From positions 20,485,320 through 20,549,319 of the forward strand of contig OY987230.1 in assembly GCA_963920705.1 (NCBI GenBank): 64,000 nt of DNA. The letters run 5' to 3'. This document shows, in pieces, positions 1 to 64,000 of this stretch (its first letter is position 1; every line of letters starts with the position of its first letter). Both the position numbers and the translations under genes were made by a program. The notes below the pieces were generated by a model. That model made no database searches. It had not been told where the DNA came from and saw only the letters and a list, made by a program, of their open reading frames with translations. This stretch comes from Odiellus spinosus. Lineage: Eukaryota > Arthropoda > Arachnida > Opiliones > Phalangiidae.

Positions 1-1683
1 TTGATGTAACTTTACGAGTACAAAAGAAAAATTCTGAAAATATTTTAGGCCTAAATTTAAATGGGTTGTTTCTGTTTTTTTTTTTACATAAAATTCAGTA
101 TAAAAAGGAGTTTCGTAAGAACTCCAAATGGAGGGAAATTTCAACTCGACAGCGACAGATTTTCTATCAATTAGATGGGCCTAATTCTTAAATTCTCTGG
201 TTACAAGAATATTTAATCCAACATCAAGCTAGAAATCCAGTTTTTATCATACTCGAATAGTAGGCTTAATTGATAAAGCTGATGTATAACAAAACCTGGT
301 GTTCACAAGCATCCTCTATTGGCAAATCGTGCGTGCAAAAATAGGAACTAAGCTATTGTAGTATGACTTTTGATAGTACCATTAGTACCGCCAAGATAAA
401 AGAAAATAAGTCTAGTTACGTAGATCGTTAAGCCTTGGCGCGACTTCTTACGTTTTACCCATATAGTTCCATGGCGAGTTATACCTCTTTCATGTTTTTA
501 TTGGCATTCCTGGTATACGTATTACGTTCTAATACCTTTCTTATTTCTATCTGATCATAGTTTAATATCCAATCATATAGTCCAAATCCCCCCGAACCTC
601 TTTCCACCAATGATCAGTCGTTAGTTATACCCCGTTTATTCGGAAATTCCAATACAAACCACCGTAGAATATTTTATTAAGTTACAAGCTTGGAAAAGAC
701 CTAAAATCCCATTTGAAAACCTTTTTTCTAGATGGGAATTTAGAGCCCTTCTAAGATGGAGAAAGAATATGGTTATATCTCTCCTACTTCGACTTTTTTT
801 TTGTCTTAGATGTGGAGGATTGATTGATGAAGGAGACCGCCATTCTGACAAGGTTAAGGATGAGATAGATTCTCACTGGGTTCATTTCAACCCCAATGTT
901 CTGTCTTAGATAAAGCGAGCTTATAAATTTAATAGAACAAAATTGGTCACGTGATCAAAGCATTTTAGATTGTATCGCAAAGAATTATTTCTTATATCCA
1001 CTTCAGCTTTCCCACATTATAAGTCTTCTTCAAATGGAGGATAATTATTGGAGTCGAATTTTAAAAATTTAATTCATTTTCGATCACGTTGGCTTTTCAT
1101 ATAACAACACCTTCAAGCGTGTGATTAGTTTAATATCACCTTAAAAAGGATGAACTATACAATTTTGGTCATGTGGGCTTCATCAAATTTATATCATTTA
1201 CATAATTTGTCCCGAATTATACTTTCGTAATTTTGCGCAAGAAAATATATTTAAATTTAATCGTAATTGATGGGGTTCCTTTAAAGGAATTGACCAATAA
1301 AACATGAAAACCACATTTTAAAAGCGTTTATAAAATATTTGCGTAAAGCTTTGTTAGAAAGCTCTAAATTAATAACTATTTCACTAACTACTTGATGGCT
1401 ATACGCTAAGCAAACCTCTTGCACTGTAGCTAAGGCTCGATTTACGCGGGAACTCATGATAATCGATCGATGATTATGGTTGCTAGGCAACGCGTATGTC
1501 GAACCAATTAAAAGGGGGTATAATATGACGTAAAATGGTGTATCTATGACGTGTAATGACGATACCCATGTCGTTATTTTTTTAACTCGCAAGAATGATA
1601 ATAACAATTTAAAACTTTTTCGTAATTAGAGAAATTTAACTATATTTTTCTAACAAACATAAAGTAGTTTAAACCAATGATAG
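1..1683. other. Non-coding, probably calsyntenin intron or upstream DNA
   Basis: No conserved exon, RNA gene or clear repeat is visible. The short open frames here (for example near 636-851 and 1281-1607 on the minus strand) have low-complexity, non-conserved translations and no splice-site support. The block is AT-rich and contains scattered AGGCCT words that recur across the window. Confidence 0.5.
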
Positions 1684-1998
1684 CAAGAATTCATTCAGGT
1701 TCCATAAGAATATGGGAGGGCCGCGATTCAATAACCATCCTCCCAAACTTTGTAGCAAAAGTTCGTCCGCTTCGAATCGATTTTTCAATAAATCGCTCCT
1801 GACATCTATTATTAACCCGCGCCACTAACAACCTTGACATAATATTTTGGGTAATAAAAATGGAGCCGACCGAAAAAACATCTAAGCGTACAAATGTTGC
1901 GAAAATTGCAGACGAACTTTTGTTACAAAGTTTGGGAGGATGGTACCAGAGGCTAAAGCTATGCTCCCATATTCTTATGGAACCTGAATGGATTCTTG
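1684..1998. mobile_element. Foldback MITE (CAAGAAT ends) with 7-bp target duplication
   Basis: Two long inverted arms face each other. The left arm begins CAAGAATTCATTCAGGTTCC and the right arm ends with its near-perfect complement. A second matching block (CCATCCTCCCAAACTTTGTA) lies further in. The element is 315 bp and is flanked on both sides by ATGATAG (1677-1683 and 1999-2005), a 7-bp target-site duplication. It has no transposase frame, so it is non-autonomous. It is unrelated in sequence to the CAGAAGCC family but shares its duplication length and CA...TG ends. Confidence 0.88.
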
Positions 1999-2456
1999 AT
2001 GATAGTGTTTCTAGAATTTAGGCCGGAAATTTTATTTGTTTTGGAGTTATAGATATATTTTACGTTAGGCCTAATATTGACCGCACTGCGTATCGCGGCT
2101 GATCGAAATGATCCATATTGTTGAGCAAACAGTGTACACTATATAAGACGTCCCCCCTCTTGGGATATCTTTCATTTTTCTTTCTTTCGGTTGGATGGGG
2201 TTTTCGCGGCGTTTGATAGATAAACATTTCCTAAATTAATGTATAAATATAGGGGTTAATAGGCCTTTGCGGCTTTGGTATATACTCCATTTTTTTTTTC
2301 TCTTCTCCTATATGCTTCAGATGAAACAAATAGTTCATCCACGATAAATTGAGAGTACTTATCATAGGGATAAGTATATAGGCCTTCTTTTCTCTCCACG
2401 TTTTTTTTTTATATCGCCATTCTTTTGCCCTATATCCTTATAATAGAGATATGACT

Positions 2457-2995
2457 GGGTTGCCACAGGTCAGGGAAAAGTCAGGGAATTTGAAAATGAA
2501 CCAAAAAATCAGGGAATTTTAAGATATTTTAAAAAGGCAGGGAATTTAAAGATATTTCAAGAAGCCAGGAAATTACAATGACAGGGTTGCCACGGGTCAG
2601 GGAAAAACAGGGAAAAGTCAGGGAATTTGAAAATGAACCAAAAAATCAGGGAATTTTATGATATTTTAAAAAGGCAGGGAATTTAAAGATCTTTCAAGAA
2701 GCCAGGAAATTACAATCACAGGGTTGCCACGGGTCAGGGAAAACAGCTAGGGAAAAGTCAGGGAATTTGAAAATGAACCAAAAAAATCAGGGAATTTTAA
2801 GATATTTTAAAAAGGCAGGGAATTTAAAGATCTTTCAAGAAGCCAGGAAATTACAATCACAGGGTTGCCACGGGTCAGGGAAAACAGGGAAAAGTCAGGG
2901 AATTTGAAAATGAACCAAAAAATCAGGGAATTTTATGATATTTTAAAAAGGCAGGGAATTTAAAGATCTTTCAAGAAGCCAGGAAATTACAATCA
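2457..2995. repeat. Four tandem ~127-141 bp units starting GGGTTGCCAC
   Basis: Unit starts are at 2457, 2584, 2721 and 2862, giving periods of 127, 137 and 141 bp. Each unit repeats the word CAGGGAA several times and ends with AGCCAGGAAATTACAAT. The unit start CAGGGTTGCCAC resembles termini often seen in hAT-type elements, so the array may have grown from such an element; that link is inference. It is non-coding. Confidence 0.9.
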
Positions 2996-3128
2996 TTATC
3001 TGCGGAAAAGATTCTCAGCTGACAGTGTCAGTTGTATAGATTAGAACAAAGATACGCGTGCAAAAAATTTGGTGAACGCGAGTATATAAAAAATAAAAGG
3101 TTAAAAATTGGGTAGTATTAGCTGAAAC

Positions 3129-3553
3129 AGTCAGGGAAAATCGTTGGAAAAGGTCAGGGAAAATCGTTGGAAAAGGTCAGGGAAAATCGTTGGAAAAGGT
3201 CAGGGAAAATCGTTATAAAAGGTCAGGGAAAATCGTTGGAAAAGGTCAGGGAAAATCGTTGGAAAAGGTCAGGGAAAATCGTTGGAAAAGGTCAGGGAAA
3301 ATCGTTGGAAAAGGTCAGGGAAAATCGTTGGAAAAGGTCAGGGAAAATCGTTGGAAAAGGTCAGGGAAAATCGTTGGAAAAGGTCAGGGAAAATCGTTGG
3401 AAAAGGTCAGGGAAAATCGTTGGAAAAGGTCAGGGAAAATCGTTGGAAAAGGTCAGGGAAAATCGTTGGAAAAGGTCAGGGAAAATCGTTGGAAAAGGTC
3501 AGGGAAAATCGTTGGAAAAGGTCAGGGAAAATCGTTGGAAAAGGTCAGGGAAA
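3129..3553. repeat. 23-bp minisatellite, about 18 copies
   Basis: The unit CAGGGAAAATCGTTGGAAAA plus GGT is repeated head to tail with almost no variation; one unit has ATAAAA instead of GGAAAA. The period is not a multiple of three and the unit lacks stops, so all three forward frames stay open and give the same 23-residue protein repeat. This is why three overlapping 100-145 codon frames appear. I do not consider them genes. The core GTCAGGGAAAA is shared with the 2457-2995 array. Confidence 0.95.
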
Positions 3554-4115
3554 AACCTGGAAAAGTATAGTCAAAGAAATAGTCTGCTTTTGAAAGGTTT
3601 TTAGGGGCTTAGTTTCAGTTCTTTCTTGGGTTTACTTTATACCGTTAACTTAATTTAATTTTAATTAAAGTAACATATCCTTTTAAGTCTTATTTGGATC
3701 AAAACTTAATAATGCACGGAACTTTGTTGTTTGTTTCTAATAATGAGATTAACTTTCCCCGCCAAGGAAATTTCCTTAGAAATTGTACGAATTATAGATA
3801 AATGGACTTTACCCCCATCCGGAACTTTAATCTCTTTCAATTGGATTCTCATATTTTACTTCATTTATACTTTAGGCTTAGCGAATCTTTAAGCCTTGGC
3901 TTTTCGTATATCTTGTATAATAATAATAATACGACGTCCGGGAATCTTTTAAACCAATTTTATAGCTGAGTTGGTTGTCCCGTATATATCCTAAGATTTA
4001 CTAATAGATTTCAACGCGCTATGTACATCAAAGCTAAAATTTTTGAGGCTTGAAGGGAAAAAAGATGTTTATAAACGTATAGACCTAATATAACAACGCA
4101 ATTTTCATTTATAAC
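3554..4115. other. AT-rich, nothing recognised
   Basis: No exon, repeat or RNA gene could be supported here. Confidence 0.4.
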
Positions 4116-4479
4116 TTAAAGGGATATTAAATTCATATAACGAGTTAATTCTAATCGATTTGGGCTGTTGTAATACCTTTATAAACTAACCAAAGATTTC
4201 GCGGTAATTTATAGCTAATTTTCTAAGTCGCGAACTAGACTCGCTAAGCCTAAATCTGTTTCGAAGTAAATCTGGTAATACAATGGCGCGTGAACTAATT
4301 TAACTAAATTGGCATCAGCAATTGAATCAGTTTGAAATAAATATAAAATATCCTCGAATTTTTCAACTTTAATAATTAACCGTGAATTACTATGAAACCT
4401 TTGTGGCGAGTTTTGAAGTTTAGGCCTATTTTAAGTTTGATTAAAAATATCTTGTAACGAGAGTATAGTATCCCTTTAA
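4116..4479. mobile_element. Candidate TTAA-bounded MITE
   Basis: TTAA at 4116-4119 is followed by AGGGATATTAAAT, and TATCCCT is followed by TTAA at 4476-4479. The terminal inverted repeat is only about 11 bp (AGGGATA plus partial matches), with a second weak match (ATAACGAG against CTCGTTA). The TTAA duplications and AGGG ends match the better-supported foldbacks at 21323, 26673 and 42943. Confidence 0.5.
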
Positions 4480-4796
4480 ATTAAATAGAACGCCTTATGT
4501 TTTTTAACCGCAAATGTCTGCCACCAGGGCCTTCGTCAATGCTAATTTTAGCGCTAGTTACTGACTCGACCCTTAAATTATTAAGTTTTTTCGTAAAGAA
4601 AGATTTCCCTTACTTTTCGATTTTATTAGAGTTCATTTTCCCTTTAAAAATATTATTAAACTCTTAAACATAATGGATTGTAAACTTATATGTACAAAAG
4701 TATATTTCAAATTATTTCGTTTAGGAAAAACCTCACATCCGGTATAACGTAAGACAATTAAAGGTGGCGCTGATTACTTACGCACTGCGGATACTA

Positions 4797-5221
4797 AAGC
4801 CTCGTTCATACATAGACCTAAATGTGCTTCGTTGCGCTTCGATTTCTATAACTGGTTATCAAACCAACGTGAGAACTCAGTTCGTGTTGGTTTGGGAAGC
4901 AATTTGGTCAAGTCGCTTTGAAAATAACGAGGCGGGGAGACAAATTTGCTGATAAATCTTAAAATAACGCGATTAAAATTATAGTTTCTGTCAAAAATTA
5001 TTAACCAATGAGGTACAAACACGAATTACTAATTAGTTTGAGATAATTATTTAAAAAAAAATTAATTCTGGGCATTTTTTAAAACGACCCTAAGCCTTGG
5101 CTTAGGTCGAACCGGGGCGAACGGCCGCGAACCGTCTTGTCAGCGTGTGAACCAGGGAAAACGGAAAACGCTTCGTACTGGTTTTGGAAACCGATTTTGC
5201 CCTCAAGTATGAACGAGGCTT
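4797..5221. mobile_element. Inverted-repeat element with 15-bp perfect ends
   Basis: AAGCCTCGTTCATAC at 4797-4811 is exactly complementary to GTATGAACGAGGCTT at 5207-5221. Direct target duplications are not obvious. A short open frame inside (4764-4952) has no family resemblance. A GTATGAACG word also closes the fold-back candidate near 31545. Confidence 0.5.
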
Positions 5222-6033
5222 AAGCCTTTTATGTTCATGCTCGTTTCCGGTTGAATTTTCATATAATCTTCAATAATATACTTCATATAGATGTAAATAT
5301 ATATCTTTTGTTATAAAGATAGGCGTTAAAATCTTGAAAACATGATATCAATTTAATATATACAGTTTTCGAGAAATCGAGACCACTTTACAATCGTCTA
5401 GGGTTTCTGAAGGGTCGACTACGTATGGGCCGGGAGCAAATTTGAATATATAAGTACCCTAAACTGTAGGAAAATCCGGGAAAATCTAAACGTTAACGAA
5501 TGAAAGGTCGATTTAAAACTTATATAGCGGAAGTCGCCTCAGTTTTGATTATATAATCTTATATAATCTTGGGAATTTCCAAGTTGTATTTGTGTTTATG
5601 ATCGTTCGAGAATTTCTCCGCTGTTCAATTTTGTAAGCTATAGTTTAAATTCTCTAGAGAGAGTCGAGAACTCCCGTTTTGAAATTAAACATATCGAAAG
5701 CGAAATTTCTATTGTTTTAAAACAATTTTAAAGGGCAAGTAAACTTAATTTATTATCTTGGTTAACAAAAATTAAAGGTATGATGGATTAAATATCACCG
5801 AGAAATATAATATTCAAACTTTTTGTCGATCAAACTTCAACACTATATGGTTATAAATCGGTAATTTAGGGGTTAATTACTAGGTATAATGGTAATTTAC
5901 AGTTTGTTCTGGTAAAAATTACCAAAATGGTAATTAATATAATTTATTTGGATTAAATGTGAATGGGCAAATTGCTAAAAAGAGGTCAAAGTTTAACTTT
6001 TTCAATCGTCTAAAAAGGTCAATTTTTCAATAG
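5222..6033. other. AT-rich, nothing recognised
   Basis: No exon or repeat family was identified before the first CAGAAGCC element. Confidence 0.4.
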
Positions 6034-6040
6034 TTATTAT

Positions 6041-6377
6041 CAGAAGCCGATGAAACCCTCCTTTGAAGTCTACTACTCTAATGTTCCATATAGCGCTCCT
6101 CTCTGTATGGGTAAAATTCCCAATTTTACGAGATCGGAGGGGTCCTACTTCATACCCCCTGTCTACGCAAAATTGGAAATTCTCTTTCTCCACAAACGAC
6201 GACGTTTTTTTGAAGAACTCCAAGGCTGCTAGAGATATTCGCTCGACGAACTCCCGCTCCGAAAACATCTACCGTTAGGAGGCGTACGAATCGCGCTTTT
6301 TGAAACTAACCCATACAGAGAGGGGTAAACAAGACCCGGGAGTAATAGACTTCAAAGGAGGGTTTCATCGGCTTCTG
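6041..6377 (-). mobile_element. CAGAAGCC MITE copy 1 (inverted)
   Basis: This 337-bp foldback element starts CAGAAGCCGATGAAACCCTC and ends with its complement. It is bounded by the 7-bp duplication TTATTAT (6034-6040 and 6378-6384). It carries the 'B' diagnostic block (GATCGGAGGGG, reading in this orientation). It lies in reverse orientation relative to copies 2, 4, 5, 7 and 8. It has no transposase. Confidence 0.95.
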
Positions 6378-6600
6378 TTATTATGTTTGGGATCTTCCTT
6401 ATCATTTAAAATAGTTCTGTTAAAAAAATTTACAAACAAATAATAGTATGGTATTGACTAGAAATACCCGTAGGCGAAGCAATCGTGGAAATATGTTTTC
6501 ATTTCGTAATTTTCCTGGCGTACTATGTTGTTCCTTTCTTCCGCTGCTTTATGTAGGCTAGAGCCGTAATAGAATTTGTGGATAAATGCCCCCTCATGAA

Positions 6601-6626
6601 AAGAGAGAGAGAGAGAGAGAGATAGT
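6601..6626. repeat. GA microsatellite
   Basis: A short run of GA dinucleotides lies between MITE copies 1 and 2. Confidence 0.8.
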
Positions 6627-6896
6627 GTGAGATAGAAAAATGGGTGTGATGATAAAAAGAAAAAGAAGGTGTCACGTACAGATGTTAAGATCCGTGAAAT
6701 GGAGAAGACAACTTGAATTAAGAGAGAGTTGTGAAAAAACTATTCTCCGCCCTGCAGCCCTTGACTCCCCAACCAAACCAAGTTCTAATTCTCTTTTTTT
6801 CTTTTTATTGAGGCATAAATATAGTCGAAATTGGTTTAAGTTTTCAGCACGTGCTAATCTATACGTTCATCATAACCATTTCGAAGAACATAATTC

Positions 6897-7233
6897 CAGA
6901 AGCCGATGAAACCCTCCTTTGAAGTCTATTACTCCCTGGTCTTGTTTACCCCTCTCTGTATGGGTTATTTTCAATAAGCGCGATTCGTACGCCTCCTAAC
7001 TGTAGATATTTTCGGAGCGGGGGTTCGTCGAGCGAATATCTCTAGCAGCCTCGGAGTTCGTCAAAAAAACGTCGTCGTTTGTGGAGAGAGAGAATTTCCA
7101 ATTTCCCGTAGACAGGGGGGTATGAAGTAGGACCCCTCCGATCTCGTAAAATTGGAAATTTTATCCATACAGAGAGGAGCTCTATATCGAACATTAGAGT
7201 AGTAGACTTCAAAGGAGGGTTTCATCTACTTCT
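6897..7233 (+). mobile_element. CAGAAGCC MITE copy 2
   Basis: A 337-bp copy flanked by the 7-bp duplication ATAATTC (6890-6896 and 7234-7240). It is B-type internally (CCTCCGATCTCG). The right end reads CTACTTCTG instead of CGGCTTCTG, so its outer TIR is imperfect. Confidence 0.95.
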
Positions 7234-7394
7234 GATAATTCGTATACCTAGATATATCGCGAAACAAATATATTCGTCGTGTTTAAACGTTATTGTCCGA
7301 CTGACAGACATTGTTACGAAGATAATGATATATTTTGGTAAAAATATTACCATACTAATTTAGGCAATTTGGAATACTTTGGAACCTCCTCCTG

Positions 7395-7441
7395 ACCTAA
7401 CCTAACCGAATTTAACCTAATTTAACCCAACCTAACCCATT
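7395..7441. repeat. Degenerate CCTAA-type short repeat
   Basis: About nine imperfect units of CCTAAC/CTAATTTAAC follow one another. The complement approximates TTAGG, the telomere word of many arthropods, but the run is short and interrupted. It may be an interstitial telomere-like tract or simple drift. Confidence 0.5.
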
Positions 7442-7642
7442 TTTGCTGAAAATAACGTTTTAGTTTAGGCATATGCGATTTTAACAAACAAATGTTCGAA
7501 AAATGTTGAGGGAATCGTGTTTTCCACTGCATTTGCTGTCAGAAATGACTAAAAATGAGGTCCCAAACAACCAAAAGCCCAAATGGTTAACAAGACTGGA
7601 CTTTAAATACGCGAATCTTGGGCTCCTTACCATAAGTAGCGA

Positions 7643-7979
7643 CAGAAGCCGATGAAACCCTCCTTCGAAGTCTACTACTCCAATGTTCCATATAGCGCTC
7701 CTCTTTGTATGGGTAAAATTCCCAATTTTACGAGTTAGAAGGGATCCTACTTCATCCCCCCTGTTTACGGAAAATTGGAAATTCTCTCTCTCCACAAACG
7801 ACGACGTTTTTTTGACGAACTCCAAGGCTGCTAGAGATATTCGCTCGACCAACTCCCGCTCCGAAAATATCTACCGTTAGGAGGCGTACGAATCACGCCT
7901 TTTGAGAATAACCCATACAGAGAGGGGTAGACAAGACCCGGGAGTAATAGACTTCAAAGGAGGGTTTCATCGGCTTCTG
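7643..7979 (-). mobile_element. CAGAAGCC MITE copy 3 (inverted)
   Basis: A 337-bp copy bounded by the 7-bp duplication GTAGCGA (7636-7642 and 7980-7986). It is A-type (GAGTTAGAAGG in this orientation) and both ends have the CGGCTTCTG form. A 123-codon minus-strand frame runs through it into flanking DNA and is not a gene. Confidence 0.95.
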
Positions 7980-7986
7980 GTAGCGA

Positions 7987-9205
7987 GTTTTTTACAAGTA
8001 TACATCTATTTAGATTACAATAAGCGTAATTTTCTTTTCTGTGGATGTTACTTTATTTTTCTTTTATATTCTTTTGCCGATTTTAAACTTGAAATAGATT
8101 AGAACCCGCAAAAAAGAAATAGTGTGCTCAGAATTGCGATATAAGAAAATAAAAAGACTACGTGCTGAAAGAGTTATTTTCATTTGGAAATAAAATCACG
8201 TTCCGCGCTCGTATAATGCTTAGTCGTCGACTCCTTGTCCGGCCGCAGATTCAAAACCTTAATCGTTCTAGAAAACAAAGGGCCTAGGATATCACTTCCG
8301 CTTCCGGTTAACGTACGTACGTACGCGCGCGTGACACTCCGACAGCTTTTTCGTGTAAAGCTAAGCCTAAATAGATTTAAGTATTTATACAACCCTAGTA
8401 TACATCTAATGCGGTTTTGTATGACCTTTAACCTTTGTCTTCTAGTTGTTCCAAATATAGTACATAACTTTCAGGATGTATAATTTATAATTATAATGAT
8501 AAATAGTTAATTATAATTAGAAGTCGTCGAAAAACATCGCCAAAGCACGTTTTCGCTCCCCTTTTTTTTTATTAATTTACATTTTTAATTTAGTTCTTTA
8601 CTGCGCATGCTTTAGAATATTAAGCCTTATTTTAAAAGTGTTGAAAACTTCGCTAAGCCTAACCTATACGTTATTTCTATTTTGAATGATTATCTGCCAA
8701 TTTTTTCTCTAGATTATTAATATTATTATTTATTTTATTTTTTTTTCGTAAATGGTTAGGCCTAAATATAACGAGCTAGTTCTTTAGGCTTAGGAGTATA
8801 GCGTTCTCTATTGAGAATAAAAATTCTATTTTCAACCTTCTCCCGCGCGTTTTATTTATTTTTTTCTTCTTCTAAACTCTCTTATTGTTATGTCGGTTCG
8901 CGTTTTGTTCTCTCGAGAACTGTCCAATTATTTTCCCCAACGGAATTGAAAAAAACAAGACGGTAACTCTACATTAATCTTCGTTTCTCCTGGAATAGCA
9001 GACGAAAAATTTCGGTGATTTACAAACGTTTTTGGTTAGCAATTTATCATCTCTTAAAAGACCAAATAGCGTGCTAAATTATGAACGTTAGTATCTACAT
9101 GTAACCGATTATTTTACGGAAGCTCCATATGGTCTAGTTAATCTACATAAAAATAATAAAATAAAAGAAATTAAATTAAATTTAAAAAATCAAGGAAATA
9201 TATAA
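7987..9205. other. No gene recognised; short alternating ACGT/CG tract
   Basis: The stretch contains a small alternating purine-pyrimidine run (ACGTACGTACGTACGCGCGCG pattern, near 8311-8331) that could favour Z-DNA. No coding evidence was found. Confidence 0.4.
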
Positions 9206-9212
9206 ATATTTA

Positions 9213-9528
9213 CAGAAGCCGATGAAACCCTCCTTTGTAGTCTATTACTCCCTGGTCTTGTCTACCCCTCTCTGTATGGGTTAGTTTCTAAAAGCGCGAT
9301 TCGTACGCCTCCTAACGGTAGATATTTTCGGAGCGGGAGTTCGTCGAGCGAATATCTCTAGCAGCCTTGGAGTTCGTCAAAAAACGTCGTCGTTTGTGGA
9401 GAGAGAGAATTTCCAATTTTCCGTAGACAGGGGGCATGAAGTAGGACCCCTCCGATCTCGTAAAATTGGGAATTTTACCCATACCCATTAGAGTAGTAGA
9501 CTTCAAAGGAGGGTTTCATCTACTTCTG
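9213..9528 (+). mobile_element. CAGAAGCC MITE copy 4, internally deleted
   Basis: A 316-bp copy bounded by the 7-bp duplication ATATTTA (9206-9212 and 9529-9535). It is B-type with the CTACTTCTG right end. About 20 bp are missing next to the inner right arm: the AGAGAGGAGCGCTATAT segment found in sister copies is absent. Confidence 0.95.
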
Positions 9529-9547
9529 ATATTTACTATTATGCCTT

Positions 9548-10145
9548 AAATTCTGCATAAATTAATCAACTATCAAGCTTATTACGGTAAATAACAGATA
9601 TAACGAATGTTTTTATAACGAATTTTCGTTGTAAACGTATCACGCAACATTTCTATTACAATTACTCGTTAGAATTATAATATTCACTAATGAAATTCAA
9701 TAAAAATCAAGAAAATATCTAAATATTTAATTTACATAATAAATTAATTAATCAATCTTGTTACTGTAAATATTACGAATGTTTTACAACGAATTTTCGC
9801 TGTAAACGTATCACGCAACATTTCTAATACAATTATTCGTTAGAATTATAATATTCACTAATGAAATTCAATAAAAATCAAGAAAATATCTAAATATTTA
9901 ATTTGCATAATAAATTATTAATTAATCTTATTACTGTAAATATTACGAATGTTTTACAACGAATTTTCGTTGTAAACTTATCACGCAACATTTCTAATAC
10001 AATCCCTCGTTTACTAATGAAATCCAATCAAAAATCAAGACAATATTTAATGTGGATGATAAAGTAATTAATCAATTATCAATCATATAATTAATGTTTT
10101 TATAACGAATTTTCGTTTTAAACGAATCACTTAATATTTCAAAAC
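9548..10145. repeat. ~170-bp tandem repeat, 3-4 copies
   Basis: The landmark AACGAATTTTCG recurs at 9617, 9788, 9958 and 10104, giving spacings of 171, 170 and about 146 bp. Flanking words such as ATCACGCAACATTTCT and GAAATTCAATAAAAATCAAG recur in each unit. The last unit is shortened and diverged. It begins directly after MITE copy 4 and is non-coding. Confidence 0.88.
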
Positions 10146-10836
10146 TACGTCATCTATTAAAATTTTAAAATGAATTATATTCTTAATTTGTTGAGGCGAA
10201 ACTAGAAACGTTTGGTTCGAGACTGGCACGTTTGACGTTGTTAAATTCTTTTTTATTTCTTTTATGTCCCTTTTTTTGGTTATTATTGGGAAAATTTATT
10301 CTTGAATAGCCTTTTATTATTCTACAGTTTGACTATATTCGGTTACAGTCTTGGAAAGGATCTAGATATACATTGTAAAACTTATTTTTAATATGTAAAT
10401 TTAACCTTTACAAAGTTGTAATTGGATACAAAGTAGCCAACGACTTTACTTCGTTAACCAAAAAAAGTTGAAATTTTTTTTTACGCTATTAGAGTAACTA
10501 AATGAGTAATTTATATAAATTGAGACTTGAGATGACAATTCTCCGGAAGTTGGTTCATTATTGGACATTGCTTTTATACATTTTTATACTCGAATTGGGT
10601 GTGACCATTCCCTCCCCCCCCCCCCCGGTTTTTCTTCACTGACGTCACGAATTTATATATTCCTTCAATAGTTTTGTTGTGTGGGCATTGCACGTAGGTT
10701 ATTTTCCCCTTGCGCTATTGGGGGAGGAAAAATAGATCTTATTTCCCACCTACATACGTCAGTCGCCTAACTACGATCGTACGACCAATAAGAAATCGAT
10801 TCCTTGTCGTTGAAATAGGCCTTAATCCACCAATAA
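10146..10836. other. No gene; 14-16 bp poly-C run
   Basis: Apart from a homopolymeric C run (about 10612-10626) followed closely by a TGACGTCA octamer (about 10640), I see nothing recognisable. Confidence 0.4.
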
Positions 10837-11097
10837 TCTACCAATTTTAAAAATACGCGTACTCGCTCGTGATTGGCGACTAGATCAGACGGGAATATTA
10901 AAAAAAATAGGGCTCGTACTCGCCTAGTTCGCCGAGCTAGGCAGCCAAGGCTTAGCATCTGCAAGTTTCGGAACTTTGGGAATTGTTTATAAAATAACGA
11001 AACATTTTTGTTGAGTTATATTATTGTTTTTCTCATTATTTTAGCATTCTTAATCGATTAAAAATAGGTTGTTTTGGCCTTTCATTCTCCCTTTAAA
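10837..11097. mobile_element. Half of the 21323-21815 TTAA foldback
   Basis: The sequence from AATACGCGTACTCGCT through the ...AGGTTGTTTTGGCCTTTC block to CATTCTCCCTTTAA matches the right arm of the 493-bp foldback at 21323-21815, including CGAGCTAGGCAGCC and ATCGATTAAAAATAGG. The left arm is missing. It ends on TTAA at 11094-11097, which is also the left boundary of the next element. Confidence 0.8.
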
Positions 11098-11445
11098 CGA
11101 CAAAGAATCAATAAAAACATCACTCGTGGCAAGAAGGATCAGATAAGGAGAGGAAAAGTGGGGCTGCGTTGAGTTAGAGAGAGAAGAGCCAACCTCCCAC
11201 TCGGGTGGAAAGGGGGATAGGAAATTCTCGAGGTAAACTGTTGTCACGTGGTCGCTAGCTAGCGCGTCTCATAAAGGATTCGTTTTACTCACGTGACAAC
11301 AATTTACCACGAAGCATCTCTACCCCCGTCTGTCCCCCGTTCTCCCAGAGTGGGAGTTTAGGCCGACGCAGTAGGAGCCGCGCCGTTCCCACTTTTCCTC
11401 TCCTTATCTGATCCTTCTTGCTCGTGGTTAGGTTGCATTTTCCCT
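11098..11445. mobile_element. TTAA-bounded foldback element
   Basis: TTAA at 11094-11097 and at 11446-11449 bracket two inverted arms. The left arm contains AAGAAGGATCAGATAAGGAG and the right arm contains its exact complement. Inner matches include CACGTGACAAC. The right end TCCCTTTAA matches the family ends. The frames seen here (11050-11247 and 11285-11503, minus) are non-coding. Confidence 0.75.
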
Positions 11446-11449
11446 TTAA

Positions 11450-12064
11450 TAGGAGCGAGCTCTGCCTGGTTGATTTTACAAATTTTATTCGGTCTTTAAA
11501 CATTAAAACAGTTTTTTTTAGAGCATAAACTAATAAACTACATTGTTTTAAATATCTTATAGGTTTAGTTTCGTGACTTCTATATACATTTATTTTTTAA
11601 TCTTGGTCTTCCTAAAGTGACGGGGTTCGTTTTCGGCAGGTCGATATAATATTAATGATAGCTGGATGCTTAATGAGGTCGAGGGATGCGTATTCGAATT
11701 AAGGGGAATTCTCAAGAGTCACGCGAATTTTAAAGAAGAACGGGGCAGAGAGATAGAGACTGCGAGAGAGCTAAGCCTAACTTTTCATTTTATACGTTTG
11801 TTCAATAATTAAAGAGCTTCCATCGATTGGAATGCCAGAAAAAATTATCCCCGGGACCACGGGGGCTCCAGCCACGGCTGGGAAAATATTCTATTTCGAA
11901 TCATTATTTTTACATTTTATGGAACCCTTTTTTGCCTTTTATCTCAATTGGAAACCAAATTTTACATAAAACTGATATTTTTCTTAAATTTTAGGAAAAT
12001 TATTCATTAGTTTTCGATTTCAAAAATTACTTTCGTAAAATATCAATTTTAAGTAATCGAGAGT
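11450..12064. other. Nothing recognised
   Basis: No conserved exon, RNA or repeat family was found. Confidence 0.4.
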
Positions 12065-12970
12065 AGATTATAAAATCATTTAAGGTTGATTCTAAAAGTA
12101 TCGAAGGTAGATTCTAAAATTATCGAAGGTAGATTTAAAATTATCGAGGGTAGATTCTAAAATTATCGAAGGAATATTCTAAAATTATCGAAGGAATATT
12201 CTAAAATTATCGAAGGAATATTCTAAAATTATCGAAGGAATATTCTAAAATTATCGAAGGAATATTCTAAAATTATCGAAGGAATATTCTAAAATTATCG
12301 AAGGAATATTCTAAAATTATAGAAGGAATATTCTAAAATTATCGAAGGAATATTCTAAAATTATCGAAGGAATATTCTAAAATTATCGAAGGAATATTCT
12401 AAAATTATCGAAGGAATATTCTAAAATTATCGAAGGAATATTCTAAAATTATCGAAGGAATATTCTAAAATTATCGAAGGAATATTCTAAAATTATCGAA
12501 GGAAGATTCTAAAATTAAAATGATAGAAGGTAGATTCTACAATTATCGAAGGTAGATTCTTAAATAAAAATGATCGAATGTAGATTCTAAAATAAAATTT
12601 ATCGAAGGTAGATTCTAAAATTATCGAAGGTTGATTCTAAAATTATCGAAGGTGGATTCTAAAATTATCGAAGGTAGATTCTAAAATTATCGAAGGTAGA
12701 TTCTAAAATTATCGAAGGTAGATTCTAAAATAAAAATTATCGAAGGTAGATTCTAAAATAAAAATTATCGAAGGTAGATTCTAAAATAAAATTTATCGAA
12801 GGTTGATTCTAAAATTATCGAAGGTGGATTCTAAAATTATCGAAGGTAGATTTTAAAATTATCGAAGGTAGATTCTAAAATAAAAATTATCGAAGGTAGA
12901 TTCTAAAATTAAAATTATCGAAGGTAGATTCTAAAATTAAAATTATCGAAGATATAGATTCTAAAATTAT
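12065..12970. repeat. 22-bp minisatellite, ~40 units
   Basis: The core unit CGAAGGAATATTCTAAAATT plus AT is almost invariant at about 12165-12500. The flanks carry a variant with GGTAGATTC in place of GGAATATTC and occasional AAATAAAA insertions. The homogeneous centre and diverged edges are typical of recent expansion from the middle. Confidence 0.95.
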
Positions 12971-14130
12971 TATTAACTAGTCTGCTACTACAGTTTATTA
13001 AATAAACTGGTCACTAAGTTTTCCTCAAAAGATTTGATTGTTGTTTAATATATAGAACTTAGTTTATTTAGGCCTAATTGGAAAGTTTGGTAAAATATAT
13101 ATTCATCATTGTTCAAAACCTTCTATAGATTTAATTCCAATTAATTCTCAAACTCCTCCTCGTGTAGTAGACGAAAATTGTTGACATGCCTATTACATTT
13201 CCCTTTTCAATTCTAATAATACAAGGGGCGTTTTCATGTTTGCTAAAAATCAACCGCAAAACAAGTTGCTTTGCTTAATAAACCACCGAAGAAAAATACT
13301 CCCAATCTTTTCCACGAGGAAATGATAATTTTGTTGGGTGTGGCTTTTCCTATTTGGCCAAAATCTTAAGAGGTTGTGGGCGCGAATGAATTCAATGTAA
13401 ATGCGTCTTTGAAAAGGGGTCAAGAAGACTGTTAAATTGAGAGTGGTATAGGAATAGTCGAAGTAGAAGACAACTTGTCAATGATGTGTTTAAAACTATG
13501 GTAGAAAATGCATTGAATGAACCATCTTTATATCGCAATGTGTAGGAATATTATCTCTACAATAATATTAGTAGAGTTTTGAACGCGTTGAAAACTGACC
13601 ATGCAACTACGTAAAAGGCTATACAAATATCGACTGCTGAATCTTTGTCATATATATATTGGGAAATCGAGTATCCCTGGCCCTTGGTACCACGTCGAAA
13701 GGCACGACGTTACCCTTGAAATACCTTTCCCCTATTCTAGGGTTACGTTGATAAATAATACTTCTACCTGAACTTCAGTCCCTTCTACCGAGTCATCTTC
13801 CTCCCATATATATTGATTTGGAAATATCTCTGTTACGCTCCCTTCTATTAATGGTTCAGAATCTGAAGGATATATAGGTTTTCAAGTTGATAACGCGTTG
13901 GTCATTGGGTTCATAGAGGCAAGAAAATGAGGGGGATTAAAGGGAGTGTTACTTCATGGAAAATAAATATATAATTCTCTTTATACGTCTGTCTGTCTGT
14001 CCTGAACGCGATAGTTTACAAAATGACCACTTCATTACGTCCCTTAAAGTAGACACGCAACCAGATTGTATTCGGCCCTTGTCAAATTTATTTCGCGCCA
14101 AAATCGCGAATTTATACTTTAGAAAAGCGG
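12971..14130. other. No gene recognised
   Basis: The sequence is less AT-rich in places and has no frame resembling a known protein. It may contain old, unrecognisable mobile DNA. Confidence 0.35.
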
Positions 14131-14483
14131 TTTTTAACATACGTGTGACGTCGGTCTTACTTAAACTTTTAATTAAAATATGCTCCCGAAGAATAACGAA
14201 TGGAATTTGATTTCCCAATCAGGAAAATATTTAAATTTGGTTAAAAATGGTACAAATTGGAAAATTTCAATAGAATTCGACCAAATTGACCAAAATGAAA
14301 AAACATGAAATCAACAAAGGTGGTTCTCTTTCAGTTGGTCAAAATTGGTCAAATTTTCCAATTTTAAGAATTTTTTCACCAAATTTAAATATTTTTCTTG
14401 ATTAGGAAAGCATATTTCTTTCTTTATTATATGGGAGCACGTTGAAATTAAAAGTAAAACCGACGTCACGCGTATGTTAAAAG
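14131..14483. mobile_element. Foldback element, ~150-bp arms
   Basis: The left arm (from TTTTAACATACGTGTGACGT) and right arm (ending ACGTCACGCGTATGTTAAAA) are complementary over about 150 bp with scattered mismatches. Inner matches include TATTTAAATTTGG and TTCCCAATCAGGAAA. No clear target duplication was found. Frames on both strands (13949-14218, 13956-14210, 14311-14580) come from the hairpin. Confidence 0.75.
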
Positions 14484-14490
14484 AGCCTCG

Positions 14491-15240
14491 GTATTTTTTT
14501 TTTTTTTTTTTTTTTAATTTCCATGTGATTAAATTATAGCTTGGCTTGAGATTAATTTGGCAAGGCCCGAATCGAGTCAAGTTGCGTGTTCTATTTAACG
14601 AGTAATGATTTCACTCTCTCTTTGAAGGCACGCAGACGTCTATACATGTTTAGATTCAACAGGGCGGAAGTTCCCCAGTGTTCCCCCCCTTCATCATCAT
14701 CTCTCATGTAATATTAGTGTTACAGATGTGTTTTAAGCCTAGGGTTATATCTCGTTAATGTCACGGCAGTATAGGTATACCCTACTTAGGTAGCTATATA
14801 AAGGTTAGAGAAGTCTAATGCCTATGGGTAGAATTAAACCCGTATAGTATTCGATCTGCGAGCTATACGTTAACCACACCGCGTATATAGATCAGTTAAG
14901 CCGATAGAGAATGGGGGGTGGTCCTATATACCTTTCCTCCCATTTGGCTTCCGCCTTTAATAAATTAATCACGTGACGTTTCTAGGTTTGGAATGGCTTG
15001 ATATATATCAATGATACCTCTTCGGTAATGTACGTGTGTCTCATTTCGATGCGATCGAACCGTGGCAGTTCTGTTAGTAATATTGTAATTATGTATTTAA
15101 AGTAAGGCTGTAACTGATTTTTCACGAGTTCCAAATGAAAAAGTAGCAGTTTAGGAATGAACGATAAAAGACGATTCAAAATATATTCCAAAATAAATAT
15201 TACATCCCAACTAAAAATATATATCGAATTTTTTTTATGG
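14491..15240. other. Poly-T tract, otherwise nothing recognised
   Basis: A T-run begins near 14493. No exon or RNA gene could be supported. Confidence 0.4.
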
Positions 15241-15312
15241 CAAAGATTGCGAGGACTTTAAGGGGGCCCAGAAATTGCCCTTAGTGGCCCCAGAAAGGGC
15301 TTATTTGAGTCT

Positions 15313-15925
15313 GTATTCCCAAAAGGTTTTAGAGTGTGCCCACAATTGAGAGAAAGGGGGCCCAAAGTTGAGAGAAAGAGGGCCCAAAATTGAGAGAAAG
15401 TGGGCCCACAATTGAGAGAAAGGGGCCCACAATTGAGAGAAAGGGAGCCCAAAATTAAGAGAAAGGGAGCCCAAAATTGAGAGAAAGGGAGCCCAAAATT
15501 GAGAAAAAGGGAGCCCAAAATTGAGAAAAATGGAGCACAAAATTGAGAGAAAGGTGGCCCAAAATTGAGAGGAAGGTTGCCCAAAATTGAGAGAAAGGTG
15601 GCCCAAAATTGAGAGAAAGGTGGCCCAAAATTGAGAGAAAGGGGCCCCAAAATTGAGAGAAAGGGGTCCCAAAATTAAGAGAAAGAGGGCCCAAAATTGA
15701 GAGAAAGAGGGCCCAAAATTGAGAGAAAGGGGGCCCAAAATTGAGAGAAAGAGGGCCCAAAATTGAGAGAAAGAGGGCCCAAAATTGAGAGAAAGGGGGC
15801 CCAAAATTGAGAGAAAGAGGGCCCAAAATTGAGAGAAAGAGGCCCAAATTAAGAGAAAGAGGGCCCAAAATTGAGAGAAAGGGGGCCCAAAATTGAGAGA
15901 AAGGTGGCCCAAAATTGAGAGAAAA
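15313..15925. repeat. 22-bp GGGCCCAAAATTGAGAGAAA minisatellite
   Basis: About 27 tandem units of GGGCCCAAAATTGAGAGAAA plus two bases. Minus-strand frames read as repeats such as SLNFGPPFSQFWALFLSI because the unit lacks stops; they are not genes. The GGGCCC and AAATT palindromes in each unit make the array rich in short hairpins. Confidence 0.95.
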
Positions 15926-16735
15926 ATCCTGGATCCGTCTCTAAATTCTGTTATCTTTAATGTGTTATCACTTTCAGTTTTTAAGTAAAGCTTTAATTTG
16001 AAGAATTATGCTAAATGAGTCTTTACTACGAATCTTGGCCAAAAATCTAAATTTCCAGGAGTAGTCTTGTTTCATCATATTCATATTTACTTAATTTATT
16101 CCCGGTATATTGTAAATATTAATTCAATATCCATTGTTACCTATCTTATATATTGCTTTATTTGATAGTGTATGGGTCTATATTTCGTGGTTATCTATAG
16201 GGCCTAACTTCCATATATGTAATAGATTAGGTGTATTGGCTGCTGTCATCGTTGGGGCGTCTCGCCTCCACGCTAGCGACTCGATCATCTTCTTTCCACG
16301 AATAATATGGGAATAAAGTCGCTCTTTTCTGGGAAGCATTTATTTTTTTTTTATTTTCGCTGAGCCATTGTGTTTCCTTGGAAGCGACAATGGAGTTTGG
16401 CAGCCCACCAGATAAAAAAAAGAAAAGAAAAAAGCCTGTCGAGCTTTCTTCCATTCTTTATATCGTTGTTTACCGCGCCCGATATAGCTCTATATATGGA
16501 TTGGGGGAGCCCGTTCAGCCCAACACATAATCGACCCCTTCTTTCTTATTTCGCCAAAAACTCTCTCTTCAGACGTAAACCCCACGGGGCCTCGCCAATC
16601 TCCCATTTGGCCCCTATACGAGATCTTACCTTTTATGACTATCGTCAGTTTTCCCAAGAAGAAAGTTTTAAGAAATAAATAATCTCGTAGAAATATCAGA
16701 GAAAATTTGCCCTAAAGACCACGGAATATGAAAGT
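15926..16735. other. Nothing recognised
   Basis: Open frames near 16134-16678 on both strands have no family resemblance and no splice support. Confidence 0.4.
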
Positions 16736-17335
16736 TTGGTTTTACAGGTCATTGAAAAGTTCAGGAAGTAGTCAAGGAGGTTGAAAATTGGGATTAAAGG
16801 TTATAGGAGATGTTAGGCAATTAAATAGTGAGGTTAAAGGTCATAGGAGATGTTAGGCAATTAAATAGTGAGGTTAAAGGTCATAGGAGAAGTTAGGGAG
16901 TTAGATAATGAGGTTAAAAGTCATAGGAGAAATTAGGGAGTTAGATTATGAGGTTAAAAGTCATAGGAGAAGTTAGAGAAGTAGATAATGAGGTTAAAGA
17001 TAATATGAGAAGTTAGGGCGTTAGGTAATGAGGTTAAAGATCATAGTAGAAGTTAGGGAAGTAGGTAATGAGGTTAAAGGTCATAGAAATTAGAGCGTAA
17101 GGTAATGAGGTTAAAGGTCAGGAGAAATTAGAGCGTAAGGTAATGAGGTTAAAGGTCAGGAGAAGTTAGAGCTTAAGGTAATGAGGTTAAAGGTCAGGAG
17201 AAGTTAGGGTGTTAGGTAATGAGGTTAAAGGTCGTAAGAGAAGTTAGGGAAGTGCATAATGAGGTTAAAGATAATATGAGCAGATAGGTAATGAGGTTAA
17301 AGGTCAGGGAATTAGATACTTGGGTTAAATGTCGG
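16736..17335. repeat. ~40-bp tandem repeat (AATGAGGTTAAAGGTCATAG)
   Basis: About 13 units containing AATGAGGTTAAAGGTCA, followed by a variable GGAGAAGTTAGGGAGTTAG-like part. Unit length varies from about 34 to 45 bp. It lies about 330 bp before the first calsyntenin exon in the window. Confidence 0.9.
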
Positions 17336-17668
17336 GGAATGAAATAATTGGGAAATTCAGTAAATTTCAAATCAACTGTCATGGAAAAAAAATCTATTTG
17401 AAACGTTAATAATAAAAAATATAAAAAAGTTTCCACTTTATTTTGGCTGAGTGGCTCGATTTTAATTTCCGATTAAACTGAGTGTTGAATTTTTATTTTT
17501 ACGAGGCAATTTAGAGGTTTTACGTTTTCTCGCGCTACACTGATGGGCTTTAGATTTTGGTTTTCGGGAGCGTCGTAGGTCGATATCCACTTTCAATGGG
17601 ATTAAAGGGAGGTTGAAAAACTTTGAATCATATTAATAATTTCTGTTTTTTTGTTTTCTTTTGTTTAG

Positions 17669-18946
17669 GTGCCAGTTCGGACAGCGTTGATTTGTTACCC
17701 TCTCCTGGCATCGGCACGGAATGGACGCGTGGTTTACCTACGGACGAAGGTCACGAAAGCGACCAGATATACGAATTCGACGGCGCCACCAACGCCGTGG
17801 TCATCCCGGAAACCACCCTCAGCCACAATTTAACCGACAATTTCACCGTCGCCTTCTGGATGAAACACGAACCACTTCCGGATCAAACCAACGGATCAGT
17901 TCACACCAAAGAACACGTTATTTGCAACGCCGATGATCACAGTAAGTTTTTAAAAAACATTTAATCACTTTCTCAAGTTTTTGGAGGGTAATATCCATTC
18001 TTCTATTAAAAATAAGACTTGTTCGCGTATTATAAGATTCGAAAAATGTCTCTGAATTGGGTTAAAAATAGGAAAAGATTCAGATTTTGGCTGATTCTAA
18101 TCCAAAGACTCTCAACCTCTGTCCTTTGGTTCCATAAAAGAGTGTATGGCAGCACGTGTCGCGGGGATATTATTAATCCAAGGTTAACGTCTTTTGATTA
18201 GTCGAAGGTTTTCCTTTTAATTCTATCCCAAAAATTCGTAAAGCAATCTTAATAAAATTAGAAAAATAATCATTAAAAATGACTTTATTTTTCTATTCAC
18301 CCTCCCTTTAAAGCGATGTAATTATGCTATTCACGTATAAATATTTCCCCCCAAAATTAATCGCTATTACATCATATTTAAAACCAGAAGCCGATGAAAC
18401 CCTCCTTTGAAGTCTATTACTCCCGGGTCTTGTCTACCCCTCTCTGTATGGGTTATTCTCAAACGGCGCGATTCGTACGCCTCCTAACGGTAGATGTTTT
18501 CGGAGTGGGAGCTCGTCGAGCGAATATCTCTAGCAGCCTTGGAGTTCGTCCAAAAAACGTCGTCGTTTGTGGAGAGAGAGAATTTCCAATTTTCCGTAGA
18601 CAGGGGGGATGAAGTAGGACCCCTTCTAACTCGTAAAATTGGGAATTTTACCCATACAGAGAGGAGCGCTATATGGAACATTGGAGTAGTAGACTTCAAA
18701 GGAGGGTTTCATCGGCTTCTGTTAAAACTTCAATTAAATTATAAAGTCGATTTTTGGTGAATTTAAAATTTGAAAACTTTGTAGAAAAATCTCCAATTTC
18801 ATTTTTTCCTCAAGTGTCCCCTAAACATTACGTGATCAAAAAAGGTAACTCTTGACGCACACGTACCCGTTTTTGTTACACAATCGATTAAAACCGGAAC
18901 GTGACCACAGCTATAAGAGCTCAAACTTTGTTACGATTATTAAGGT

Positions 18947-18987
<41 letters not shown>

Positions 18988-21611
18988 CCAATTCTACCTG
19001 TTCTTATCTTTTGTATTTCTTTCCCGAGACCTTCGGGGTATTGTTAGCTCTGTTGAAAGAAATCGTAACAAGCCATAATTTCTAATTTAGCAAAAGCAAA
19101 AGGGAAGAGAAACGTGTTTAGTTTTATTTTTACCGTTTCTAAGAGACATCAGGCATTACGTGGTTTTATTATTCTTATTTTTCTTATTATTTTATCTCCG
19201 ATGTGCGCGTTCCTGAAAAATGGTTAAGACCCTTTTTTTTTAGTATTTCTGTCTTATCTAATTCGCTTTTAAAGGGAAGATGTAGAGGAAAATGAAGGGT
19301 TTTAAATTTTCAAGTAAAAATACACGCAGTTTATATGAAATACGTATTTAGAACTAGAACTTTGTACTGTAAAGTTACATAGGCTATATTCGGAGCTTAA
19401 TTAAAAATACCACGGTAATTAAAAAAATTAAAGTGTCTCGAACAGAAGTTCCGAAAAGCTCTAACGAAGGAAATAAAAGTTACATTATCACAATATACTC
19501 AGCCATTCTCTAGAAAAACCGACATTAACGACCCACCTTTTGGTCTTTCACGCGTTTTAATCTTCAAATAAGAAATTAAATATAAATATTAATTAAAAGT
19601 TTCCTCGAACAGATCTTGCGCAATTAGTTTCAGATCAATAATTAAAAGACCGAAATGGTCTGACGTACCTAGAAGCTGAGATAAAAGCTACTAAAGTTGC
19701 TCGATTGACCTATTATTCATACTGTTTCCCCTTAATTTTAAAATTTAACGTTCCAGATAAGTTTGTGAGGTTTATATTTATTAAAAAAATGTTTTAGATA
19801 AGTAAGAGACATTTAAATTTATCCAAAAACATTCCAAATACAGTTAGATAGATTTATATTTAAACCAAAATCTTTTGATTGATATTTAAAACCTTTTCAA
19901 AAGGCTGGAAAATTAAAAATTATTTAAAACAGTTGAAAAAACCACAATTAATTTTAAAACTTATCCAAAACTTCGGGAAACATTAACTAATTTTGAAAAT
20001 TATCCAGAAAAGCTTAAGAAAAGTTAAGGAATGGTGGATTTGGCTTATTTTAACGATAATTAATCTCTTTTAATTAGGTTTCATTCTCCCTTTAAGTCAT
20101 TTTTGCACCCAGATAATAATCCTGGAGCCCATTATCATAGTTATATAGACTCAAGAAGACGCTACCCTCTTTAATGCCAGCCTTAACTGCTTAACTATAT
20201 GAGAAGTACTCCATACTACTTATCCTTGTCCCCACGCTCGCTCGCCCTAAGTAACGAAACACGGATTATCTCAGGCTGGGATTATCCTCTTAGCGCAAGT
20301 ACCATTTATAATATAGTATATATAAACTACTTTTAGTTTTATCAGAAGCCGATGAAACCCTCCTTTGAAGTCTACTACTCTAATGTTCCATATAGCGCTC
20401 CTCTCTGTATGGGGAAAATTCCCAATTTTACGAGATCGGAGGGGTCCTACTTCATACCCCCCCCTGTCTACGCAAAATTGGAAATTCTCTCCACAAATGA
20501 CGATGTTTTTTTGACGAACTCCAAGGCTGCTAGAGATATTCGCTCGACGAACTCCCGCTCCGAAAATATCTGCCGTTAGGAGGCGTACGAATCGCGCTTT
20601 TTGAAACTAACCCATACAGAGAGGGGTAAACAAGACCCGGGAGTAATAGACTTCAAAGGAGGGTTTCATCGGCTTCTGGTTTTATATATAGAGAATGGGA
20701 AGAAAGACGACTGGGAAGACTTTATTAAACACTACATGACACCTTATTTTGTTCTATTGAACATTATACTATTTTGTTTAGTACTTTCACGAAAAAGACT
20801 CCTAAAAACGACCCTATCACTTGGTAGAATCATAGAGGGTAGATAGGGGAGGAGTGGAAACCGACAGCTTTGGCTCTGCATTTTGAGAGTTCTCGGATTT
20901 TGCCTTTCCAATTTTCCTCTCAACATCCTGTGTTTTACTATTGGCTGATTTTGAAACCGTTACAACCAATTACAGCGCAGAAAAAATATCGTAGCCCTCT
21001 ATGATGACCGGGTGTTAAAAAACGACGCGCGCATATACCGGATGTTCCGTGGAAAAAATGAAAAACGAGAACTCTTTAAGAGCCCCTTCCACTCCTCCCC
21101 TATCTACCCTCTATGGTAGAATGCGCGAAAATCAATTATTAGGCTCTACAATAGTAGTATCACGGGGAATTTTGATTTTAAAAAATGAACAAGATGGTAG
21201 AGTATAAAATATATATTTTTAATCCAGAGAAATCTGAAAAGGATTGATACACAATACTTTTCATAGGAAAAAATATTTTTGTCAATTAACTAATAAGCAC
21301 TAGCGTATACCGTGGTTATTAAACGGAGAATGAAAGGCCAAAACAACCTATTTTTAATCGATTAAGAATGCTAAAATAATGAGAAAAACAATAATATAAC
21401 TCACCAAAAATATTTCGTTATTTTATAATAAATTTCCAAAGTTCCGAAACTTGCAGATGCTAAGCCTTGGCTGCCTAGCTCGGCGAACTAGGCGAGCACG
21501 AGCCGTATTTTTTTTAATATTCCCGTCTGATCTAGTGGCCAATCACGAGCGAGTACGCGTATTTTTAAAATACGCGTACTCGCTAGTGATTGGCGACAAG
21601 AACAGCCGCGA

Positions 21612-21650
<39 letters not shown>

Positions 21651-24600
21651 GGTCCTGCTCGCCTAGTTCACCGAGCTAGGCAGCCTAGGCTTAGCATCGG
21701 AACTTTGTAAATTAATTATAAAATAACGAAATATTTTTGGTGAGTTATATTATTGTTTTTCTCATTATTTATAGCATCGATTAAAAATAGGTTGTTTCGG
21801 CCTTTCATTCTCCCTTTAAGTGATTTTAAGTCTAAAAAATTCACGCTAAAATAAATAATTAGGATAATAACTAATTCCTTTGATTAGGAAAGTTCCATTA
21901 GTCCCTTTAATAATTCAAATATTTGTCTAATTTTCTAAAAACGATCAAAGAGAATTTTGGGGGAAAATATTTTCTCCGAGGGTTTTTTTTTTTTTTTTTT
22001 TTTTTTTTCTTTTCTACATCAAAGCTCTAGCGGTAGAAAACTTGCCACGCAAAGTTTATTCGCGAAAGGCAAAAACATCCGTGAAAAGAATTCGTCATAT
22101 CAGAGGTATATAATAACCCCCTTCGGGGGGGAAGTATGAAAGGTAGGCAAAATCGACAAACAACAAGTGCCCGGCGTAAATCGCGGCGGATCGACACACC
22201 GCTTTACTCCCAAAAAATAGTTACACCATTTTGAACCTCACTAAATTTTCCCTACGCACACTTCCGGAACTCGCGAGCTGAAGTCAACCTTCGACTCCAT
22301 TTTAACAGACAGCCTGACTCCTGAGACAGGAAGTTCTAAACACAAATCGAGCCGTCTTGTTTATACAAAGACCATTTACTAGAGTAGCGACATTGAGAAG
22401 TCCAGCGCGAGCTAGTGGCCTAGATAGTCAGCAGCGGGCACTCGTTGTTCGTGATTTTTAGCATTGGTAGTATAGGGGCTTTCATACTTCCCCCCGAAGG
22501 GGGTTTATTATATACCTCTGGTCATATATATAAGAGGTTGGATGGATAAGGAGTAAAGACTCGGGGAATGTTTCTTCATCTTGAGCTTCCCACTCTTTTT
22601 TGTTTCTTATCTCTCTATATAAAAAAAATACTCATCATCCCAGTTCGTGAGTTCTGTAACTAATATATAGGTAACTTTAGTCTACATAGTAATCCCATAG
22701 AAATAACTAGGATCCATTGCTAACTCAGAATGGGATCATCTATTGCTTGTTTCACGCTGCTAGATTAGGGAGCATGAAAACTGATCCCGTAACTCATCTC
22801 GTCTTTCATATATCGGTCTATTATTCCATTTTGAATTGACAATACGTTCAAAACCTTACATTTATCTCCCAAGTAAAAACAAATCATAGTTTTTATAGAG
22901 ATAATGGGTAACGTAGCTTTGTACGCGCTGTCAATTCAAGTTGGAATTGATTATATATTCGTATACTTCTGTTCGTGATAAGTTTTTACAATGGATTGAT
23001 ACTTAAGCGGATTGATACTTAATGTTAAATTTCATTGAGTTAAAATTAATTAGTTAAAAATTATAACTTCGTGGAATAAATCGCTAACTTTAAAACTTAA
23101 TTTTGGCGTAATTAAGACGAAGGAACTTTTTAATTACTTTATCAATGCTTTAATAATAAAACAAGGGTTTGAAATTTTTCTTCATGATTTCTTTAAACTA
23201 TCCAAAACCTTCGAAGTACTAAGTTAGTATAGTTAGGAGTTACATTTAAACCATTTATACTAGTACCATCAGAAGCCGATGAAACCCTCCTTTGAAGTCT
23301 ATTACTCCCGGGTCTTGTCTACCCCTCTCTGTATGGGTTAGTTTCAAAAAGCGCGATTCGTACGCCTCCTAACGGTAGATATTATCGGAGCGGGAGTTCG
23401 TCGAGCGAATATCTCTAGCAGCCTCGGAGTTCGTCAAAAAAACGTCGTCGTTTGTGGAGAGAGAGAATTTCCAATTTTCTGTAGACAGGAGGGATGAAGT
23501 AGGACCCCTTCTAACTCGTAAAATTGTGAATTTTACCCATACAGAGAGGAGCGCTATATCGAACATTAGAGTAGTAGACTTCCAAGGAGGGTTTCATCTA
23601 CTTCTGGTTATAGGAGAAGCAAATCCTCAACGTGGTATAGAAATAATACCAGATAGGTTTTTTTACTTTTTTTCCGTTTTTATCCTCCCCCGCGCAAAAG
23701 TATAGAATCGCTGTCACTTGGGAAAACATACCAAAGCCCATCAAGATCCCATTAAGAGCATATTTTTTCTGGCTCCATTATGTATTTATATATGTCAGAT
23801 TTTAAGGCCCATTATACACTATTACATCATTTTAAAAAAAAAAAAGTATAGTTTATATTATAAATATAATAATCTACCCCTTAATTTTTTAATTTTTTTA
23901 ATTTCAACCTTACATTAATTAGTTATTTTTATGTCTTATCGGTACGCAATTAAAAACAAAATTATATTTATATAGCTCCATTTTCATGCTCCCTAGTAGC
24001 GGGTAAAAAAAAACGAAAAATCCGCCTCCGCTACACGCGTGTTTCGTTTTCATGCTTGTTAAAGCCGAAATAAATCGCGGAGAAGTACAAATTTCAGTGG
24101 ATTTTCACTTTCCGCTTCCGCTAGGAGGACCCGCGGAACTTGAAAACGCTCGCTAAAATTGTCCGCTACTAGCGACCATGAAAACGGGTCTTTAAGGTGA
24201 AAATTAAATTTGATATAGCGATAACAGCTGTTCGAAACCATGTTACCCTTCACTTAAATTCACTTAAAAATCTTTTAATTCAAATTCAAATAAAATTGAA
24301 ACTCTCTTCGAGCTCAAATTAAAGTCGCACTTAAAAAGGAGTTTGCATCGAGTTATTTTTTACGATGAATTGTAAAATATCAGAAGCCGATGAAACCCTC
24401 CTTTGAAGTCTATTACTCCCTGGTCTTGTCTACTCCTCTCTGTATGGGTTAGTTTCAAAAAGCGCGATTCGTACGCCTCCTAACGGTAGATATTTTCGGA
24501 GCGGGAGTTCGTCGAGCGAATATCTCTAGCAGCCTTGGAGTTCGTCAAAAAAAACTTCGTCGTTTGTGGAGAGAGAGAATTTCCAATTTTCCGTAGACGG

Positions 24601-27600
24601 GGGGTATGAAGTAGAACCCCTCCGATCTCGTAAAATTGTGAATTTTACCCATACAGAGAAGAGCGCTATATGGAACATTAGAGTAGTAGACTTCAAAGGA
24701 GGGTTTCATCTACTTCTGAAAATATTTATAATTAGCTGTAAAGATTCTTCGTTAAAAAAATTTAATTATTAGTTTGAAAAGTTAATTTTAACATTGGAGA
24801 CTTTTTCAGCATCTCTAACTTGAACGTAATTGATGTTAGAAAAATCGCAGCTACTTAAAATGTAGTTAGGCTTAGCGGTTGCAACTTTGTTAACTGTAAA
24901 TTAACGATAAATATTTGGTGAGGGTTTTGATTAATATTTCAATACTCTTCTATTGGATTAAAAATATCATTTTACATGTCTTAATTACCCCTTTAAATCC
25001 AGAATATAAATTAATATCTGTTCTCCATCACTTAAAGTCAGTTGGTAGAAATTAATTTTATCCCTATTAGGTTTAACATTTAGTATTAATCCGCCTTTTC
25101 CTTTACAATACTGTACACCTTTTTCGATCTCTAAATTCTTCTAAAATATATTCTTATGTGTGACGTGCCTTATATTTTAATAATACCCTTAGTTTCTATA
25201 GTCTCCGAACCATTAGAAATATGCCTTGAAAAAGTGTTTTTTTCCTCCATCGTTTCAGGCGTTTCCAAGAATGGTATTACTCTTATATTCTTTTTCGTTA
25301 CATTTTTACATATTTATAATACTCCGCATCAGTTCGTTGATTTTTTTCTGGGAAAAATTTCAATAAATGTACGAGTTAAGCCTCGGCCTTCTCGAAATAG
25401 GCTTAGCAAAGAATATAGAAGCAGTGGCATAGATATTAAAGCCAGTTGTAGAGGAAAAAAATGGATCTAAGGATCAATGCTTTTTTCGGTTTCGTTTTTT
25501 TTTAATGGTCATTATATTTCACCAATTCCATGTCAAATATGATGGTTTAAAATCTCGAAGTTTGTAGATTTTTAGGCTTAGCGATATGGTTACAGCTAAG
25601 AGTATTAAATACGCATTTTATTGATAAAAACAGTAACTTCGCGAAAAATCTTTCGACCTTGTATAAGGTCTGAATCCACAGTAGATTTTACAAGTTATTA
25701 ATCTTAAACTTAACTCCTTCATCTCCATTTATCAAAATATTTCTCTAATATGGATTTTAATTAAAGTTAAATTAATTGGAATCCAATAGAAACATTCAAT
25801 AAAGTCATATCTGGTCCTTGTTTTTCGTTTCTAGTATATAACAGACGTGAGCTTTTGGGTTTATTTGATTGGTTCGATTTTACATTGAAAGTTAATCAAC
25901 TCAAAGCAGAAGCCGATGAAACCCTCCTTTGAAGTCTACTACTCCAATGTTCCATATAGCGCTCCTCTCTGTATGGGTAAAATTCCCAATTTTACGAGTT
26001 AGAAGGGGTCCTACTTCATCCCCCCTGTCTACGGAAAATTGGAAATTCTCTCTCTCCACAAACGACGACGTTTTTTTGACGAACTCCAAGGCTGCAAGAA
26101 ATATTCGCTCGACGAGCTCCCGCTCCGAAAACATCTACCGTTAGGAGGCGTACGAATCGCGCCTTTTGAGAATAACCCATACAGAGAGGGGTAGACAAGA
26201 CCCGGGAGTAATAGACTTCAAAGGAGGGTTTCATCGGCTTCTGCTCAAAGCTATATAGGCCTCTAGGTATTTTCTAGAAAGGTGGTATCACCGGAATGCC
26301 TCGCTAAACACGGTCTATAATGCGCGTAAACCAAAAGCCGTTTCACCTTAAACAAGGACCAATAAATAATAATAATAAATTTCAAAGCAAATCTCCCGTT
26401 ATTTTGGCTAATACCGGATGATACAACCGGTTTTGTATATATCGTCTTAAAGATTTACGCTCGTTGCTAACTGTATATTATCTATTTTAACCCTAATAAA
26501 ATTCGTAACGAATTCTGATATGGCTGTAATCTAGCTAGCACAGCACCCAAAACTAATTACATTTTTATTACTAGCAAAACGCGAGGAAACTTATCTTACG
26601 CATTTAACCATTGTATAAGGAATAGCTTTAATTGTAGGCAATCAATTCAAGGTAGAATATATTATAGCTTAAAGGGAGATTAAATAGGAAAATGATTTTT
26701 CATATTGATTGTAAATATTTAAAAATACTTGTTCGTGTATTAAAACATTTTGATTTTGGCATTGAATTAAAAGGAGAACCTCCGACCAATCAAAAGACGC
26801 CCCTGTACCTTTGGCTTCATAAAATATCCGCGACACGCGCTGTAGTACGCACGATTGTGCGCTTGGAATTAATCAATCACGTGATTTATCGCGATTCAAA
26901 GAGTGCATGCGGCAGCACGTGTCGCGGGGATTTTATTAAGCCAAAGGCGTCTTTTGACTAGTCGGAGGTGCGCAATTCAGAGACCTTTCCTGAATGTTTT
27001 TCTATACGCAAAGTCTAATTTTTAGAAGCAGAATCACTTTCTTCGTCAAACTCCCTTTAAAGGAGCCCAAGTTTTCAAGACATATGGAGCGTCGTTAAGT
27101 CTCTTTAATCGCTTCGTAATACCTTTGCTAGCTCGCTCCCTGCTTTGGCTTTTCGCTTTGATCTGACTCTAACGTCTGTCATGGACCATATTTTATAATT
27201 TTAACGACTTTAAAATCCCCGCTTTACGTCGTGCTTTTGCCTTTTTGGAGGTAGATAGAGACCCTGATATTTCGTAACGACCTTGAAAGGGATCAAAATT
27301 ACCATTAGAAACCGCGGTTTTCTCTGGGAATTTAGAATCTTTCCAGTATTGTATCTGATGAACCCATTATTCATTATTCGTTCATACACTCTTTCATATA
27401 TATATATCTAAACTTTATAGAAGCCGAAGCTCTATCCTATCCCCCCCGGATTTGAGGAAAGGTTGTCAGCATTTCCCCTTAAAGGAGGCAAAATCTCCCA
27501 ACAAGGCTAAAAGCTTTCGCGGTTGACTAGAGGAATTTTCCTTCTCTCTAATAAAACCTCCACTCGAGATTGAATTCTAAGCGGTTTCCCGCGCTTTAAG

Positions 27601-30600
27601 CTGCCGGCCAACAAGGCAACGACTCTTTATAGGCGATACAGGTGATAAAGATGAATTTGCTTGAAGTGTTGAAAACATTAATTCAACAAACCTCGCTAAA
27701 TCTTTACTTATCCTACTAGTTTGCAAAAATTATTTATGCAAACTTTTTCGAAATTATTTATGCAAACTTTGTCCAAATTATTTATGCAAACCTTTTCCAA
27801 ATTATTTATGCAAATTTTGCCCAATTTATTTATGCAAACTTTTTCCAAATTATTTATGCAAATTTTGTCCAAATTATTTATGCAAACTTTGTCCAAATTA
27901 TTTATGCAAACTTTGTCCAAATTATTTATGAAAACTTTGCCCTAATTATTTATGCAAATTTTGTCCAAATTATTTATGAAAACTTTGCCCAATTTATTTA
28001 TGCAAACTTTGCCCAAATTATTTATGAAAACTTTGCCCTAATTATTTATGCAAACTTTGCCCAAATTATTTATGAAAACTTTGCCCAAATTATTTATGCA
28101 AACTTTGCCCAAATTATTTATGCAAACTTTTCCCAATTTATTTATCCAAAATTTCCCAAATTATTTATGCGAACTTTTCCCAATTTATTTATGCAAACTT
28201 TTCCCAATTTATTTATGCAAACTTTTCCCAATTTATTTATGCAAACTTTTCCCAATTTATTTATGCAAACTTTGCCCAAATTATTTATGCAAACTTGGCC
28301 CAAATTATTTATACAAACTTGGCCCAAATTATTTATGCAAACTTTGCCCAATTTATTTATGCAAACTTTTCCCAATTTATTTATGCAAACTTTTCCCAAA
28401 TTATTTATGCAAAATTTTCCCAAATTATTTATGCGCCTTTACATTCGAATATACACTTGAAGAAATGCCCACATATTTTTGTAGTGAAATTCCGATTGAA
28501 TCTAGTACGCATCACCCGGGCTGCACGCCCAATGTATTTTAAAATGCAGATTTAAAAAAAGGAAAAAAAAATAAAATTCGTAAGAATTCATTATAATATG
28601 TGTATGCCCGTGATGCTTTGTATTTTATTTACCACGCACTTCGAATAGATATTACCCTATCACTAGAGACGGGGTATTTCCATTTCCCGCGTGTATACTC
28701 GTATCGGTTCGATGTTTGCTTCTTTCGCGCTTCTTTTCCTATTTCATTTACGAATGACTTGTTCCGACCTAGCAACCACCCCTTGTTCCTCCTCCCATCG
28801 AACAGCGTACGCTACCGATTGCTTTTATTTTCTTCTTCGTCTTCCATTTCTCTTTTATCCGTTAGGCCTTGGCGTCTCTCTTCTTTCCGTCCTCTTTCTC
28901 CTTTCCTATTTGTTTCCGTCGCGAAAACGGCACGCGTTTTAAACGGGAAACTATGGCTGCAACCCAATTTTCCCCACATTTCAAAGCCTCTTTTTCTCGT
29001 GACTGGCGCTAGACGCGCTCGTGATACGAAGTTATAATCCCCTTGGAATGAAGTCTTCCAATCACGAGACTCCTTGATCGAGCTACGTATATACGATTGA
29101 ACTTTAACCTTAAGCCTTTTTGATGACGCGCGCGGTCAAGAGTTAAGAGTAGGGAAGGAACAAAATTGATAAAGGGTGCGATAATTTAAGCCTACTTTTC
29201 GATTTGAAGAGAGTATAAACAATTATTCGCGTTCAAAGCGTAAAGAGAGAATGTAGACCGACAACAATGCACTCTCCCATAGAATAACGAAAGAAAATGC
29301 TAACCCAATGAGGACAAATGTTCTAATTTGGTAAACAATGGTAAAAATTGGCGGGAAATAAATTTGATGTGTCATGTTACGTCTCTACTATGAATATGTG
29401 TTCGTAATTTTTGTTAATATAATGGATTAGACCTATTTAAACGATAATAAATATATTTCGAAGGTAGATTTTCCTTTTAAATGGCAAATATCGTGGTTCA
29501 ATGAAACATGAATTTGGTCCTAAAATAAAAATATGTTTTCCCCAAAAAAAATACCCACGAGTAATTTATCTTTACGGAAATAAAAAATCTTTGTAAGTCA
29601 GTTGAAAAAAAGCAATACGAGATCGATATAGGCCTAAGTGTAGTTTTTGCGAAACTCCTTCATCCTTCTCTATGCTTTGAACGTGATTTTAAGCCTTTAA
29701 TGCGGGATTGGTTAAAGCCTAAAAACCAAAACCAAAAACACATTTTTAGTAACAAGATACGTAAATACACCTTGTATCTTTTAAAACGTATATTTTTCTT
29801 CTATATATGTACTAGGATACGCTCCATGGCAAGTAAAGTACACATTTTTAGGGATCATAAGATGATTTTTTTGAGGACCAGCTTTGAAAAAGAGTTTCAG
29901 ATCCTAGACACATGCGGGAAAGATCAGGATATTCTTGAACCCAAGTTACTCAAAACCCCAAAATATACCAGAATAAGAAATATAAACAGAAACAAGTTTT
30001 GCTTTTAGTCATAAATACGATCGTATAACCCTCTTCAGACAGGAAAAATGAAATATATATTTTCTAGAAAAGTTAGGCCTTGGTATTTGATACGGTTTCT
30101 AAATTTTATATTTAGAGGGAGCTAGGATTATATACGGTAGATTAATATTTCAACATCTTTTTTTTTTGTAAGACCCAGCATCACCTAAAAGTTTTACTTT
30201 GGCCCAGCATATTCGAATATAATTTTATCTTCTCCAAAATTCAGAGTATAACCAGGAGTATATTTGAATTAACTGTAGAGTCTACAGTTAATTCTCGCGC
30301 GTGATAAGGTCGCTTTCGCGTGGTCTATTTCGTACAAGTACTTAATCAATAAAGTCCTAGCTTTAATGATCTAATTGCTATGGTAATAAATTTATTTCGA
30401 TTCATTTTCTTCTAAATTGGACAAAATGGACATCATATACGGATGGAAAGCGTAATGTCGTTCGTCAAACCTTCCATATAAACGAAATAACTAATAAAAA
30501 CAAATGCAATAGCTGTATGATGGTAACAGAGATGTTGGAACTAATAATTGAGTTAGCGGGGCGTCCTAGGATCCTATTTATAGACGTTCATACATAGATA

Positions 30601-33600
30601 CCGGTATATATATAGGGTTTCCCTTTCAAGTATGGTATACCATTCCTTGTTACGTAGACCCCCGTCCAATTAGGTCCACTCACGCGTATACCACATATTT
30701 TTTTGTTTATTTTACAAGAATCAGCGCGTATAAAGCTGATATAGATGAAGGAGACGACGTTGCGGGGTTATGTATTGTAGCAATAACTATAACCTTATAC
30801 TTAGAGTAATTGCCTCAAATAGTATACTTGAAAGTTGATCGTGTTACAGACTTGTCTGTCATTTTTTCATGTACAAGTCCCTTTCGTTTTCTGAAACATC
30901 GAAAGCCTCTATATGCACACATTTCCTATATTTTATTATTTTCCCTTATTTTAAATGTGTTTCTATAGCTATGGTCACACTAGCATTTCTTAATCGATTT
31001 GAAATGGTAAAATCAAACCCATATTCAAATCGCCAGGAATCGTTTTAAACGTCACGCGTTCACGCATTATCTTTATAAATCGATTTATCGTAGCTTTCAT
31101 CTATCGGTTGTTGAAACCAGCCGAATCGGTATGAAATAGATGATTATATAAATAGCTCAGTTCGGTTTGATCAACTTGTTAGTTTAGCGGCCGCGTCACT
31201 GTTGACGTCACTCATCTCCTAGAGTTCCGGATGTATAAAGAGCGCAGGCGCGGAGAAAGCAGGCGTTAAGCTTGAGAGTAAAACTAGAGATCTTTAGAAT
31301 TTTGTCATTCTGACTGCGGGCGCCGTGTTTCTGTACAAGAAACGTCACAGGTGACGTCGACGCTCAACTTACGAAAAAGGACTCCTCCCTTTTATATATT
31401 TATCTATTGGTTCCCGAAGCAGTTTCGAGAATTCGAATCAAATCGATTTGAGAAAAGACGGTTTCCTGAATCCCGTTCTCACGACTGTAGCGAAACGTTT
31501 TGAAACGGTTTAAATCGATTCCAAGGCCTAGTATGAACGCGACTTATAAGTTAATAATATAACTTGGAAAATTTTCTTTACTGTTTTAAGTTTTTAGAAT
31601 GAAAAATTAGGTTCTTCCTTTGAAAACCAAATGTTTATTATAAATTCATAGTTGAAACCATTTTTTTTCCAAGAGTTTCAGTAGTAATTCCAAGTGGTAA
31701 ACGAAAAAGTTAAGAAACTAAACCTCAAACTATAAATTCCCCGTATTTTTGTGCCAAATTGCAAATTGAGTTAATTTGAAATCAATCAACGAAAAACGGA
31801 ATCTACCTCTAGGAATTTCGACTAGAAAAAGAAATGAAGCTAATTGAAAAAATTTGTTTTTAAACCTAAAGCAGTTCCATTTTCTCCCCTCCCCCGCCCC
31901 CCAATTGTACCTAACCTTCAAGGGATAGTGAAAAGACGAATTAAGTGATTCGGCACGGTATGGCTCAACGGATAGTCTATCCAATCATATTGCGCGATCC
32001 AGCTTAGCTCTTCCTAAATTTGAAATCAATTACGCTATAAATTGAACTATCTAATCGGATTTTTAATTGGCCATAACGCGCTGATCGCAGCCATTGATCA
32101 TGCACGTTTTTTATTTCTAACTCTGCTAAGCCTAAACATTCTCGACAAATGTAGATTATTTTAAAATTAACTAGAGGTTTTCATGCCACTTTTTTAGTGT
32201 TTTAAAAGTAAAATAAAACGGGTTTCACCTTTCCTTTGACCATACGAACTTTTTGCGGGCCATTTTGACCTCAGAGACGTCTCGTTCTAGATTTCCCTGG
32301 GTTTTGTTTGAATTTTAGGACTTAAAATGTTTCCAATATATCGTAACATTATTAAAGGCGGGAGATAAATGGCCCAGCTCTCTTTTAATTTGAAAAAGGG
32401 TCTATTAAAGGTGTATTTTCAATTCCTACGCAAAAACTAGGATGCTAAAACTATAGTTTTAACATGGATTTCAATCAATACAGTTTCGTTGTGTTCTGAA
32501 ACCTCTGTATGGGATGAACTAATCTTTCCCCCGGAATTCATTGGGATATTCATTAGATACGGTGAAATGGAATAGTCGATTAATTATACCACCCCCCTTT
32601 CGATTTTCTTCAGTTTTAGAATTCAGCGCGTACAAAACGATGAATCCTTAAAAATCATATTAGAAATTGAGACTATAACTTAGCCTTTTACGTTATGTAA
32701 ATTCCGATTGATTTCCACCCTTATAGTTACCTCAATTTGTTCAATTTTTTTTTTTTTCTTCGGTTATATTATCTTAGGCGGTCGCCTCTTTTGCCTGAGG
32801 TTTGCTTTTGCGCATCAATTCATTTGGGAATTTTGTTGGATAGGGTATTATTTTTGCTTGTTTTTAAACGTGGCTCGTCGATTTTGCATACTCGAATGCT
32901 TCTTAGTTTTAATGTACACAGGGCTTAATTTTATCCAGCTTTAAAATTGAGTCTTGGATCTCCTCCGGGACTTTTCCAATTAGGCCTTGTAAAAGACGCG
33001 GTAATTGTTTTCAAACGTGACACGACACTAAACTAAGGTGTTTGTTTTAAATTAATTAGCTTAAAGTCTTATAAAGGTTTAGGCTGGGAAAGAAAACTTC
33101 GATAAATACAGGTTTGAAGTTTCCCAAGATAATCTATAAAAATGTTTCATCTAGGAGTAGCTGATTAATACGTGGGCTTAAGGATTCTGCTTAAAACGCT
33201 CTTTGATTAGCTGAAATTTTTCTGATATTCGAGTTGTATTCGTGTTATAATCAGTATGAATTTGGAAATAGGCTTAGCGTCGTAGAATCGAATATGGTTT
33301 AAAAAATCTACAAATTTCGCTCAAAAATACTCATCCGTTTTCTCGTAAAGAGGATTTAAAATTCACCTTTTTATCCTCTTTTTTCCCGAGAGAGAAATTT
33401 AAATTTTTTGAGCATGAAATCTGAGTTTTCTATCTTTTGAGCATAAAATCTGAGTTTTCTATCTTTTGAGCATAAAATCTGAGTTTTCTATCTTTTGAGC
33501 ATAAAATCTGCGTTTTCAATATCTTTTGAGCATAGCATAAAATCTGAATTTTCAATATCTTTTGAGCGTTTTCAATATCTTTTGAGCATAAAATCTGAGT

Positions 33601-36600
33601 TTTCTATCTTTTGAGCATGAAATCTAAGTTTTCTCACTAATTACTTAACTGTAAATTATCGAGAAACCTTGCTGAGTTTAGTATGAAAGCTGCTAATCGA
33701 TAAAAATTATAACATGTCTTCATTATCCCATAAATACGCGTAAAAATTAAATTAATATTTTATTAAAATGTAAGATATTTTTTATATAATCATGAGTTTA
33801 GATTTAAAACGTTTTTATTAGTTATTATAACTAAACACAGAAAATTTTAGTATTATCTCCTGTAAAGGGTTTTCTCCTTGCGCATCGCTGCGCGAATGTT
33901 GAAACATTTCTACAGGCGTCTAATAGAAAATGCATTAGGGAGTTTGCCCCTACGCGTCAACTTCATCATGAACATTATTGCGCGATGGTTCGAGCACTTT
34001 TACAAGCGCTTTTTTTAAAATACACTAAGAAATTCTACTCTTAACGTTAGGTTTTCTCCTAACATCGATTTATCGCGAAAAATGACCATAGTTTCTTAGG
34101 AAATACAATTTAGATTGAAAAAATATCACAAATTTATTCAAAATTTGATTTGTATCTATACAAAGAAATTAAAAGTAGACTAGATTCTTAAAAAAAACTT
34201 ATTCTAGGACTATATTTAGTTAGTTTCAGTCTTAGAATTGACTTAAATCCAACACAAAAACCAATTTTCTATCAGAATTTGGTTTCTTCTAAGGTTGCAA
34301 CTTCTATTGAATCTGTCTAGCCCCCTCAGAAAGCACGAGTAAGATTCAGAAATTTCCGCTTCCTTTCCTTCAAAGATTGTGACTCAGTATAGATTAGGCT
34401 TAGTTCGTATTGAATCTGTCTAGTTACCCAGAATTATACGAGCTTCAGTAAGAATCTTAAAATTTCTGCCTTCTTATTCTTCCCGAGACAATTAAAATAT
34501 TCATGAATTTGGGTTAAAATAATGTATTTTTCGCGCGTTTTTTCGCTTTCGTTAGTGAGATAAATTGCTCTTTTTCTAAAATAAAAGGCTTAAGAACGGC
34601 GGGAAGCGGAACGAATGTTTCGTTTCAAACTAATTCGACAGGCAGTGTTTTTTACGAGTATCATTAATTCTGGAGTAGGAGCAGATATAGGCCTTGGCCC
34701 TTCTACGTATATTTCCCGCCATTTCTTCTCCGAGCGAAAGATATTTCTCCTTTTCTGTAACTCGGCGTTGTTATTACAAAGTTAACGAATGGCGTATTTC
34801 ACACATCCTTATCTCTCTCGGAAAGTCTTTGGGCATGTATATAGAGGAACGAGGTTTAGCTTCAACACCGTTTAAGAATATTTTTATTTATATTTTTGCC
34901 TGGTATTCGTATTAAATAGACCCAAATTAAAGTATAGAGAAATAGGCTTAAAAATTGTTAAGCCTTTTTATAACTATAGTTAACTAAAATAGGCTTAAGA
35001 GTTTTAAATGATCATTATGTACTTGATAAAATGTTAAACCTCATAGGCCTATAAATTAAAGTTTAGGTATATAGAAATAATGTCACATTTTATGAAGTTA
35101 TCTTTAGGCAATAAATTATTATATTAATATAATACATGTTTATAAAGGTAGGTTCATAATGAGCTGACAATAATTGGTGGAATATATATACCGTTTTCCA
35201 AATGAGTTATTCTGGCAGCTAATTTAAATTTATTAAAAATAGGCTTATCAGTCTACCACTATAATATTATACCGGTATATTTTAATAATTGGATGTCTAT
35301 TTAGATTAATCATTACTCATACTGCCCAATTAAGTTAATCGAGACCTTGTTTACTCTGTAAACGAGGATATTTAAGCTTGGATTAACCATAAATATATTC
35401 CAATCTCAAGAAGGTTTACGTCTAGAATTTTAATATAACTTCCAATATACGAGCTTCTATCTCAAGTTCCAAATCTGTTAAAACTTTCCGTCTAGTTATT
35501 AAATTTCAAATTGTTGTTCGCCTACACTTGGCCAAGGCTTAGAACTAGACCTAACCAGTTGGCGCACTAGGTCCTTCATTTAAAAAGAAGGAATTCCGTT
35601 TTCCTTTGGGGATAAGGAAAGGTCTTTAAAAAAGAGTTTCCAGAGATTTAAAGTTTATTTTTTTCCCTATATAAGGCTGCAGCTTTGAAAAAAAACTGCG
35701 ATTTTTGAAAGATCAAGGCCTAGCTAACCTAAAGGAAAAAGGGAACTATCAAGACTGTGGAAAGAACAGAAAGCGAGAAAAAAAGGTGGTGGCGGCGCGC
35801 CATATTTAAGATGTTACGCAACATTTCACCCAGCCTCTTATTTCTCCTACGCTATTGTTGAGAACAGATTTAGTTTTCGGCGCGTACAAAGACGTTATTT
35901 ACCTTTCATTCCTAAGAAACCAATTTAACCAAAAGCTTTTGCTAAAAGCTTTTAAACGCAATGAAAACTCGGACTGGTTCGCTTAACTGTAGAACTATCT
36001 TTTTAGGAGATTTTTTTTTCTCTACACTGTAGCTCTGCCTAACTCCTATTGGTTTTTTCTAGGCCCTAGTTCTCTGTATTTATTAGAATCACAGTAAGAT
36101 TTCGGTACTAGGGATGCTAGTTGCTTAGACTGTATATCTAAAAGAACTAGAAGCATTGAGAAGTAACTCGTAACTACGATTTAGTATTGAATTCTCGAAC
36201 TGTTTGCTAAGTTCTATATTCCGTTTTCTAGGCCTAACGATCGTTTGGGTAGGCAGGCGTAAACAACCCGCACACCCTATATAGTTAATTCACTAGTCTA
36301 GATGTAATAAAATAGAACGCGGGGAGATATAAAGATTATACTCTTACTCCCCGCCTTTCTCTCTATTGCCTCTGACATATTGAACGATTCGTTTTTCCCC
36401 TAGTTTCGTTTCTCGGGGTTTCCTAATCCAAGATTAGAAGCGAACTACAGACAACTCGGTTTTGAAAAAAACCGCGATTTATATTTTCCCCACGATTGTT
36501 CCACCATACTATTTTTGTCACCATTTTGGGTCTCGTCTTTGAGATGAAAATTGATCAATATAAAATGACTAAAGAATATGAATCTGTCTGAAAATCGCGC

Positions 36601-39596
36601 TATCGTTTAGGCCTATATGTCTGGTGAAGAAACTTCATGATTTTGAGACATTTTTATTTTTAAAATTATATCAAGAGTAGTTGAAAATGTTGAAAGTCAA
36701 GAAAATAGAATACTTTGTTCCATGATCCAGGTCATTTACTCAAACCATTTCTTCTTCTTGACCATTTCGGTTTTATGTCTCACCGTTTAAAACTTTCACA
36801 GGAGTGAATTCGTGTACCTAGAACCCAGCCCTTTAAAATCATTTTTAAAATTTAATTTTAGAAATGAACAGACATCACTACGCGGTTTTCGTACGTAATT
36901 GTCGACTCATTCTTCTCCTGAGAAGAGAATTTTACCAAGAACGACCCAGCGTCTTCCGACCGGCGGAATGGAGATGGAAATTGGCCGAAGTTTGCGACAA
37001 CCAATGGCATCATTACGCGGTCAGCGTTAGTTTCCCAGAAGCCACTCTCTACGTCGACGGTCAACCTTTCAAAATCCAAACCAGTAACCCCGAAATCATT
37101 GACGATTGGCCTTTACACGCCGCGAGAGGAATTAACACGACTTTCGTGGTGGGAGCTTGCTGGCAAGGCAAGGACAACAAAATGTCTTTCCATTTTCGCG
37201 GATTTTTGGCCGGTCTATCCATACTTAGAGGAAGAACCGAAAGTCCCGAGGTTTTAGCTTGTCTTCACAGGTGTAAGGAAGGTCTCGAAGTTCCGCCCGC
37301 GGAACTTTTAGAACCCGGAATGGTTAGATATTTTTTAACTTAAAATGATTTATACTCGCGTTGAGGGAAAGTACTTTAAAAATATAAATTTTTTATTATT
37401 AAGGAATTGTTAACTAATTCTGACTCGAGCGAAGTTACTGTCGAAGGAAACAGTAAATCTCTTTTGGAAGAACTAGTTTCTCACGTCGCTTATATGAATT
37501 CCCGAGAATTTCCTACTCCGGGACGACGAAATTTAAAAATTTCTACTTCAGTTTCGTAAGTCAAACTTCTTAGGCGACTTATATATCGAATTCCGCGTTC
37601 TTTAAAGCATTTTAAACTCCTTTAATCAGTTGTTTGAACGGTAAAGTCGTCAAAGTGCCGGCTTTAGAGGCGTACGTTATGGTAGAACAGCCGGAACAAC
37701 CCAGCATTACGATCAACGGCACACCGAATCTGGCTCGGGAATACGAAGCTTTCAAACAAGGAGTTGATCTATTCGCTTCCGTTTCTGTCCTGGTTAGTCA
37801 AGATAGTGACGAAGATGAAGACGACGACGATGATGACGATGACAATGACGAGACAAATTTGCAAGACATGAATAACTTGGAAACCAGTAGCGGCGGTACA
37901 AGAAGCCCCATACCAAGCGGAAAAGAACACAAACTCGATTCCTGCACCGTTCAAGTTTATCCACCGCTAAATCCGGACCACGAATATTTTAAATTGCCCA
38001 AAAATTTAATGATGAACCTTGGAATCCATCAGAAAGAAAGCAAAGATGGTCTTTTAATTTACGGTAAGTTGATTTTTTTTTTTAATCAGGAAGTAGTTAA
38101 TTGGTTTGGACTATAAGGTTTTTGATTGGGTCTCCAATCAGTAGCTTTAATTAGTAATTATTTGATGGCGACCATTTTTTGGCGTACTACGGTTTAGTTT
38201 CTGACAACGGAAGTGTATTTCTTTTATTATAGGTGCTGATACGATACACAATTACGAATTGATTTTGCGACAGATTCTTTATTTCAACCGTAAACCAGCT
38301 TACTATCTCAATCGTGCCTTCAAGCTGGTATGTTCCGAGTTGAATGGAAGATTTGTCAGCAACGAATATATTCAAACTGTGAGTTTTCAGGTTGTTAAAA
38401 GTTTTTTAGGATCTACCTCTAGCGATATTGTAAAGGTTCGAGGGTTGAATGTTCTAAATTATCTTTTAAGTTAACGGTGATTCACCCTCGAGCGGAACCC
38501 AGTCAAGACACTAAAATGAAACAGACGGAAACTGCCGTTCCTCCGGTATCAGCGATGGCGCCCGAATCTGTCGCTTCTAACGTGGCTCTGGCGAGAGTTG
38601 ATGGCCACGAAGTTGAGTTTAAAGACGCTAAAGTCAAGTCCTCCAATAGTTACATGGACTCTAACATGGCTTCTTCTGTAGAAGCTATTTCCAAAACTTC
38701 AGCTAGTAAGCTTTATTTTTAATATTTTAATTCTACACGCAATATCCTGTTTCTGAATGAAACGAAGCCAATAACTTCATGACCTTGAAATGCTAAGCCT
38801 ATTTCGTTAAGCCTTGGCCTATATTTTTTTAACTGTGAATGGGAAAAGAATGTGAAACCAAATTGAAAAATTGAGCATGATTAATAAAATCATGGTTTTA
38901 GAAAGTATTTGCTAGTTGTAAAATTAAATCTCTAGTTAAAACGAAGCCTATTAGAAAATGATCTTGAGGCTCACCGTTAAGCTACTAAAACATTGTTTTT
39001 AAAGGGAAAAAATCAAACAGTCCTTATAATTTGTCATTTCAGGCCACGCTGTCACTATTATCATAGTAGTTTGTGTCGGTTTCCTCGTATTTATGATAGT
39101 TTTAGGCGTGATTCGTATCCGCGCCGCTCATCATAGAGCCCAAGAGACACGAGATGAAGATCAAGAGATGGCGTGGGACGACTCGTCTCTCACCATTACC
39201 GTCAACCCCATGGACGTACGTATCATTTAAGATGATCCAAAAAAACAAAAACCAACCACTAACAAAACACAAAACTTTTTAACAAACTAAAATAACCAAA
39301 AACGTCGACTCCCGAGACAAAAAAAAACCAAAAAAAAACTGAACAATTAGTTTTATTTTTTATTTTATTTTTTTGTTTTGTTTTCAAAACTTTCCCGACA
39401 CGGTTTCGATTTATTTCGTTTTATTTAGCAAATTGAACAAGAGCAAGAAAGTAGGCAGCGTAACGAAGACGACGATGATTCGGATAGTTCCGACGAAGGA
39501 AGCAGTTACCACGACGAAATGGAAAGTTCCGAAGAAGAACAAGAAAAGGTCAAAGGTCGCGAATTGGAATGGGATGATTCCACCCTGACCTTTTGA
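17669..39596 (+). CDS. CLSTN: Calsyntenin, C-terminal part (8 exons)
   Basis: Calsyntenins are type I membrane proteins of the secretory pathway and synapse that link cargo to kinesin-1. Exons: 17669-17941, 36862-37322, 37404-37555, 37630-38063, 38233-38378, 38471-38705, 39043-39215, 39429-39596. Every junction is GT-AG and phases agree, giving 679 residues to a TGA. The first two exons encode the laminin-G/LNS-like domain (GLPTDEGHESDQIYEFDG, MNRHHYAVFVRNCRLI, VVGACWQGKDN). Then follow FPTPGRRNLK and KLVCSELNGRFVSNEY. A hydrophobic membrane span (VTIIIVVCVGFLVFMIVLGV) lies in the 39043 exon. The acidic cytoplasmic tail has two WDDS kinesin-light-chain motifs (EMAWDDSSLTI and ELEWDDSTLTF at the end) and NPMD. 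The signal peptide and cadherin repeats are not in the window, so this is partial. An Asp-rich run in the fourth exon is unusual. The paralogue number cannot be assigned. Confidence 0.95.
17985..18311. mobile_element. Relative of the 26673-27056 TTAA element
   Basis: GGCAGCACGTGTCGCGGGGA and the following ATTATTAATCCAAGG...GTCTTTTGA, plus ACTTGTTCGCGTATTA near the left, match the element at 26673-27056. The right end is CCCTCCCTTTAA (TTAA 18308-18311). The left boundary is degenerate, so the start is approximate. Confidence 0.6.
18385..18721 (+). mobile_element. CAGAAGCC MITE copy 5
   Basis: A 337-bp copy bounded by the 7-bp duplication TTAAAAC (18378-18384 and 18722-18728). It is A-type (CCTTCTAACTCG) with CGGCTTCTG ends. 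It carries the longest version of the frame beginning MFSEWELVERISLAALEF, discussed under findings. Confidence 0.95.
18950..18987. repeat. Poly-T tract
   Basis: A run of nearly 40 T residues. Confidence 0.9.
19000..20335. other. Nothing recognised
   Basis: AT-rich intronic DNA. A CATTCTCCCTTTAA word at about 20082-20095 looks like one end of a TTAA foldback, but no partner was found. Confidence 0.4.
20343..20678 (-). mobile_element. CAGAAGCC MITE copy 6 (inverted)
   Basis: A 336-bp copy bounded by the 7-bp duplication GTTTTAT (20336-20342 and 20679-20685). It is B-type with CGGCTTCTG ends. Confidence 0.95.
20831..21115. mobile_element. CATAGAGGG MITE with 7-bp target duplication
   Basis: A 29-bp perfect inverted repeat (starting CATAGAGGGTAGATAGGGGA) ends a 285-bp element. 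Exact GTAGAAT duplications lie at 20824-20830 and 21116-21122. Inside, GAGAGTTCTCG and CGAGAACTCTT add a second imperfect pair. It is unrelated in sequence to the CAGAAGCC family but has the same duplication length and CA...TG ends. Confidence 0.93.
21323..21815. mobile_element. 493-bp TTAA-bounded perfect-style foldback
   Basis: TTAA at 21319-21322 and 21816-21819 bracket arms of about 240 bp that are largely complementary. Matching blocks include AATGAAAGGCC, ATCGATTAA, CGAGCTAGGCAGCC and AATACGCGTACTCGC. The centre is a small palindrome (TTTTAAAA) and the right arm contains a run of about 30 A. Ends read ACGGAGAATGAAAGG and CCTTTCATTCTCCCT. It has no coding capacity. Confidence 0.9.
22101..22520. 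mobile_element. CAGAGGTATATAATA MITE with 7-bp target duplication
   Basis: The left end CAGAGGTATATAATAACCCC and its complement on the right form arms of about 40 bp, differing by one or two indels in the A and C runs. The 420-bp element is flanked by GTCATAT (22094-22100 and 22521-22527). The interior is GC-richer than the surroundings and has no transposase. The 45-bp palindrome at 54259-54303 is made of the same ends. Confidence 0.93.
22528..23262. other. Nothing certain; one stray MITE-like end
   Basis: An AGGGAGCATGAAAAC word near 22768 matches the end of the inverted-repeat element at 23975-24190 but has no partner. Otherwise the stretch is AT-rich DNA without features. Confidence 0.4.
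23270..23606 (+). mobile_element. CAGAAGCC MITE copy 7, chimeric, no target duplication
   Basis: A 337-bp copy. The left flank GTACCAT and right flank GTTATAG do not match, unlike all eight sister copies. The middle is A-type (GATGAAG, CCTTCTAACTCG), whereas the right end is B-type (CGAACATTAGAGTAG and CTACTTCTG). This combination fits a recombinant of two elements. Confidence 0.93.
23975..24190. mobile_element. Inverted-repeat element (TTTTCATGCTCC ends)
   Basis: GCTCCATTTTCATGCTCCCT with AGTAGCG is complementary, with mismatches, to the CGCTACTAGCGACCATGAAA region at the right. No target duplication was recognised. A frame at 24059-24253 (minus) reads through part of it and is not a gene. 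Confidence 0.65.
24381..24718 (+). mobile_element. CAGAAGCC MITE copy 8
   Basis: A 338-bp copy bounded by the 7-bp duplication AAAATAT (24374-24380 and 24719-24725). It is B-type with the CTACTTCTG right end and a TTGTGAATTTT variant shared with copy 7. Confidence 0.95.
24726..25899. other. Nothing recognised
   Basis: A 104-codon plus-strand frame (25156-25470) has no family resemblance and no splice support. The rest is AT-rich. Confidence 0.4.
25907..26243 (-). mobile_element. CAGAAGCC MITE copy 9 (inverted)
   Basis: A 337-bp copy bounded by the 7-bp duplication CTCAAAG (25900-25906 and 26244-26250). It is A-type with CGGCTTCTG ends. Confidence 0.95.
26673..27056. mobile_element. TTAA-bounded foldback element
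   Basis: TTAA at 26669-26672 and 27057-27060 bracket ends AGGGAGATT and AAACTCCCT. Inside, CCAATCAAAAGACGCC...CTTTGGCTT is complementary to AAGCCAAAGGCGTCTTTTGA, and CCGCGACACG to CGTGTCGCGG. It is related to 17985-18311. A frame at 26692-26961 is spurious. Confidence 0.8.
27061..27714. other. Nothing recognised
   Basis: No exon, repeat or RNA was found. Confidence 0.4.
27715..28437. repeat. 24-bp minisatellite, ~30 units
   Basis: The unit TTTATGCAAACTTTGCCCAA plus ATTA is repeated about 30 times, with variants TTTTCC, TTGTCC and TTGGCC. As 24 is a multiple of three, the frames give 8-residue repeats (MQTLPKLF forward, KVCINNLG reverse). Nothing suggests they are translated. Confidence 0.95.
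28441..30960. other. Long featureless intronic stretch
   Basis: Frames such as 28600-29037 and 29700-30008 are compositionally odd, unconserved and without splice support. No repeat family was identified. Confidence 0.4.
30965..31545. mobile_element. Possible diverged fold-back element
   Basis: GGTCACACTAGC near the left and CCTAGTATGAACG near the right are imperfectly complementary. AATCGATTTGAAA and TTTAAATCGATT pair further in, and two TGACGTC words lie between. Boundaries and target duplications are unclear. Confidence 0.35.
31546..33400. other. Nothing recognised
   Basis: AT-rich intron without a supported feature. Confidence 0.4.
33408..33640. repeat. 29-bp minisatellite, ~8 units
   Basis: The unit GAGCATAAAATCTGAGTTTT plus CTATCTTTT is repeated, with two units carrying small insertions (CAATATC, CATAG). 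Confidence 0.93.
33641..36850. other. Long featureless intronic stretch
   Basis: No conserved exon, RNA gene or repeat family was found before the splice acceptor at 36861. Confidence 0.4.
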
Positions 39597-41727
39597 AACC
39601 AGGGAGGTAAAACTTTTAATTCATTTATATAAACGTAAAAAAAAAATATGATGAAGATGATAAAAAAAAAACGTAAAACAATGCAGCTGAGGGGCGCCCT
39701 TTTTAATTTTAAAACCAAAATTATTACATTTTCTTATATTATTATAAAAATATCATGAGTTAAAAGTTTTAAACAAACGTAGAGAAATCACGCTGTTGTA
39801 TATCTGCCATTTAATATTTAAAATCTATTACCACAAACACTACTACTACTAAAAATAATTCAAGCCAACAGCGGCTACGAGGGAAAAAATAATATTCGAT
39901 GGGAAAAACAAATCGCGTTTAATTTAAAATATAAATTTTTAATTAAATTTAATCATGACCAATCGTAAATATTTACGTAGCTTTTTCCTAAAACCCCCTT
40001 TTTACTAAAAAACAATAAATATTAGCTTGTATAAACGGCAAAAATTTAAAAAACAAACAAACCAAATCCGATGGAAAATTTTACGTAAAATTAAAAATCT
40101 TACCAGCCACAATTTAGGTTATTTTTTCCGTGAGATATTCCAGGGATGTTCGAGGGATATTAAAGAAAAATTGTTTATTTTTATTTCTTTACTCTTTAAT
40201 CTCTTAGTCTTAATTAAATGGGGCTTTCATTAAAACCAATTTTTAAATTGGTTACTGTTACGTTTTTTATTACTGGTACAAATTTAACCCGTAAAATTAG
40301 TTACTATAATTAGGTTTTTAATTAATTTTGAATGATTTAAATAGCGGCTATAAAGATTTAAATCAACCTTAAGAGTAAAAACAAACGCAACTACGGTAGT
40401 AGTTAAAACTGATTTTTAAATAAGATAGTAAAGGGTTAGTTACACTCTAATTAAGATTATAAATAAAGGGGTAGTGTAACTACTAAGTTATCATCGCGTA
40501 CCAAAACTGCATTACATAAAAAAAAAGTGTAAATTGTTTCTACTTAGCGTATAAATATTGAAATAGGTGACAAAAGAAAAAAAATTACGGTTTTCAGTGC
40601 CATATTATAAATATAGTTAAAAAAGCATTTTTAATTTTTGAATCGTAGTTCTTCTGTTAATTGACCCTCTCTCTACTTCTTAATACAAAAAAAACACAAA
40701 TATCTCGAAAGTTTTCGATAACCAAACCAAAAAACTTTAAAACTCTAAAAATCTTTAAAAAAAAAAAAAAAACAAAATACAAATCACTATTTTCTATCCC
40801 ACAAACCAAAAACTTGATAAAAACTCATTCGAATTACATTAAATACAAACAAATAAACATGCCATTTAATTATAATTAAATATTAATTAATATTATTAAA
40901 GTATTTCGTGCTATTTCGGAAAAAAAAAAGCATAAAAAATTTAAAAATCGGAATCACCGTAAAAAATGTATGAAAGTATGTTTTAATATATAAAACAAAA
41001 CTTAAAACATGAACTGTGAACATTTTTTGCGACCAAAAAATAGTGTTTTTGATTTTGTAAAATTAGTTTATTTTTTTTTGCGGGGGGAGTTTATTGCCTT
41101 GGGTATTTTAACCGTAATTAAATTGGGCGACAAATTACTAACGATATAAACATTGATACAAAAGGCCACAAAAAAAACATATCCAAGCTTTGCATTTGAG
41201 ACCATTTTTTGTGCGATATTATACGACAACAAAAAAAATACAAAAACCAATTTTTCCTTCAAAATATTTGTCAAAAAAAAAAAAAACATACAAAAACAAT
41301 TTTAGTCAAAAGAAATACGGTGTAGACGTCATTTAGCGCAAGAGAAAAACGAAACTTTCCTTAACCCATCTTTAATCCTAACTTTTTGTGATGTAATTTA
41401 AAACAAAAATCCTGAAATCCCCAAAAGTTTAAATAATAACATCGGATGAATGTTATGTATAACGTATCTGTAGCCATACAAAAATTTCAGATGAAAAAAT
41501 GAAGCACTATATTGGTGTTTAAAAATGAAATTTTTTGCAGTTTTAATTTTATTCAAATTTTTGACAAAATATTTAACTGTGGACTAAAAAAAAAAACAAA
41601 AAACAAAAAAAAAAACATTTTTTAAAGCCGAGGAAAATTAGGTTTTTGAAATTAAACTTGTTAAAATATTATTTTAAAATTAATTTAATCATTATTTTCA
41701 TTTAATTTTGATTTTACGATAATATAA
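39597..41727 (+). other. Calsyntenin 3' UTR and spacer, A-rich
   Basis: The stretch is very AT-rich with many A runs. An AATAAA hexamer at 40014-40019 could serve as a polyadenylation signal about 420 bp after the stop. No further gene was found. Confidence 0.4.
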
Positions 41728-42104
41728 GCTCCTTTTTTTTACGATACTGATGGAATTAAATACGGTTTTACGCGTTTGCAGACGTCTTTTTTTTAAATTC
41801 ACGCCAAAATTATCAATCTTTGACTTGACCTTCATCAGGTCAAGATCATCGCGACAGTGCCAATACTGTTGCATACGTCTTTTATGAAATTAGCGCCAAG
41901 ATCACCCATCTTTAACTTGACCTTCAGCAGGTCAGAGTCATTGCAAGTGGTGACATTCCCGTCAAGATTAAGGATTTTCGACGGGTCAATTCAAAGATTA
42001 TTAATTTTGGCGGGAATTTCATAAAAAAACGTCCGCAACAGCGTCAGTTGCACCATTGTCGATATATAAAAGTACTTAAGTTGGGTATCGTAAAATAAAG
42101 GAGC
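41728..42104. mobile_element. Composite foldback with internal direct repeats
   Basis: The ends GCTCCTTTTTTTTACGATAC and GTATCGTAAAATAAAGGAGC are complementary. Inside, a ~105-bp module (CACGCCAAAATTATCAATCTTTGACTTGACC region) occurs once directly (about 41775), again directly (about 41873, GCGCCAAGATCACCCATCTT), and a third time inverted (about 41960-42030, ATTAATTTTGGCGGGAATTT). No target duplication is clear. Confidence 0.75.
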
Positions 42105-42938
42105 GTTAAACATTTAAACAAATTTAATTTCAAATTAAATCCTGGGCGAAAAAAAAGGTTTAATTTAATGAGAAAAAGATGCTTCCTTTAAATAAAATGA
42201 GAGAAAAAAATACATGTATGAAAATCCAAAAAAACAGCGCACGTGTTGAGAAAAAAAAAAATATATAAAGTGAGACATTCCATGTGAAAAAAAAAACAAC
42301 CATTTTTGAAAAATAATTGTTTTTTGTGTTTAGTAAAAATTCCATAGTATTTGTCTGGGGTAAATTTTGGTGGTGGGCTAAAACTATATATAAATATATA
42401 TAATATCTAACGGCGTAGCGCTAGTTAATGTAAAAATTATAATCTTAAATCATTTTTAGCTGATTAATTTGGCTGTTGTAAAAAAAATATTAGTCCAATT
42501 TATAAATCGGGGATAAAAAAAAAACATTTTCAGGTATAAGATGTTAACATTCTTTCGTTTTTTTCCCCGACACAAAAAAAAGTAACTTTTTAACGAAATA
42601 ACGCGGGCTAGTTATGATTTTAAAATTTTTCAACATCTTTTGGAAAAAAAAAAAAAACAAAAACAAAAAAGAAATGATTTTTTTTGTTTGCGTGTGAGTT
42701 TGCGATTTGGCCTTTTCCCCGAAAACAAAAACCACCCTGAAATCGGTACACCCCATCTTTCTCTCTCAAAAAAAAATCTACCGTACCGCACTCGAGGAGG
42801 AGTTTGGGTCAAATCCTAACAGATGTCTACTATGTATTTGTTGGTAAATAATGCAATAAACACCAAACTTTTACCCCAATTTCTTAAACTTTAAATATAA
42901 CGAAGGAAGAAACTGAATTAGGTCTTATGAATATTATT
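42105..42938. other. Spacer, nothing recognised
   Basis: An A-rich stretch. Frames on the minus strand are translations of A-runs into Phe-rich strings. Confidence 0.4.
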
Positions 42939-42942
42939 TTAA

Positions 42943-43299
42943 CTGGGAGAATGAACCTTGCCTGGTGATAACTAAGTTAGCAGAAAGAAGGCTTAACAAG
43001 GATTCATGCAGTTTGATATCTCGCTTTGCCATTAAGCAATCCAAAAAAGGCAAATGTCGTCTGCTAAACAAGGAAAGGAGACTTTAGAGGGCTTTAAGCC
43101 TAGTTTTATATGTTTTACAGTCGCATGATAGGCTGGAAACTGTTTAATGACCAGATATCAAACTCTCCGTGGATCCTTGTTAAGCTCCCTTTTCGAGTAA
43201 GTAAAATATTGTGTAGCTTAATATTCGTTTAAAATTGATTTTACTAGGCCAATTTTAATGATAAGGAATCAATGATCAAAAATAGCCTTCATTCTCCCT
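42943..43299. mobile_element. TTAA-bounded foldback element
   Basis: TTAA at 42939-42942 and 43300-43303 bracket ends CTGGGAGAATGAACCTTG and GCCTTCATTCTCCCT. Inner arms pair GCTTAACAAGGAT with ATCCTTGTTAAGC and GTTTGATATC with GATATCAAAC. It belongs to the same class as 21323-21815. Confidence 0.85.
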
Positions 43300-43651
43300 T
43301 TAAAAACTGGAAAATTTAAACTGATATTGTATTTTTGTTTGTTTTATAGGTGAAACGAAACACGGGCTTTTTCTCTCTAAAGTTGTTACCAAATCACAAT
43401 GATAGAGTCCTTTAGATACAGTTCAACTTAGACTAATGAAGGTAGGTTTTAGATTGTAGAATTCATGGTGAAAAGAATGAATGATAAACAGTGACAGATC
43501 TTGAAATATTTATGTTTCAAAAACTGAAAATTACATATATTAAATTTATAATAGATTTCATCAAATATGAAAACAATTCGAATAACCAGATTTTTCATTT
43601 TTCTCAAACTTTAGTAGTTTTTTAAATTTTAGAATTACTATCCTAATAAAA

Positions 43652-44602
43652 TTAAATATTTCTACGTCTTAAAGGGAGCTCATCATCTTCGTTGGTAGTT
43701 CTTGCGAAAGAATGAGCATCATTGGACACCAAGAAAAAAGATTGAATTATAGACCTACATAAGGGACATTTGTCAATTAAAGGAAAACAGCGTTCGCAAA
43801 TACAGGTATGTCTACAGGGTAAGAAAACGTGGGTAATCGGGTTAGATTGACAAACGACGCATAATCTATTAGACTCTCGCTCGTTAATTTCGTTATTTTC
43901 GTAGCTAGAATTGTCAGATTCTGGTATATACAAAGGTTTTAAACAGCAAGTTCGTCCATTAGCTTGTTTCAAGTATTGAGAGAGTATTCTGGTTTCCATC
44001 GAACTTTCTTCATCCCTAATATGAATTATAATCGCCGTAACTACGACAGCTTCTAAATCACTGGGATTAGCTTCATCTCTAACCATCAAAACGAGTAAAG
44101 GATACTTTTGACGAGGAGATTTACCTAAGTCACTGGGCCTAATTTTAGCGGGAGGTTTTAAATTAACCGCTTGGTTTCTTACTATATCGAAACTTAGCTT
44201 GGGGCTTTTGAGGCCAGAAGTTTCTAATAAAAACGAATCTTCACTCAACATGGATTTTAATGTCAGCCAGTCAAAAGCGAATCTGAAGTGAAACTGATAT
44301 AAATCCACAGCCCAATAGGCGTAAACTGCGCATGGGCACTCGCTGGAGATGATGCAATGTACTTCGTCCAAACTAATTTTGTTTATATTAGTTAAATTAA
44401 ACGTAAAAGGGTTTTGTACTTTAACCATTGGTATATTTCGTGTTTTCCTTGGGTAAAAAACTGTGGATGTTCCACCCGAAAAGAGATCTTGACTGGTAGT
44501 TAATCGGTATAAATAAAAGAGCATAACCATCAGTAATAGCAAAACCGAAAGAATCGCGACAATGTTCGAAACTTCAGCCATGTACACCAAAAAATATGAC
44601 AT
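43652..44602 (-). CDS. CGRRF1: CGRRF1-like membrane RING E3 ubiquitin ligase
   Basis: Cell growth regulator with RING finger domain 1 is a membrane-anchored E3 ubiquitin ligase. The single-exon frame encodes 316 residues; human CGRRF1 is about 332. Residues 12-32 form one hydrophobic membrane anchor near the N-terminus. VQNPFTFNLTN (62-72) matches the VKNPF motif of the family, and SPRQKYPLLVLM its PRSRYPLVAL block. The C-terminal RING has C248, C251, C263, H265, C269, C272, C279 and C282 (LPCRHTCICERC and CPLCR), a C3HC4-type set with complete zinc ligands. The first ATG (MSYFLVYMAE) is at 44602 and a second in frame (MAEVSN) at 44581; either could be used. A palindromic CRE site lies about 170 bp upstream. 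It is transcribed divergently from DIS3L2. The assignment rests on remembered family motifs. Confidence 0.88.
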   Translation of the reverse strand: MSYFLVYMAEVSNIVAILSVLLLLMVMLFYLYRLTTSQDLFSGGTSTVFYPRKTRNIPMVKVQNPFTFNLTNINKISLDEVHCIISSECPCAVYAYWAVDLYQFHFRFAFDWLTLKSMLSEDSFLLETSGLKSPKLSFDIVRNQAVNLKPPAKIRPSDLGKSPRQKYPLLVLMVRDEANPSDLEAVVVTAIIIHIRDEESSMETRILSQYLKQANGRTCCLKPLYIPESDNSSYENNEINERESNRLCVVCQSNPITHVFLPCRHTCICERCFPLIDKCPLCRSIIQSFFLVSNDAHSFARTTNEDDELPLRRRNI

Positions 44603-45855
44603 TATTTCATTTTTTCTTCACATAAAACACGTTTGTTTATTTTCGGCACCAAACACAAGGTCATTAGCAAGTCAAGAACAAAAGCAGACGATGGAAAATC
44701 AGCTATTTAAATTCAAGGTTAAGCTCTGAACGCACTGTCAACTCTGACATTTTAAACTACTGAGGTACTAATGACGTCACTCATCATTTAGGTACAGGGC
44801 AGGCGCGTAAGCACGTTGCTCTATTTTGCCTTTTCGAAAAAGGGTTGTAAACTTTGCCTATTTAGAGTTTTAGTTTTAGAAAATAAGTTTAATTAAAAAA
44901 ACCTAGAACAAAAACGTATTTTAATACTTTTGATTGCCATAATATTATTAAATTGTGAAAAATAAACTTCTAACGTTAAGAAGCAAGTGCTTAACCCTTG
45001 GATATCTGCCTTCAACCATTGTCGAACTTGAACTTTGCACTGTGTGATTATTTGGAAATTGGAACATTTTCGACTTTGTCATCTGTCAAGAGACGAGTTA
45101 GTTACGAATACGATTATAATCGGAAGTTATAAAATCATCTCAGCATTCTTCTCATTTCAAAGTAAGATAAATTTATTTATTAAATAATTTGATGGCTGAA
45201 GTTTAAAGAAAAAAATTCGCGGGTACTTTTGTGCCTTGGTCAAATTTATCAAAACAACTTCAAAGCTAAGCCTATACGTTCTACCCCATTGGAGTTCTAT
45301 TAATTAATTTTATCCCAGACATTAAAGTTTAAACTGCCCCCCCTAATTTTATTGCTCATGCTGGATGATGCTGCCCTCCAATCTACATTTAGCATGTCAA
45401 ATTGACTCGTGTTATGTCCATGGTTGGCTTCCAAAGACGCCGACTCTTTGATTCTGTTACCATAACAACATGACGTAACCAGATTAATGATTTTTTTGAC
45501 GCTATATTTTTTGGTAATCAGTTTGCGATTCCAAAGGCTGTGAAAGAAATAGGAATATATTTATTTTAAATTTAAGTATTAATCTTTGAGGACAGGCTGT
45601 ATTTGTATTGAAACCGAAAAATCTAGTCATCTTTTTGTAAGTGAAATTTTCGTATCACCATATAATTAGTGGATCAATTAAGTCTTTACTAACTTAAGTA
45701 CTAATCTGAAAAAGGGGAGCAAGGCTTAGTTTTTTACTATTGTAGAGACTTATTGTCTTATGTAAGATAAACTTTCCTATGAAATATATACATATACATT
45801 ACAATAGCTGTTCTATTGGTGGAATAAAAATTCATAATGTGAAATAAGACGGACG
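44603..45855. promoter_or_regulatory. Divergent intergenic region CGRRF1/DIS3L2
   Basis: This 1.25-kb spacer separates two genes transcribed away from each other, so promoters for both should lie here. A CRE octamer is at 44772-44779. The sequence around the DIS3L2 start reads ACGATGGCGGAAG. No TATA box stands out. Confidence 0.5.
44772..44779. promoter_or_regulatory. CRE-type palindrome TGACGTCA
   Basis: A perfect cAMP-response-element octamer with flank CTCAT, about 170 bp upstream of the CGRRF1 start codon. Binding by CREB/ATF-type factors is an inference from the motif. Confidence 0.5.
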
Positions 45856-48800
45856 ATGGCGGAAGCTGCGTGGAAATTAGGCAAAAGTGAAGATTTGATT
45901 GACAAAGTTAACGAACAAATTAATCAAATTGACTTGAACAGTAGTGGAGAAACCTCTAAAGGCGCGCGAAAAAAAACTAAAAGACAGGATAAGAAACGTT
46001 TAGTTCAAAGTGCAACTACTAGCCCCTCTTCGAATCCCAGTACCCCGAATCATTCTACTCCTGGTCTCTTTCGACAAAACTCTGCGGATAATAGTTTCAG
46101 CCAGTCGAAAAAATTTGCAGGAACTCGAAGTAAAATACCCTTGAAACAGAGGCTATCAGCTAGCGATTCTTTGTGCGAAACGACCCGTAGATATAATTAC
46201 CTACACTACTCTCGAAGCGTTGGAAAATCTAGTTCTAGTTCGTCTTCCCAATCTTCAGAAGCCACTGGCACCAAAATAAAAAGAGTTAAAGATAGATTTC
46301 GTAGAAGTTCAGATTCTCTACCCGAAAAAGGCTATTTAGTTCCGTACGGTCTTCGAATTCAACACGCCGCACATAGATGCGCATGGTTAGTTCAGCTAAC
46401 TACCAGAATAACCTTTGAAATATTCTTTCCCTCGTTTTTTAAACACTACATTAAAACCTAGGTCCGAGTCTGATAATTCCACATCATTGGGCAGCGTTGG
46501 AACGAGTCAAACTCCAACCATGAGTAAAAGAGTCAAAAGTACTCAGGGTTCTTCGAGCGCCCTTTCTCCTACTACACCAAGAGGTGAAACATCCCACGCC
46601 CTTCAAAATTAATTTTGATTAACTATAATCTTGCCTACAAACCTTTAGATAATAGTTGTAGACAACACAGAGCTTCTAGTGGCAGATCATATAGCCAACA
46701 ACAGTCCAAAGTAGGATTTTTCCATATCACTGTTTCTTAACCCCAATTGATGAATATTCATTTCCTCAAATAGTTTGACGTATACTTACCTTTATGCGAA
46801 GTTCAACAGGGTTTAAAGAAGGGAGAAGTTCTCGAGGTAGAAATTTGTCAATTTTTTTCAGAAAGATTGTGATTTGAAGCTGTGAATTTTATTTTTCCAG
46901 GGAGTTCTGAGAATAAATCCCAAAAACTACAACGATTCGTACATTAGCGCGCCGGTAATCTTGGGTAGCTCTCTTTTTCAGTGTCTTTCTGTTTTTTGTA
47001 ATTTACACAAAAAGACATATGAAACCCTCACGATTGATCTAAACCCCAAATTCAACATTTTATTATTGGAATTATGGACAGAGGCTAATTAATTTGATTT
47101 AAACATTTTGAGTTAAATTATTATCGAAATTAGATCGACACTGATTTAAAAAAAAAAAGAGTTCCCTTTTATTTTGTTTTTATTTTTATTTTTCCGCTTT
47201 CCCAACCTCGCCCCCTAAATTTCATCTCTGTATTCAGTTCTTGATAGTTTTACTACTCTATCGTAAATTTCGAGACCTGTTTTATATCTTTTTCATTTCA
47301 ACTAACGTTTGCTTCTTATTTAATACCCGCTTTTTATGTAAAAATTTTTTAAACTTAATCTTTGGTTTCATACCATACTCTAAACTATTAATTTTCAGAT
47401 TAACTCTTCATCAAAATTCAAATTCTAAAGAATTTTGCGGGACTTTTAACAATCGTACCCTCTCTATAACTATTAACTTTCTCGCTTCGCTAAAAATTAC
47501 AAATCGTAGCCACTGGCCATTTCCATCACGTGTTTTATTCCAAGTTTATCTATTTTGCGGGATTTTTTTTTTTTTTTTTTGTTTCCTTCCCTTCTCTCTC
47601 TCTCTTCGTAGGAAGGGGCAATGGACATCTATCTTTCAGGAATACGTGATAGAAACAGAGCCCTTAACGGTGATGTTGTGGCCGTTCGGCTCGGGCCTGT
47701 GGAAGAGTGGAAAGTACGAAAAATTTATTTTCTAGGGTTCATACAAAAGTAGAAAGTCTAGAAGAAATATTAGAGTGATTGGATGTTGATTCTCTTTGTT
47801 GAAAATGCTTTAACACCTTAGAAAATTTTGAGGTAATATTTTCTAGGAAGAGAATCAAAATCCAATTTTGCCTTTTTTAAACTTTCTTGTATGAACCCAG
47901 AATTTGTAATTTCTTCTGAACCTTTGAGATTTTAACAATTAAACTATAATGCTTAGATTATGTGGGAAAATATAAAGGAATATGAGGAACGTAAAGGTCA
48001 CAGTATTTTTGACGAACCAACAATCTCTAGAGTTACTATCCCCATCGAAGAAGAAGAAGTTTGCGAAGATTTGGACTCTGATTTAGATTTGGGGGATTTA
48101 ACTCCGGAGTGTAGTGGTTGGGATCAAAATTACGGACCGAGAATGCCCGATACTCTTGAAATCTTGGGTGTGGCTGATTTAAGGCAGCAAATAGACGATT
48201 TTTGTAAAGAAACCAAGAAGAAACGAAAAAACAATCGCAGTCGTCAACGTAGAAAAAAGGAAGGAGACAACAACGTAGTCTTAACGAATAATAGTTCCAC
48301 GTATCCCGAACCAATGGCTACTTCGTCTTCGAGTAATGGCCAGACTTCGTCACAACAGCTTCAATCTACTAATTCTGCCGCCATTGTCCAAGCTTCCTTA
48401 GATGTTGAAAAAGCCTCCTCCTCTTCATCGGTAGTTAACGATATTCTTATAGCTTCTACGAATAAATTAGCAGATTTAAATTTAAACTCGAGTCCCAACC
48501 TTAGTAGCGGTGATTTAGTAAACGATACTTCGATAATATCCAGTGATAAACCAGTTGTGACTGGTTGGACTGTGGAAAGTAACGATGGCCCTAGATGGGT
48601 TGTATCGCCTGAAGATCTTCTCAATCTGGATGATTTTGAGATTCCTCGATTTGGAAATGTTGAAGAGAAAAAAGTAGAATCTGATGTAGATAGCGGTGAC
48701 GAATTGAGTAAAGCCGTCGCCCCAGACGAGCTTAGCGAAGAAGAATACTCCCCTTCCGTAGGAGGAGAAAGTAATTCGAGCCATTACGCTGAACAGGAGT

Positions 48801-51800
48801 TGGAAGATGCAGCCTTTTTTGCCAGTCAACAGGATGCCTATAATAATAATTCAGGAGAAGATAACGTAGTTGACGCTTATCTCCTTCTCGATCGAGCTCC
48901 AGCAGCAGCGCAACCCGAGCCTGCTGTCTCAATCTCTCAAGAAATAGTCCCAGTTTCCTCTGACCCGGTCTCGATCTCCGCCGCTTTAGAAGAAGCTGTA
49001 AATTATAGTTCTTCCGATAGCGAACCAGCAACCGGTTTGGAAAAAAAGTTAGCTGATGTACATAAAATTGTAAATATGTCCACTTGGCCAGAACTGGAAG
49101 TAAACTTACCTGAATTGGGCAACTGTTCTCACAACGACGATACGTCCTCCAAGTGCCAATTGGACGCCGTGGGACCCAGTGTCGAGGAGAAAGTTACAAA
49201 CTGTGATGCGAATCCATCCACTAACCAAATTACTCCCTCCTTGCGCGACGATGATGACGTTAAAGATGAATCTGGTGATAAAAAAGGAAGGAAAAAGAGA
49301 AATCGAAAACGAAAGAAGAAGAATAAGGAGGATATTAAATTAGATGTAAAAATTCCGAATGAAAATCCACAGAAATTTGAAGAAAGACGGTCCCAGCGTC
49401 CCAATAAACAATCAAATGAAGCTAGCCAAAAACCTAATTTCACAAATCATGCGATTGTCGAATCGCAGAATGGATTTCAGCACCACAATTTTACTATTTA
49501 TGATATTTTGTCACTCCCTACTAGCGCAAAGTTTGTTCAAAAGACTGGAAAGGTTCGATATAAGAAGGTTCGAACTTAAAAATTGGAATTTAAACCTAAT
49601 GGCTTCGTGTATTATGAACCCCTGTAGGTTGTTTATATTATTGAAAAAGTTCACTCGAGAGTGGCGATGGGTCGGATTAAACCTCTGCAAGACAGAAATC
49701 CAAATTGGGTCCTTTTCTCTCCGGCTGATCATCGCCTCCCTCGAATTATGGTTCCCATTGAAGATTGCCCGAAGGGTTTGACATCTTTTCTCTATTAATC
49801 ATTATTCCTGTTAGTTTAAGTATACCGAAATAATACTTACTTTAAGGTTTCTACGAACGTCCCCTTGATTATGCTTCGACCCTTTTTATCGCGAGAATTA
49901 CTGACTGGGAAGAAGATATGATGTTCGCTAAGGGGAGACTGGCTCGCAGTTTGGGAGAAGCTGGACAAATTGAGCCAGAAACTGAAGGCATTCTTATGGA
50001 ACACGATGTAGATTTTAGCGAGTTTAGTCCGGAGGTTTTAAAAGACCTTCCTCAAAACTTGCCGTGGAGTATTCCAGAGGTAATCTTGTATTAATTAAGG
50101 GTACTCAAACGAGTACTTAGAGTCCTCTACCAAAAACGGTAATGTTAAAGAACGGCGTATATTAAAGACTTTAAGGCTTAAGAGTACTCATAATTGTTTC
50201 TTAAGGACTCAAAGAGTCCAGTTTTCCAGGACTTGAGACTCAGTTTTTTCTCTAATATTCGTTGTTCCAGAGTGAAATTAAGTTAAGGAGAGATTTTCGT
50301 AACGAATGCGTATTCACTATTGATCCTAAAACTGCCAGAGATCTCGATGATGCCATATCTTGCAAAATTTTGAGTGAAAACGTTTTAGAAATTGGCGTAC
50401 ATATTGCGGACGTATCTTATTTTGTCAAAGACAATACTCTTCTGGATGAAGAGGCTTCTAAGAGAGCTACTAGCGTCTATTTAGTACAAAAAGTATGAAA
50501 CCCTTTTAGCCTTACCCACTCATTAAAAAATTATAAAAATATAATTGTTAAAAAAATAGGTTGTGCCAATGTTACCAAGGTTACTTTGCGAAGAACTTTG
50601 CAGTTTAAATCCTGGTCAAGATAGATTATCTTTTTCCGTTGTTTGGAAAATGAATAACGATGGGAAAATATTAGACGAATGGTTTGGAAAAACCGTGATA
50701 AGATCTTGCGTTAAATTAAGCTACGAACACGCCCAAGTAAGCCACTTTTAAACCCTCGTTAACTTTAGAGAGTTTATTATTAAACCTATTTAGGATATGA
50801 TCGAACATCCTGATAAAGAATTCCGTCCCGACGAATTACCCGAAATAACTGGAGGTTATACTTCTAAGAAAATATGCGATATTGTGCAAAATTTGCAAAG
50901 GGTAGCCGTAAATTTACGTCGTAAGAGATTCCAAGACGGAGCGCTTCGTTTAGACCAAGTGAAACTCCAGTTCAGTTTGGATCACGAAACGGGATTGCCC
51001 AATGGTTACTCCATTCACGAACTTAAGGATAGTAACCGAATGATAGAAGAGTTGATGCTTTTAGCTAACATGGCAGTAGCTCACAAAATCTATAATACTT
51101 TCCCTCAAAAAGCTTTCTTACGATGCCACGAGCCTCCTCAAACTAAAATGTTAGATGATGTTGTCAATATGTGTGAATCTTTGGGAATTTTCTTAGACTC
51201 TTCTAGTGCGGGAGCTTTGCAGGTTTGTTAAAGAGATTATATTCTTAATTTTAGACCATGTTTAGATGAAATTATAAAATGAAGAATTTTGTTTTAGGAG
51301 AGTTTGTCACGTTACATGGGTGATGATATTTTCGCAGAGGGTAGAGTTTCAGTTCTAACGCAGCTTTTGTCAAAACCCATGAAAGTAGGCCCTGAAGGGA
51401 AACATAAATAATGGAACTACTTGCTTTGATTTGATAATTTACGCTACGAGAAGTCACGGGGCATTTAATAGTGATGGTCCAAACTGATATGATATCGAGG
51501 TTTTAACAATGAATATCATGAATCAGTTTCAGAAGTAAAACTGCTATCAATATTATGAGGAAGAACATGCTTTTGTCTTCAAATTTTTGGGGCGAAATTT
51601 AAATTCTAAATTCATTACAAAGCGTAATTTATCAAATTGTTTCATTATTTCTTTCTTTACCCTTTTATATTTTCATTTCTTCGTAATTTTTTGACTCTTA
51701 ACAAATTTTGTAGCCCGCTGCGTATTTTTGCTCTGGATGGATTAATGATCCTATAAAATTCCGTCACTATGCTCTTAATGTTCCTTTATACACTCATTTC

Positions 51801-52499
51801 ACTTCTCCTATTCGTCGATATCCCGATGTCATAGTGCACAGATTATTAGCCGCAGCTTTGAGTAATTTAATTTTTTTTAAAACTCTATGAAAATTAAAAG
51901 TAAAGAATATTTTAACGGGTTTTGACTTAGAAATACGTAAAGAACCAACTAGATCGATAGACGATTTACAAAGATGCGCTACCCACTGCAATCAAAAGAA
52001 ATTAAACGCTAAAAGAGTTCACGAAATGAGCTGCGAATTATTTCTGGCCGCTTTCGTTAAAGAATGCGGTCCTCTGAGAGAAAAAGCCATGGTAATGGCT
52101 GTAATGGATCATTCCTTCGACGTTTTAATCGTCAAAATGGGTGTTGTTAAGAGAATTTATTGCGACGTAAGATTTCACGTTAACGAGTTAAGAATGAAAA
52201 ATTCTAACAATCTACAAATTTTGTAGAAATTGGATATTTACGGAGCTCGATTCGAAAAGGAACAGGGTGTTCCTCGTTTAATTTTGAATTGGAAAAACGG
52301 AAAAATTGGATTTACTCAAGTGATATCCCTTTTTTCGATGGTCGACGTAGTTCTTACGTCATTTCCTAAAGATCCATTGAAATTTCAGGTAGATTTTGAT
52401 TAAAGTTGAAATCATTTATAGAAGCAAATTTTATGAATAATATTTATTTCCGTCATGATTTTTTAGGCGATTATGACGCCGCCAAACTCTAGTCTCTAA
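45856..52499 (+). CDS. DIS3L2: DIS3L2 3'-5' exoribonuclease, 17 exons
   Basis: DIS3L2 degrades 3'-oligouridylated RNAs in the cytoplasm, without the exosome. Exons: 45856-46385, 46462-46583, 46649-46710, 46774-46836, 46901-46954, 47612-47713, 47957-49552, 49628-49775, 49847-50079, 50271-50492, 50560-50736, 50794-51222, 51298-51384, 51714-51861, 51931-52166, 52227-52388, 52467-52499. All introns are GT-AG and phases close, giving 1467 residues (human about 885). Residues 1-238 are Ser/Lys-rich. Cold-shock domain 1 is ~239-311 ([17 protein letters not shown]), an acidic/Ser-rich insert 312-843, cold-shock domain 2 ~844-970, RNB ~971-1370 and S1 to the end. The catalytic motif [11 protein letters not shown] gives D988, D994, D996 and D997, all intact. 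There is no PIN domain, as expected for DIS3L2 rather than DIS3 or DIS3L. The first two junctions (46385/46462) are the least certain. Confidence 0.95.
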
Positions 52500-53847
52500 T
52501 TCAATTACGATCCATTCCCATTCTTGCTGTGTCTGGATATAAAATCTAAAAATACTTAAATGAAAAGACCCAAATTTATGATGAACCGCGATATAGATGA
52601 GATTTTATTTCTAGTCTCCCCCCCCCCCCCCCCCCGGTTAAAATTTGAATCTGATAAGTTCGTACGAAACTTCTAAACTTAACGAGTTTTAGATTTATTT
52701 TTAGGTTTTGGCACTTCTCTATTAACAACAACCATCCCATCTATGTCACTATTGTTGGGTATTTTATACGTTAAGATTAGTACATGCTCTTACTTTAGAG
52801 CACAGAATAAAAGTTAGCTTTTGCTAGATAGAGTTGTGACACCCTCGGTGACAAGTTGGCGCCTCCCTCCCCATGACAAGGTGGAGTACCGTATATTTAC
52901 TATGGGATGGTTGTTTATTTTCACTTCTGAATTGTAGTACTAGATTTTAATTTTAAATAATGTAATATTTATTAATTTTGAGAAATGAATCGCAACTTTA
53001 TTTCTCTTCTAAAATTATTTTAATATTTTTTGTCATATTTTATGAAAAAAGACATCAAATCCCAGGTGGTTTATATCCAAAAATTCTCTTTTTTTTTTCT
53101 TTTTTTTTTTTTTGTTTTACGAAGGACAAAACATTTTTTGTCACAAAAAATACTTTTTTTGGCTTTGGTTTATTTCATTTTTTACCCTTTTAGAAGCTTT
53201 AATCTTCGATCAAATAATTTGTTCCATGAACTTTATAGTCTCAACGTTTATGGTCAAAATTGAATGAAATGTTTAACCCCCAGGAATAATTATAAAAATT
53301 ACGCCTCAAAAATTAAATTACAGAAATATAAAAGAAAGCAAATACAATAAAAATAATATTGCCTGCGTAAATCCGAGTTATCTTTTAACCGATATAAAAT
53401 AAATTATTACGAATTATCGAAGAATACTAGTAAAAATACTAAAAGGGGAGTTTCAAATTAATAGAAAATTAATATATTTAATACATTTAAATTCAATAAT
53501 ACTAAATTATATCAAAAGTAGGTAAAAATGATAATTTATAAATTAAAATTTAATTTTTTACACGCGTCTTATCTCAAATCCTTAGCTTTTTAGGATAGAA
53601 AATTAGAAATTCTACGATAGAAACGTTAGTTTTGTAAAAGTTACGAACCAAATTGACTAGACATTGTTTTTAAGAAAAAATAGGCACAAATTTAAAGCAG
53701 TTTTAAAAACCATTTTGGAAGCAAAATTTCATGAAAAATTAACACAATATTTAAATTAACGGTGTAAAGATCCCTGTAGAAGACTTATTATTTTTGCATG
53801 GTGAAAATATAAGCTTTATACAACTCAAAATTTAAATATAAAACACC
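52500..53847 (+). other. DIS3L2 3' UTR and spacer; poly-C run
   Basis: A 17-19 bp C run (about 52619-52635) and a hairpin (ACAACCATCCCAT near 52728, ATGGGATGGTTGT near 52900) flank an AATAAA at 52806-52811. Beyond that the DNA is AT-rich with T runs and no gene. Confidence 0.45.
52806..52811 (+). terminator. Candidate polyadenylation signal of DIS3L2
   Basis: An AATAAA hexamer about 310 bp after the DIS3L2 stop, the first such hexamer I noticed downstream on this strand. Confidence 0.4.
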
Positions 53848-53851
53848 TTAA

Positions 53852-54097
53852 AGGGATAATGACAGGTTGACTAACACTAAAATTCTAGGAAACTATAGTA
53901 GAAATAACACTAAAATTCTAGGAAAATATAGGAGAAATTACACTAATGTTATAGGAAAATTTAGGAATAAATCGAATTACACTAATGTTATAGGAAAATT
54001 TAGGAATAAATCGAATTACACAAAAATTATAGAGAAATATAGGTTTCGGGGTTGTTGGGAAGGTGGCTAATTAAAAAATGTTGTCTTCATTATCCCT
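53852..54097. mobile_element. TTAA-type element with an internal 38-bp repeat
   Basis: TTAA at 53848-53851 is followed by AGGGATAATGACAGG. The right side ends TCTTCATTATCCCT with TTGA (54098-54101), a one-base change of TTAA. Between them run three to five copies of a unit containing ACACTAATGTTATAGGAAAA, an in-element minisatellite. Confidence 0.75.
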
Positions 54098-54258
54098 TTG
54101 AAAGCTTAAAACTTAAAATCAAGGTTTTTAAATTGGGTTATATATTATACTATGGTTGGTTTCAATCTTAAGGCCATTCTAAGTTCTCGCTGTGTTCAGG
54201 TTGAAGCTAATTAAGCTATTCTTACAGAATTTCCACATTCCAGAGAATAATATAATGC

Positions 54259-54303
54259 CAGAGGTATATAATAACCCCCGAAGGGGGTTATTATATACCT
54301 CTG
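54259..54303. mobile_element. 45-bp perfect palindrome: TIR-only remnant of the CAGAGG family
   Basis: Two exact 21-bp arms starting CAGAGGTATATAATAACCCC are separated by GAA. The arms equal the ends of the 22101-22520 element. Flanks are ATAATGC (54252-54258) and ATAATGT (54304-54310), a 7-bp duplication with one mismatch. It is an element reduced to its joined ends. Confidence 0.85.
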
Positions 54304-54326
54304 ATAATGTGTATAATCTAAATTAA

Positions 54327-54803
54327 AGGTAGCATGAAGTAATGAAAAACGTTACTTTAAATTGTTAGCATATGCCATCAATAAAATTTTCCACAATATC
54401 AGAAGTTAATTTTAGTGAATTTATGAAATTTTAGAAATACAAGTGCATTCTTCAAGGTTCTCGGTTAAAAGGTCGATAGTTAGGCCTTTAGCTAGTGAAT
54501 GCGATAGTACGTATAAATTACTGCCTGCTAGTATTTAGACCCGACTATTTGCGCGTATTTATGCCTAACTGCTTGCGATATTTAGGCTAAACTAAGTTAA
54601 GTGGACATATATTGGCTGAACTCGGCTGTCTTGAGCTCCGCTGTTTGTTAGTATTTAGGCCTAACTAGTATTTGGGCCTTGGTCAACTACTCTGTTTCAA
54701 AAATCGTTTTGGATGAAAATGTAAAGTTTTATCGATGACTTTAGACCCATTTTAGCATATATTATCAAATAAAGCAACTTTTTTCATTCCTTCATGCTTC
54801 CCT
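54327..54803. mobile_element. TTAA-bounded element, 477 bp
   Basis: TTAA at 54323-54326 and 54804-54807 bracket ends AGGTAGCATGAAGTAATGAA and TTCATTCCTTCATGCTTCCCT. The terminal inverted repeat is imperfect, about 20 bp. It has no coding capacity. Confidence 0.7.
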
Positions 54804-54807
54804 TTAA

Positions 54808-56567
54808 TGGAAACCAAACAAGAATTATAAAAAAATATAGGAAAGGAAAATAGAAACTGGTCACAATTTTTTGATTGAAACCAACTATATCAAACCAGAT
54901 TTACAAGAGTACTATATACTTTGTGTAATTTACTTCTAATATAAATTTTAACACAAACTCTTGGTTATATAATCCAAAGGCCAAAACTATACTAGCAAAC
55001 CAATTAATAATAATAAGAAAACGCAATTATAAGTTGTTTTAGCTTATTAAAGAGGGGGGATACTTTAAATTTAGGGTAATTACTAATTAACTTAATATTT
55101 TTGGTTGCTTCTAGGACTTAAAAGTTATACGGATGATATTTTTTTTAATACATTACATATTTTCATTCTCTCGTACAAAAATCATTCCATTTGTTACCCT
55201 TTTTTATCGTTTGCATTGCATTTTCCTCGTAATACGTTGGGGTTAGGGGAGGGCAAGCGGGATTTATTGTTTTTGTCAGTCCAGGAAATTAGAAAAACAT
55301 ATATCATTATTGTTTTTACTCTCACAAGGTTTTTTGGCTGAATTCTTCGCTTTACCCCTCGTGTTAAACGACACCTTTGTCTATGAAATGATATTCTTCA
55401 TCTTCTAAAGCCGGGAAATAAGTTGACGATGATTTTTTTAGATTTTTTTTTTTAAAAGGAAAGGTCATGGGAATAAACAAAAAAACAAACAAATGAGACT
55501 TATTAACGACTGAAGTTATTTATTGTAAAAATAACATAAATCAACACCAAAACAACGTCCGGGCCATGCATTTTTTTCATTTTACAGTTAAATGCATTGT
55601 TTTTTACATAAAAGTATAGTTTTTCAATTATTATTTACACTTACATGCAAATTAATTAACGAATTAGGGTAAAATTGGGCAAAAATGTCATGCTATTAAC
55701 GAGGGTGGAACTTATATCTAAGCGAGATAAGTTACATGCTTTACTTTATCGACGTGCAAATTGGCACTTCAATTATAGTTTAGAGAAAAGTATCAGATAA
55801 TAATTAAAAATCAAGTTTAGCGATTTTAAAATTGCTATTAATTTGACCCCAAAATAGTCGCCATTCATCATGAGCTTAATTTAGCTAGTTTCCTTTGGTA
55901 AAAGCTTAGGTTTGAACTTTTTAAGTAGGACTGATTGAAGTTTAACTAAGCCTAATCTTAAATACTATCAGAATTGTTAAAAATGTGGAGTCATTGAGAA
56001 TGGTGACCATTTAAGAGTCAAAATATATCTCATTAACAAAGAAGTTCAATTTAGCAAGTCTCCTTTGGCAAAGGCAGAGGATTTAAGTAAGACTGATTGA
56101 AGATAAACTGTTAAAAAAATGCAAAGTAATTTTGAAAGTTGACCACCAATCGTGATTCACTTATTATAGCTAATTTTTTTTTTTTGGCAAAGGCTTAGAT
56201 TATTTAAGTAGAGCTTAATCTTATAAAAGTCAGAATTGTTTAAAATGCTGAGTCATTTAAAAAAAATGGGCAGCTATTTTCAAGTTTTAGAGTCGAAATT
56301 GACCTTCTTATTAACGACAAGATTTAAATATTTAGGAAATCTAAAAAAATACTGCAATATCAAAATAGGCTAAGAAATAAATTAAATCTTTTCATAATCT
56401 TAAAAAGAAATTATAAATCCATGCATTTACTATAAAAAAACAATGAAAACATTATTTACAACATACAAATCGTATATAATTATAATCTTATATAAACTTT
56501 CCCCCAATTTCATTTCAAATTATAAATTTAAGTATATTTTTAGAAACAAGGCCCCGTACGTTACGTT
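54808..56567. other. Spacer between convergent genes, nothing recognised
   Basis: AT-rich; it probably includes the Dishevelled 3' UTR at its right end. A plus-strand frame at 55105-55341 is not supported. Confidence 0.4.
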
Positions 56568-59500
56568 TTACATCACATCAACGTAAAATTCGCAAGGATT
56601 TCCCATAGCCATTTTAAAAGATTTCCTACTACTACCAGCTTGTTCCGAAGGCGCAGTTTCGAGTTGTCCTTCGACGGAATTTTGACTGCTACCGCTATGA
56701 CCGCTGCTGCTACTCTGGCGTCCATCCAACGCGCTATTCGGAGCTCCTCGACTAGAACCGTGAACTCCCGAACCCACGATTCCTATTCCTTGCACATTCC
56801 CCGTTTGCAGCTGCTGCTGTTGTTGCGAAGAGTTAGAACCACAAATTCCCTGAATACTTCCGATCATGGCTGATTGATTATTTCCCAAATGAATTGCGCT
56901 CCGTTGACTGGCAACTTCGGAATCGCTACCGGCTGGGCTTCCTATTTTAACGTCTTTTTCTTTCAAGGGGTCAACCATCCCGTTACTACTCCCGCCTGAA
57001 AAACCTATAGGATTTAAAGAGGATCGGGAAGTGATTGAGAAGGTAATTATTTTGATGAAAACTAAACTAGATCTTACCTGAACCGCTATGTAAGCTCCCT
57101 CCTTCGCGACCAAAGGACCCGTAGTTGACCATATCCTTACTAAATCCGAATGGCATCGGGATAAAACCAGTTGGTGGTATGTAACTTCCAGAGTAAGAAA
57201 CCTGACTACTACTCCAAGTTGGTTGGGTCGATGGAGGAGGAAGTGGTCCCAAAGTATCTCTATCAACTTCGCTGACAGTATCATCATCATTCATTTTAAG
57301 AGACGACATATCTGCAATAATTCAAGATTAGGACGCAAAATTCCCATACTACAATGGAGACAGATAGTTGCTATTTTTGGCTAAATATACTCACTGCCAC
57401 ATAAATCACCAAAAACGTAGTAACATTGTTCGGAAAAAGTTATTTTGTTAACCGTATGTCGAATATAACCAGCTTTTAGAAGTTGAGTAGCATATTTTCG
57501 AGCTTCTCTTCGATCCTGGAAGCCTTGTACGTGAGTGTACAACCAATCTACAACATCTACTCCAATAAAAGCATTGGGGATGGTAATTTTTAACCACATT
57601 CGGTCGCGAATATCTAATCCCGAATCGGGTGAAGCCATGGCTTTTACTATAGTTAACATGTCAGTTTCCAACGTTAAGGGAATTTCTTGAAATTGTCCTG
57701 ATAAAGATAAGAAAAAAAAAATTATTTAAAAATATTGTTAATTAAACTTAGATTAAATTAATCCAAATTAGGGTTAGCATTCAAACAAGAGGATATAAAA
57801 ATTTAGGAGTACATAAAATAAAATCCATATATTTTGAAACTCATCTTAAAACGAGGGATTCTCGCGAATGCTCATAAATTTTTGGAAGATTGAACGTCCA
57901 AAAACGTTAGAATGCTAGGTTAATTATCGAGAAAAGTAGGCCTAATAAGTGATTGGAGCGTCTGTGTTTTTGAAACAAAAAAGGGGCTTTTAAACTCACT
58001 GTCAGACTCGGGAATGGAACTCGTAATGGAAGAACTGGTGGAAGTCAGGGTGCTGACTGACGGAGGACGCAAGGGGTAATCGCTCGCTGTGTGCGGGGAA
58101 AAACAGCCCGGATTAGCGCAGCCACTACCTACGAATTCGGGATGGCAAGCAATCACCGTAGAAATGAAAGAAAAACAAAAACATGTGGGAAGTATTCGTG
58201 CGCAAAAATAACGAATGACTTAATTTACGCACTAATGTAACGATTAAAGAAAAATAATCATTAGCAAATACAAAATTTGTATAAAAATTAGGACCAACTA
58301 TAGGTTGTCCTTCTTTTCGAGCTGAAAAAAATCATGCTTGGGTATTAACTCTGGGCTGGAATACTTAGATTATACCTCGTGCTGCTTCAGTATGAGCGAC
58401 CCAAGCTCCAGGATCGATAGGTCGTACCGGTTCCATTCTAGGAATTGTGAAATAACCTTTTGGATTAGGATCCCAACATTTTGCCACCACTAGTTTGATC
58501 GGTCTGATGAAATGAAAAGAATCGCAATTAGTCTTGTAAAAAAGTAGGGCTGAATGAATACCTCGAGTATAGATGACAGCCCTAGTAAAAACATCTAAAC
58601 ATAAGTTGGAAAAATATTTACCCCGGTTTTTGTACAGCCTCTCTCAATACTCTAACAGCGTCATCGTTGCTCATATTTTCAAAATTGATGTCATTAACTT
58701 GCAAAATCATATCACCAGGTTCGATTCGTCCATCCAAAGCTACAGCTCCGCTACCATTTCATTTTTAAGAATAGTTTTTAAACTCTTCTAAGGTCAAATT
58801 TTAAATAAAATTTTAAAATTACCCTTTCATTATGGACCCAACGTATATTCCACCATCGCCTCCTTTATTTGATTGCCCTACTATACTTATACCTAAAAAG
58901 TTAACCGTATCTAAAAATACAAAAAATAATTAGTTTAAATTTAGAAAATATCTAACCCTACCCTAAAATGGTAGCTATGAGTCGTCTGCTTAATGTTTTT
59001 AACAAAGTAACTAAGCCTAATTGTTAAAATTAATCTGAACTTCTTTTTCACTTTACCATCAGAGGTTTAAAGAACGTTTACAAACCAACTAAACCATTAT
59101 AGACTAAGAATCTTAATTGTTTAGTTTGTTAAGCCTAGCACACGATCAAAGTTAAGCGGACAATGTATAGAAGCCATTTTGGGGTGAGTTAAGCGTAATT
59201 TCAAATAATCTAACCCAAATTCAAAGTAACAGTGATGATATTTAGTGACATGGTGGAATCTGTAATACTGCTAATGGAAGAAGCCTAGATGTAATGAAGA
59301 AATAAAAGATTAATACAATAATTAGAAAAATATTAACGTAACTAAATCATCTTACTCTACTCATAGGAGGCATTCTATGTTTTCGCCTGCGTCTTCGATG
59401 TCGGGCGTGAACTCTAGATACGCTAGTTTCTTCAGTCGTGGTAGATATCCTGCTAGTATCATCCTCTGAGTCTAAAAAACTCGTAGTTTCGATGTCACTG

Positions 59501-61623
59501 GTCATTAAAGAAGATTCATAGCTGTGACCTCCGCGATGACGATCCCCTCTCGAGTTAGGATAGACGTGTTTATTATGACCGTTAATACGAGCGGCTCCGC
59601 AACCGCAAGGATGAGGGGGTTTACAAGAACATACAGCTATAAAACATTCAAACCGTAAGTTTATTAACTTTGAGGGTTCAAAAATAAGTGAGTTAATGGT
59701 TTTAGGGTTAAACTAGTTAGAGATTAAAATAAAATCAAAGATTAATGGCTAATCATGCCTGAAATAATAAAATGACAATCAAATTTAGCGAAAAAGAGGC
59801 CAAAATAATATACACAATGTTAAATTATAATAAAGAGAGAAAGGTTAAGTTTACCGCGATCATTGTGATAGTGTTTCTCTCGATGTTTTGATGGTCTGTG
59901 ACTGTGACCGTGACGATCTGTTTAAGAGATAGAAAGCGAAACCAAAAAAAAAAAAAAGAGGGAAAAAACTTGTGAAGAATGACGGCAAAATAATAATGAA
60001 GCTTAAATAATGAGATAACTTACTACCAAAACTATTTATAATCAAATTTAAGCATCCCATTTAACTTAATTTTTAAAAAAGAATTAACCAAGACATGCAA
60101 GACAGTCGCGAGACAATGAAATGTCAAGAATATAAGTGAAAAAAGAAATAAGAAAGAAGGGTGGAAGCGACAGCTGTCACCTGATGCCCTGACGAAGTTA
60201 TTTTTAGGTTTTCTCTTTTAGGGATATAATAAAAATTAAGGCGCTAAGAATGGAAAATTTCGACACTACGTTAAGAGCTAAAGGAATTTTACAAATAACT
60301 TTTCCTGACTAAGAAGTTTGATTTTTTCCCTATCAAAATTATTTGCTAAAATTACATTCATTTAACGACACTAAAATTTCTGATATTTTGCCTGAATTTG
60401 AGTAACTCTGCACTAACAAACTTAAGATAAAATTTTATATTTTGACCTTTTGAAAGGCTAAAAAAAGTGTCTAGTGTGAATACAGCTTTAGTCAAAACTA
60501 TCGCATTATTATGGTTTACCTTTTAAACTCACAAATTATGTACTACCAATGAATTTAACAATCATTCATCTAACAAAGTGCCATACAGTTTAGCGACTCA
60601 TACTTAATAATTTTAATATACCCTTTATTATAACAAATAACTAAAGTAAAACAACAGCAAAATTCATTTGGGATGATTTTAATTTCCAAACACTCAACAT
60701 CAAGTAGAAATGTTAATATTAAAAACCAATATAGATTTAAACTAAATATAAAAAAATACGAAGAAAAATCAATCAAAGCTCCCAAAACAATGCAGGAAAA
60801 GATACAAAACTATACAAAAGCGTAAAATTTCATCCATATATCTTGAACCAAATGAAAGCGAAATAAAACAAGCCAACTATCAACATCAAGCCATTCCAAA
60901 ATTCCTTAAAAAAAAATTATTACACACCTCGTCTCGAGCTGACAACGGATTCAGTTTCAGTGCAAGTGGTATCTCCTAAATTGTCTCTATGATCTATGGC
61001 AGTCGCGCTGTTAAAAAGATTTCAAGTTTAGATACTAAATGAAATAAAACTGTTCAAAATTACGACCAAAAATACTTACTGAAAAGAAGGTGGCCTACTG
61101 TCCCCAATACCCACGGTTCTTTCTAAAGGCAGTCTTATATCGGATCGTTGAGAGATGGTATCTGTGCATTGCGAAGTGCTATCGGACACGCTACTTCCTT
61201 CCGCAGTTACCAACTGTTAAGTGATGAAATATTTTAGTTTTAACTCAATCTAAAAGCTTCTTAAAACTGACGTACCCATGACACGACTCTCCCATTGAAA
61301 CAAGGTAGCTTAGCATCATCATCTACTATTTCTTCTTTAACAACGCTTCAAAGTAAATGTAAATTTTAGGTTTGACATTTAAGGGTCAAAGGAAGAATGT
61401 AATGATGGAAAGACAATTGGCTTAATAACTCTAATATATGACATTTTAACGTTGAAACTTACCCAAAATCATCATCCATGGATTTAAAAAAGAATTTGTA
61501 ATTGGGTCTATTAAGAACATTCTTAAAATCTCCCAGAGAAACCCTGTCTGGCGGAATCGGAAGTTTAACTAAATAAGGCGTATCTTCGTCATCAATGTGA
61601 TATATGATTTTAGTTTCTTCCAT
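56568..61623 (-). CDS. DVL: Dishevelled, 14 exons, complete
   Basis: Dishevelled is the cytoplasmic hub of canonical and planar-polarity Wnt signalling, acting between Frizzled and Axin. Exons in transcript order: 61463-61623, 61276-61345, 61080-61213, 60928-61007, 59855-59917, 59356-59636, 59215-59284, 58823-58910, 58622-58750, 58376-58503, 58000-58128, 57395-57697, 57078-57311, 56568-56995. Phases close to give 765 residues (human DVLs about 695-736). DIX domain is ~1-82 ([34 protein letters not shown]). PDZ is ~278-370 ([43 protein letters not shown]). DEP is ~455-540 ([39 protein letters not shown]). The C-terminus [10 protein letters not shown] is the conserved tail. Between DIX and PDZ lie a His-rich small exon (59855-59917) and a Cys-rich segment [30 protein letters not shown] precedes the PDZ as in all family members. 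The single-gene-versus-paralogue number cannot be told. Confidence 0.96.
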
Positions 61624-62707
61624 TGTTAACGGTTAATGTTTTCCGGAATTAATTAATTTCACAATTTTTAGGATTTTATTTTTTTCTGGGAATTGCTGCT
61701 AGTTGACAAGAACAGAAACCTATAGGTCAAATGCCTTTGCTCTTTATAAAGAAGCATCAAAAATGGCTACTCCACTCCCGAAGCGCTAAGCCTAATTTAA
61801 AAAATTAACTTCAAACTTGGTAATTTTCATCCTATGGGATAATCTTCCGTGCAAAATTGATAGCGCGTCTTGAACCTACGTTATCAAACATTTTTAATTA
61901 TCTTTTAACCGAAATTTTGGGTAAAATCTTATTGAAGATTCTCTTTTGAAGTTCCGCGACAAAGATTACGCGGTTTCGGCTCCGCGCCTTTAGAATCTAT
62001 TTCCCCTTTCCATCCCCCTTATTGGGCACCTAAAATCCAAAAAGAAATTTGATAAGAAATAGTTAATGAAAGCAAGCTGGGGAATAAGCTATATAAGGCT
62101 CGTTGAATCCTTTTATATACAGTAAATTCACAGTATTCATTGGGTTTTCGCAAACGCATGTGAAAGTCGTGTCAGCTGGAAAGCTCTTCACGGTATAGCT
62201 ATGATAGCTTACCATTTCTCATACTTTACGGATTACACACATTGAATTTTGTTTATGAAATAAACTCTATGGTCGGATATAGTGAACCATACTATTTGCA
62301 GTTTGCATTGTATTTATAAACGGAAACAGTGGAAAGAGCGAAGTAAAATATGTCACCAATAATAAACATTGGATTTAAAGTGTATTAGGATTAGTTTAAA
62401 TCTTAATATAAACAGAAACAACTTTCGTGAAAGAGATTGGTAAGCCTAATAACATTTATTTATAATTTATCTCATATAATTTGCCCAGATCAATTTTAAT
62501 TCTCGTATTTAAGCCTTGGTTCTGGATTGACCCAGTAACTCCATTTTGACCCCAAGACCTTGACGATCCTGACCCTTTTACCTTTGGTTTAATTTTAAGC
62601 ATTAAGGTATTAAATTCTTGCTAGTAAACTGGAAATTATCAAATGAACTCGTGTTTAGGTTCATATAAACACGTTGGCACCTGGATTTGATAATCAAATA
62701 ACTTTGA
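61624..62707. promoter_or_regulatory. Divergent intergenic region Dishevelled / unidentified gene
   Basis: This 1.08-kb spacer lies upstream of both flanking genes. A TATAAA-like TTTATAAAG at about 61743-61751 lies about 120 bp upstream of the Dishevelled start codon and is symmetrical enough to read on either strand. No other motif stands out. Confidence 0.4.
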
Positions 62708-63202
62708 ATGGTTAAAGAGATCATGGGTGTGTCGGAAGAACCATTGATCATCTCTCCTACAATGACTAATCTACCTGAAGGATATAATATACAAACTCTA
62801 CAAACTGTCACTCTTGAGGAAACTAATTCTGCAACTCAGTATCAAACCCTGATTACCGTACCATTCACGGAAATCTTGGTGTTAGATCAATCGCAAGTGA
62901 AAACGCTCTTGACACCCGATGTACAGTTGGTGGTGGCTGACGCTTCGGGCCAGTCCCAGATTGTAAATGAGTCAATGGTTATATATGTGCCACAAGAGGT
63001 GACTACGAACGATACGGAGCAAGAAGCTGATACTCAAGTAGCTTCTTTATCGAGGCAGTGGTACCAGGATTCACTCGTTGCTACACAAGCATTGAGTTCT
63101 TTAACTCAAGCCTTAACACAGGTTTTTAGCGAGGGTAGTGAAGAAACTAATGATAGCCTGGCTCTAAATCCAACAGAGGCCAAAGAAAATATCTCTGATT
63201 AG
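62708..63202 (+). CDS. Unidentified acidic, Thr/Val/Gln-rich protein, 164 codons
   Basis: I do not recognise the family. The frame starts at an ATG directly preceded by an in-frame TGA, and ends TAG after KENISD. The product is acidic and rich in Thr, Val, Leu and Gln. Two stretches (TEILVLDQSQVKTLLTPDVQ and a following VVADASGQSQIVNESMVIYV) look beta-rich, followed by a helical Ala/Leu/Thr/Gln segment (VATQALSSLTQALTQVFSE). There is no signal peptide or membrane span. The composition is reminiscent of transactivation regions of zinc-finger factors, so it could be a whole small gene or the N-terminal exon of a larger one leaving the window. Codon composition is less AT-rich than the flanks, which supports real coding. 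Confidence 0.6.
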   Translation: MVKEIMGVSEEPLIISPTMTNLPEGYNIQTLQTVTLEETNSATQYQTLITVPFTEILVLDQSQVKTLLTPDVQLVVADASGQSQIVNESMVIYVPQEVTTNDTEQEADTQVASLSRQWYQDSLVATQALSSLTQALTQVFSEGSEETNDSLALNPTEAKENISD

Positions 63203-64000
63203 ATCGCTTGAAAATTCTTTTGGTCCATTTTGAACCGAATTGTTAAAACTAGCCCCAAATGGATCGTTGTTTTTGTTTAGAAATTTTGTACAAAAGGGGT
63301 TGTTTTTCCTTATTTTCAGATTCAATCTTTAAGTTTTAATTTTATGACAAAGAATTTTATTTAAACTTTATTATGATTTAAGGTAAACAGTAGTTTATTA
63401 CAAAACAAGGCCTAATATTTGAGCTTTTAAAATTTTAACAATGATCAATTAAAATTAAATAGATCGAGTAAAAACCTAAATGTGCCTTGCTATTATTATT
63501 AAATCAGGCGTAGATTCTTAATTGAACATTTATTTTTTTGGTTTAATTTCATTTTAAAATGGGCGGGTAAGTTACGACTCAAATTTTTTACTATTTAATT
63601 TATCTTTGAGAGCAGAATTGTAGTAATGTACATTTTGTACATAAATTAGTTGAAAGCACGAGGGGGCAAATATTTTTCTAAAATATTGTAGATATAAAAA
63701 TTAACATTGTGTCAATTTTTTGATGTATATACAAAACTACGTAAACCAAAATCTAACAGAGAACCGATACGGATATAAATTTAATAGATTTTAAATGTTT
63801 CATTAACTTTAACTGGTACGTGCTAAAGAAACAAAATGAATTGTTACGTTTTTTAATATTGAGCCCCTTTAGTGTTCAAAAAAAAACCTACGATATCGTC
63901 TAAATATTCATCAACTATATGTATCTGAAATGAAAGGGGACCTAGCTCCCTTGTGGGGTCTACTGATCTATCGCTACACCACTGTGTCTATGTACAATTG
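63203..64000. other. AT-rich edge, nothing recognised
   Basis: This may be the 3' UTR or an intron of the preceding frame. No further exon was found. Confidence 0.35.

Follow-up and report, generated by a model that had tools for sequence, protein, structure and literature searches.

Foldback families and their insertion sites

Five families of short foldback elements (A to E) in the window, the whole stretch of 64,000 nucleotides that was analysed, probably represent non-autonomous cut-and-paste MITEs that are moved by one type of transposase, most likely a P-superfamily enzyme of the 1360/Galileo kind with a 7-bp staggered cut (rough probability 0.65), a class assignment drawn from the ends, the cut and the target. 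An exact 7-bp duplication together with CA...TG ends was found in 12 of the 13 full-size insertions (nine copies of family B and one element each of A, C, D and E), with all five families represented, the thirteenth (B copy 7) having no duplication. The full-size elements measure 285–420 bp with terminal inverted repeats (TIRs) of 29–42 bp, and none has coding sequence recognisable by Pfam. Of the traits of MITEs (short, non-coding, with TIRs, duplications and many copies), family B fits with its nine copies, while families A, C and E are each represented in the window by a single copy.

The foldback of family A (CAAGAATTCATTCAGG, starting CAAGAAT) occupies positions 1684–1998 (315 bp) and is flanked by ATGATAG at 1677–1683 and 1999–2005, with a TIR of 35 bp and an inner inverted repeat at 1734–1754/1924–1944. 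Family C (CATAGAGGGTAGATAGGGG, starting CATAGAGGG) lies at 20831–21115 (285 bp) with the duplication GTAGAAT, a perfect TIR of 29 bp and an inner repeat at 20886–20895/21066–21075. Family D (CAGAGGTATATAATAA, starting CAGAGGTA) lies at 22101–22520 (420 bp) with the duplication GTCATAT; its 42-bp TIR contains a CCCCCTTCGGGGGG hairpin and its inner repeat is located at 22166–22173/22435–22442. For these three foldbacks the coordinates, the CA...TG ends and the 7-bp duplications agree with those of an earlier note on this DNA. Family E (CAAGAAGGATCAGATAAGG) is an addition to that note and was found at 11130–11420 (291 bp) with the duplication CTCGTGG and an inner repeat at 11194–11202/11348–11356. 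A relative of the CAGAGGTA family, D-mini, is present at 54259–54303 (45 bp) and consists of the first 21 bases of the D-family end set against their own reverse complement with three bases between; its flanks, ATAATGC and ATAATGT, are duplicated over 6 of 7 bases.

Family B (CAGAAGCC) was counted at nine copies, as had been reported before, with pairwise identities of 92.6–98.5% and with orientations given relative to copy 5. On the plus strand are copy 2 (6897–7234, duplication ATAATTC), the internally deleted copy 4 (9213–9528, ATATTTA), copy 5 (18385–18721, TTAAAAC), copy 7 (23270–23606) and copy 8 (24381–24718, AAAATAT). On the minus strand are copy 1 (CAGAAGCCGATGAAACCCTCC; 6041–6377, TTATTAT), copy 3 (7643–7979, GTAGCGA), copy 6 (20343–20678, GTTTTAT) and copy 9 (25907–26243, CTCAAAG), the last with an inner inverted repeat at 25964–25978/26175–26189. 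The claim that all copies give exactly 7 bp holds for eight of the nine; it fails for copy 7, which is flanked by GTACCAT and GTTATAG.

The families were described in the earlier note as lacking mutual similarity, which was borne out by the TIRs, as all ten end-anchored alignment pairs between the five families gave p >= 0.11 against shuffles. Local comparisons of whole elements (ten pairs, 60 shuffles) gave p values of 0.017 for B–C and 0.05 for C–E, which are unremarkable over ten pairs. That note had also named as a refuting case duplications of 8 bp in which one fixed base is shared. This reading is excluded because no 8-bp duplication occurs among the 13 full-size insertions and the base adjoining the duplication is variable on either side.

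Comparison with shuffled sequence

A strict scan of the window returned nine foldbacks with a non-palindromic duplication of at least 6 bp, all nine having CA...TG ends and a duplication of 7 bp, and five further candidates with a 5-bp duplication, none of which had such ends. In 20 pooled Markov shuffles the same scan found 16 candidates with at least 6 bp duplicated and 35 with a 5-bp duplication, with no CA...TG among them. The association between CA...TG ends and 7-bp duplications exceeds chance. It should be noted that the strict scan requires an exact 7-base seed in the element end and therefore missed three B copies with altered right ends. When one mismatch was tolerated in duplications of at least 7 bp, the 7-bp class comprised 17 candidates, 13 of them with CA...TG, and the 5-, 6-, 8- and 9-bp classes together comprised 12 candidates, one of them with CA...TG; six shuffles scanned in this manner gave eight candidates and no CA...TG.

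A candidate at 61387–61625 (CAAAGG, 8 bp with one mismatch, relaxed scan) was taken as chance because the six shuffles yielded four 8-bp candidates. The initial list of foldbacks held 27 rows, of which 12 correspond to reported elements and 15 were dropped: 12 that paired one B copy with another and had palindromic 6-mers (CGTACG, CCCGGG, AGCGCT) as "duplications", and three that lay inside a palindrome at 21319–21819.

Target-site preference and inner inverted repeats

The target sites of the 12 insertions with an exact 7-bp duplication and of D-mini (n = 13) were compared with 20000 draws from nearby non-element DNA. T was found at position 2 in 12 of the 13 sites and A at position 6 in 8, with A3 and T5 also enriched. 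Galileo duplications are mostly 7 bp, with a target of GTANTAC over six species that lies in a 15-bp palindrome (PMC4168063) and of GTAGTAC in D. buzzatii (PMC2775673). The present sites match GTANTAC at 44 of 78 informative positions, a fit that none of the 20000 draws reached. Taken separately, the eight CAGAAGCC sites match at 27 of 48 positions (0/20000 draws) and the five non-B sites at 17 of 30 (p 0.00035), or at 13 of 24 when D-mini is left out (p 0.0031). As the B and non-B sites each fit this motif, the proposal of the earlier note that one transposase group serves several unrelated families is supported, with inner repeats at similar depth adding to it. Several different transposases could instead have arrived at 7 bp by coincidence in one genome, as the five unrelated TIRs might suggest; with the same target motif fitting B and non-B insertions, and with CA...TG ends and inner repeats in all five families, this explanation is very unlikely.

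The symmetrised consensus of the target is approximately ATAN-RTANTAY-NTAT, which is AT-rich and whose palindromic form is partly imposed by the symmetrising; an unsymmetrised test showed modest palindromy, with 36 of 91 pairs complementary (p 0.009). The base that is strongest in P-type targets, G at position 1, is weak in these sites (7 of 26 symmetrised positions against about 4.5 expected), and C at position 7 is likewise weak.

Inner inverted repeats were found in all five families (for B in one copy), starting 41–79 bp from the ends and measuring 21 bp in A, 15 in B, 10 in C, 8 in D and 9 in E. The fraction of 1000 interior shuffles that reached the observed repeat was 0 for A and B, 0.005 for C, 0.035 for D and 0.013 for E, with D and E individually marginal. 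The inner repeats of A and B may belong to a longer foldback arm that is interrupted by small indels. Those of family C lie at bp 56–65 and 41–50 from its ends; one report places the P transposase binding sites at bp 53–63 and 41–51 and the Galileo THAP footprint at bp 63–80 (PMC3688188). With P and Galileo transposases binding at like depth, the inner repeats are regarded as putative transposase binding sites.

Relationship to known transposons

Drosophila P ends begin with CA, and transposases of the P superfamily have a THAP domain, an RNase H fold and a GTP-binding insertion. Both a duplication of 7–8 bp and CA...TG ends, which were used as criteria for this superfamily, are present here: the duplication is exactly 7 bp in 12 of 13 insertions and extends over 6 of 7 bases in D-mini, and the ends are found in the five families and in D-mini. 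Within the superfamily, published data on 1360 (Hoppel) give a modal duplication of 7 bp (274 of 279 insertions) at a palindromic target, GTTNAAC, with T second and A sixth as in the present sites, and for the P element a duplication of 8 bp, GTCCGGAC (PMC3276498). The likeness to 1360 is one of duplication and target. GTTNAAC fits the present sites weakly (p 0.015 for the 13 sites, 0.049 for B and 0.097 for non-B) and worse than GTANTAC. With Galileo the families have in common the 7-bp duplications, a fit of the sites to the GTANTAC motif and the foldback shape, and chimeric Galileo copies with unmatched 7-bp flanks resemble B copy 7; however, the TIRs of Galileo are of about 300 bp to 1.2 kb compared with 29–42 bp here. 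Since both 1360 and Galileo are on record as duplicating 7 bp at palindromic GT...AC targets, the poorly described lineage that had been proposed for these families is unnecessary.

In Anopheles gambiae, several MITE families derive from different P subfamilies within one genome, but with 8-bp duplications (PMC1562414). The zebrafish Pdre2/THAP9 element also starts with CATACC but has 8-bp duplications (PMC10983969); it also combines a TIR with a subterminal inverted repeat, but differs in that its subterminal repeats have 400-bp spacers. The 8-bp duplications of the zebrafish and Anopheles elements count against the P reading. Dada transposons have duplications of 6–7 bp, but they are without TIRs and insert in small RNA genes (snRNA/tRNA) (PMC3706591). 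Dada was ruled out by the TIRs of 29–42 bp and by the targets: no such gene was found in the window, where nothing matched Rfam at the gathering score and tRNAs were absent.

A hAT-related lineage that shifted from 8 to 7 bp could also have mobilised the families. The hobo target GTNCGNAC has T second as well, so that this preference is common to hAT, but 8-bp duplications were recorded in 1,196 of 1,198 hobo insertions (PMC3276498) and in none of the 13 full-size insertions here. A narrow literature search for hAT MITEs with 7-bp duplications gave only a Galileo paper. The start of family D, CAGAGGT, resembles hAT ends such as that of Tol2 and was counted in favour of hAT; the hAT end consensus YARNG nevertheless fits family D only (CAGAG; one of five families), and this explanation is considered rather unlikely.

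Under the preferred 1360/Galileo-type P reading, the transposase would be made at another place in the genome. It would attach to the inner repeat some 40–80 bp inside either end, cleave the element at its CA...TG termini and link these, with a 7-bp stagger, to both strands of an AT-rich target, the repair of which would create the duplication. Each family would possess a recognition sequence of its own, and for that reason the TIRs would appear unrelated although all families share the cut, the two terminal bases and the target preference. If so, the elements would be new families within a known kind of genome parasite, and the 7-bp branch of the P superfamily, known in the literature examined from Drosophila (1360, Galileo), would run a MITE population in a further animal as well. 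A single target preference across five unrelated ends would further imply that, within one transposase class, the recognition of ends changes much more quickly than the choice of cut and target, and the target motif could serve as a test to sort orphan MITEs.

Search for a transposase and for relatives

Six-frame Pfam scans of 1–15 kb and 16–31 kb (30 kb of the window) detected no transposase and gave a few weak, unrelated matches only (Cor1, Gp58, DUF7672); ten selected ORFs of the window were searched in addition. With the Drosophila P transposase as query, tblastn returned two matches, both insignificant (E 2.2 and 3.0), and patterns from this protein had no match in viral contigs. That neither the scans of these 30 kb nor tblastn revealed an autonomous element, and that the features in common concern the cut, the ends and the target and not a protein, is consistent with a transposase lineage outside the P superfamily and the other named superfamilies. 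Such a lineage, with a fixed 7-bp cut and CA...TG ends, would have given rise to five or more unrelated MITE families in this animal, end recognition being free to change while cut and target stayed constant. Published parallels in 1360, Galileo or P exist, however, for the length of the cut, the type of target and the inner sites, and this origin is judged unlikely.

The 21-base end of family B was found in none of the viral contigs and in one genome contig, where the match ended after the 21 bases. The 16-base end of family D was found in 23 viral contigs, in all of which the D sequence extends by a few bases at most. A PDB search with one exon of the window, which is assumed to belong to calsyntenin, returned designed proteins only. 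Exons for dishevelled-type DEP, LamG and RNB in the window identify it as animal DNA.

Foldback families and their target duplications

A scan for inverted ends with identical flanks gave 27 rows, of which 12 were kept and 15 dropped (12 pairing two copies of family B and three lying inside a palindrome at 21319–21819). The foldback families named in the earlier note were recovered with their coordinates and 7-bp target duplications (TSDs): A (1684–1998), the nine-copy B (CAGAAGCC), C (20831–21115) and D (22101–22520). To these were added family E (11130–11420, TSD CTCGTGG) and D-mini (54259–54303, 45 bp, flanks ATAATGC/ATAATGT), which resembles a single D end folded back on itself at the CCCCCTTCGGGGG hairpin it carries, and could derive from hairpin-primed self-copying or from loss of the interior in gap repair.

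The B copies, split 5:4 between the two orientations, share 92.6–98.5% pairwise identity, gaps left out. The claim of an exact 7-bp TSD at every insertion held for eight of the nine; copy 7 (23270–23606) has both ends and no TSD, its 7-bp flanks being unmatched (GTACCAT/GTTATAG). In Galileo, 12 copies whose 7-bp flanks do not match have been described as chimeras (PMC3573991), and it is possible that copy 7 is likewise one; it may be the trace of an ectopic exchange with a partner beyond the window. TSDs of 8 bp, the length that had been set against the 7-bp claim, were absent from all 13 full-size insertions.

A strict scan required an exact 7-base seed in the outer 14 bases and so missed B copies 2 (6897–7234), 4 (9213–9528) and 8 (24381–24718). 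All nine of its candidates with a non-palindromic TSD of at least 6 bp had CA...TG ends and 7 bp, as against none of five with 5-bp TSDs. Twenty Markov shuffles gave 16 candidates with at least 6 bp and 35 with 5 bp, none CA...TG. With a relaxed scan, CA...TG ends were found in 13/17 seven-bp candidates versus 1/12 with 5, 6, 8 or 9 bp, and in none of eight candidates from six shuffles.

Terminal and inner inverted repeats

The ends were indeed unrelated between families, with end-anchored alignments of the terminal inverted repeats (TIRs) giving p ≥ 0.11 for all ten pairs. The TIRs start with CAAGA, CAGAA, CATAG, CAGAG and CAAGA, the common pattern being CA, any base and two purines. Inside the TIR, a second inverted repeat was present in all five families: 21 bp in A (51/55 bp from the two ends; fraction of 1000 interior shuffles per family reaching the repeat, 0), 15 bp in B copy 9 (25907–26243; 58/55 bp; 0), 10 bp in C (56/41 bp; 0.005), and, marginal singly, 8 bp in D (66/79 bp; 0.035) and 9 bp in E (65/65 bp; 0.013). 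In A and B it may be what remains of a more extended arm. For the P element, transposase sites are reported at bp 53–63 and 41–51, and for Galileo a THAP footprint at bp 63–80 (PMC3688188); the two P element ends differ in their spacing (PMC7776569), a difference paralleled in families C and D.

Target sites and transposase class

Thirteen target sites were reconstructed from the 12 exact TSDs and D-mini, copy 7 being left out for lack of a TSD. T at position 2 occurred in 12/13 and A at position 6 in 8/13, a T2/A6 criterion picked post hoc with the sites already seen. Treated separately, the eight B sites gave a consensus of ATAnnTAnTAnnTAT and the five non-B sites ATnnnTAnTAnnnAT, symmetrising having imposed the palindromic form on both; unsymmetrised, palindromy was modest (36/91 pairs, p 0.009). 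The Galileo motif from the literature, GTANTAC, fitted 44/78 informative positions over all 13 sites and 27/48 for B, each equalled in 0/20000 draws from surrounding non-element DNA, and 17/30 for non-B (p 0.00035; 13/24, p 0.0031, minus D-mini). The 1360 motif GTTNAAC fitted more poorly (p 0.015 for all 13, 0.049 for B, 0.097 for non-B). The fit of both sets of sites to GTANTAC supports the proposal of one transposase group; the poorly described lineage also suggested is a less likely reading and not needed, since 7-bp TSDs with a T2/A6 palindrome are on record for 1360 (7 bp in 274/279 insertions; PMC3276498) and Galileo (PMC4168063, PMC2775673).

By comparison, the hAT element hobo is reported with 8 bp in 1,196/1,198 (PMC3276498), and Dada, whose 6–7 bp TSDs overlap in length with those here, is described as lacking TIRs and targeting small RNA genes (PMC3706591). 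A transposase of the P superfamily, 1360/Galileo type, is thus the best fit, judged from cut, ends, target and anatomy. No coding copy was found by six-frame Pfam scans (30 kb of the window) or by tblastn with the Drosophila P transposase. The earlier observation is confirmed and enlarged, with the elements most likely being new families of a known kind; the modest surprise is the number of unrelated ends sharing one target preference.

Other foldbacks and surroundings

The CA...TG, 7-bp kind is not the sole foldback type in the window, as three foldbacks of 190–490 bp have no defined TSD (14132–14482, 26778–26969 and 41645–42134; perhaps older, or of other types) and a 501-bp foldback at 21319–21819 has TTAA at either end. 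The latter is presumably of a TTAA-duplicating type, e.g., piggyBac or Kolobok; a piece resembling its end lies at ~11080–11097.

The window is animal DNA, with exons for a dishevelled-type DEP domain (57384–57725, minus strand), an RNB exonuclease domain (50794–51228) and a laminin-G domain (36849–37340; Pfam Laminin_G_2, score barely over cut-off), the last of them putatively from calsyntenin. An ORF at 17617–17961 has a sub-cut-off laminin-G match (E 0.03); several of the elements are located between it and 36849, and hence perhaps within one long intron. No tRNA was detected in the window, nor did any Rfam-type RNA family reach its gathering score. It should also be noted that five minisatellites with 22–40 bp units (3130–3565, 12056–12969, 15338–15924, 16794–17288 and 27720–28434) and arrays of 137-bp (2471–2995) and 171-bp (9598–10011) units occupy the same 30 kb as the majority of the foldbacks.
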